Shown here one piece after another: positions 1 through 46,248 of a stretch of DNA of 46,248 bases. The stretch lies in contig NZ_JONK01000036.1 of assembly GCF_000711885.1 (NCBI RefSeq), positions 1 through 46,248 on the forward strand, written 5' to 3'. Numbering within the stretch: the stretch's first letter is position 1; every line of letters starts with the position of its first letter. Source of the DNA: Chromobacterium haemolyticum DSM 19808 (GTDB lineage: Bacteria; Pseudomonadota; Gammaproteobacteria; Burkholderiales; Chromobacteriaceae). The translations under genes were made by a program, and so were the position numbers. A model generated the notes under the pieces. It was not told the origin of the DNA. It saw nothing but the letters and a program-made list of their open reading frames with translations, and made no database searches.

Positions 1-315
1 ATTCCTGCCGTTCCTGGTTTGCCAGGGCGGCCCAGGCAAAAGCCTTACAAGCTGCATGCAGACAAAGGCTATGACTACCGCCGTTGCCGTGAACACCTGA
101 ACCGACGCGGAATCTTGGTGCGAATCGCGCGTCGCGGGGTGGAAAGCAGCGAGAGACTAGGTCGCCACCGCTGGGTGGTAGAACGAACCCATTCTTGGCT
201 AGCTGGCTTCGGGAAATTGCGCATCCGCTTCGAACGGCGGCTGGATACGCATTACGCCTTACTCAAGCTGGCTTTCTCATTGATCTGTCTGCGATTTATC
301 GACAGGTTTTGTTAG
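1..315 (+). pseudogene. IS5-family transposase, C-terminal part (cut by window edge)
   Basis: The reading frame is open from the first base of the window to a TAG at 313-315, so the gene starts outside the window. The remaining 104 or so codons carry a typical IS5-group DDE transposase C-terminus: a DKGYD motif holding a catalytic aspartate, then RHRWVVERTHSWL with the catalytic glutamate, and a hydrophobic tail ending SLICLRFIDRF. It would catalyse cut-and-paste transposition of the element. Whether the copy is intact cannot be judged from here. Several nearby transposon-end-like repeats show that this is a mobile-element cluster. Confidence 0.8.
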
Positions 316-460
316 CGGGTCTAAATAAGAACTGAACTTTCCCAAGTTTAGGCCGCTTACCAATAGGTAAAAGGCCACAGTTCATCTTGGATTTGAATGT
401 CAGCTAAGGCTGAATAGCAGCCCATCTACACCGCCCCTTTCGACAAGGAAGCACAAGCGA

Positions 461-488
461 AAAGAGGCCCTTCCGGGCCTCTTTGTTT
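461..488 (+). terminator. Rho-independent terminator
   Basis: A perfect 10-bp stem (AAAGAGGCCC, 461-470, pairing with 475-484) with a TTCC loop is followed by TTTGTTT. It is read on the plus strand, downstream of the IS5-type transposase remnant. No plus-strand gene ends immediately before it, so it may be left over from whatever preceded the insertions. Confidence 0.75.
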
Positions 489-546
489 AGCATTATTGGC
501 AAAGAGCTGATCACGTCATCGTCGTGAAAGGCTCCATTACCTCGTT

Positions 547-569
547 ACAGACTTTATTCTTACTGATCA
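547..569 (-). repeat. Transposon-end-like repeat facing left (adjacent element)
   Basis: Read on the minus strand from 569, the sequence starts TGATCAGTAAGAATAAAGTC and continues TGT. It closely resembles the end at 581-610 (TGATCTGACGAAATAAAGTC, then TGTCG) but faces the other way. The two are separated by 11 bp (570-580). It may be the right end of a second, related element extending to the left of the window. I infer this from sequence similarity only. Confidence 0.45.
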
Positions 570-580
570 AAGCCCGTGGG

Positions 581-610
581 TGATCTGACGAAATAAAGTC
601 TGTCGAATAA
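581..610 (+). repeat. Left end of candidate mobile element
   Basis: The sequence TGATCTGACGAAATAAAGTC followed by TGTCGAA is matched in inverted orientation by the glmS-proximal end, which on the minus strand from 4548 reads TGACTAGAGCGAATAAAGTC followed by CGTCGGA. The bases just outside the left end are TGGG (577-580), and TGGG also follows the right end (4549-4552). This fits a 4-bp target duplication. Confidence 0.5.
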
Positions 611-658
611 CCACCAATTAACTCATTGATTTTATTAAATTTTAGTTTTTAAGGAAAT

Positions 659-676
659 GCAAGTAAAGTCTGCCCA
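659..676 (+). repeat. Third, weaker AATAAAGTCTG-like end repeat
   Basis: GCAAGTAAAGTCTGCCCA resembles the repeat at 587-604 and has the same orientation, about 72 bp further in. Spaced left-end sites are typical of Tn7-like left ends. The match is partial (roughly 12 of 17 positions), so chance is possible. Confidence 0.35.
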
Positions 677-691
677 TGCTGGGCGCACCCA

Positions 692-727
692 AAAAAGCCC
701 ACTGCACAAATACACAGAGGGCTTTTT
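692..727 (-). terminator. Terminator of the two-gene cassette
   Basis: A 9-bp stem (AAAAAGCCC, 692-700, pairing with GGGCTTTTT, 719-727) lies just beyond the stop codon of the 476-codon gene. Read on the minus strand it is followed by a run of T, giving a rho-independent terminator. The stem is A/T-tailed on both sides and could work in both directions. Confidence 0.75.
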
Positions 728-740
728 CCTTCGGCAGGAT

Positions 741-2171
741 TTATGCCACTTGAGACTGTTTCATGAGCTCTGCCACAAAATGCTCAAGGAGCAACTGCAC
801 ATCCTTTTCATTCAGGAAAACCTTGCGTTTCGGGAAAGCTGCCTCTATCGACAACAGGGTGCGCGCTGCCTGACGGCTGATCTTGTCCGGCCTCTTTTGC
901 TCCGGAACATCAATCAGGTCCTCAACGAGGAATTGTGCCTCCTGGGCGATCAGCGAGCGGATTTTCTCTATCTCAAGGATCATATCCAATGCTCTAATCC
1001 ACTCGTCAAAGCGCCTCACTAGCGAGTCCCTTGTGAAGTCACTGAACTTGACTATTTTCTCCTTCCGGGTTTCGCCATTCGTATCTGCCTGGATCGCCTC
1101 GAACTGCTTGCTGCATTGCACGCGATCGCGGCGGACCGCCTCCAGTTCGTCCTTGTCCTCGTCGGTAATGTAGACGGCATCTGCTTCAAATTGATCAAAG
1201 GTGTCATCGACAAACTTCAAGCAATCGGCCAGATTCTTGTTGTAGTCGGTCAACAGACCGTCGACACCGAGTTGCAGCTCTTCGAAGTTCTTCTGATCAT
1301 CCGTAAGATCGTAATGCTTCAGCAGGGCCTTGAGCTCATCTTGGTTTTTGGCGCCACGCACGAAAATTTCCAGGTAGCGGATATTGTCCTTCATGAGGTC
1401 AACTTGCTCGCGCAAGTAGTCGGTTTGCTTCGCCACTCTCCTCGCCTTGTCGATGATCAGGAACAGGTTCAGTCCCAAAGAGCATGCCAGTGCCCCTGCT
1501 TGCATCCCGGCGTAAAGCCGCGGGTTTCTGATCCGGAACATCGTCCAGCGGTATTGCAGCCGTGCGATGCGTCCGGTCGGTGCCACAATCGCATTAGCTC
1601 TCGGACGCGTCGGCACAGTACCAGTATGACGTCTGTAGGCATCAAGCCCCATGGACACCAAAGACTTGATCCGGAGTCCCGTAGTTATCGCGCCGAAGGT
1701 GATGAACCCTGCATTCAAGACAATATCGAGGGTCGATGGATTATCCCGGGTGGCAATATGTTTGTATTGTTGCGGGTCCAGATTGTGTTTGCGAATCCAT
1801 GCCTCATTGAACCAGTTGCGCAAGGTCGGGAATTTCAGATCGAACGACTCCCGATGCTGGGCCAACTTGTCGTAGCGCTCAAAGATTTCCACACCCTTGT
1901 CATCCATCAACTGCACCGTACCATTCAGCGTGTACAAGCCATTGGAAAGGTTGGTCAGGCTATTGGACTTGACGATTAGGCTGTCGAGCTTTTCGTCGTA
2001 CTCCTTACCGACCTTCAACAACTGCTCCATCAAATCCCGCAACTCTGGGTAGCGAGAGTCAGGGTCGATCATCGTCCAGGCTTCGTCCGTAACCTGATAA
2101 AGGCTCAGGCCTGCATCGGCGATCCTGGCTGCAGTGAAAAGGCCCTTACCGAGAGCGGAAAGAATCGACAT
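741..2171 (-). CDS. Unrecognised coiled-coil protein with two hydrophobic segments (cassette gene 2)
   Basis: I do not recognise this 476-residue protein. It is predicted to be almost wholly helical: a polar helical part (about 40-115), two hydrophobic stretches (about 147-177 and 217-242) separated by a basic, proline-containing linker, then long charged helices (about 243-415). There is no signal peptide or catalytic motif. A long coiled coil interrupted by a hydrophobic hairpin resembles alpha-helical pore-forming proteins of the ClyA/XaxAB type, but this is a comparison of architecture, not homology. It starts 38 bp after the stop of the 365-codon gene with a GGAG ribosome-binding site, so the two form an operon. 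G+C is lower than in the neighbouring chromosome, which fits acquisition. Confidence 0.8.
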   Translation of the reverse strand: MSILSALGKGLFTAARIADAGLSLYQVTDEAWTMIDPDSRYPELRDLMEQLLKVGKEYDEKLDSLIVKSNSLTNLSNGLYTLNGTVQLMDDKGVEIFERYDKLAQHRESFDLKFPTLRNWFNEAWIRKHNLDPQQYKHIATRDNPSTLDIVLNAGFITFGAITTGLRIKSLVSMGLDAYRRHTGTVPTRPRANAIVAPTGRIARLQYRWTMFRIRNPRLYAGMQAGALACSLGLNLFLIIDKARRVAKQTDYLREQVDLMKDNIRYLEIFVRGAKNQDELKALLKHYDLTDDQKNFEELQLGVDGLLTDYNKNLADCLKFVDDTFDQFEADAVYITDEDKDELEAVRRDRVQCSKQFEAIQADTNGETRKEKIVKFSDFTRDSLVRRFDEWIRALDMILEIEKIRSLIAQEAQFLVEDLIDVPEQKRPDKISRQAARTLLSIEAAFPKRKVFLNEKDVQLLLEHFVAELMKQSQVA

Positions 2172-2209
2172 AGCTTAATATCTCCGGAAAAAATTAGGGC
2201 ACACCGAAC

Positions 2210-3307
2210 TCAATGTGCGGCCGTAACGGGCGGCCGCTGCAGAACACGCTCAATCACAGCCTGTACCGCTTCCTTGGGGAGCGAGGGCTCGGAAGCAAGC
2301 ACCAACTGGAACAATCGCTCGCGGTTGTAATCACGGTTTGCCTCGATCAACTTCTCAGCCCGCTCGATGGCGCCCGCAAGGGTGACCAGCTTGTTGTTGA
2401 TCGCACGAATACGCGTTAACTCAGCCTGATACCACTCGGCCCAGCCTTGCTCGTTCGATAGGCCAGCGGTAGCAATCAGCCTCTGGATTAACTCGTTGAC
2501 CTGGCCGAGCTTGGCTTTCAGTCCGTCGATCTCCTTACCTGCGCGCCCGATTTCCTCGTCGACATCACGCAGATACGATTCGAGACGGTCTTTTCTATCC
2601 TCGAGCTCAAGCACGGACAAGCCGATATCCAACCCAACCGAAGCGATCGTCAAAACCAGCGACGCCTTGCCCGCCACACTGGCGAACTTTGTGAACTTGG
2701 CCGCCTGCACAACCTTCGTAGCTTTCACCAGTTGAGCCGCTCGGGCCGCCGCCGCCATGCCGCTCAGGCCAGCAACCGCAGTCGCACCGTCATTGACGAG
2801 CGAAGTCACCACCATCCATTTCGCCGCCTCCTGCCAGTTGTTCTTATAATTGTCGATCTCCGATAAAGAAATGATCTTGATACCGCTGCTCTGGAGGTAG
2901 TTGACCCACTCGGGATAGACAACCAGTTTCTTGCACAGCGCCTCGTACTCACTCCACTCCCGCCCGAGAATATCCAGATCGTCGACTAGGGCCGAAAATT
3001 GGCTGGTCCGGCTATTCACATGGAAGACCAGCTCGTCACCCTGTCGGTATAACTCCGTCAGTTTTTCATTCTTGTTCTTGGCCTCAGTCTCCAGGTCCTT
3101 CAAAAAACCATAATGGTTTTTCTGGATCGCATCCGCCGCACTGTAAACCCCAGCGTCGCTCATCGCTTTTTTGGCGCTTCGCATTTCATCATCAAACTGG
3201 AAACCGGTTGTGACATTGGCCAGATCGATGGCTGTATCCGTGACGATGCGCGTGGCCGATGTGCCAACGTCTCTCACAACGCTTATAAAGTCGTCGAAAA
3301 AGCTCAC
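2210..3307 (-). CDS. Unrecognised coiled-coil protein with hydrophobic centre (cassette gene 1)
   Basis: This 365-residue protein is the first gene of the cassette. It starts at GTG, preceded by a very strong AAGGAGGAGG ribosome-binding site. The N-terminal half is helical and charged (about 60-130). A long alanine- and valine-rich hydrophobic region follows (about 161-234), then a long coiled coil (about 235-325) and a short tail. No signal peptide, enzyme motif or known domain is visible. The organisation (coil, hydrophobic hairpin, coil) is shared with its downstream partner and recalls subunits of binary alpha-pore-forming toxins, in which two different subunits cooperate. It could equally be a membrane-acting defence protein. 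Its function is unknown, and no immunity or secretion gene is seen beside it. Confidence 0.8.
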   Translation of the reverse strand: MSFFDDFISVVRDVGTSATRIVTDTAIDLANVTTGFQFDDEMRSAKKAMSDAGVYSAADAIQKNHYGFLKDLETEAKNKNEKLTELYRQGDELVFHVNSRTSQFSALVDDLDILGREWSEYEALCKKLVVYPEWVNYLQSSGIKIISLSEIDNYKNNWQEAAKWMVVTSLVNDGATAVAGLSGMAAAARAAQLVKATKVVQAAKFTKFASVAGKASLVLTIASVGLDIGLSVLELEDRKDRLESYLRDVDEEIGRAGKEIDGLKAKLGQVNELIQRLIATAGLSNEQGWAEWYQAELTRIRAINNKLVTLAGAIERAEKLIEANRDYNRERLFQLVLASEPSLPKEAVQAVIERVLQRPPVTAAH

Positions 3308-3448
3308 AAAATCCTCCTCCTTGTTATTGCCGGATCACTCGCTTACCACAGCGGACGGTCGTAGAGCGGAACAGGCACAACCCCATCCGGCCATATCCAC
3401 GAGTCCGCCCAGCCGCCACAACGATACAAATAGCATTTATATTTTCAC

Positions 3449-3476
3449 ATTTTAATGGCATATTAATATTTATCAA
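3449..3476 (-). promoter_or_regulatory. Candidate promoter of the two-gene cassette
   Basis: On the minus strand TTGATA (3471-3476) and TAAAAT (3449-3454) are separated by 16 bp in a strikingly AT-rich stretch. They lie about 140 bp before the GTG start of the first cassette gene. The left end of the IS5 copy sits only about 25 bp further upstream (3500), so the insertion may have changed upstream control. Confidence 0.45.
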
Positions 3477-3499
3477 CAAGGGACTTTTGATGACATGAC

Positions 3500-4358
3500 G
3501 GCGTTGTTGCACAAATCCTCCCCCGCCGCAGCTTGGTAAGATAGTGGCATGACCAAGCCTGCTCCAAAACGCTACCGAACAACCAACTGGAACGCCTACA
3601 ACCAAGCCCTGATCCAACGCGGCTCTCTGTCCGTCTATGTCATGGCAGGTGGCTCCTCAGGGCAAACGCGGACGGACGCAGACCTATAGCGATGCCGCCA
3701 TTCAATTCTGCCTGACCATCAAAAACCTGTTTGGACTCGCGTTGCGGCAAACCATCGGTTTCATCCAAAGTCTGCTCAAGCTGGCGGGCTTGGGCTGGGG
3801 CGTTCCCGACTACAGCACGCTATCCAGGCGGCAGCAGACGCTGCAGGTCAAGATTCCCTACCAGAAAAGCTCAGGCGCGCTGCATCTGCTGGTGGATAGC
3901 ACAGGCATCAAGATGTTGGGCGAAGGCGAGTGGAAAACCAAGAAGCATGGCGCGGAATATCGCCGGCAATGGCGCAAAGTGCATCTGGGCATCGATGCGG
4001 AAACCCTACAGATCCGCGCCATCGAGGTGACGGATAACCGCCAGGGCGATGCGCAAATGTTGCCTTCGCTATTGACGCAAATTCCGGCCGACGAGCCGAT
4101 AGGCTGCGTGAGCGGCGATGGTGCTTTCGATACCAAGACGTGCCATGAGGCGATTGCCGCACGGGGCGCGATCGGGTGCATCCCGACCCGCAAGAATGCG
4201 AGACCGTGGAAAGGCAATTCGCTGGGGGTGCTGGCTCGGAACGAAATTCTGCGGGCCACCAAGCGACTAGGCCGGGCGATCTGGAAACGTTGGAGCGGCT
4301 GGTAGAAACCAAAATGGGTTGCTTTAAACGGCTGGGTGAATCGCCCCTGCTTCTCTAG
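3500..4358 (+). mobile_element. Truncated IS5-family insertion sequence
   Basis: The left end reads GGCGTTGTTGCACAAATC, a typical terminus of IS5-group elements, and is followed by the transposase reading frame at 3549. The matching right terminus (GATTTGTGCAACAACGCC) is not found after the transposase remnant, so the right end is lost. The element lies inside the larger candidate island and so inserted after it, or was carried with it. Confidence 0.75.
3549..4358 (+). pseudogene. IS5-family transposase, broken by two frameshifting deletions
   Basis: The N-terminus (starting MTKPAPKRYRTTNW at 3549) runs into a stop at 3684-3686. The main part continues in another frame from about 3637 (MSWQVAPQGKRGR) to a stop at 4303-4305. 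It contains the catalytic aspartates in LLVDSTG and SGDGAFD. The conserved LVETKMGCFK part with the catalytic glutamate is found only in a third frame (about 4293-4345). The family motif Y-x2-R-x3-E-x6-K is therefore split, and its tyrosine and arginine are missing. Both breaks look like short internal deletions. The gene cannot make an active transposase. Confidence 0.85.
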
Positions 4359-4466
4359 ATTCTTTACGACTGCAATCCATACAGAAGCGGACGTCGAACA
4401 TCTGGCTGTAACTGATCACCTCAGTCGAAAAGCGAGCATCTGAAGAATTCGCGCAACATACAAAGA

Positions 4467-4491
4467 AGAAAGGGCCAGCGGCCCCTTCTCT
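4467..4491 (-). terminator. Hairpin terminator, probably bidirectional
   Basis: The stem GAAAGGGCC / GGCCCCTTC surrounds an AGC loop, with one mismatch or bulge. T-rich sequence lies outside it in both directions on the respective strands. It lies about 75 bp beyond the glmS stop and could end glmS transcription, although it is inside the inserted element. Confidence 0.5.
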
Positions 4492-4501
4492 GTTGTCAGG
4501 C

Positions 4502-4541
4502 TCCGACGAACTTTATTCGGATCCGACGGACTTTATTCGCT
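4502..4541 (-). repeat. Two tandem 20-bp end repeats next to glmS
   Basis: TCCGACGAACTTTATTCG (4502-4519) is repeated as TCCGACGGACTTTATTCG (4522-4539), exactly 20 bp apart with one difference. On the minus strand they read CGAATAAAGTCCGTCGGA. They are the inverted counterpart of the left end repeat at 587-610. Tightly packed repeats at the glmS-proximal end and spaced repeats at the other end are how TnsB sites are arranged in Tn7-like right and left ends. As I recall it, the Tn7 site (GACAATAAAGTCTTAAAC) shares the AATAAAGTC core. Confidence 0.55.
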
Positions 4542-4564
4542 CTAGTCATGGGCCAAACCCCGCC

Positions 4565-6393
<1,829 letters not shown>

Positions 6394-6394
<1 letters not shown>

Positions 6395-7185
6395 TACTTT
6401 CTCCTTGAACTATCAGTGGGCGAGGACGCGCAGATCAGCGCAATGCCCTTCGCCTGAATTTGGGTTCTGGCTTCCATCGACAAGGCGTCGTCGGTTACCA
6501 GGGTATGAATGCGCTCCCACGGCAATTCCAGATTGGGGATGCGCCGGCCTATCTTTTCCGACTCCACCATCACGATGACTTCGCGCGCCACTTCGGCCAT
6601 CACGCGCGACAGGCCCACTAGTTCGTTGAAGGTGGTGGTGCCGCGTTCAAGATCGATGCCATCGGCGCCGATGAACAGCTGATCAAAATCATAGGAACGC
6701 AAGACCTGTTCCGCCACCTGACCCTGGAAGGATTCGGAATGCGGGTCCCAGGTGCCGCCGGTCATCAGCAGCGTGGGTTCGTTCTCCAGCTCGCGCAGCG
6801 CGCCGGCCACGTTCAGGGAGTTGGTCATCACCACCAGGCCGCGCTTATTGCCCAATAGCGGAATCATCGCGCTGGTGGTGGTGCCGCTGTCTATGATCAC
6901 GCGGTTATGGTCGCGCAGCCGTTCCGCCGCGGCGCGGGCGATGGCGATCTTTCGTTTTGAAACCTGCTCCGCGTCTTCCTCGACCACCATCTCCGACGGC
7001 AAGGATACCGCGCCGCCGTAACGGCGCAGCAGCAGCCCGCCGGTTTCCAGCAGGGCTAGGTCTTTGCGTATGGTCACTTCGGAGGTTGAGAAACGCTTGG
7101 TCAGCTCGTCCACGCTGACTTCGCCGCGTTCCTGCACCAGGGCGGCAATGGCGTGACGGCGTTGCTGAGTATTTCGTTTGGTCAT
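6394..7185 (-). CDS. DeoR-family transcriptional regulator coupled to glmS
   Basis: A 263-residue regulator with an N-terminal winged helix (about 5-55; [20 protein letters not shown]) and a DeoR-type sugar-phosphate-binding domain with the [11 protein letters not shown] motif. The reading frame is open further upstream to 7299, but the family start is [10 protein letters not shown] at the ATG 7183-7185, so I use that. It overlaps glmS by one base. Upstream, on the minus strand, three GAAAC units (GAAACTTTCGAAACGAAAC) precede the start codon. Repeated CTTTC-like units are operators of AgaR/GlpR-type relatives, so autoregulation together with glmS is likely. The effector is probably an amino-sugar phosphate (inference). 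Confidence 0.9.
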
Positions 7186-7189
7186 CACA

Positions 7190-7213
7190 AGTTTCGTTTC
7201 GAAAGTTTCGAGA
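7190..7213 (-). promoter_or_regulatory. Candidate operator: three GAAAC repeats
   Basis: On the minus strand CGAAACTTTCGAAACGAAAC lies immediately upstream of the regulator's start codon, giving three direct GAAAC units with a central TTTCGAAA palindrome. Its position over or next to the start suggests a site where the DeoR-type protein represses its own regulator-glmS operon. Binding is inferred. Confidence 0.4.
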
Positions 7214-7300
7214 TCATAGCAGCGCACCTTCGGCGCTGACAAGCCTTTCGCGCGGAACCGTCGCGCAGCGGCAAGGGGCTGTCGCAAGAATGCCGCCATG

Positions 7301-7342
7301 AAAAACGGCGCCCATCCTCCAAATCAGGAGAATGGGCGCCGC
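7301..7342 (-). terminator. Terminator of glmU
   Basis: A long stem (CGGCGCCCAT plus CTCC against GGAG plus ATGGGCGCCG, with small mismatches) closes a short loop around 7321-7326. On the minus strand it is followed by GTTTTT. It lies directly beyond the glmU stop codon and separates glmU from the regulator-glmS unit. Confidence 0.85.
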
Positions 7343-7359
7343 TTGGCCGGAAAATGGAA

Positions 7360-8727
7360 TCAGTCGGTCTTTTTCTGAGGCCGCTTCCAGCCCGGCACCG
7401 TGACCTGACGCGCGCGCGCCACTGTCAGCTCTCCGGCCGGCGCGGTTCGGCTGATCACCGAGCCGGCGCCTATGGTGCTGTAGGATTCCAGCGTCACCGG
7501 CGCCACCATCAGGGTGCCGGAGCCGACGAAGACGTTGTCGCCAATCACGGTCTTGAATTTATTGACGCCGTCGTAATTGCAGGTTACCGAGCCGGCGCCC
7601 ACATTCACTTTGCCGCCAATCTCGGCATCGCCGATATAGCTCAGGTGATTGACCTTGGAGCCTTCGCCGATCACGCTCTTCTTTACTTCGACGAAGTTGC
7701 CGATATGCACGTGGCCGGCCAGTTGGGCACCGGGGCGCAGCCGGGCGTAAGGCCCGATCCGGCACCCCTCGCCCACCACCGCGTCTTCCAGATGCGAGAA
7801 CGGCGCGATCTTGGTGCCGGCGGCTACTTTGACGTTCTTCAACACGCAATGCGCGCCGATTTCCACCTGGTCGCCCAACTCCACCACGCCTTCGAACACA
7901 CAGCCGATGTCGATGCTGACATCCATGCCGTGGGTGAGCTCGCCGCGGATATCGATGCGCGCCGGGTCCGCCAGCGTGACGCCGGCCTCCAGCAAAGCGT
8001 GCGCCTGGTTGCGCTGCAGAATGCGCTCCAGCTCGGCCAATTGCACCTTGTTGTTGACGCCTGCCGCCTCCCAGCTGGCGTCGACGCTGGCGCTGTCCAC
8101 GCTCACGCCGTCCGCCACCGCCAGAGCCAGCACGTCGGTCAGATAATATTCGCCCTGCGCGTTGCCATTGTTGAGCGCGGCGAGCCAGCCGGCCAGCCGC
8201 GCGTTGGGCAGCGCCATCATGCCGGTGTTGATTTCACGGATAGCCAATTGCTCCGGCGTGCAGTCCTTGTGCTCGACGATGGCTTGGAGCTTGCCGTCCG
8301 CGCCGCGCACCATGCGGCCGTAGCCGCTGGCGTCGTCCAGCACGTCGGTCAGCACCGCCATACCCGCGCCGGCGGCATCGGACAAGCGGCGCAGCGTATC
8401 CGCCTTGGTCAGCGGCACGTCGCCGTACAGCACCATGGTCTTGCCGTCCGCCGGCAGATGCGGCAAAGCCATCTTCAGCGCGTGGCCGGTGCCCAGTTGT
8501 TCGGCCTGCTCCGCCCAGATCAAGTCCGCGTCCGGGATGGCCGCTCGCACCTGTTCCCCGCCGTGGCCGTACACCACGATCAGGCGCGCCGGCTTCAGCG
8601 CGCGCGCGGTGCGGATCACCCGCGCCAACATCGGCTCCCCGCCGATGGGGTGCAGCACTTTGGGTTTGGAGGAATACATGCGCTTGCCTTTGCCGGCAGC
8701 GAGAATGACGATGCTGAGACTATCCAT
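7360..8727 (-). CDS. glmU: Bifunctional GlmU: UDP-GlcNAc pyrophosphorylase and GlcN-1-P acetyltransferase
   Basis: Catalyses the last two steps to UDP-N-acetylglucosamine: acetylation of glucosamine-1-phosphate, then uridylyl transfer. The 455 residues match the family. The N-terminal pyrophosphorylase domain has [11 protein letters not shown] (9-19) and [10 protein letters not shown]. The C-terminal half is a left-handed beta helix of hexapeptide repeats with the conserved SYIGDAEIG and CNYDG motifs of the acetyltransferase site. It lies between the atp operon and the glmS unit and has its own terminator. glmM, the enzyme between GlmS and GlmU, is not in this window. Confidence 0.97.
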
Positions 8728-8750
8728 GGTTTTTCACGAGTCGAAAACGG

Positions 8751-8778
8751 AAAAAGGCTGCCACTTGCGTGGCAGCCT
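8751..8778 (-). terminator. Terminator of the atp operon
   Basis: A perfect 10-bp stem (AGGCTGCCAC pairing with GTGGCAGCCT) with a 4-base loop is followed on the minus strand by TTTTT (8751-8755). It lies just past the atpC stop codon. Confidence 0.9.
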
Positions 8779-8801
8779 ACTATACACGATTACATCTCTT
8801 A

Positions 8802-9224
8802 TCAGTGGGCGCGCTTCTTGAGGAAATCCAGCGCCTTCAACTCCGCGATGGCCACTGCCAGAGCAGCGTGCGCCTTCGCGGTGGAAAGGTCGTCGGTGGC
8901 GTGCTTGAGGGAATCCTCCGCAGCGCGTTTTGCCTCATTGGCGCGGGCCTCGTCGAGATCCTCGCCGCGAATCGCCGTATCCGCCAGCACGGTGATCAGG
9001 CTGGGCTGCACTTCCATCATGCCGCCAGACACTGCCACCAGAACTTCTTCGCTGCTGCCCGGCACTTTCAGACGCAGCACGCCGGGCTTGATACGGGTCA
9101 GGAGCGGCACGTGTTGGGGATACACACCGATCTCGCCTTCGGTAGCCGGCGCAACCACGAATTCAGCTTCGCCGGAGAAGATCATTTGCTCGGTGCTGAC
9201 CACTTCCACACGCATCTTGGACAT
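8802..9224 (-). CDS. atpC: ATP synthase epsilon subunit
   Basis: The epsilon subunit of F1, part of the central stalk, which couples rotation to catalysis and can inhibit ATP hydrolysis. The 140 residues comprise an N-terminal beta-sandwich (MRVEVVSTEQMIFSGEAEFV, then GEIGVYPQHVPLLT) and a C-terminal helical hairpin rich in alanine (about 90-138). It is the last gene of the operon, 11 bp after atpD, with an AGGAG ribosome-binding site, and is followed by a strong terminator. Confidence 0.97.
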   Translation of the reverse strand: MSKMRVEVVSTEQMIFSGEAEFVVAPATEGEIGVYPQHVPLLTRIKPGVLRLKVPGSSEEVLVAVSGGMMEVQPSLITVLADTAIRGEDLDEARANEAKRAAEDSLKHATDDLSTAKAHAALAVAIAELKALDFLKKRAH

Positions 9225-9235
9225 CAGCCCTCTCC

Positions 9236-10642
<1,407 letters not shown>

Positions 10643-10674
10643 CTAAACATTAAACTTTTTCAGTCTGCGACGGC

Positions 10675-11541
10675 TTACACCGCTGCGGCGCCTGCCACGA
10701 TTTCAGACAACTCGGTAGTGATCGCAGCCTGACGAGCCTTGTTGTACACCAGGCGCAGTTGCTTGATCGTGTTACCGGCGTTATCCGTGGCGGATTTCAT
10801 CGCCACCATGCGGGCAGCTTGCTCGGAGGCCATGTTCTCGGCCATCGCCTCGAACACCACGGACTCGATGTAGCGTTTGACCAGGAACTCCATCACGGAA
10901 AGCGCATTCGGCTCGTACAGGTAATCCCACGAGTGCGAGTGCTCCACCACCATGTGTTCCGAAGTCAGCGGCAGCAGCTGTTCAGTCGCCGGCTCCTGCT
11001 TCATCGTATTGATGAAACGGGAGTAAACGATGTAGAGCGCGTCCAGTTCGCCTTCGGCGTACTGCTTGAACAGCACCGTAAGCGGGCCAATCAGTTTTTC
11101 CATCTTCGGCACATCGCCGAGCTGGGTTGCGCTGGCCACGACGTTGAGGCGCGCGCGCTGGCATGCCGCCAGGCCTTTCTGGCCCAAGCAGCAGACATCG
11201 ACTTCGATGCCCTGCTCCTGCAGATCCTTGACTTGGGCGAAGAAGCGCTTGAGCGTATTCACGTTCAAGCCGCCGCACAGGCCCTTGTCGGAGGTCATCA
11301 GGATGATGCCGGCGCGTTTGACTACGTCGCGGCTTTGCAACAGCGGGTGCTCAAGATCCGTGTTCGCCTGAGCAAGGTGCGCCATGACTGTGCGCACCTT
11401 CTCGGCGTAAGGACGGGCAGCGCGCATACGCTCTTGCGTTTTGCGCATCTTGGAGGTCGCCACCATTTGCATTGCGCGAGTGATCTTCTGCGTGTTTTGC
11501 ACGCTTCGGATCTTGGTGAGAATCTCTTTGCCGACTGCCAT
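10675..11541 (-). CDS. atpG: ATP synthase gamma subunit
   Basis: The rotating central shaft of F1. The 288 residues show the conserved terminal coiled coils: the N-terminal KEILTKIRSVQNTQKITRAM and the C-terminal block ending TKARQ-type (YNKARQAAITTELSEIVAGA). The GLCGGLN motif sits near residue 90. The gene lies 44 bp after atpA and has an upstream purine-rich ribosome-binding site. Confidence 0.97.
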   Translation of the reverse strand: MAVGKEILTKIRSVQNTQKITRAMQMVATSKMRKTQERMRAARPYAEKVRTVMAHLAQANTDLEHPLLQSRDVVKRAGIILMTSDKGLCGGLNVNTLKRFFAQVKDLQEQGIEVDVCCLGQKGLAACQRARLNVVASATQLGDVPKMEKLIGPLTVLFKQYAEGELDALYIVYSRFINTMKQEPATEQLLPLTSEHMVVEHSHSWDYLYEPNALSVMEFLVKRYIESVVFEAMAENMASEQAARMVAMKSATDNAGNTIKQLRLVYNKARQAAITTELSEIVAGAAAV

Positions 11542-11585
11542 ATCCTGAACCTTTCCTAGTAACTGTTTGCGTTAACCGAAAAGAC

Positions 11586-13130
<1,545 letters not shown>

Positions 13131-13138
13131 GATCTCTC

Positions 13139-13675
13139 CTAATTCTTGAGGCTTACTGCCATGGCTTGCAGTTTGCCGCGCACGGAAGCGTCGATGACAT
13201 CGTCGCCTACCAACACACGAACCCCGCCGATCAGGTCAGGGTTGTCACGCACATCAATCCGTACGGATTTGCCGTACTTCTTGGAAAGCGTGTCGGTCAG
13301 TTCGGCCTTCTGCGCATCGTTCAATGCAAACGCCGTTTCCACCACGGCATCCACAACGCCTTCCGCTTGCGCCTTGAACACTTCAAACTGTTCGGCGATT
13401 TGCGGCAGCAGCGTCAAACGGCTGTTCTCGATCAGCGCGGCCAGAAAACGTTTTACGTCTTCATTGCCGCGCGTGCCCAGAACGTCCAGCATCAGCGCCT
13501 CAAGCTCTTGTGCGGTATGTTTCGGATTGGTGATGACGGCTTCCAAATCCGGGTTCTTCACCATGGCAGCCAGCCACGACAGCGATTCCGACCATTGCTG
13601 GGTGGCGTGCTGCTCGGTGGCGAGGCTGTATACCGCTTCGGCATAGGGCCTAGCTACGGTAATGAGTTCTGCCAT
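13139..13675 (-). CDS. atpH: ATP synthase delta subunit
   Basis: Links the F1 head to the b-subunit stator stalk. The 178 residues have the OSCP/delta-family layout: an N-terminal helical domain ([12 protein letters not shown]) and a C-terminal domain with [22 protein letters not shown]. It starts 7 bp after atpF, and its ribosome-binding site overlaps the atpF end. Confidence 0.96.
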
Positions 13676-13682
13676 GAGTTAA

Positions 13683-14153
13683 TTAAAACTCCGCTTTGAT
13701 GGAGGCAAGCAGATCAGCGTGCTTGGCCGAGTCGATCTCTTTGCGCAGGATCTTCTCTGCACCCGCAACCGCCAGGTCGGCCACTTGCGCGCGCAGGACT
13801 TCCTTGGCGCGCAGGACTTCCTGATCGATCTCAGACTTGGCGTCGGCCACAATGCGCGCGCCTTCAACGCGTGCGGCATCCTTGGCCTCGTCCACGATCT
13901 GGCTGGCGCGCTTTTCAGCGGCCATCACGATTTCGGTCGCTTGCTGTTTAGCCTTGCGGAGTTCGTCCGCAACGCGCTTTTCAGCGGCTTCCAGATCTTG
14001 CTTGCCACGCTCGCCGGCGGCCAGGCCGTCTGCGATGCGCTTGGCGCGCTCATCCATCATGTTGGTAAGCGGAGGCCAAACAAACTTCATGGTGAACCAT
14101 ACCAGGATGGCGAACGTGATCGCCTGACCCAGTAGTGTTACGTTAAATTCCAC
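13683..14153 (-). CDS. atpF: ATP synthase subunit b
   Basis: The peripheral stalk of ATP synthase. The 156 residues have one N-terminal transmembrane helix (about 5-27, TLLGQAITFAILVWFTMKFV) and a long charged coiled coil (about 35-150) that reaches to delta. Standard length for proteobacterial subunit b. The gene lies 50 bp after atpE. Confidence 0.96.
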   Translation of the reverse strand: MEFNVTLLGQAITFAILVWFTMKFVWPPLTNMMDERAKRIADGLAAGERGKQDLEAAEKRVADELRKAKQQATEIVMAAEKRASQIVDEAKDAARVEGARIVADAKSEIDQEVLRAKEVLRAQVADLAVAGAEKILRKEIDSAKHADLLASIKAEF

Positions 14154-14203
14154 GCTTGTTTTCCTCCAGTAGTATTACTGCAACAACCAATTCCGCTTAA
14201 AAA

Positions 14204-14512
<309 letters not shown>

Positions 14513-14568
14513 TCAAGGATGGTTGGTAAAAAAGCTAAAGAAACAAAGGTAAAACAAAGAAACCGGTA

Positions 14569-15384
<816 letters not shown>

Positions 15385-15392
15385 TCATTTTC

Positions 15393-15755
15393 TCAATTTT
15401 TGATTAAAAGCCCGAACCAGTAGCCGGATATGGCGGCAAAAAATCCGCCAAAAAGACCGACTATCGATAAATCCTTGAAAAATACCAAAGTCGCGCCAAA
15501 TATCAGGATGGTGAGGACGTATTTGACCGCCTCGGCCCTGAAATGCGCTTTCATCAGTTCCGCGGGGGCGACATGGCGCTTGGCGTAGGCGATCCTGGCG
15601 TACACCAGGGCCGGCACCAAGGCCGACAATCCGCCAAGCAAGACAGAAACCGGAATGGCCAGGTTTCCTCCCCCTGCAACCACTCCAATCAACAGTGCGA
15701 CACCCACCAGAGTGCACTGCAGGCGCAGTATACGCTTAACTTCCGGATTAACCAT
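15393..15755 (-). CDS. atpI: ATP synthase subunit I (AtpI)
   Basis: A small membrane protein at the head of the operon, linked to assembly of the c-ring. The 120 residues have four hydrophobic helices and the family pattern of a loop with YAKRHV between the helix pairs. No strong ribosome-binding site is visible before the ATG. It is the first gene after the atp promoter. Confidence 0.9.
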   Translation of the reverse strand: MVNPEVKRILRLQCTLVGVALLIGVVAGGGNLAIPVSVLLGGLSALVPALVYARIAYAKRHVAPAELMKAHFRAEAVKYVLTILIFGATLVFFKDLSIVGLFGGFFAAISGYWFGLLIKN

Positions 15756-15780
15756 GTTGACCCAGCAAAAAAACCGCCGA

Positions 15781-15810
15781 ATTATAGGCTTCCTGCTTGA
15801 TTTGCGTCAA
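15781..15810 (-). promoter_or_regulatory. Promoter of the atp operon
   Basis: On the minus strand TTGACG (15805-15810) and a perfect TATAAT (15781-15786) are separated by 18 bp, about 26 bp before the atpI start codon. This is a near-consensus sigma-70 promoter and the only good one in the gap between parB and atpI. Confidence 0.8.
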
Positions 15811-15845
15811 CTTGCGTGTCATTGGTATGCTGCGGCGCAACATCC

Positions 15846-16703
15846 TCATTTTTCTGAACTTTCCTGCAGCTTTTCCAGCAAGCCTTCCAGCTCGTCCAGC
15901 GTCGCATATTCTATGACCAGCCTGCCATTGCCGCGGTTTGCGTGACGAATGCTGACCCGGGCCCCTATGCGTTCCGACACTTGTTCAGCCAACCTTGTCA
16001 CATCCGGGTCTGTACGTTTTTGCTGCGGTGCGACTGTGGTTTTTTCCACAGCTTTCTGCTGTACCCTGCGCTCCACCTCGCGCACGGACAGGCCTTTGTC
16101 GCCCACCTCCTGCGCCAGGCCCAGTTGCTCCACCACCGGCAACGCCAGCAAAGCGCGAGCATGGCCCATCTCCAGCCGCCCCTGATGCAACATGGTCTGC
16201 ACCGGTTCCGGCAAGGCCAACAGGCGCAGCAGATTGCTGACCGCGCTGCGCGAACGACCCACCGCGTCGGCCGCGGCCTCGTGGGTCAGGCCGAACTCGT
16301 CGATCAGGCGCTTGAGCCCCTGTGCCTCTTCTATGGGGTCCAACTCCTGGCGCTGGATATTCTCGATCAGCGCCATCGCCAGCGCCGCCTCGTCCGGCAC
16401 GCTCTTGATGACCGCCGGCACTTCGGTCAAACCGGCCTTGCGCGAAGCGCGCCAGCGCCGTTCGCCGGCGATCAATTCGTAATCGCCGAAGCCGATCTCT
16501 CGCACTACCAGCGGCTGAATCACGCCCTGAGCGCGAATCGAAGCGGCCAACTCATCCAGCGCGGCTTCGTCCATGAAGCTGCGCGGCTGGTATTTGCCGG
16601 GACGGATGCTGTCTATGGGCAGGGAGGTGAGTCTGTCGTCCACTGTCTCGGCAGTGGACAGGAGCGCGTCCAAGCCGCGCCCCAATCCTTTTAATTTGGC
16701 CAT
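15846..16703 (-). CDS. parB: Chromosome-partitioning protein ParB
   Basis: A DNA-binding CTP hydrolase that loads at parS and spreads to organise the origin region for segregation. The 285 residues comprise the N-terminal domain with GERRWRASRKAGL (about 80-92) and ENIQRQELDPIEEA, a helix-turn-helix (VGRSRSAVSNLLRLL), and a C-terminal dimerisation domain. It starts 5 bp after parA. No parS-like palindrome was recognised in the window. Confidence 0.96.
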   Translation of the reverse strand: MAKLKGLGRGLDALLSTAETVDDRLTSLPIDSIRPGKYQPRSFMDEAALDELAASIRAQGVIQPLVVREIGFGDYELIAGERRWRASRKAGLTEVPAVIKSVPDEAALAMALIENIQRQELDPIEEAQGLKRLIDEFGLTHEAAADAVGRSRSAVSNLLRLLALPEPVQTMLHQGRLEMGHARALLALPVVEQLGLAQEVGDKGLSVREVERRVQQKAVEKTTVAPQQKRTDPDVTRLAEQVSERIGARVSIRHANRGNGRLVIEYATLDELEGLLEKLQESSEK

Positions 16704-16708
16704 ATTGC

Positions 16709-17500
16709 TTAGACGGAGGGAGTTGTGGTTGCGGGCTCGAGCCGGTCCGCCAGCTCTTGCGCCAGCGCGAGATAAGCCTGAGCGCCGCGCGAGGCGCGAT
16801 CGTAAACCAGGCCGGGCAAGCCGTGGCTGGGCGCTTCCGCCAGCCGCACATTGCGCGGGATCACGGTGTCGAACACCTTGGCGCCGAAATGGCGGGCCAG
16901 TTGCTCGGACACCTGCTGCGACAAATTATTGCGCGCGTCGAACATGGTTCGCAGCAACCCCATGATCTCGATCTTGGGATTCACCGCCACCCGCACCTTG
17001 CGCAAGGTCGCCACCAAGTCCGACAGGCCTTCCAGCGCATAGTATTCGCACACCATCGGGATCAGCACGCTGTGCGCCGCCACCAGTCCGTTCAATGTCA
17101 GCAGGTTCAACGACGGCGGGCAGTCTATCAGCACGTAGTCGTACTGTTCCTCCACCGCCTGCAGCGCGTTCTTCAGCCGCGCCTCGCGCGCCAGTTCATT
17201 GACCAGCTCCAGTTCCGCGCCGCCCAGATCGCGGTTGGCGGGCAGCACGTCGTAGCCGCCCTCCTTCGCCGGCTGGCGCGCCTCTTCAACCGAGGCCTCC
17301 CCCAGCAGCACGTCGTAGCCGGACAACTTCAGGGATTGCTTGGCGATGCCGCTACCCATGGTGGCATTGCCCTGCGGGTCGAGATCGACAATCAGCACGC
17401 GCCGGCCCAAGTCGGCCAGGCCCGCCGCCAGATTCACCACAGTCGTGGTCTTGCCGACCCCGCCCTTCTGGTTGGCGACCGCGATCACCCTTGAATTCAT
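16709..17500 (-). CDS. parA: Chromosome-partitioning ATPase ParA (Soj)
   Basis: A Walker-type ATPase that moves ParB-parS complexes along the nucleoid. The 263 residues begin with the deviant Walker A KGGVGKT (12-18), followed by the switch DLDPQGNAT and the IDCPPSLNLLTLN motif. Its ATG overlaps the rsmG stop by 4 bp (ATGA), and parB follows at once. Confidence 0.97.
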   Translation of the reverse strand: MNSRVIAVANQKGGVGKTTTVVNLAAGLADLGRRVLIVDLDPQGNATMGSGIAKQSLKLSGYDVLLGEASVEEARQPAKEGGYDVLPANRDLGGAELELVNELAREARLKNALQAVEEQYDYVLIDCPPSLNLLTLNGLVAAHSVLIPMVCEYYALEGLSDLVATLRKVRVAVNPKIEIMGLLRTMFDARNNLSQQVSEQLARHFGAKVFDTVIPRNVRLAEAPSHGLPGLVYDRASRGAQAYLALAQELADRLEPATTTPSV

Positions 17501-18138
17501 TGCGCACCCACCCCTTCCAGGCGCATTCTCACCAGGTGCCGTTCGGCATCCAGGCCCGGCACTGTCACCGGCAATACTTCGGAAACCGCCGTACCCTGCG
17601 GCAACAAGGCGATTTCCTCGTAAGGATAGACACCCTTCATTGCGACATATTGACCCTGCTCCGCCAACAGGTGGCGGGTCAGCTTGACGAACTCGGCCAG
17701 TTCGGAAAACGCCCGGCTGGTGATGCGGTCGAACTTCTGCTCCGGCTGGTAAGCCTCTACCCGCTCGGTCATCACCTGTACATTGGGCAGGCCCAGCTCC
17801 ACCACCACCTGGCGCAGGAAGGTGGTTTTCTTATGATTGGAATCCAACAGCACCACCTGCAAGTCCGGGCGGGCGATCGCCGCCGGAATGCCGGGCATGC
17901 CGCCGCCGGAGCCCACATCCAGCAAACGGCTGCCGCCGTCCAGATGCGGCACCAGGCTCAGGCTATCCAGCAGATGGTAGCTGACCATGCGCTTTTCCTC
18001 GCGCACAGCGGTCAGGTTGTAAGTCTGGTTCCACTTGGCTAGCAGCGCCAGGTAGCGGTCCAGCAAATCGATTTGCGCGTCGCTCAGTTCCAGTTTCAGC
18101 TGCGACAGGCCTTGTTGTAGTTCTGTGGTATGTGTCAT
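17497..18138 (-). CDS. rsmG: 16S rRNA m7G527 methyltransferase RsmG (GidB)
   Basis: Methylates N7 of G527 in the small-subunit rRNA using S-adenosylmethionine. The 213 residues include the SAM motif [14 protein letters not shown] and the RAFSEL motif. It overlaps mnmG by 4 bp upstream and parA by 4 bp downstream, in the widely conserved mnmG-rsmG-parAB order. Confidence 0.96.
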
Positions 18139-20030
18139 GCGGTTTTCGTTGCGTCGGCAAAGCCGCGTTTCAAGTGGACCATCAAAAGAGCAACCGCCGC
18201 CGGGGTGATGCCCTGGATGCGTGAAGCCTGCCCCAGGGTCTCCGGGCGTTGCTGGTTCAGTTTCTGCTGCACTTCCTTGGACAGGCCCTTGACCAGACCA
18301 TAGTCGATATCGGCCGGCAGGCGCACGTCCTCAAGGTTGTCGCGGCGCGCCAGTTCTTCGTTCTGGCGGTTGATATAGCCTTGGTATTTGACCTGAATTT
18401 CCACCTGCTCGGCAACCGCCTCGTCAGCCACCGCGCCGCCGGCCTCCGGCAAGGTCATCAAATCGGCATAGGCAACGTTGGGGCGTTTCAGCAAATCGTA
18501 CAGGCTGTACTCGCGTTCAATCGCCTTGCCCAGCAGCGCTTGCAGCGCGGCGGCGTCGCTCAGCCGAGACGGGTGCAGCCAGGTGGCTTTCAACCGCGCC
18601 TTCTCCGCCTCCACCGCGTCGCGCTTGCGGCAGAAGCTGTCCCATTGGGCATCGCCGATCAGGCCGTGCTGGCGGGCGATCTCGGTCAGGCGCAGGTCGG
18701 CGTTGTCTTCGCGCAACTGCAAGCGGAATTCGGCGCGGCTGGTGAACATGCGATAGGGCTCGGCCACGCCCTTGGTGATCAAGTCATCCACCAGCACGCC
18801 CAGATAGGCCTCGTCGCGACGCGGGCACCAGCTAGCCTGGTCCCGGGCGAACAAGGCGGCGTTCATGCCGGCCAGCAGGCCCTGAGCGGCGGCCTCTTCA
18901 TAGCCGGTGGTGCCGTTGATCTGACCGGCGAAGAACAGACCCTGGATCGCCTTGGTTTCCAGAGAGGCCTTCAAACCGCGCGGATCGAAATAATCGTATT
19001 CGATCGCATAGCCGGGCCGCAGAATGTGGGCGTTTTCCATTCCGCGGATCGAACGCACCGCCGCCAGTTGGATGTCGAAGGGCAGGCTGGTGGAAATCCC
19101 GTTGGGGTAGAACTCGTGCGTGGTCAGGCCTTCCGGCTCCAGGAACACCTGGTGGCTATCCTTGTCCGCGAAACGGTTGATCTTGTCTTCGATAGACGGG
19201 CAGTAACGCGGGCCCACGCCTTCTATCACTCCAGTGAACATCGGGCTGCGGTCGAAACCGGAGCGGATGATCTCGTGGGTGCGTTCATTAGTGTGGGTGA
19301 TCCAGCACGGCAGCTGCTTGGGGTGCAGCGCGCGGCTGCCGCGGTAGGAGAATACCGGCTCCGGCGTGTCGCCCGGCTGCTCTTCCATTACGGAGAAGTC
19401 GACACTGCGGCCGTCGATGCGCGGCGGCGTGCCGGTTTTCAGGCGCCCGACCGGCAGGTTGAGTTCGCGCAAGCGCGCGCCCAGCGTGGACGCGGCCTGA
19501 TCGCCGGCGCGGCCGCCGGTATAGTTTTCCATGCCCACATGGATCTTGCCGGACAGAAAGGTGCCGGCGGTCAACACCACGGTCTTGGCGCGGAAAGTGA
19601 TGCCAATGGCGGTGATGGCGCCGGCGACGCAGTCGCCTTCAACCAGAAGATCGTCCACAGGCTGCTGGAACAAGGTCAGATTGGGCTGGTTCTCCAGCAT
19701 CTCGCGGATCGCAGCCTTGTACAGAATGCGGTCGGCCTGCGCGCGGGTGGCGCGCACCGCCGGGCCCTTGGAGGCGTTCAGCGTGCGGAACTGGATGCCG
19801 CCGATATCGGTGGCCAGCGCCATTGCGCCGCCCAGGGCATCCACTTCCTTGACCAGATGGCCCTTGCCGATGCCGCCGATCGACGGATTGCACGACATCT
19901 GACCCAGCGTCTCGATGTTGTGCGTCAAAAGAAGGGTGTTGCAGCCCATGCGCGCGGCCGCCAAAGCGGCCTCGGTGCCGGCATGGCCGCCGCCCACCAC
20001 TATCACGTCGAAGTTTGTCGGATAAATCAT
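18135..20030 (-). CDS. mnmG: tRNA uridine-5-carboxymethylaminomethyl modification enzyme MnmG (GidA)
   Basis: An FAD protein that, with MnmE, modifies U34 of certain tRNAs. The frame is open upstream to 20141, but the family begins [18 protein letters not shown], so the ATG at 20028-20030 is chosen, giving 631 residues. The FAD-binding GGGHAG (13-18), the [12 protein letters not shown] motif and the C-terminal helical domain are all present. A weak promoter (TAGAAT at 20071-20076 on the minus strand) lies just upstream. The gene heads the mnmG-rsmG-parA-parB unit. Confidence 0.97.
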
Positions 20031-20070
20031 GGCTTTGTCGGAAAGAGCAAATCGAACGGAAAAACGGCCT

Positions 20071-20099
20071 ATTCTACGCCAAATCCTTAACCAGCGTAA
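20071..20099 (-). promoter_or_regulatory. Candidate mnmG promoter
   Basis: On the minus strand TTACGC (20094-20099) and TAGAAT (20071-20076) are 17 bp apart, about 40 bp before the mnmG start. The -10 is good and the -35 poor. I see no clear promoter for the plus-strand gene in the same gap. Confidence 0.4.
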
Positions 20100-20228
20100 G
20101 TCGTTGATTTCAATAAATCCAGCTGGTAACCGCGGCGTCAAGCGCCGGTCACCCGATAGTCATATTAAAGACATCGCCGCGTCAAACAAGCTGCCTAGCA
20201 TGGGGCTCACCACAAAAGGGAGCAAAAC

Positions 20229-20978
20229 ATGCTGCTAAATGAACAGCTTGCCGTGAGCGCCAAACCGCGCCTGAGCGTGCGCGTGGCCAGTGAAGCGCAG
20301 GATATCCGCCGCGCGCAGAAGCTGCGCTTCGATGTGTTTGCCGGAGAAATGGGCGCGGAGCTCGGCTCGCGCGATCTAGGCATCGATTGCGACGAGTACG
20401 ACGAGTTGTGCGACCACCTGATCGTGGAAGACGCCGCCAGCGGCCTGGTGGTGGGCACTTACCGCATGCTGTCCCCGGCTATGGCGCGCCGCGCGCCCAG
20501 CCTGTATTCCGAGCACGAGTTCGATCTGACCCGGCTGGCCCACCTGCGCGCCGGCCTGATCGAAGTGGGCCGCTCCTGCGTGCACCGCGATTTCCGCTCC
20601 GGAGCGGTGATCGCCCTGCTCTGGTCCGGCCTGGCCGACTACGTTCAACTGCACGGCGGTCAATACCTGGCCGGCTGCGCCAGCGTGTCGCTGAGCGACG
20701 GCGGCCACCAGGCGGTCAGTCTGTACCGTCAACTGGAAGCCAAGCACCTGTCGCCGGCGGAATGGCGGGTGTTCCCCCACCTGCCGCTGCCTCTGGACCG
20801 AGTCTGCGACGACGCCCCCTCCGCGCCGATGCCGGCGCTGATCAAGGGCTATCTGCGCGCCGGCGCCTATATCTGCGGCGAGCCGGCCTGGGACCCGGAC
20901 TTCAACTGCGCGGACTTCTTCATGCTGCTGCCCATGGGCCGGCTGAGCAGCCGCTACAACAAGCACTTCGTCGGCTAG
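20229..20978 (+). CDS. olsB: OlsB-like GNAT acyltransferase (ornithine lipid synthesis)
   Basis: A 249-residue protein of the hemolysin-like/OlsB acyltransferase family. Family members transfer a 3-hydroxyacyl chain from acyl carrier protein to the alpha-amino group of ornithine, giving lyso-ornithine lipid. Seen here: the LRFDVFAGEMGA block (about 35-46), DEYDELCDHLIVED, and the GRSCVHRDFRSG acyl-CoA/ACP-type motif. A GGGAG ribosome-binding site precedes the ATG. The companion O-acyltransferase OlsA is not next to it, so the ornithine-lipid role is inferred from the family. Confidence 0.8.
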   Translation: MLLNEQLAVSAKPRLSVRVASEAQDIRRAQKLRFDVFAGEMGAELGSRDLGIDCDEYDELCDHLIVEDAASGLVVGTYRMLSPAMARRAPSLYSEHEFDLTRLAHLRAGLIEVGRSCVHRDFRSGAVIALLWSGLADYVQLHGGQYLAGCASVSLSDGGHQAVSLYRQLEAKHLSPAEWRVFPHLPLPLDRVCDDAPSAPMPALIKGYLRAGAYICGEPAWDPDFNCADFFMLLPMGRLSSRYNKHFVG

Positions 20979-21019
20979 CGACAAGCGCTTGGCGCATGGT
21001 CGGATGCTACAATCCGGCC

Positions 21020-21721
21020 ATGAGTTACACCTTTGAAACGATAGGCGTGATCCATTCGCCCTACCGCGAGAAATTCGGGATCCCGCGCCAGCCCTCGCTG
21101 GTCAACGCCGCCCGCATCACGCTGGAGCTGCTGCCGCCCTACGACCACCCGGACATGGTGCGCGGTCTGGACGCGTTTTCCCACGTCTGGATCAGCTTCG
21201 TGTTTCATCAAACCGCCGACCGCGGCTGGCAGCCGCTGGTGCGGCCGCCGCGGCTGGGCGGCAACGCCAAGGTCGGCGTATTCGCCAGCCGCGCCACCCA
21301 TCGCCCCAATCCGCTAGGCCTGTCACTGGTGCGGCTGTTGCGCGTGGACACCCAGCCCAAGGTAGTGCTGACGCTGGAGGGCGCCGACCTGCTGGACGGC
21401 ACCCCGGTGCTGGACATCAAACCCTATATACCCTTCGTCGAAGCCAGGGCCGACGCCCGCGGCGGCTTCGTCGATGGCCCGCCGCCGCAATTGAGCGTGG
21501 GCTGGGACGCCGCAGCTCACGCGCAACTGGCCACCGAAGCCAGCCTGCCGGACGATTTCGCCGCGCTGGTGGAACAGGTGCTGGCCCAGGATCCGCGCCC
21601 GGCCTACCAGGACGACCCGGAACGGATTTACGGCGTGGCGCTGCACCAGTGGAACGTGCGCTTCCGCGTGGAAAAAAACCATGCGCAAGTCATTGAAATT
21701 CAGCCATTGACCCCGAACTAA
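21020..21721 (+). CDS. trmO: tRNA m6t6A37 methyltransferase TrmO (TsaA/YaeB family)
   Basis: Methylates t6A37 of tRNAs that read ACY codons, using SAM. The reading frame is open far upstream into olsB in another frame, but the ATG at 21020 gives the family start MSYTFETIGVIHSPY and 233 residues. Conserved blocks: FSHVWISFVFH, the FASRATHRPNPLGLS active region, and a C-terminal domain with DPERIYGV. It lies 41 bp after olsB on the same strand and may share its transcript. Confidence 0.92.
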   Translation: MSYTFETIGVIHSPYREKFGIPRQPSLVNAARITLELLPPYDHPDMVRGLDAFSHVWISFVFHQTADRGWQPLVRPPRLGGNAKVGVFASRATHRPNPLGLSLVRLLRVDTQPKVVLTLEGADLLDGTPVLDIKPYIPFVEARADARGGFVDGPPPQLSVGWDAAAHAQLATEASLPDDFAALVEQVLAQDPRPAYQDDPERIYGVALHQWNVRFRVEKNHAQVIEIQPLTPN

Positions 21722-21777
21722 TTTTTTGCGCCCCAGTCATACCGGGGCGATACCAACCACTCAGGAAAAAAGCAAAT

Positions 21778-22767
21778 ATGACCACCCGCGCGAAGACGAT
21801 CATGCTCGCCTTCACCATGGTTTCCATGTTGGCCGCCCCGTTCGCGGAAGCGGCCCGCCTAGGTAAAGGCAAGAGCGCCGGCATGCAGCGCTCGGCCCCC
21901 ACCCGTTCTTACCAACAACAAGCGCCGGCACGCCCGGTGGCTCCGCCCGCGCAAGCGCCTGCGCCGGCTCAAGCTCAACCCAAGTCCGGCCCCGGCATCG
22001 GCACCGCCGTAGCCGCCGGCGCAGCCGGCGCGGCAGCCGGTTATATGCTGGGCTCCGCCATGAGCGACAAAGGCGGCCAACAGCAAGCTCCCGCCACGGC
22101 TAACGGCAACGCAGATCCGGCCCTCGCGGCGCAAGCCCAAGGCCAGCAGCCGCAGAAGAGCGGCGGCATGCCCTGGGGCACGCTGGCCCTGCTGGGCCTG
22201 GTGCTGGTAGGCGGCTATATGTTCTTCCGCCGCAAGGCCGGAGCGGCGCGTCCGGCCATGGGCTCGGCGCAGCCGGCAGGCATGCCGCAGAACATGGGCG
22301 GCTATCAGGAGCCGGCGCGTTTCGACTCCATCCCGAAAATCGGCTCCGGCCTGGGCGGCGCGCAGCCGGCCTTCGGCGCGGCTGCGGCCTACGACGCCCC
22401 GGCCCGCCTGCCGGACGGCACGGAAACCCCGAACTTCCTGCGTCAGGCCAAGGCCACCTTCCTGCACCTGCAAAGCTTGAACAGCACGGAAAGCCTGGAA
22501 GAAGTGCGCAAGTACATGACGCCGGACCTGTTCAACGCCTTGCGCGAGGACATCGCCGGCAATACCGACGTGGCCGACTTCCCGCAGTTGGACTGCCAGC
22601 TGTCCGAAGCCAGCACCGAAGGCAACCGCTATATCGCCAGCGTGCGCTTCTCCGGCATGGTCAGCGAAGCCGTAAACGCGCCGGCCGAGCCGTTCACCGA
22701 ATACTGGCACTACATCAAGGACGACAGCACCAACGGCAAGTGGTTGGTGGCGGGCATCCAACAGTAA
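21778..22767 (+). CDS. Tim44-like domain membrane protein
   Basis: A 329-residue protein with an N-terminal signal peptide (MTTRAKTIMLAFTMVSMLAA, cleavage near AEA), a low-complexity Ala/Gln/Pro/Gly region (about 30-130), a single transmembrane helix (about 131-149, WGTLALLGLVLVGGYMFF) followed by positive charges, and a C-terminal Tim44-like fold (about 205-328, ending WHYIKDDSTNGKWLVAGIQQ). Such proteins are common in beta-proteobacteria. Their role is unknown beyond the fold's link to membrane protein handling. A good terminator follows directly. Confidence 0.85.
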   Translation: MTTRAKTIMLAFTMVSMLAAPFAEAARLGKGKSAGMQRSAPTRSYQQQAPARPVAPPAQAPAPAQAQPKSGPGIGTAVAAGAAGAAAGYMLGSAMSDKGGQQQAPATANGNADPALAAQAQGQQPQKSGGMPWGTLALLGLVLVGGYMFFRRKAGAARPAMGSAQPAGMPQNMGGYQEPARFDSIPKIGSGLGGAQPAFGAAAAYDAPARLPDGTETPNFLRQAKATFLHLQSLNSTESLEEVRKYMTPDLFNALREDIAGNTDVADFPQLDCQLSEASTEGNRYIASVRFSGMVSEAVNAPAEPFTEYWHYIKDDSTNGKWLVAGIQQ

Positions 22768-22790
22768 TAAGGTTTTTAACATCTTTATCC

Positions 22791-22819
22791 AAACGGGCCT
22801 CTTGGCCCGTTTTTTATTT
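22791..22819 (+). terminator. Terminator after the Tim44-like gene
   Basis: The stem AAACGGGCC / GGCCCGTTT with a TCTT loop is followed by a run of T (TTTTTTATTTTT). It ends the olsB-trmO-Tim44 transcript and isolates the next gene. Confidence 0.9.
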
Positions 22820-22911
22820 TTAATGGCGATGCACTAAACTGGAATGCCAATTGCTTCAGGCAAAAAAACAATACTGGCCATAGAGTCCGCGCCACGGAGG
22901 GCAGCTATTCC

Positions 22912-24105
22912 ATGAAAGAATTCGAGCATGCCGGCTTGAAACTCGGCAGTCACTTCCAGCCTATCTACAGCCTGGCCCATCGCCGCACGATAGGAATGGA
23001 AGCCTTGCTGCGCGCCAGACAGGACACCTCGCCGCTGACGCCGGCGGAGGCCTTTTACTCCGTCGTCTCTCCCGAACGCCGCCACCAGTTGGATCTGGCC
23101 GCGAGCGAAGCCCATGCCGTCCGTTTCAGCCAGATGCAGAGCGACCACCCTTGCTGGCTGTTTCTCAATATCGACGCCGCGTCCTTGTCGCGGCCAGAAC
23201 GCGCGATGGCCTTGGCCAACAGCATCAAGGCCGCCGGGCTGGACCCCAGCCAGGTGGTGCTGGAAGTGCTGGAACATGTGCTGGAAGTGGACGAGGCGCT
23301 GATTGAAGGCGTCAATGTACTGAAAAGCAGCGGGTTTCTAATCGCCATCGACGACTTCGGCGTCGGCCACTCCAATCTGGACCGGGTCTGCCAGCTAGAG
23401 CCGGACCTGGTCAAATTCGACCGACACCTGCTGCGCGCCGCCGTCCATCAGCCACGCACCCGCAATCTGCTGGCCAAGCTGGTGCGGCTGATGCACGAAA
23501 TTGGTGCCTTGGTGGTGGAAGAAGGGATAGAAACCGATCAGGATGTTCTGATCGCGCTGGAATCGGGCTGCGATTTGGTGCAAGGCTATTTCGTCGCCCA
23601 CCCCAGCGACCAGCCGGATCAGGACCACATCATCACCCCGCGCATCGATGAGCGCTGGGATGAGCTGATGGCGCGCGAACTGCTGAAACGCAAACTGACC
23701 CGGCGCCAGATCGAGCTGGCGCGACAATCTTTTGTTCAAAGCGCCATCTCGCTCATGCAAGGCACGCCATTCGACTTGGCCGCCAAGCCGATGCTGGCGC
23801 TGCCGGACGTGGTGCGCTGCTTCCTGCTGGACAGCGCCGGACGCCAAATCGGCCGCAACCTCAACAGCCGCCAGCCGCAAGCCGCCGCCAACCCCAAGTT
23901 CGCGCCGCTGCTGGATACCACCGGCGCGGTCTGGTCTCGGCGCAGCTACTTTCAACATGCGGTGGACCAACCCGGCGTGCTGTATATGAGCGAGCCGTAT
24001 CTGTCGATGACAGACACCCGTTCCTGCGTAACCATCTCGATGGCGATAGAAATCGACGAAATCATGCACGTGCTGTGCGCCGACGTGCTGATTCCCCAAC
24101 ACTGA
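22912..24105 (+). CDS. EAL-domain cyclic-di-GMP phosphodiesterase with C-terminal sensor-like domain
   Basis: A cytoplasmic protein of 397 residues. The EAL domain (about 10-245) retains the catalytic set: EALLR (30-34), the Asn of LNID (86), the Glu near 121, DDFGVG (147-152), Lys168, EEGIET (203-208) and QGY (224-226). It should therefore hydrolyse c-di-GMP. No GGDEF domain is present. The C-terminal part (about 260-397) resembles the PAS/Cache-like module of YkuI-type proteins and may bind a ligand, giving a sensor-controlled enzyme. It has its own gap upstream and converges on the KfrA-like gene with only 18 bp between them. Confidence 0.9.
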   Translation: MKEFEHAGLKLGSHFQPIYSLAHRRTIGMEALLRARQDTSPLTPAEAFYSVVSPERRHQLDLAASEAHAVRFSQMQSDHPCWLFLNIDAASLSRPERAMALANSIKAAGLDPSQVVLEVLEHVLEVDEALIEGVNVLKSSGFLIAIDDFGVGHSNLDRVCQLEPDLVKFDRHLLRAAVHQPRTRNLLAKLVRLMHEIGALVVEEGIETDQDVLIALESGCDLVQGYFVAHPSDQPDQDHIITPRIDERWDELMARELLKRKLTRRQIELARQSFVQSAISLMQGTPFDLAAKPMLALPDVVRCFLLDSAGRQIGRNLNSRQPQAAANPKFAPLLDTTGAVWSRRSYFQHAVDQPGVLYMSEPYLSMTDTRSCVTISMAIEIDEIMHVLCADVLIPQH

Positions 24106-24123
24106 CCGCGGCCGCGCTACGCA

Positions 24124-24921
24124 TCAACGAAACTTCAGAATGTCCTCGGCGGCCGGCTGCGGCGTATAGGCGGCCGTCAAGGAGGGCTCCTCGTCGCCGG
24201 GCTCCGGCGCGGCCATCGGTTTGGGAGGCGTTTTGATCCGAGCCACTTCCGCCTTCATCGCGGCGCTGGCGCCGGCTTGCAGCAATTCGCCGCGTAGCTT
24301 GGCCAGCGCGGTTTCCGCCGCTTGGCTGTCCGCGGCGCTCAGGCGCAACTCGCTCTGAGCCTTCAACAACTGGCTTTTCGCCTCGGACAACTCCCGCTCC
24401 AGTTCGCCGACGCGGGCCTCGGCCTTGTCCATGCGCTCGCGGAACGCTTCCGCCTGCGGCTGCGCCACCGCCAGGTCTTGCGCCTGCTGCGCGGTCAAGG
24501 CCAAGGAAGCCGACAGCTGACGGCGCGTGGCGTCCAGCTCGGCTGCCTGACGTTCGAAGGCGTCGGCAAGCTCGGCGCGCAGATGGTCCAGTTCGGCCCG
24601 CTCCCGCTCCCAGGCCGCCTGGGCGGCGCTCAAGCTGTCGTTGGCCAGCGCCTTGGCTTGCGTCCAGATCGCTTCCAACGCGGCCAGCCCCGCCTGGCTG
24701 ACGCCTTCCGGCACCTCCCCGTCCAAGGCCGCCGCCGTCGCCGGCTGCACTCGCCGCCAGTCTTTGAGCACCACGCTGGCCGAGTCCATGTCCACGCCCG
24801 CCAGTTGGCGGACCTGGTCCACGGCGGGGTGCTGCTTGCGACCGGACTTCTCGTATAGTTCCGTAGCCGCCGCGATAATGCGCTCCCGTGTCTCCGCCGA
24901 TATCTTGCCCGCCTGGTTCAT
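24124..24921 (-). CDS. KfrA-like DNA-binding coiled-coil protein
   Basis: A 265-residue protein. The first 60 or so residues match the KfrA N-terminal DNA-binding domain (ETRERIIAAATELYEKSGRK, then VDQVRQLAGVDMDSASVVLKDWRR). A long Ala/Glu/Gln-rich coiled coil follows (about 75-225), then a proline-rich tail. KfrA proteins were described on IncP and other plasmids as partition-linked repressors, but chromosomal relatives exist. The frame is open upstream to 25047; I use the ATG before NQAGKISAETR because the domain begins there. Its target is unknown; KfrA usually represses itself. Confidence 0.85.
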   Translation of the reverse strand: MNQAGKISAETRERIIAAATELYEKSGRKQHPAVDQVRQLAGVDMDSASVVLKDWRRVQPATAAALDGEVPEGVSQAGLAALEAIWTQAKALANDSLSAAQAAWERERAELDHLRAELADAFERQAAELDATRRQLSASLALTAQQAQDLAVAQPQAEAFRERMDKAEARVGELERELSEAKSQLLKAQSELRLSAADSQAAETALAKLRGELLQAGASAAMKAEVARIKTPPKPMAAPEPGDEEPSLTAAYTPQPAAEDILKFR

Positions 24922-25109
24922 AAAGCCGCGTCCTCGCCCATCTTTCCAACTGCGTTGCCGGTACGCCTGGCGGATGCCAGGCGTCAGAAATACGCCGAAA
25001 CCCACAGGGTTCGGCAGCAAGGCAAATTCCAGCAGAACCGCCGGCAAGCGGACATAGGATTTTTCCTAAAAAAATAGGCGATTCCTCGCCCCCGCCCCGC
25101 CTGACAATG

Positions 25110-25133
25110 AAAAAGCCCGGCCTAAGCCGGGCT
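25110..25133 (-). terminator. Terminator of the lpoA-yraN-diaA-dolP operon
   Basis: The stem AGCCCGGC / GCCGGGCT with a 4-base loop is followed on the minus strand by TTTTT. It lies about 20 bp beyond the dolP stop codon. Confidence 0.9.
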
Positions 25134-25154
25134 GGTCCTCGCGGGACATCCGCG

Positions 25155-25736
25155 TCACTGCGCGATGTCGTTGATGTATTCGAACAGGGTCACCACTTTT
25201 TGCACACCGGAAGTCTCGCTGACCACCTTCGCCGCCGCAGCGCCTTCGGCCTGGGTCACCATGCCCAGCATGTAGACCACGCCGCGCTCGGTCACTACCT
25301 TGACGTTGTTGGGGTTGTAGCCTTTGCCGTCCAGCAGCCGGGTGCGCGCCTTGCTGGTCACCCAGGTATCGCTGCTGCGCTCGGAAAAGCCGGACGAAGG
25401 CGCCACTACCGTGTAATTGAACACACGGCGCACATTGGGGATGCCGCGCGCTGTCAGTTCCGCTTGCTGGCGCGCCTGCTCGCTGGGCACTTCGCCGGTC
25501 AGCAACACCGCGCGGTTGAAGCTGGTGGTGTTGACGTGGGCGGACGGCAACAGTTTGCCGATCTGGTCGGCGGCTTTCAGTTCGATGCCCTGATCGTCCA
25601 CATAGGCGCCGCTAGTGCGACGGTCGGTGGCCACCAGCGCGCCGCCGGCGGCGCCCGCCGCCACTACGCCGAAACAACCGCTCAAGGCGCTGCTGAAACC
25701 AGCAGCCAGCAATACCGCGAATACGCGACGCTTCAT
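25155..25736 (-). CDS. dolP: BON-domain outer-membrane lipoprotein DolP (YraP)
   Basis: A lipoprotein that supports outer-membrane integrity and BAM function in relatives. It has a signal peptide with lipobox LSGC (Cys21 from the second ATG), then two BON domains (about 45-115 and 120-190). Two ATGs lie back to back (25739 and 25736) after GGAGGTGA. The second has the better spacing and is used, but the first is possible. The start overlaps the diaA stop. It is the last gene of the conserved block facing rsmI. Confidence 0.9.
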   Translation of the reverse strand: MKRRVFAVLLAAGFSSALSGCFGVVAAGAAGGALVATDRRTSGAYVDDQGIELKAADQIGKLLPSAHVNTTSFNRAVLLTGEVPSEQARQQAELTARGIPNVRRVFNYTVVAPSSGFSERSSDTWVTSKARTRLLDGKGYNPNNVKVVTERGVVYMLGMVTQAEGAAAAKVVSETSGVQKVVTLFEYINDIAQ

Positions 25737-26326
25737 CATTCACCTCCCAACAGCATGTAATCAATGGTGTCGCACAAGGCGTGGACCACCAGGGTGTGCA
25801 CTTCCTGAATCCGGCAACGGCGCAACGCCGGCACAATCAACTGAATGTCTTCCGGCGACAGGATCTCGGCCACCTTGCCGCCATCCATGCCGGTCAAGGC
25901 GATCACGCTCATGCCGCGCTCGTGCGCCGCGTAGATGGCCTCGATCACATTGGCGGAATTGCCGGACGCCGAAATCGCCAGCAGCAAATCATTGGTATGT
26001 CCCAGCGCGCGCACTTGCTTGGAAAACACCATGTCGAAATCGTAATCGTTGCCGATAGCGGTCAAGGCGGAACTGTCCGTGGCCAGCGAAATCGCCGCCA
26101 ATCCCGGCCGCTCCTTCTCGAAGCGCCCCACCATTTCCGCGGCGAAGTTTTGCGCGTCCGCCGCCGAACCGCCATTGCCGCAAGCCAGAATCTTGCCTTC
26201 GTTCATCAGGCAAGCCACCATCTGTTCCGCCGCCGCGGCTATCGCCGGCGACAACAGCTCCATCGCCTCTTGCTTGACGGCGATGCTTTCCAGGAAATGC
26301 CCGCTGACGCGGTCAATCAAATCCAT
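25736..26326 (-). CDS. diaA: SIS-domain protein DiaA (GmhA-like)
   Basis: A 196-residue SIS protein with [21 protein letters not shown] and [14 protein letters not shown] motifs. The family includes phosphoheptose isomerase GmhA and DiaA, which binds DnaA and promotes initiation. Gene order (lpoA-yraN-diaA-dolP) points to DiaA, whereas sequence alone cannot exclude GmhA activity. The start has an AAGGATG ribosome-binding site, about 40 bp beyond yraN. Confidence 0.85.
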
Positions 26327-26365
26327 GGGACATCCTTATCTTTTAGGGCCTATCGGCCCATAGCA

Positions 26366-26701
26366 CTACATGAAAATATTCTGCAGCCATTGCGGCTCCG
26401 CCTCGCCCACGGTCAACACCGCGTCAAAACGGCATGGCGCGTCTATTCCCTTTTGGGACAGATAGACCTCGGCGGCCAGCATGAGTTTCCTTTGCTTGAC
26501 CGCGCCTATACTGGCGGCCGCGCCGCCAAAGGCCGCGCTGGCGCGATGACGCACTTCGATGAACACCCAGTAGCGCCCATCGCGCATGATCAGATCGATT
26601 TCGCCGCCGCGACAGGACCAGTTGCGCTCCACCAGCGTCAGGCCCCGTTTCAGCAGCCAGGCCAGCGCCCTATCCTCGGCAAGCCGGCCCTGAAGATTCA
26701 C
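26366..26701 (-). CDS. yraN: YraN family (UPF0102) nuclease-like protein
   Basis: A 111-residue protein with the family's endonuclease-like pattern: an N-terminal [14 protein letters not shown] helix, [11 protein letters not shown] and VFIEVRHR. It begins at GTG, overlapping the lpoA-like stop by one base (TAGTG), so translation is coupled. Its function is unproven; the fold is that of restriction-type nucleases. Confidence 0.9.
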
Positions 26702-27834
26702 TACGGTTGCTCCACGCTTAGCACCGCCATCGGCAACTGACGCTCGAACAGACGGTCGCGCCCCAGCCTCAGGTCGCCGGTGACGCCGTCCAGCCTCAGC
26801 CCCGCCGGCTGCCTGGCGCCCGCCAGCAGCACCGCCAGCCGCCAGGCGTCCACGCCCAGGGCATACAAACGCTCAGTCTGCATCGTCAACGCCGTCGCCG
26901 GCCGCGGATAGCGTTTCACCGCCGGGTGCTCCGGCATCAGGAACCAGGGCATGTCTATCACCCTCACTCCGGCCAACGCCGCCACGCTGCCGCGGCCGTT
27001 GAGCTGTGAGGTGCCGTACACCGGCAGTTCCGGCGCCAGCGCGGCCTTGACGATGCCGGCCTCCTGGGCGTCCAGCGCCATGAACACCGCGTCCGCGCCG
27101 GCCGCCGCCTGCAGTATCGCCGGCAGACTGTCCTGCTTGGCTTCCAAGGTCATGGGCGACTTGCCGCGGCTCAAAGCTCTCCACTCGTCGATGAAAGCCT
27201 GGCGCAACCGCTGGGACAGGTTGTCCGCGCCGAACAACAGCAAGGGGTTGGCCCTGCCGTCCGCATACATCAGACGCGCTACTTGGCGCGCCTCGCCTTC
27301 GACGATCAGCGACAAGGAGAACAGTTTGGGGTTGGCCGGCACTTCACGGCCTATCGAATTCAAGGCCAGCGTGGGCACCGACACCAGCGGCGCCACCGCG
27401 GCGATGGCGCCGCGCGACAGCGGGCCTATCACCACATTGACCCCGCCAGCCAGCGCCTGACGGTAGCTGGCCACCGCGGTGTCCTCGGACGCGTCTATGG
27501 GCACCAGCTCGGCGTTCTGATCCACGCTCGCCGCCGCCTCCACTCCGCTGCGCACCACCGCGGCGGCTTCGCCCAAAGTGGCTGAGCCGGTGGGCAGCAG
27601 CAGGCCGACGCGCAGGCGGCCGTTGACCGGCTGCGGTTTCGTCGCCGTCGCGCTGGCATCGCGCGGCGCGGCCTTCGGAACAAGCGGCTTCGGCGCCGGC
27701 TGGCCCAGCAACTTGAGCGGCGCGGTGTTGCTTTGGATGATATAGTCCGGGGTTTGCGCCATTGTCGGCGTCAACCAAGTCATCAAGACGCCAACCAACA
27801 GCGGAGTCAGTCTTTGCATACTTCGTTCGCTCAT
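26701..27834 (-). CDS. LpoA-like penicillin-binding protein activator
   Basis: A 377-residue periplasmic protein of the LppC/LpoA family, with a periplasmic-binding-protein fold ([20 protein letters not shown], then [20 protein letters not shown]). In E. coli LpoA is an outer-membrane lipoprotein that activates PBP1a. Here the signal peptide (about 1-27, ending PTMAQT) contains no cysteine, so it appears to be secreted, not lipid-anchored. Two starts are possible: 27834, or the ATG at 27819 ([10 protein letters not shown]). The 5' end overlaps the divergent rsmI start. Confidence 0.82.
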
Positions 27835-28710
27835 CTGCTTGAATCAGCCAGGGAAAGTTTCTGTCGCGGCACATTATATGTGGTGGCCACGCCCATTGGA
27901 AATCTGGCGGACATCAGCGCCCGCGCCTTGGCGGCTTTCAGCGCCGCCGACGTGGTCTGCGCCGAGGACACGCGCGTCACCGGACAACTGCTGTCCGCCT
28001 ACGGCATCCACGCTAAACGCCTGGTCAGCCTGCGCGAGCACAATGAGCGCGGCATGGCCGAACAAGTGGTGCGCTGGCTGTCCGAAGACCAAATCGTGGT
28101 GCAGGTATCGGATGCCGGCACGCCGGCGGTGTCGGACCCCGGCGCGCGGCTGGCGGAAGCGGTTCGCGCCGCCGGCTTGCCGGTGCGGCCGGTGCCCGGC
28201 TCCAGCGCGGTGATCGCCGCCTTGTCCGCCAGCGGATTGACCGCGCAGTCCTTCCTGTTTCACGGTTTCTTGCCGCCCAAGAGCGGCGAGCGCCGCAAAA
28301 CGCTGCGCCAATGGCAATCCGCGCAACATCTGACCGTGTGCTATGAAGCGCCTCACCGCATCGTCGACGCCCTGCGAGACATCGTGGCGGAGCTGGGTGC
28401 GGAACGCCGCGTACTGCTGGCGCGCGAGCTGACCAAAACCTTCGAGACCTTCCGCAATCTCCCCGCCCAGGAAATGTTGGAGTGGGTGGAGTCCGATTCC
28501 AACCAGCAGCGCGGCGAGATTGTATTGATCCTGGACGCAGCCCCGGCGCGCGACGAAACCGATGACGCCGTGCCGGAAGAAACCGTGCGCGTGCTCAAGC
28601 TGCTGGCGGCGGAATTGCCCACCAAACAGGCCGCCTCCCTGGCCGCGCAGATCTGCGACGGCAACCGCAAACAGCTCTATGACCTTGCGCTCAAACTGAA
28701 GCAGGATTGA
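27814..28710 (+). CDS. rsmI: 16S rRNA 2'-O-ribose C1402 methyltransferase RsmI
   Basis: Uses SAM to methylate C1402 of 16S rRNA. The conserved part begins GTLYVVATPIGNLADI and includes CAEDTRVTGQLL and VSDAGTPAVSDPG. No ATG or GTG suits the family start. A TTG at 27814, 8 bp after GGAG, gives 298 residues with an N-terminal extension similar in length to that of Neisseria relatives. A longer frame to 27733 is less likely. The start lies inside the 5' end of the divergent lpoA-like gene. Confidence 0.9.
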   Translation: MHTSFAHLLESARESFCRGTLYVVATPIGNLADISARALAAFSAADVVCAEDTRVTGQLLSAYGIHAKRLVSLREHNERGMAEQVVRWLSEDQIVVQVSDAGTPAVSDPGARLAEAVRAAGLPVRPVPGSSAVIAALSASGLTAQSFLFHGFLPPKSGERRKTLRQWQSAQHLTVCYEAPHRIVDALRDIVAELGAERRVLLARELTKTFETFRNLPAQEMLEWVESDSNQQRGEIVLILDAAPARDETDDAVPEETVRVLKLLAAELPTKQAASLAAQICDGNRKQLYDLALKLKQD

Positions 28711-28739
28711 GCCGTCGCCCAGCGCCTGGGAAAAAAGGA

Positions 28740-28768
28740 TTTACAAAGCGATTTGCTATCGCTATCAT
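28740..28768 (+). promoter_or_regulatory. Promoter of tRNA-Leu
   Basis: TTTACA (28740-28745) and TATCAT (28763-28768) are 17 bp apart, about 24 bp before the tRNA 5' end. This is a good sigma-70 promoter in the right place for a stand-alone tRNA gene. Confidence 0.7.
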
Positions 28769-28792
28769 TCGTGTTCTCGGAATGCCGAAGAC

Positions 28793-28877
28793 GCCCGGAT
28801 GGCGAAATTGGTAGACGCAGGGGATTCAAAATCCCCCGCCGCAAGGTGTGTCGGTTCGAGTCCGACTCTGGGCACCA
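28793..28877 (+). tRNA. tRNA-Leu (anticodon CAA)
   Basis: The 85-base cloverleaf has acceptor stem GCCCGGA / TCTGGGC, an anticodon stem GGGGA / TCCCC with loop TTCAAAA (anticodon CAA, reading UUG), a class II long variable arm, the GGTTCGAGTCC T-arm and an encoded CCA end. It stands alone, with its own promoter and terminator. Confidence 0.97.
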
Positions 28878-28906
28878 GCGATTTGGCAAGCCGAAACCCC
28901 AAAAAC

Positions 28907-28936
28907 CCCGCACAGCGCAAGCTATGCGGGTTTTTT
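28907..28936 (+). terminator. Terminator of tRNA-Leu
   Basis: The stem CCCGCA plus AGC / GCT plus TGCGGG (one C-A mismatch) with a GCAA loop is followed by TTTTTT. It lies about 30 bp past the tRNA CCA end. Confidence 0.88.
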
Positions 28937-28957
28937 GTTGTCTTCTCTACTTAGCGC

Positions 28958-29040
28958 GGACTGAGACGAGACAAGACGAAACCCGCTGAGCAAGCGGAAT
29001 GCGCCGATCGCGCATGAGCATTTCCAATGCGGGTTTCAAC
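28958..29040 (+). repeat. Dispersed hairpin repeat, copy E (divergent)
   Basis: Shares GAGACAAGACGAAA and GCGGAATG...CATGAGCATTT with the other copies but lacks clear outer ends. The central hairpin ATGCGC / GCGCAT (28999-29004 with 29010-29015) differs from the usual ATGTAC / GTACAT at two base pairs, both compensated. It lies between the tRNA terminator and the DUF2939 stop codon. Confidence 0.65.
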
Positions 29041-29077
29041 ACCACAAGCCAACATGTGGCGGATCGTCAGCAGCTTC

Positions 29078-29632
29078 TTATTCGGGCAGCCGCACCGCCG
29101 ACAATTTCCAGCCGAACCAGCCATCGCGCTTGAAAATCAAGCCCAAGGACTGTTCGGGTTTCTCCTTCTGTTTCACCGTCACCACGAAGCGGTCAATGTC
29201 TTCATAGCCCATGGCCGTGTCCACGCCGGCGCGCCGATCTTCCGATGCGCCGCCGCCGGTCGCCGGCTCATCGGCGCCGCCTTGCGGCAGACCCGGCTTG
29301 GGCTTGATCCCCCGCATCATCAAGGCCAGGCTTTCCGGCGTCACCATGGCGTCCACCACCGGGGCGATCACCGCGTCGGCAATGGCCGCGCCCATCGCCG
29401 CCAAAGGATTCTTATCCTTGGACTGGTTCAACTCCAGCACCGACTTGGGCGCAACCGCCTCTTTCAGACTATTGCGCAAGGCGGGGTAGTCCACATAACC
29501 GGACAACTTGGCCGCGTCGCGCGCGTCCAGCGCCTGCTGCATCCCGCGCACCGTCAGATACGGCGTCGCGTAGAACCACGCCCCCAAGGCCAACACCGCC
29601 GCGCCCAGCGCCAGCTTCACTTTGATGCTCAT
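29078..29632 (-). CDS. DUF2939 family protein
   Basis: A 184-residue protein with one N-terminal hydrophobic segment (about 5-22, VKLALGAAVLALGAWFY), either a signal anchor or a signal peptide, then a soluble domain typical of DUF2939 (ATPYLTVRGMQQALDARDAAKLSGYVDYPALRNSLKE as a short-linker helical start). Its function is unknown. The frame is open upstream to 29854, but the ATG at 29630-29632, after GGGGATAAGC, matches the family start. The repeat copy A lies upstream of it. Confidence 0.82.
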   Translation of the reverse strand: MSIKVKLALGAAVLALGAWFYATPYLTVRGMQQALDARDAAKLSGYVDYPALRNSLKEAVAPKSVLELNQSKDKNPLAAMGAAIADAVIAPVVDAMVTPESLALMMRGIKPKPGLPQGGADEPATGGGASEDRRAGVDTAMGYEDIDRFVVTVKQKEKPEQSLGLIFKRDGWFGWKLSAVRLPE

Positions 29633-29747
29633 GCTTATCCCCCTGAATCGAGCGGCCGCGTCCATACGGCTCATAAAGTCTACAGACCGCCGGCCGGCGC
29701 GCAGATTCCCGCCGGCCACGGCAAAAAACGCGCGGCCGGTTTCCCTA

Positions 29748-29892
29748 AGCCTGTTCAAAGCCACGCGAGCAAGAGCGAGACTAGACGAAAACGAGCGAAA
29801 AAGCGGAGTGTACGAAGGGTACATGAGCATTTTGAGCTTGTACTCACCGTGCAACCCTCCACGAAGCGCAGCAGGCTTTGAGCAGGCTCTCA
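29748..29892 (+). repeat. Dispersed hairpin repeat, copy A
   Basis: Outer ends AGCCTGTTCAAAG (29748-29760) and CTTTGAGCAGGCT (29876-29888) form an inverted repeat. The core reads GCGGAGTGTAC...GGTACATGAGCATTT, with hairpin GTGTAC (29808-29813) / GTACAT (29819-29824). The right edge contains the TGA stop codon of the TonB receptor gene (29890-29892, minus strand). Confidence 0.8.
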
Positions 29893-32160
29893 GAAGCGCG
29901 CCTCCATCCCCATCCGTATGGTCCGCCCCGGGATCGGCATGCTGATCACGGAGCCGGGATCCACCGCATAGCGGTTGGTCAGGTTATCCACATTGAAATT
30001 CACGTTGACTTGCTTGTTCAGGCGGTACTCGATGAACAGGTCCACCAAGCGTTCGGACGCCAGTTCCAACACCGGTTGCGCGCCAGTGCCCTTGAGCCAG
30101 TCCGCCGGATTGGTCTTGCCCGAATGGTAGCGCCAGCGTCCGCCCACGGTCAGATCGCCGTTCAACAAATGCTTGCCGGCGGAAATCACGTATACGCTCT
30201 TGGGCGGGATGCGGGTCGGGATCAGACTCCAGGCGAAGCCGTTCGGATTGCACACCGCGGCGTCGCGCCGGGTCGCCTGGTTCACCGAACACACTTCCGG
30301 GTCCAGGTAGCGAGTGGCGGCGGCTTCCACGAAGAAGGACGGGCTATGGTAGTCCAAGCCGAATTCATAGCCGCGCAGCTCCACCTTGTCGTAGTTGAGG
30401 AAGGTCAGATTGCCCTGCCACGACGGCATGCCCGGCGTCCTGTCCAGCCAGGCGCTGGAAATATAGTCCGCTACCTTGTTGTCGAAATAGGCGGCCTTGA
30501 AGCCGATGCGCTCCTGATCGCGGAACACGTTCTGGAAACTCGCCTTAAGGCCCAGTTCCAGGTTCAGCGAACGCTCCGGCCGCAAGGGGTTGTAAGGGTT
30601 GTAGCTGAAGACCTCGGACGAGGTGGTTGTTTCGTACAGGCTGGGGGTGCGGTAGGCGCGGCCGCCTTTGGCGTAAACATCCAGCCACTTGGCCAGATGA
30701 ACGTCCACCTGGCCAGTCAGGTCCAGCTTGGGCGCGTAATCCGCTTCCAGATTGGTCGAATAGTCGCGCGTGGTCGAACCATGCAGATTCGTGCCCAGAG
30801 AGAAGCTGGCCCAGCGATAGGACAGGACGGCGTTGGCGAACAGGCTGCGCTCATTGCGCACCCCGTTGCGCGACGCTTCCAGCGTCCTCGGCTGCTCGGT
30901 GTAGCGGCTGGTGGGCTGGGTGCGCTCCTGCTGGAAGGCCAGGCCGTAGCTCAGGCTCAAGGGCAGGACATCCAGTTCTGATCGGTTGAGCACATTGAAA
31001 CCGTGACGCTTGTTGTTGTAGGCATGCATGTACTGATCGCCGTAGGAGGCGCCGGGGCGGCCGGCCCATAGGCCGTTGTGCTGATCCAGATCCGCCTCGG
31101 TGGCCCACAGGCCCAAGTTCAGGTCGATCAGCTTGTTGTCGCTGGGCGTATAGCTGTAGTTGGCGCTATAGGCATGCACCACGGCGCTGCCCAGCGCCCA
31201 TTGCGGCATCGACTCCACGCCTGGCGGCAGCTCTTGGAAATTCTTATCGTTGGAATTCTTGTACCAGTAAGCGGCCAGCAGTTCGCCGGCTTGCTGACGG
31301 TGGCGGCGGAAGATCAACTTCAAGCGCTGCGCGTCGTCCAGCGCGAAGCCCAGCTTGGCCAACAGAGAGTCGCTCTCGTAACTGGTGTTCACCACTTCCT
31401 GACCGCGCGACACCACCGCTTCCGGGTAGCCCTCATAGCCATGGACGCCGGCGAAGTAATTGCCGGTGCGCCGCTTGCTGTAAGCCAGCAGAGCGTCGAG
31501 GCCAGGCTGCCGATAAGCCAACGCCAGCGTGGCCGAACCGTTGTTGAACACTCGCGGGCTGAGGCCGTTGTTCAATTGGTAATACACTTGGTCGCGCTCG
31601 TCTCCAGGCACTGCGGGCATCTTGTTATTGTTGTACAGGCTGCCTTTCAACAGTACGCCGAAATCCTTGCCCGGACGCAGTACGTCCTCGACGCCCAAGG
31701 TACGCATCTGCACCAGGCCGCCAATCGCGCCGCTGGAGAAGGCGCCGTTGCTGGCCCCCTCCTCCACGCTGACCTTGCTGATCAAGTCGGAATCGATATA
31801 GGTACGGTCGCTGGTGCCCTGGTAGCCGCGGGCGGTATGGGTGGATTGCAGGCTGCCGTCTATCAATACCGGCACCCGCCCTTCGCCCTGCAGGCCGCGG
31901 ATGCCCAGGTCGATGGCGCCGGCTTCGTTGCGGATATTGTTGACCTGCACGCTGGGCAGGGCGGAAAAGATGTCGGCGTTGCCAGTGCCGCGCGCGCGGC
32001 GCAATTGCGCCGCATCCAGCTCCTCGCCATGCAAAAGCGCGCGTTTGCGCTCGGCGCTGACGTGAACGGTTTCCAGTTGCGGCGCGGGCTCGGCGGCCAG
32101 CAGGGTTTGCGGGTAAGCCGCCGACAGCAATAGGCAGGCGGAAAGACTCCGGTATTTCAT
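29890..32160 (-). CDS. TonB-dependent outer-membrane receptor (heme/siderophore type)
   Basis: A 756-residue outer-membrane channel for an iron complex. It has a signal peptide (1-22), a TonB box (ETVHVSA, 30-36), a plug domain (about 45-155), and a 22-strand barrel ending in phenylalanine. The motif NPLRPERSLNLELG and the ending PGRTIRMGMEARF resemble heme/hemoglobin receptors, but the substrate is not certain. A near-perfect Fur box lies upstream, so expression should rise when iron is scarce. Neither a heme-uptake ABC transporter nor TonB genes are adjacent. The stop codon is at the edge of repeat copy A. Confidence 0.9.
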   Translation of the reverse strand: MKYRSLSACLLLSAAYPQTLLAAEPAPQLETVHVSAERKRALLHGEELDAAQLRRARGTGNADIFSALPSVQVNNIRNEAGAIDLGIRGLQGEGRVPVLIDGSLQSTHTARGYQGTSDRTYIDSDLISKVSVEEGASNGAFSSGAIGGLVQMRTLGVEDVLRPGKDFGVLLKGSLYNNNKMPAVPGDERDQVYYQLNNGLSPRVFNNGSATLALAYRQPGLDALLAYSKRRTGNYFAGVHGYEGYPEAVVSRGQEVVNTSYESDSLLAKLGFALDDAQRLKLIFRRHRQQAGELLAAYWYKNSNDKNFQELPPGVESMPQWALGSAVVHAYSANYSYTPSDNKLIDLNLGLWATEADLDQHNGLWAGRPGASYGDQYMHAYNNKRHGFNVLNRSELDVLPLSLSYGLAFQQERTQPTSRYTEQPRTLEASRNGVRNERSLFANAVLSYRWASFSLGTNLHGSTTRDYSTNLEADYAPKLDLTGQVDVHLAKWLDVYAKGGRAYRTPSLYETTTSSEVFSYNPYNPLRPERSLNLELGLKASFQNVFRDQERIGFKAAYFDNKVADYISSAWLDRTPGMPSWQGNLTFLNYDKVELRGYEFGLDYHSPSFFVEAAATRYLDPEVCSVNQATRRDAAVCNPNGFAWSLIPTRIPPKSVYVISAGKHLLNGDLTVGGRWRYHSGKTNPADWLKGTGAQPVLELASERLVDLFIEYRLNKQVNVNFNVDNLTNRYAVDPGSVISMPIPGRTIRMGMEARF

Positions 32161-32195
32161 GATATGGGTGGGGTACTTGGGATAGGAGCGCCGAA

Positions 32196-32220
32196 GTTAA
32201 TGCTAATGATTATCATTAAC
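32196..32220 (-). promoter_or_regulatory. Fur box upstream of the TonB receptor
   Basis: On the minus strand the 19-mer GTTAATGATAATCATTAGC matches the Fur consensus GATAATGATAATCATTATC at 17 of 19 positions. It lies about 40-60 bp before the receptor start codon, a usual place for iron repression. Confidence 0.85.
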
Positions 32221-32283
32221 AACGTGATTATTCACACTCCACCTCACGCGACACCCATACTCGCCGCGGAATGACCTCCGCCG

Positions 32284-32754
32284 CTACTTGCCGTCCAACG
32301 GCACCTCCCAGCGCCGATCCTTGAGCGTGCGCATCACGATGTAGGAACAGATGTCGCGCATGCCGGGAATGCGGTTCAGCCGCTCCACGATGAAACCGCT
32401 AAAGGCCGCCAGATTGCGACAACGGACGTGCAGTACATAGTTGCTGGGACCGGCGACGATGTAAGCGGCGGCAATTTCCTCGAACTGCTGGATGCGGTTC
32501 ATGAAATCTTCGTGCCAATCCTCGCGCGCCCGGTCCAAGGTCACGTGCACGATGGCCTCCAGCTCGTAGCCGAGCAGGGCCGGGTCCAACTGCGCGTGAT
32601 AACCGCGTATCAGGCCCTGGCTTTCCAGCGTGCGCACTCGCCGCAGGCAGGCGGACGGAGACAGGGCCACCTGATCGGCCAGGTCCTGATTGCTGAGCCT
32701 GGCGTTGTGCTGCAATGCGGAAAGAATCCGGCAATCTATCGCATCAAGCTGCAT
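32284..32754 (-). CDS. kynR: Lrp/AsnC-family regulator, likely KynR
   Basis: A 156-residue regulator with an N-terminal helix-turn-helix (LDAIDCRILSALQHNARLSN, then LADQVALSPSACLRRVRTLE) and a C-terminal RAM ligand domain (about 65-150). It faces kynB divergently, followed by kynU and a permease. In Pseudomonas aeruginosa KynR, an Lrp-type protein responding to kynurenine, controls the same genes in the same arrangement. The open frame reaches 32868; the ATG at 32752-32754 gives the family length. The name is an inference from context. Confidence 0.85.
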   Translation of the reverse strand: MQLDAIDCRILSALQHNARLSNQDLADQVALSPSACLRRVRTLESQGLIRGYHAQLDPALLGYELEAIVHVTLDRAREDWHEDFMNRIQQFEEIAAAYIVAGPSNYVLHVRCRNLAAFSGFIVERLNRIPGMRDICSYIVMRTLKDRRWEVPLDGK

Positions 32755-32836
32755 TTGCAATTTCCCATCGTTATCTATCCGTTTCGCTGCAGTTCCTGCG
32801 AAAAGCATGCCATCAGCAAGAGCAACTTGCAATTTC
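32755..32836. promoter_or_regulatory. kynR-kynB divergent control region with repeated TTGCAATTTC
   Basis: TTGCAATTTC occurs at 32755-32764 and again at 32827-32836, exactly 72 bp apart (close to seven helical turns), in the gap between the divergent genes. Spaced identical sites are typical for Lrp-type octamers. Binding by the KynR-like protein is inferred. Confidence 0.4.
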
Positions 32837-32894
32837 TGGCGGAGGCCTTGGTGATAGCATGATTCCAAGCTTTTCGCCTCTCTGGAGCCGCTCC

Positions 32895-33548
32895 ATGTTG
32901 CTTGACATCAGCCCCCCGCTGCGCGCCGGCCTGCCGGTCTGGCCCGGCGACACCGCTTTCGACGCCAGCCCGGCCTGGCAGCTGGACGCCCACTGTCCGG
33001 TCAACGTGGCGCGACTGACCCTGTCTCCGCACAGCGGCGCGCACGCCGATGCGCCGGCCCACTTCCAGGCCGCCGGCCAAGGCATCGGCCAAGTCGCGCT
33101 GGACGCCTACTTGGGGCCCTGCAGGGTGATTCACTGCCTGTCTCCCGGCCCTCTGATCCGGCTGGAGCAGATCCAGTCCCGGCTCGCCATCCAAACCGGG
33201 CCGCTGCCGCCGCGCCTGTTGATCCGCAGCTATACGCGCTACCCGCTGGAGTCCTGGGACGCGGACTTCCCCGGCGTGGAGGCCGCCGCCATAGATTGGC
33301 TGGGCGGCCAGGGCGTGCGCCTGATCGGCGTCGATACCGCCTCGCTGGACCCGATGGACAGCAAAACCATGGACGCCCATCACGCCACCGCGCGTCAACG
33401 CATGGCCATCCTGGAACAATTGCTGTTGGACCACGCGCCGGAGGGCGATTACGAGCTGATCGCGCTGCCGCTGAAGTTGATGAACCTGGACGCCAGCCCG
33501 GTGCGCGCCGTGCTGCGACCCTTGTCCGTTTCCACCCCTCTCGTGTAG
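32895..33548 (+). CDS. kynB: Kynurenine formamidase
   Basis: Hydrolyses N-formylkynurenine to kynurenine and formate in tryptophan degradation. The 217 residues contain the metal-binding family motif [12 protein letters not shown] (46-57) and [13 protein letters not shown]. The start at 32895 follows GGAG; the open frame upstream to 32715 is not used. kynU follows 8 bp later. kynA (tryptophan 2,3-dioxygenase), which makes its substrate, is not in the window. Confidence 0.94.
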
Positions 33549-33556
33549 GACCCGCC

Positions 33557-34810
33557 ATGAAACACACTCGCGAAGCTTGTCTCATCGCCGATCAGCAAGA
33601 CCCGCTGGCCGGCTTCCGCCAACGGTTCGACCTTCCGGCCAACACCATCTACCTGGACGGCAACTCGCTGGGCGTGCTCCCCAAGGGCGCGCTGGAGCGC
33701 AGCCAGCAGGTGATCACCCGCGAATGGGGTCATGATCTGATTCGCAGCTGGAACACCGCCGGCTGGTTCGAAATGCCGACGCGCTTGGGCGACAAACTGG
33801 CGCCGCTACTGGGCGCCGGCCCCGGCGAAACCGTGATCACCGACACCACCTCGCTCAACCTGTTCAAGGCGCTGGCGGCGGCCTTGCGCATCCAGCGGCA
33901 AGCCCACCCGGAACGCAAGGTGATCCTGTCCGAGCGCGACAACTTCCCCACCGATCTCTACATGATCCAGGGCATGATCGAATTCCTGCAGCAGGGCTAT
34001 GAACTGCGCCTGATCGACGAGGCGCTGCCGCTGGAACAGGCGCTGGACGACAAGGTGGCGGTGCTGCTGCTGTCCCACGTCAATTACCGCACCGGCTATC
34101 TCTACGATATGGCCGCGGTGACCCGTAGCGCTCATCAACACGGCGCGCTGGCGATCTGGGACCTGGCCCACGCGGCCGGCGCGTTGCAAGTTGACCTGAA
34201 GGGCGCGGACGCCGACTTCGCCGTGGGCTGCACTTACAAATACCTGAACGGCGGCCCGGGCTCGCCGGCCTTCATCTGGGTGGCCCCGCGCCATCAAAAC
34301 GCTTTCTGGCAACCCTTGTCCGGCTGGTGGGGCCATGCCAAACCCTTCGAGATGGCCGCCGACTACGCGCCGGCCCAGGGCATCCGCCGCTTCCTGTGCG
34401 GCACCCAGCCCATCGTGTCGCTGGCGTTGCTGGAGTGCGGCCTGGACGTGGCGCGAGAGGTGGACAGCCAGCAGCTGCGCGCCAAGTCCCTGGCCCTGAC
34501 CGATCTGTTCATCGAGTTGGTGGAACAACGTTGCGGCGGGCATCCGCTGACCCTGATCACCCCTCGCGAGCACGCGCGCCGCGGCAGCCACGTCAGCTTC
34601 CGCCACCCGCAGGGCTTCGCGGTGATGCAGGCGCTGATCGCCAACGGCGTCATTGGCGACTACCGTGAGCCGGAAGTGCTGCGCTTCGGCGTCACCCCGC
34701 TTTACCTGAGCCATGCCGACATCTGGGACGCGGTGGAAATTCTGCGCGAGATACTGGACAGCGGCAGTTGGGACCGCCCGGAGTTTCATCGCCGCGGCGA
34801 GGTAACCTGA
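33557..34810 (+). CDS. kynU: Kynureninase
   Basis: A pyridoxal-phosphate enzyme that cleaves kynurenine to anthranilate and alanine. The 417 residues include DGNSLGVLP, the phosphate-binding TSLNLFK region, [13 protein letters not shown] with the PLP-contacting Asp, and the Schiff-base lysine in CTYKYLNGG. It starts 8 bp after kynB with AGGA upstream, clearly in one operon. The anthranilate made could feed quinolone or tryptophan-derived pathways. Confidence 0.96.
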
Positions 34811-34819
34811 ACCCGGCAC

Positions 34820-34887
34820 GGCGCGACGTCCCAAACCGTCGCGCCTCCCTAGAGCCGCCGCCCGCGATCTCACGCGGCCGGCGGCTC
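34820..34887 (+). other. Two strong hairpins between kynU and the permease gene
   Basis: GGCGCGACG (34820-34828) pairs with CGTCGCGCC (34837-34845), and GAGCCGCCG (34852-34860) pairs with CGGCGGCTC (about 34879-34887), extended by an inner CGCG pairing. Neither is followed by a T run, so they are not simple terminators. They may stabilise the kynBU message or reduce expression of the permease gene. Confidence 0.55.
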
Positions 34888-34944
34888 AACAGCGCAAGGG
34901 ACGTTAGATCCCGCAAATAGCGCCATCTACAGAGGAGAAACATC

Positions 34945-36333
34945 ATGAGCAGCTTCCAGGACATCAAAGACAGAGAACAAGGCTTGCAACGCCGGCTCAC
35001 CGCCGGACAGATGAGCATGATCGCCATCGGCGGCGCCATCGGCACCGGCCTGTTCCTCGGCAGCAAGTTCGCCATCGGCTTCGCCGGACCCAGCGTGGTG
35101 CTCAGCTACGCCATCGGAGGCCTGATTACCTTGTTGCTGATGGGCTGTCTGGCGGAGATGACGGTGGCGCACGCCACCTCCGGCTCCTTCGGCGCCTACG
35201 CCGAGCACTACGTCAGCCCCTTGGCTGGTTTCCTGGTGCGCTACAGCTACTGGGCCTGCGTGGTGCTGGCGGTGGGAACCGAAATCACCGCCGTGGCCGA
35301 ATACATGCGCTACTGGTTTCCAGACACCCCGCCCTGGATCTGGATTCTGCTGTTCTCCAGCGCGCTGATCGGCGTCAACGCCGCCAGCGTCAAGGCCTTC
35401 GGCACCGTGGAGTACTGGTTCTCCTCCATCAAGATCTTCGCCATCCTCGCCTTCATCCTGATGGGCTGCTACGTAGTGTGGGGCAGCGGCAACCCTGCTT
35501 ACGGCGCGCACAACTTCAGCGCCGACGGCGGCTTTTTCCCCAACGGTGTCTGGGGGATGTGGGTGGCGGTGGTCATTTCCATCTTCAGCTATCTGAGCGT
35601 GGAAATGATCGCGGTGGCCGCTGGCGAGGCCGAAAATCCGGAGCAGGCGGTGCGCCAGGCTTTCCGCGCCACGATCGCGCGGCTCGTGGTGTTCTACCTG
35701 CTGTCGCTGAGCCTGATCATCGCCATCGTGCCCTGGGGCCGCATCGGCTCCGGCAACAGCCCCTTCGTCACCGTGATGCAGGTGCTTAATATCCCCTACG
35801 CAGCCGGCATCCTCAACTTCGTGGTGGTGGTGGCCGCTCTGTCGGCGATGAACAGCCAGCTCTACATCACCACCCGCATGATGTTCAGCCTGTCGCGCGC
35901 CGGCGACGCGCCTGTAGGGCTGGGCAAACTGAACCCGCGCGGCATTCCGGTCAACGCGCTTCTGCTGTCCACCAGCGGCATCGCGCTGGCGGCGGTGCTG
36001 TACGTGCTGTTTCCGCAACAGGCGTTCACGCTGATGATTTCCTTGTCGATGTTCGGCGCCATGTTCACCTGGCTGATGATCTTCTACACGCATCTTCGCT
36101 TCCGCCGTCATCACGATCAGGCCGGCGGGCTGGATCTGCCATTCAAGATGCGCCTGTTTCCCTACAGCACGCTGACCGGGCTGGTGCTGATGCTGGCGAT
36201 CATGGTCACCACCGTCTTTACCGAGGTCTTCCGGCTGACCCTGGTCTTCGGCCTGCCCTTCCTGCTGTTGCTGGTCGTCCTCTATCACAAAGTGCGCAGG
36301 CCGCGGCTGACGCCCGCGGCGCAAACGAATTAA
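34945..36333 (+). CDS. kynP: APC-family amino-acid permease (kynurenine/aromatic type)
   Basis: A 462-residue inner-membrane transporter with about 12 helices and the amino-acid permease signature IGGAIGTGLFLGS (about 28-40), then EMTVAHATSGSFGAYAEHY. It resembles AroP/GABA-type permeases. Its place after kynBU suggests uptake of tryptophan or kynurenine, and a permease lies in the same place in the P. aeruginosa kyn locus. The substrate is inferred. It has its own start and GAGGAG ribosome-binding site, 134 bp after kynU. Confidence 0.85.
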   Translation: MSSFQDIKDREQGLQRRLTAGQMSMIAIGGAIGTGLFLGSKFAIGFAGPSVVLSYAIGGLITLLLMGCLAEMTVAHATSGSFGAYAEHYVSPLAGFLVRYSYWACVVLAVGTEITAVAEYMRYWFPDTPPWIWILLFSSALIGVNAASVKAFGTVEYWFSSIKIFAILAFILMGCYVVWGSGNPAYGAHNFSADGGFFPNGVWGMWVAVVISIFSYLSVEMIAVAAGEAENPEQAVRQAFRATIARLVVFYLLSLSLIIAIVPWGRIGSGNSPFVTVMQVLNIPYAAGILNFVVVVAALSAMNSQLYITTRMMFSLSRAGDAPVGLGKLNPRGIPVNALLLSTSGIALAAVLYVLFPQQAFTLMISLSMFGAMFTWLMIFYTHLRFRRHHDQAGGLDLPFKMRLFPYSTLTGLVLMLAIMVTTVFTEVFRLTLVFGLPFLLLLVVLYHKVRRPRLTPAAQTN

Positions 36334-36372
36334 GCCCAGTTGTGCAATCGCCAGGCCGGGTCCGCCCGGCCT

Positions 36373-36516
36373 GAGCCTGTTCAAAGGATTCCGCTTATGA
36401 GCGGAACAAGACGAAAACAGCCGGAAAAGCGGAATGTACCCGTGGTATATGAGCATTTCGAAATCCTTTGCAATACCGTACCGCCGCAGCGCGTCAGACT
36501 TTGAACAGGTTCTGAC
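36373..36516 (+). repeat. Dispersed hairpin repeat, copy B
   Basis: Outer ends GAGCCTGTTCAAAG (36373-36386) and CTTTGAACAGGTTC (about 36499-36512) are inverted. The core hairpin is ATGTAC (36434-36439) / GTATAT (36445-36450), including one G-U pair on this strand. It lies between the permease gene and the ABC transporter operon. Confidence 0.8.
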
Positions 36517-36580
36517 ACCGCTATCGGATTCGGCATAGAATGTTCGACTCGATACCCAATCCGGATAGCCCGCCTCCGCC

Positions 36581-38353
36581 ATGTCACGCCCGTCCGATCT
36601 CGCCCCCGGCGCCAGCCTGCCCGCGCTGCTGCGCGGCTTCGTCCTCCGCCATTGGCCCTACTACCTGCGCGCGGCGTTGATGCTGGCCGCCGTGGCGGTG
36701 CTCACCGTGCTGATTCCGCGCCAGATCGGCCAAATCGTCGACCTGCTGGCCAAGGGCGAGCTTGGCGGCTCGCAGCTGCTGCGCGAGCTGGGCTGGCTGC
36801 TGCTGTTCGGCGTGGTGATCTATTTGCTGCGCGCCGGCTGGCGGCTGCAATTGTTCGCCGCCGCCTACCAGTTGGGCGTGGAGTTGCGCACCCGGCTGTA
36901 TCAGCGGCTAAGCCGTCAGGGACCGGGCTTCTACCATCACCAACGCACCGGCGACCTGATGGCGCGCGCCACCAACGACATCGACGCGGTGGAAATGGCT
37001 GCCGGGGAAGCCATGCTGGCGGGCTTCGACGGCAGCCTGACCTTGGTAATGGTGCTGGCGATGATGACCTTGGGCATAGACTGGCGGCTGGCCGCCGCCG
37101 CGCTGCTGCCCTTCCCGCTAATGGCCTTCGCCTTCTGGCGCATCACCCGCCGCGTGCACCAGGCTTGGGCCGGCTCGCTGCAAAGCTTCAGCAGGCTCAA
37201 CGACCACGTTCAAGAGACGCTGAGCGGAGTGCGCACGCTGCGCACCCTGGGCTTGGAGGAACGCAACAGCGGCGAACTGGCCGGCCTGGCCGCTTCCGCG
37301 GCCGACAACAGCCTGGAGGCGCAACGTTGGGAGGCAGCGTTCGAACCGGTGGTGGGGCTGACCCTGAGCACCGCGGCGGCGGCCACGCTAGGCGTGGGCG
37401 GCTATCTGGTCTGGCAACAACAACTGACCATAGGCGCGCTGACCAGCTTCAGCATGTATCTGGGCCAGTTGATCTGGCCGATGTTCGCCGCCGGCTGGGT
37501 GTTGTCCCTGCTGGAGCGCGGCCGCGCCGGCTGGAACCGGCTGGAGCCCGTGCTGAGCGCGCCCGAGTCCGTGGACGACAGCGGCTCCAACACGACGGAG
37601 CCGGCTGGCGAACTGCGCTGGCACAATCTGGACTTCACTTACCCGGGACAGGCGACGCCGGCGCTGCGCGCGATCGAACTGCGCCTGAGCCGTGGCCAGA
37701 CCCTGGGCATCGTCGGCCCTACCGGCAGCGGAAAATCCACGCTGTTGCGCCTGCTGCTGCGCCAATATCCGCTGCCGACCGGCAGCATCAGTTGGAACGG
37801 CGTGCCGCTGGAGGAATACAAGATGGACGCCTTGCGCGCGACGATTAGCTGGGTGCCGCAGGAGTCCTTCCTGTTCTCCGCCTCGGTGGCCGACAATATC
37901 GCGCTGACGCGCCCGGACGCCTCCGAGCGCGACATCGAACGCGTAGCGCGGCTGGCGGCGGTTCACGACGATATCCTGCGTCTGGCTCAGGGCTACGCCA
38001 CCCCGGTGGGCGAAAAAGGCGTGGCCTTGTCCGGCGGCCAGCGCCAGCGCCTGGCCATCGCCCGCGCGCTGCTGGCCGACGCGCCGCTGCTGCTGCTGGA
38101 CGACGCCTTGTCCGCGGTGGACACCCAGACCGAAACCCAGATCCTGCACCATCTGCGCGAAGCGCGCCGCGGCCGCAGCGTGATCATCGCCAGCCACCGG
38201 CTATCGGCGGTGGCCGACGCCGACCACATCATCGTGCTGCAGCACGGCGGCATCGCCGAAGCCGGCAGCCACGAGGCGCTGCTGCAACTGAACGGCTGGT
38301 ACGCCAGCCAGTGGCGCTACCAACAACTGGAGGCCAGCCTGGATGAAATCTGA
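36581..38353 (+). CDS. mdlA: ABC exporter half-transporter, MdlA type
   Basis: A 590-residue transporter half: six transmembrane helices (about 25-310) and a nucleotide-binding domain with Walker A GPTGSGKST (near 378), signature LSGGQRQR, and Walker B LLLLDDALSAVD. The catalytic glutamate position is Asp, so this subunit contributes the degenerate site of a heterodimer, as in E. coli MdlA. It overlaps mdlB by 11 bp. The substrate is unknown; relatives are multidrug or lipid exporters. No dedicated regulator is next to it. Confidence 0.88.
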   Translation: MSRPSDLAPGASLPALLRGFVLRHWPYYLRAALMLAAVAVLTVLIPRQIGQIVDLLAKGELGGSQLLRELGWLLLFGVVIYLLRAGWRLQLFAAAYQLGVELRTRLYQRLSRQGPGFYHHQRTGDLMARATNDIDAVEMAAGEAMLAGFDGSLTLVMVLAMMTLGIDWRLAAAALLPFPLMAFAFWRITRRVHQAWAGSLQSFSRLNDHVQETLSGVRTLRTLGLEERNSGELAGLAASAADNSLEAQRWEAAFEPVVGLTLSTAAAATLGVGGYLVWQQQLTIGALTSFSMYLGQLIWPMFAAGWVLSLLERGRAGWNRLEPVLSAPESVDDSGSNTTEPAGELRWHNLDFTYPGQATPALRAIELRLSRGQTLGIVGPTGSGKSTLLRLLLRQYPLPTGSISWNGVPLEEYKMDALRATISWVPQESFLFSASVADNIALTRPDASERDIERVARLAAVHDDILRLAQGYATPVGEKGVALSGGQRQRLAIARALLADAPLLLLDDALSAVDTQTETQILHHLREARRGRSVIIASHRLSAVADADHIIVLQHGGIAEAGSHEALLQLNGWYASQWRYQQLEASLDEI

Positions 38354-40100
38354 TCAATCCGCGATCAATCGGCGCCGGGCGGTGGCCCTGCTGCGCCAAT
38401 CCGCCGCTCCGGAAAACCGCCATGTGCTGTGGGGCACGCTGTGGCTGATCGCCGCCGCGCTGATGGAAGCGCTGTCGCCGCTGCTGGGCAAGGTATTCAT
38501 CGACCGCTACCTTCTGCCGCGCACGCCGCAGTGGCTGGAAATGGGCCTGCTGCTGCTCGCCTGTCTGATGGCCGGCTACGTCGCCTCCAGCCTGCGTTAT
38601 CTGCAACTGGTGCGCCTGTCCGGCGTGGCGATGCGCTCGGTGCAAAGACTGCGCGAGCAGGTTTACCGCCATGTGATCCGGCTGCCGATGGCTTTTTTCG
38701 ACAAAGCGATCACCGGCCAACTGGTCAGCCGCGTCACCAACGACACCGAGTCGGTAAAGGCGTTGTACGTGCAGGTGCTGTTCGTGATGCTGGACAGCAG
38801 CATCGTGGTGATCGGCGTGATGGCGGCGATGGCCTGGCTGGATTGGCAGCTGATGCTGCTGGCGGCGATGCTGCTGCCGGCGATGCTGGCCATCGTCTGG
38901 CTGTATCAGCGCTGGAGCGCGCCGTCGGTGACGCGAGCCCGCGCGCTGCGCAGCGACATCAACGCTCAGATGGCGGAATCCATCTCCGGCATGAGCGTGC
39001 TGCAAGCCTCCAACGCCACCGGCCGCTTCGCCGAGCGTTTCGATCAGGCCAACCACAATTACTACCGGGCGCGGATCGCGGAACTGAGCGCCAACGCCTG
39101 GCTGCTGCGGCCGGCGCTGGACTTGCTGAAAGTGCTGCTGCTGGCCGGGGTGATCTACAGCTTCAGCCAACGGCCGCTGGGTGCGCTGCAGATAGGCGTG
39201 CTCTACGCCTTCATCAGCTATATCGGCCGCATGGTGGACCCGCTGATCCAGATCACCATGCAGTTCAGCCAGCTGCAGCAAGCGGTGGTGGCGGCGGCGC
39301 GGGTGGACGCGCTGCTGCAGGAGCCGGCCGCAACGGCCGGCCAAGGCGGGGGCCGCATTGGCCGGGGCGCCGTCAGCTTCCGCCAGGTGAGTTTCGGCTA
39401 CCAGCCCGAACGGCCGGTGCTGCTTGATCTTTCGCTGGAGATTCCGGCCGGCGGCTTCATCGGCATCGTCGGCCACACCGGCAGCGGCAAGTCCACGCTC
39501 TTGTCGCTGCTGCTGCGCTTCTACGCGCCGCAAAGCGGCGAGATCCTGATAGACGACCAAGCGCTGGCCACTTTCGACGACGCGGCCTTCCGCGACGGCG
39601 TCGGCCTGGTGCCTCAGGAGCCCTTCCTGCTGGCCGCCAGCGCGCGCGACAACATCGCCATGGGCCGGCCGCTGTCCCAGCAGCAAATCGAGGACGCCGC
39701 ACGCGCCGCCGGGGTGCATGACTTGATCCTGGCCTTGGAACAGGGCTACGACACCGATATGGGCGAGAGCGGCTCGCGGCTGTCCAGCGGACAGAAGCAG
39801 TTGATCGCCATCGCCCGCGCGCTGGCGGGCCGGCCGCGCATCCTGCTGCTGGACGAGGCCACCTCGCATATCGACAGCGAAACCGAGCAGCTGGTGCAAA
39901 GAGCGCTGGAACGGCTTCGCGGCCAGATCACGCTGATCTCCATCGCCCACCGGCTTTCCACCATACGCGACGCCGACCGCATCATCGTGCTCAACCACGG
40001 CCAGATCGCCGAAACCGGAAGCCACGAGGAATTGATGACCATGGGCGGCATCTACCAACGGCTATACTTGCTGCAGCAATTGCAGCCGGAAGCCGGCTGA
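38343..40100 (+). CDS. mdlB: ABC exporter half-transporter, MdlB type
   Basis: The 585-residue partner of the preceding gene. It has six helices (about 15-310), Walker A GHTGSGKST (near 378), signature LSSGQKQL (near 480) and canonical Walker B with glutamate, LLLDEATSHID. Together the two form a heterodimeric ABC exporter with one normal and one impaired ATP site. The start overlaps the mdlA end. Confidence 0.88.
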   Translation: MKSDQSAINRRRAVALLRQSAAPENRHVLWGTLWLIAAALMEALSPLLGKVFIDRYLLPRTPQWLEMGLLLLACLMAGYVASSLRYLQLVRLSGVAMRSVQRLREQVYRHVIRLPMAFFDKAITGQLVSRVTNDTESVKALYVQVLFVMLDSSIVVIGVMAAMAWLDWQLMLLAAMLLPAMLAIVWLYQRWSAPSVTRARALRSDINAQMAESISGMSVLQASNATGRFAERFDQANHNYYRARIAELSANAWLLRPALDLLKVLLLAGVIYSFSQRPLGALQIGVLYAFISYIGRMVDPLIQITMQFSQLQQAVVAAARVDALLQEPAATAGQGGGRIGRGAVSFRQVSFGYQPERPVLLDLSLEIPAGGFIGIVGHTGSGKSTLLSLLLRFYAPQSGEILIDDQALATFDDAAFRDGVGLVPQEPFLLAASARDNIAMGRPLSQQQIEDAARAAGVHDLILALEQGYDTDMGESGSRLSSGQKQLIAIARALAGRPRILLLDEATSHIDSETEQLVQRALERLRGQITLISIAHRLSTIRDADRIIVLNHGQIAETGSHEELMTMGGIYQRLYLLQQLQPEAG

Positions 40101-40118
40101 ACCAGCGACGACTCCGCC

Positions 40119-40913
40119 ATGCACCGTTTTCTCTCCCCGCCCGCGTCCGACGCGCTGATCGACACCCACTGCCATCTGGACGCGCCGGAGCTGGCCCCGA
40201 TGCTGTCCGCCGTGCTGGAACGCGCGCGCGCCGCCGGCGTGGGCCAGATCCTGGTGCCCGCGGTGCGCGCCGACACCTTCGCCGCCGCCGCCGCCCTGCG
40301 CCGCGACCACGGTTGCTGGATAGGCTTCGGCCTGCATCCCATCTACCTGGAACGGCATCTGGACGAGCATCTGGGAGAGCTGGAGCGCGCGCTGCGCGAA
40401 CAGCGACCGGAAGCGGTGGGGGAAATCGGTCTGGATTTCTATCTGCCGGAACTGGACCCGGCGCGGCAGGAAGCCTTGTTCGTCGAACAGCTGAAACTGG
40501 CGCGCAAATACGCGCTGCCCGTGGTGCTGCATGTGCGCCGCTCGGTGGACCGCGTGCTCAAACATCTGCGCGAGCAGCGCGTCGAGCTAGGCATCGCCCA
40601 CGCTTTCAACGGCAGCCCGCAACAGGCGGAAGCGATGCTGCGCCAGGGCATGAAGCTGGGCTTCGGCGGCGCGATGACCTACTCCGGCTCGCAGCGCATC
40701 CGCCGGCTGGCGGCCACCTTGCCGCTGTCGGGCCTGGTGCTGGAGACCGATGCGCCGGACATCCGCCCCGAGTTCGCCCAGGGCCGGCCCAACGAGCCGG
40801 CCCATCTGGCCGCCTTCAGCGCCTTGCTGGCCGAACTGCGCGGGCTGCCGGAACCGCAACTGCGCCAGGCCCTGCGCCGCAACAGCCTGGACGCTTTGGG
40901 CATCGCCGGCTGA
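40119..40913 (+). CDS. TatD-family metal-dependent hydrolase
   Basis: A 264-residue protein with the metal-binding DTHCHLD (15-21), GEIGLDFY and VLETDAPDI motifs of the TatD DNase family (YcfH/YjjV type). Family members are Mg-dependent exonucleases linked to DNA repair or quality control, and the name does not imply a role in Tat export. It follows mdlB by 18 bp and may share its transcript. Confidence 0.88.
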   Translation: MHRFLSPPASDALIDTHCHLDAPELAPMLSAVLERARAAGVGQILVPAVRADTFAAAAALRRDHGCWIGFGLHPIYLERHLDEHLGELERALREQRPEAVGEIGLDFYLPELDPARQEALFVEQLKLARKYALPVVLHVRRSVDRVLKHLREQRVELGIAHAFNGSPQQAEAMLRQGMKLGFGGAMTYSGSQRIRRLAATLPLSGLVLETDAPDIRPEFAQGRPNEPAHLAAFSALLAELRGLPEPQLRQALRRNSLDALGIAG

Positions 40914-40935
40914 GATGAAGCCTCTTCCCTCAGCA

Positions 40936-41076
40936 CTTGTTCAAAGTCTGCTGCGCTTCGGCGATAGGCGTTGAAAACCAGCCCAAAATGCTCATGTACC
41001 ACGTGCACATTCCGCTTTATTCACTGGTTTTCGCCTTGTCTCCCTCTTGCTCGCGAGACGTTGAACAGGCTCTCAG
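40936..41076 (-). repeat. Dispersed hairpin repeat, copy C
   Basis: Read on the minus strand it starts GAGAGCCTGTTCAACG and ends CTTTGAACAAG. The core hairpin ATGTGC / GTACAT (41010-41005 with 40999-40994) needs a G-U pair, which exists only on the minus strand. The edge at 41073-41075 is the TGA stop of the chemoreceptor gene. Confidence 0.8.
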
Positions 41077-42704
41077 GTGCGAAAACGCCTGAGATTGGAG
41101 TCCAAATCCACCGACAACTGCTGCAACTCCTGCGATAGCCGGCTGGCCTGACCGGAGGCTTTGGCGGTGCTTTCGTTCATCTGCGCCATCTGCTCTACAT
41201 TGCCCGCCACCAGTTGACTGGCGTGGCTCTGCTCCTTGATCGCGTTGGCGATGTCGGAGATGCGCTCAACCGAATGCTGCGACAGCTGATGAATTTCACG
41301 CAACGATTCGGCCACGCTGGAGGTGCTGCTGACGCCGCTCTCGATGCGGGCATTCGCCTGCTGCATGCTCTGATAAGCACGCTGAGTATCGGTCTGCACG
41401 CCCTCGATATGGGTGGATATTTCCGTCGTGGCCTGGCTGGTGCGTTCGGCCAGCTTGCGCACTTCATCGGCCACCACGGCGAAGCCGCGGCCCATCTCGC
41501 CGGCGCGCGCGGCCTCGATCGCCGCGTTCAAGGCCAAGAGATTGGTTTGATCGGCGATGTCGCGGATCACCCGCACAATGTCGCCAATATCGCTGGAGCG
41601 CTGATTCAATTGGTCCATCACGGTGGAAGTTTCCGTAATGCCGCTGGCGATCCGCTGAATCTCGCTGGCGGCTTTCTCCGCCAGGCCGTTGCCTCTATCC
41701 GCCTGCGCCATGGTCTGGCGCGCCTGATCTTCCACATCACGGGTGTTGTCCGCCACCAGATTGATACTGACCGACATCTGCTCAATCGCCGCCGCGCCGC
41801 TGGCGGCGGACTCCGCCTGATTGGCCGCGGCCCCGGACACCTGGGAACTGACGTCGGCCATTTGTCCGGAAGCGTTGGCCAATTGGGTGGCGTGCCCCTG
41901 CGCTTCCTGCACCAAGCGGCGCACGGTGCCGACCAAGGAAGCCAGCGACTCCCCGACACTGCCCAGCTCGTTACGGCCAAAGTCCGGCAGCTTCAAGTTC
42001 AGATCGCAGGTTTGCGCCAACTGCTGCGCGGAGTCCCGCATCTGCAGCAAGGGCACGCGGATGGAGCGGATGATGTACCAAGACACCACCAGGCTAGCCA
42101 GCAGGCCGATCACCACCGTGGCCAGCAACTGGCTGCGCACCGCGTCCGCGGAGGCGTCGATCTGGCTGCGCAGCTGCGCCACTGCGTCGGAACCGCCCTT
42201 GGCCAGCTTGGCCGAGACCTCTTCCATCTGGTGAATACTGCTCTTGTACTGGCCAAACGCCTTGTTGGCGTCGCTGGTGCCGGCAAGCTCCTGCTTGTCC
42301 ACCTTCGCCGCCACTGCCTTGAAACCGTCCGCATAGCTGTTGAGCAGCCCGTCCAGCGCCGTCAGTTGCTGAGTGGCGTCGCCGTTCAGCGGGTGCGTGC
42401 CGGCGTTCTTGATCGCCGCATGCGCGCTCTCTATTGTTTTATTCCATTTCTCGCTGTACTCGGCGCGCTTGGCCGCGTCACCCATATTGATGAAATAGTC
42501 TTTCTCGAAGCGCCGCAGATTGCCCATGTGCTGCTGCAAACCCACCACGTCGCGGTAAAAGGCCAACTCATGGGTGCTGACATCCTCCACCCGGCTGGAA
42601 ATACTCCCCAAGCCGATGAAAGCCAGCAAGCTGGTCACCGCCAGCGCCACCAACAACAAGGCGAAACCCAGGGTAATCCGGGCCGCAATCGTCATATTCC
42701 GCAT
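41073..42704 (-). CDS. Methyl-accepting chemotaxis protein (four-helix-bundle sensor)
   Basis: A 543-residue inner-membrane chemoreceptor. It has TM1 (about 10-32), a periplasmic helical-bundle sensor (about 35-190), TM2 (about 193-213), HAMP (about 214-265) and a signalling domain whose tip reads [20 protein letters not shown], conserved for CheA/CheW binding. There is no C-terminal CheR-tethering pentapeptide. It signals to the flagellar or another chemosensory system; the ligand is unknown. The start follows GGGGAG. Its stop codon is at the edge of repeat copy C. Confidence 0.93.
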
Positions 42705-42852
42705 TTACACACTCCCCAACCAAACTGTATTTTTTGGATTTCCGCCGATCAAGCCCGCGGTTTCGCCGCGATTGTAAACCAAGCCGTTTGCGGTTTTACT
42801 CGCATGACTCCGGCAAGTTTCACAGTCTGCGTCCCGCATGAGCCGCGGGCAC

Positions 42853-42882
42853 AAAAAAAGCCGCCAGCATGAGCTGACGGCT
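42853..42882 (-). terminator. Terminator of the his-tat gene group
   Basis: The stem AGCCGTCAGC / GCTGGCGGCT (one mismatch) with a 4-base loop is followed on the minus strand by TTTTTTT. It lies about 20 bp past the DUF2069 stop codon. Confidence 0.88.
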
Positions 42883-42904
42883 TCCTTTTCGCTGCGCGCG
42901 GAGT

Positions 42905-43258
42905 CTACTGCGGTTGACGCGACAACTTGAAAGTTCTGGCAAAGCCCAATACACAGACGAAGAATAGTCCGCTCAAGAAGATTTCGCCCCATGCAAGTTG
43001 CTGCGACAGGCCGCGATCCGCCCAACCGCGCATCACGCCCTCGGTGAAATAGGCCAGGATGAACATGCTGGCCCATTGATAGGTATACAAGCGCCGCCCC
43101 AGGATGCCGCGCAGCGGCAGCAGCAGCACCGCCGCCTTAAGCGCCAGCAGCGAGCCGCCTGGACGCAGCGGCGCCAGCCACAGCTCCCAGGCCAGGCACA
43201 GCAGAATCAGCGCGATCAGCGACGCCGACGCGCCGTAATGCCAGGCGTTTCGATTCAT
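42905..43258 (-). CDS. DUF2069 membrane protein
   Basis: A 117-residue protein with about four hydrophobic helices and charged ends (MNRNAWHYGASASLIAL at the start, then FARTFKLSRQPQ at the end), the DUF2069 pattern of beta- and gamma-proteobacteria. Its function is unknown. Its ATG overlaps the tatC stop (ATGA), so it is translated with the Tat genes. The frame is open upstream to 43339, but the overlap and family start favour this ATG. Confidence 0.82.
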   Translation of the reverse strand: MNRNAWHYGASASLIALILLCLAWELWLAPLRPGGSLLALKAAVLLLPLRGILGRRLYTYQWASMFILAYFTEGVMRGWADRGLSQQLAWGEIFLSGLFFVCVLGFARTFKLSRQPQ

Positions 43259-43995
43259 GAACCATCCTCCAGCAATGGACGCTCCTTCTTGCGGCCCAGG
43301 AATACCGCCATCAGAATGCCCGCTTCGTACAGCAACCACAGCGGCACCGCTAGCAGGGTTTGCGACAGCACGTCCGGCGGCGTGACAACGGCGGCCACCA
43401 CGAAGGCGCCGACGATGACATAAGGCCGGCCCTGACGCAGTTTTTCCACCGACACCACGCCCATGCGCACCAGCAGGATCACCACCACCGGCACCTCGAA
43501 GGTGACGCCGAAGGCCATGAACATGCCCAGCACGAAGGACAGGTATTTATCGATGTCGGTCATCATGCTGACCCCGACCGGCGTTACCGCCGACATGAAG
43601 CCGAACACCACGGGGAACACCAGGAAATAGGCGAAAGCCATGCCGATAAGGAAGAGCAGCAGGCTGGCCACTACCAAGGGCAGCACCAACCGTTTCTCAT
43701 GGTGGTAGAGCCCGGGCGCGACAAAGGCCCAGATCTGATACAGGGTATTGGGCAGCGAGATCAGGAAAGCCACCAGCATGGTCACCTTGACCGGTACGAA
43801 GAACGGCGCGGTGACATCGGTGGCGATCATGTTCGCCCCCGCAGGCAGCGCGTCCAGCAATGGTTTGGCCAACAGGTGGTAGATATCCCCGGACCAATGG
43901 AACAGGCCGAGAAACACCAACGCGATACCGAGCAGCGCCCGCACCAGACGGGTGCGCAACTCAAGCAGATGCGCGAGCAAGGGTTGTTCATTCAT
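43255..43995 (-). CDS. tatC: Sec-independent protein translocase TatC
   Basis: The multispanning receptor for twin-arginine signal peptides. The 246 residues begin MNEQPLLAHLLELRTRLVRA and have six helices, with the conserved FEVPVVVILLVRMG and FVVAAVVTPPDVLSQ regions. An upstream TTG (44010) could extend it by five residues, but the ATG matches the family. It follows tatB after a gap of about 70 bp. Confidence 0.95.
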   Translation of the reverse strand: MNEQPLLAHLLELRTRLVRALLGIALVFLGLFHWSGDIYHLLAKPLLDALPAGANMIATDVTAPFFVPVKVTMLVAFLISLPNTLYQIWAFVAPGLYHHEKRLVLPLVVASLLLFLIGMAFAYFLVFPVVFGFMSAVTPVGVSMMTDIDKYLSFVLGMFMAFGVTFEVPVVVILLVRMGVVSVEKLRQGRPYVIVGAFVVAAVVTPPDVLSQTLLAVPLWLLYEAGILMAVFLGRKKERPLLEDGS

Positions 43996-44067
43996 GCGCG
44001 GGATTTCCAATGGATTCAGGAACGGCCGAAGCGGGAACCAGCTCCGCCCGGCCGGGTGCGGCCGGCC

Positions 44068-44562
44068 TCAGCGTAGCGATGGCGGCTCCACCGGCTGGGG
44101 CGGCGACGGCGGCAAGTCGTCGAACAGATCCAGTTGGTTCTCGTCCTTGACCGGCGCCGTCTCGGCCTGCGCCGCTGGCTCGACCGGAAGAGGCTCCAGC
44201 AGATCCGGCTGCAGGCCGCCGTGGATGACGTTGGCCGCCTCTTCCACCGGCGCGCGCGCCTCGTCCGCCAGCGCGCGCAGTTCGGCGCCGTTCTGCTCCA
44301 TCGCCTCGCGCACGCCCCGAACTTCGGAATCGAGCTGGCCTTTGAACGACTGCGCGGCGTCCTCGATGTCCTGCCGCAATTCGTTCAGACCGGTCAAGTT
44401 GGCCTGCTGCTGGATATCGGCCTTCACCGTGGCCACAAAGCGCTGGGCGCGGCCCACCAACGCGCCCAGAGTGCGCGCCACCGTGGGCAGGCGCTCCGGC
44501 CCCAGCACCACCAGGGCCACCACGCCTATCAACAGGATTTCGCCAAAGCTGATTTCAAACAC
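44068..44562 (-). CDS. tatB: Tat translocase subunit TatB
   Basis: A 164-residue protein with one N-terminal helix (MFEISFGEILLIGVVALVVL), the GPERLP hinge, an amphipathic helix and a long acidic/Pro-rich tail. It forms the Tat receptor complex with TatC. It starts 14 bp after tatA. Confidence 0.95.
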   Translation of the reverse strand: MFEISFGEILLIGVVALVVLGPERLPTVARTLGALVGRAQRFVATVKADIQQQANLTGLNELRQDIEDAAQSFKGQLDSEVRGVREAMEQNGAELRALADEARAPVEEAANVIHGGLQPDLLEPLPVEPAAQAETAPVKDENQLDLFDDLPPSPPQPVEPPSLR

Positions 44563-44576
44563 GCTTGAACCGCGCC

Positions 44577-44789
<213 letters not shown>

Positions 44790-44858
44790 TCACTTCCTTA
44801 TCAAATCGAATGAATGCGCGGAGGCCGCCCGGCCGTCCGCTCCGGCCTGATCGGCCAA

Positions 44859-45182
44859 TCAGTTTTTGTGGCCGAATACATGCACGTGCAGGTGAAACAC
44901 TTCCTGCCCGCCGCCGCGGCCGGTGTTGATGCCGGTCTTGAAACCAGCCTCCAGACCCTGTTCGCGCGCCAATTTGGGCGCCAGCGTCAGCATCTTGCCC
45001 AGCACCGCCTCGTGCTCGGGACCGCAATGGGCCAGCGAGTCCACGTGTTGCTTGGGAATCAGCATGAAATGCACGGGAGCGATCGGACGAATGTCGTGGA
45101 AGGCCAGCACATCGTCGTCTTCGTAGATTTTATTGGCCGGAATCTGCCCGGCCACGATTTTGCAGAAGATGCAATCTGTCAT
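44859..45182 (-). CDS. hinT: HIT-family nucleotide-binding protein (HinT-like)
   Basis: A 107-residue purine-nucleoside phosphoramidase-type protein with the HLHVHVFG triad and the CIFCKIVAGQIPANK start. It lies between hisE and tatA, a common order in beta-proteobacteria. Its exact physiological substrate is unknown. Confidence 0.93.
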   Translation of the reverse strand: MTDCIFCKIVAGQIPANKIYEDDDVLAFHDIRPIAPVHFMLIPKQHVDSLAHCGPEHEAVLGKMLTLAPKLAREQGLEAGFKTGINTGRGGGQEVFHLHVHVFGHKN

Positions 45183-45204
45183 TGTTGTCGGCTCTCGCTA
45201 AATC

Positions 45205-45531
45205 TTAAGGGGTGGGGGCGCGGGAGGCCTTTTCATCCAGGCCGGAAATACCCTCGCGCCGCTTCAACTCCATCAGCACGTCCTCGGGCCGCAGGCCATG
45301 ATAGGTCAGCAACACCATGCTGTGGAACCACAGATCGGCCACCTCGCGCACCAAGTGCAGCTTGTCCTTGTCCTTGGAGGCCATCAGCGTCTCTGCCGCC
45401 TCCTCCGCCACTTTCTTCAAAATGGCGTCCTCGCCCTTGTGAAACAGGGACGCCACATAGGAAGACTGGGAACTGGCTTCGCGCCGCGCTTCCAGCGTGT
45501 CCGCGATGGTTTTCAGCACATCCTGGCTCAT
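45205..45531 (-). CDS. hisE: Phosphoribosyl-ATP pyrophosphohydrolase
   Basis: The second step of histidine synthesis, hydrolysing phosphoribosyl-ATP to phosphoribosyl-AMP. The 108 residues carry the all-alpha NTP-PPase motif [14 protein letters not shown] and [15 protein letters not shown]. It is a separate gene from hisI, 124 bp downstream of it. Confidence 0.95.
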
Positions 45532-45655
45532 GTCGCTATTCCTTTACGCCGCAACCCCGGCAAGTATATGTCGTTCCGATGGCAAAACGATAACAATCGG
45601 CTTGCCGGCTGCCATTCTAACGGCCGGCCGCCGCGCGGCGTTGACCGCGCGCAAG

Positions 45656-46048
45656 TCAATCCTTGCGATAGATCGCATCCGGGTCCTTCAACACCGCGTC
45701 GACAACTACCCAATCCTGCCGCGCAGAGTCGAAACGTCGGTAGAAACAGCTTTCACGGCCAGTGTGGCAGGCAATGCCGCCAGCCTGCTCGATCTGCATC
45801 ACCACCACGTCGCCGTCGCAATCCAGCCTCAGCTCCTTGACGGTTTGCAGATGGCCGGAGTCCTCGCCCTTCTTCCACAGCTTGCCGCGCGAGCGGCTCC
45901 AGTAATGAGCGACGCCGGTTTCCGCGGTCAAGGCCAGGCTGTCGCGGTTCATCCATGCCACCATCAGCACCCGGCCGCTGGCGGCGTCCTGGGCGATGGC
46001 GGCCACCAGGCCCTTGTCGTCCCATTTGACTTCATCCAACCAATTCAT
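45656..46048 (-). CDS. hisI: Phosphoribosyl-AMP cyclohydrolase
   Basis: The third step of histidine synthesis, opening the adenine ring of phosphoribosyl-AMP. The 130 residues include [12 protein letters not shown], the Mg-binding DCDGDVVV, and the Zn-binding [11 protein letters not shown]. hisF is usually just upstream in beta-proteobacteria; here about 110 bp after the start codon the hairpin repeat (copy D) begins, and no hisF is visible before the window ends. Confidence 0.95.
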
Positions 46049-46160
46049 GGCTCACCTTTGCACCGCGCGCCTTGGCTATGAGTGGCGGCGCGGAAAATGA
46101 TTCAGCGCGGCGTCCGCTTCGCTTCAAATTAAGACGCCGGCAAGTGGGTTTATGTTCTAA

Positions 46161-46248
46161 GAACCTGTTTACGATCTGCTGCGCGTTGGCGATACGGCGT
46201 TGAGAACAGCTTCAGAATGTTCATGTACCGTGTGTACATTCCGCTTTT
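46161..46248 (-). repeat. Dispersed hairpin repeat, copy D (cut by window end)
   Basis: Begins GAACCTGTTTACGATCTGCTGCG and has the same orientation as copy C. Its core hairpin ATGTAC (46223-46228) / GTACAT (46234-46239) is perfect. The remainder is beyond the window. Confidence 0.75.

Follow-up and report, generated by a model that had tools for sequence, protein, structure and literature searches.

Several families of short, non-autonomous bacterial repeats have been described that are relevant to the element analyzed here. MITEPsy1 of Pseudomonas syringae, a miniature inverted-repeat element (MITE) of approximately 100 nt, is ascribed in its description to an IS5-like element and reported to have been shown to transpose; MITEPsy1-like sequences are reported there from Pseudomonas, Marinobacter and Klebsiella (PMC3189936). 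The repeats R0, R2 and R178 of Pseudomonas fluorescens are described as abundant, intergenic and MITE-like, with a bias towards tail-to-tail genes (PMC2718517), and the QMITEs of Coxiella burnetii are presented as MITEs whose transcripts fold and which gave rise to small RNAs (PMC10969869). A further related family is sX9 (RF02228), by its Rfam name a Xanthomonas sRNA, which a survey places among the 20 most prevalent bacterial sRNAs (PMC9029176).

We analyzed a repeat found in a stretch of Chromobacterium DNA of 46,248 nt (referred to below as the window). It is likened to MITEPsy1 by description and not by interior sequence, and differs from it in that the latter has the ends GGAAGGTCTGAAAAAGCC and is described with a 4-nt duplication (PMC3189936). 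The ends of R0 and R2 are, like those of our element, also found on resident insertion sequences, and R178 (101 bp, with internal repeats) is compared with it by description only (PMC2718517). The QMITEs, also likened by description, differ in their 7–9 bp duplications and longer core (PMC10969869). Literature searches within openly accessible main texts returned no description of the core in the titles and abstract openings listed: short core strings were found only in papers which, judged by titles and abstracts, concern other subjects, and no paper joined "miniature inverted-repeat" with Chromobacterium.

Copies of the repeat in the window

A covariance-model scan of the whole window, with which an nhmmer search concurred, revealed five copies and no more (Table 1). 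Neither scan placed a copy before 28.9 kb, and five related copies at these places, preceded by 28 kb without any, are what a preliminary description of the window had reported. An nhmmer search of 1.806 Mb out of the 5.03-Mb genome found 187 copies (144 of them near full length), a density of 104 per Mb which extrapolates to approx. 520 copies for the whole genome. The family is thus dispersed, as had been proposed, and chance is excluded as the source of the window copies. Their number is ordinary, since approx. 4.8 are expected per 46 kb at the genomic density, and the location of all five within the last 17 kb represents mild clustering.

Table 1. Copies of the repeat in the window (positions are those of the window)
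Copy	Position	Strand	Core	Central stem	Ends and target sites
A	28952–29078	+	28969–29046	ATGCGC/GCGCAT	degenerate ends; nhmmer E 3.2e-11, covariance model 67.2 bits
B	29743–29893 (including target sites)	+	29778–29854	GTGTAC (29808–29813)/GTACAT (29819–29824)	found by nhmmer and covariance model; left target site damaged, right one (TCA) serves as stop codon of predicted gene 29890–32130 (−)
C	36369–36516 (including target sites)	+	36404–36480	ATGTAC/GTATAT	
D	40929–41076	−	40964–41041		duplicated TGA (element orientation); one TNA forms the stop codon of predicted gene 41073–42704 (−)
E	46160–46248	−	46193–46248		second end type; contig end cuts the element

The inverted ends that all five copies had been said to share are present, as AGCCTGTTCAAAG, on the copies at 29748, 36373 and 40932; those of the copy at 28958 are degenerate, and the contig-end copy at 46161 bears the other end type, AACCTGTTTACGATC. 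The central stem ATGCGC/GCGCAT had been assigned to copy E, and actually belongs to the copy at 28958.

The window also contains a transposase-like frame (3649–4305, + strand), with a PF01609 match at 3874–4365 that includes one internal stop, and, where the contig starts (34–282, + strand), another, weak match to PF01609. The contig begins inside a transposase, as do several others, which is expected if IS copies break the assembly.

MITE features and a probable resident IS5-family partner

When full, the element is approx. 143 bp long and contains no transposase gene. Its ends are the same as those (AGAGCCTGTTCAAAGTCT) of a resident IS of approx. 0.86 kb (C3, 189.66–190.52 kb), whose two overlapping frames, each scanned separately, match NF033580 (NCBIfam IS5_3), PF01609 (DDE_Tnp_1) and PF13340 (DUF4096). 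In contrast to the element, this IS5-family IS has a transposase gene, and the element core is absent from it. The left end of the IS (L072, 1472–1520) resembles the element also just inside the terminal repeat (GAGTAAGAGC compared with GAGCAAGAGC). Adjoining the same-ended IS, at C3 189493–189660 (L072), we observed nested copies, one inserted in another at CTTAG. The other end type, GATCGTAAACAGGTTC, is borne by a transposase fragment located at a contig end beside a copy.

Among 120 copies with both ends clear, 83 were flanked by TNA on both sides, and in 66 of these the two TNA were the same (shuffled mean 28, maximum 41 in 5000 shufflings). Empty sites in relatives, the search for which had been suggested in the preliminary description, were found at window positions 40929–41076: L300 and L301 carry a single CTCAG there, L299 carries an element in the opposite orientation, L302 also carries an element, and the more distant congeners are too diverged for an empty-site call. 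At 29743–29893 every one of the five close relatives, the genome under study among them, carries an element. The repeat is short and non-coding, reaches a high copy number, shares its ends with an IS, duplicates its target and is missing from one site in two relatives. The window copies are non-autonomous MITEs with the ends of a resident IS5-family element. Spread of the repeat through the Chromobacterium genome has probably depended on borrowed transposases, and to judge from the shared ends the resident IS5-type element may mobilize the copies. One end of each type was present in 26 of the 120 copies (9 were untyped), which points to exchange between element halves.

With respect to genes, which were called by simple codon-usage predictions made for this analysis, a single copy out of 120 lay inside a predicted gene. 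For the 118 copies with both neighbor genes called, the TNA was the stop codon of a neighbor gene in 47, compared with 189 of 788 other non-genic CTNAG sites (p = 4e-4), and 41 copies lay between convergent genes, compared with 208 of 1329 gene pairs (p = 1e-6). Between co-directional genes there was no orientation bias (34 to 30). Of the stop-codon copies, 32/47 were antisense to the preceding gene, which places the − strand in the transcript (p = 0.019). A link between orientation and local GC skew (108 to 79, p = 0.04) was rejected as too weak and confounded with gene direction.

Core fold and covariation

On the + strand the core is predicted to fold, from the outside in, into a variable outer stem, a tandem G·A loop, the helix AAAAGC/GC-A-TTTT, a GGA/GA loop, a 6-bp stem and a loop of 4–6 nt; the hairpin carries two tandem G·A loops and a bulged A. 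The variation in loop length, from 4 to 6 nt (the search pattern allowed 3 to 6 nt before a fixed GTA), led us to reject a protein operator of fixed spacing.

We built a covariance model (R1) from 30 cores chosen by a pattern fixing GCGGA and ATGAGCAT, so that the conservation of these two strings is no independent evidence. Such evidence comes from the pairing and from the outer stem and lower loop. In the 30 seed cores 83.7% of the cells were paired, and 51 double-change cells were counted, compared with 21 after shuffling and at most 15 after sliding. In 112 distinct sequences from many hosts, aligned by fitting to R1, which favors structure, 91.7% of the cells were paired and the double-change cells numbered 325, compared with 75 after shuffling and at most 76 after sliding. 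Both sides had changed in 23 of 25 pairs, and the same outer-stem positions covaried through AU, GC, CG and UA. Of the 100 loci from which this set was drawn, 80 had much of the core fixed by the genome pattern, which left free the outer stem, the site of most of the double changes. The covariation test proposed in the preliminary description thus upholds its claim of a hairpin kept by compensatory change, double-change cells exceeding the shuffled number in both sets.

At 21 loci of the phylum, found by R1 alone as the one best locus per genome (R1 ranks conserved matches first), the lower GA/GA loop, the upper 3′ GA and the bulged A were present in 21/21, and the upper GGA in 20 to 21. The closing pair was G·U in 84, A·U in 26 and G·C in 1 of 111 sequences, its U being mostly pattern-fixed. 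Since the tandem G·A pairs and the G·U/A·U closing pair make sense on the + strand alone, we regard this as the folding strand, which agrees with the strand originally favored. RNA folding z-scores of four + strands were −4.8, −5.1, −6.9 and −8.5, and those of the − strands of the first three −1.9, −4.0 and −6.6.

Relationship to Rfam sX9

At the gathering threshold Rfam detected in the window a tRNA only, and a permissive search added sX9 below threshold. The best of 66 sX9 matches in the genome reached 33.7 bits, below the gathering score of 44, and among 369 genomes of the class 5 exceeded this score and 8 matched at E ≤ 1e-4. Nevertheless, 19 of 20 sX9 loci matched R1 at E ≤ 1.4e-4; in each case the R1 match lay on the opposite strand and overlapped that of sX9. 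These loci resemble our element in the fold (19/20) and in having terminal repeats, of several types; they differ in being modeled on the opposite strand, as an sRNA, and in a lower stem that reads GGAACC/GG-A-TTCC in place of AAAAGC/GC-A-TTTT. From these alignments it appears that loci scored as sX9 may in good part be such repeats read on the other strand. The family, which had not been assigned to any known kind, is a MITE with IS5-family ends, and Rfam sX9 models the opposite strand of its relatives.

Distribution among hosts

The hairpin shape predicted from the alignments is found again, between different outer ends, in repeats from very distant bacteria. A search by covariance model, of the kind previously recommended, gave R1 matches in 85 of 398 evenly drawn genomes of the phylum and in 41 of 213 genera at E ≤ 0.001. 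Scoring was limited to 12 sites in each genome and the E-values are approximate; for many of the fragmentary genomes that lie outside the class, the top match had an E no better than 1e-4 to 1e-9. Among 18 congeners, a first search yielded 289 to 316 candidates in each of four, against 399 in the genome under study; the other 14 had 0 to 8 matches. A locus of one congener (G013) is present in full in a contig of Chromobacterium alkanivorans, and a locus of another (G009) is largely present in C. piscinae, with 78% of its 40-mers and the remainder falling past the stretch of contig compared; these matches place the genus as Chromobacterium. A DNA query from the Chromobacterium element had no match in 12 genomes of other families.

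A DNA pattern matched at least 117 stretches in a named genome collection, of which 80 were examined. The hosts among the matches listed included Pseudomonas, Stutzerimonas, Halomonas and relatives, Undibacterium, Nitrosomonadales, Gallionella, Rahnella and Chromobacterium, together with at least 14 stretches of Bacteroidota (Alistipes 11, Rikenellaceae 2, Tannerella 1). One Alistipes genome of 1.6 Mb contained 35 R1 matches and 67 end sites, most pairs of which span 116 bp; this argues against contamination. Five other genomes scanned alongside had 60, 33, 10, 1 and, in one case that reached the scoring cap, at least 150 R1 matches. Among the end sites listed for this fragmentary Alistipes genome no pair lay approx. 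1 kb apart, as a partner IS would require, the pairs being short elements. Phage records contained no match to the Chromobacterium element or the Pseudomonas core, and E. coli genomes none to the Pseudomonas core. In plasmid records, one (Halomonas) matched the Chromobacterium element, 25 matched the Halomonas element and 8 the Pseudomonas core.

Ends vary while the core stays

An inverted pair scoring ≥8.5 surrounded 93 of 118 cores, three of the latter from the Chromobacterium genome (a few pairs are spurious). The elements so defined span 138–152 bp in 52 cases and 115–170 bp in 86. Their end types include GCAGGCCGTTGAAAAAC, AGAGGGTGTTTACAAA, GGCTCTGTACGAAAA, CTCTGATTAAC, ACTGTGTCACAAAGCG and TGAATAAAAAG. 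At 16 phylum loci with clear ends, the left and right ends of one element agreed at 89% of positions, and the ends of different loci at 50%, compared with 43% in a shuffled control. Between the 21 phylum loci found by R1, identity was 79% in the core and 56% in the arms of the outer stem.

PF01609 matches were present in 7 of 12 further genomes. L263 and L278 carry an IS of approx. 915 bp (with an interrupted transposase frame in L278), the ends of which are like those of elements of other hosts, mostly at 15–16 of 19 letters; those of L263 agree with the L099 element at 18/19 letters and with L164 at 16, and those of L278 with the L204 element at 16/19. The elements of their own genomes (L121 and L110, one examined in each) have different ends, and a same-genome IS match is therefore seen for Chromobacterium only.

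A short module such as TCGGACTCGCGCACGAGCC recurs at an equivalent position within the right arms of elements whose ends differ, in Pseudomonas and Halomonas relatives (L105, L146, L147, L207, L208, L213, L214 and L099), which suggests modular exchange of arms.

Where selection probably acts

Selection on RNA had originally been deduced from non-Watson-Crick pairs that were all G·U on one strand. This is true of the copies at 29748, 36373 and 40932, each of which has a single such pair, G·U on the + strand of the element. Genome-wide the argument fails, because among 148 distinct copies rare G·U pairs (36) do not exceed rare A·C pairs (50; p = 0.16), and the total of 286 G·U against 204 A·C is dominated by inherited forms. 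Between hosts, with relatedness ignored, the counts over every pair were 151 G·U and 77 A·C, one basal-helix pair supplying 40 of the A·C and the closing pair 84 of the G·U; the seven outer-stem pairs nearest the lower loop gave 36 and 10.

The central stem, part of a hairpin that covaries strongly across lineages, has all six pairs standard in only 77 of the 148 copies in the genome. The stem-breaking left half AUGGUC occurs in 27, and the form AUGGUC/GUACAU, with two of the six central pairs broken, has multiplied to 18; this and the low number of intact central stems count against our preferred explanation. At 29743–29893, identity among five species was 72–87% for the element and 80–93% for the intergenic flank, the element falling below the flank in 10/10 pairs and the 77-nt core in 9/10; replacement by other copies is possible at this site. 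The fold seems to be kept in propagating lineages rather than at each locus. Single copies drift while lineages keep the fold, and the element's own spread therefore fits better than service to the host.

Alternative explanations

If the hairpin were a host-serving RNA, selected locus by locus as a terminator, a stabilizer of mRNA 3′ ends or a small RNA such as sX9, the strong folding of the four + strands would be expected, and the listing of sX9 as an sRNA, the almost exclusively intergenic position, the enrichment between convergent genes and at stop codons, and the excess of stop-codon copies with the − strand in the transcript would all suit it. Location can equally reflect the removal of harmful insertions, however, and co-directional pairs show no orientation bias. 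Moreover, the 148 copies lack wobble asymmetry, barely half of them keep the central stem, and orthologous elements diverge more than their flank, so that we consider a host RNA unlikely. The decay of copies inside the genome and the multiplication of a broken-stem form would instead suit an ordinary palindromic MITE with a role-free interior, its likeness between hosts being due to recent horizontal spread and common origin only; the elements on Pseudomonas and Halomonas plasmids indicate that it is able to travel. Yet recent spread would keep ends and interior alike, whereas it is the ends that differ most, and the outer stem covaries through all four Watson-Crick combinations while the unpaired G·A loops stay constant. 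This explanation, too, we regard as improbable. A structured single-strand fold with conserved mismatches, at high copy number in intergenic DNA, also recalls REP/REPIN-like elements, moved by an HUH (RAYT) transposase that recognizes the folded single strand. Such an origin is very hard to reconcile with the long ends held in common with a DDE transposase element and with the TNA duplication. HUH elements are not known to make such a duplication.

We consider it likely that the repeat is an IS5-family MITE whose interior fold is maintained by compensatory change and aids its own spread in cis, and we read it as a superfamily of MITEs in which the ends change and a single-strand fold is under selection. 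A resident IS5-type transposase would recognize the element ends, GARCCTGTTCAAAGTC or GARCSTGTTTACGATC, and insert the element into C-TNA-G, duplicating TNA; where the TNA is a stop codon, the stop would thereby survive. The interior of the + strand would fold as a single strand, compensatory change maintaining the fold in the multiplying lineages through many ends and hosts. Acting in cis for the spread of the element, either as a transcript or as exposed single-stranded DNA, the fold may bind something common to very different hosts. New ends may be acquired when halves of elements recombine, and would then suit the transposase present locally. More tentatively, and with some doubt, the hairpin might be a portable spreading module, a structured motif of RNA or single-stranded DNA older than any terminal repeat. 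It would recruit a factor that Pseudomonadota and Bacteroidota have in common and allow a very small non-autonomous element to be refitted with ends suited to the transposase of each host; we rate this no higher because a matching IS in the same genome is seen for one host only.

MITEs are normally defined by their ends, and no importance is attached to what lies between. In this element it is the middle that has been conserved across phyla and the ends that have changed. The conserved middle would then be a component of a selfish element that is under selection and open to test, and it raises the question of its binding partner.
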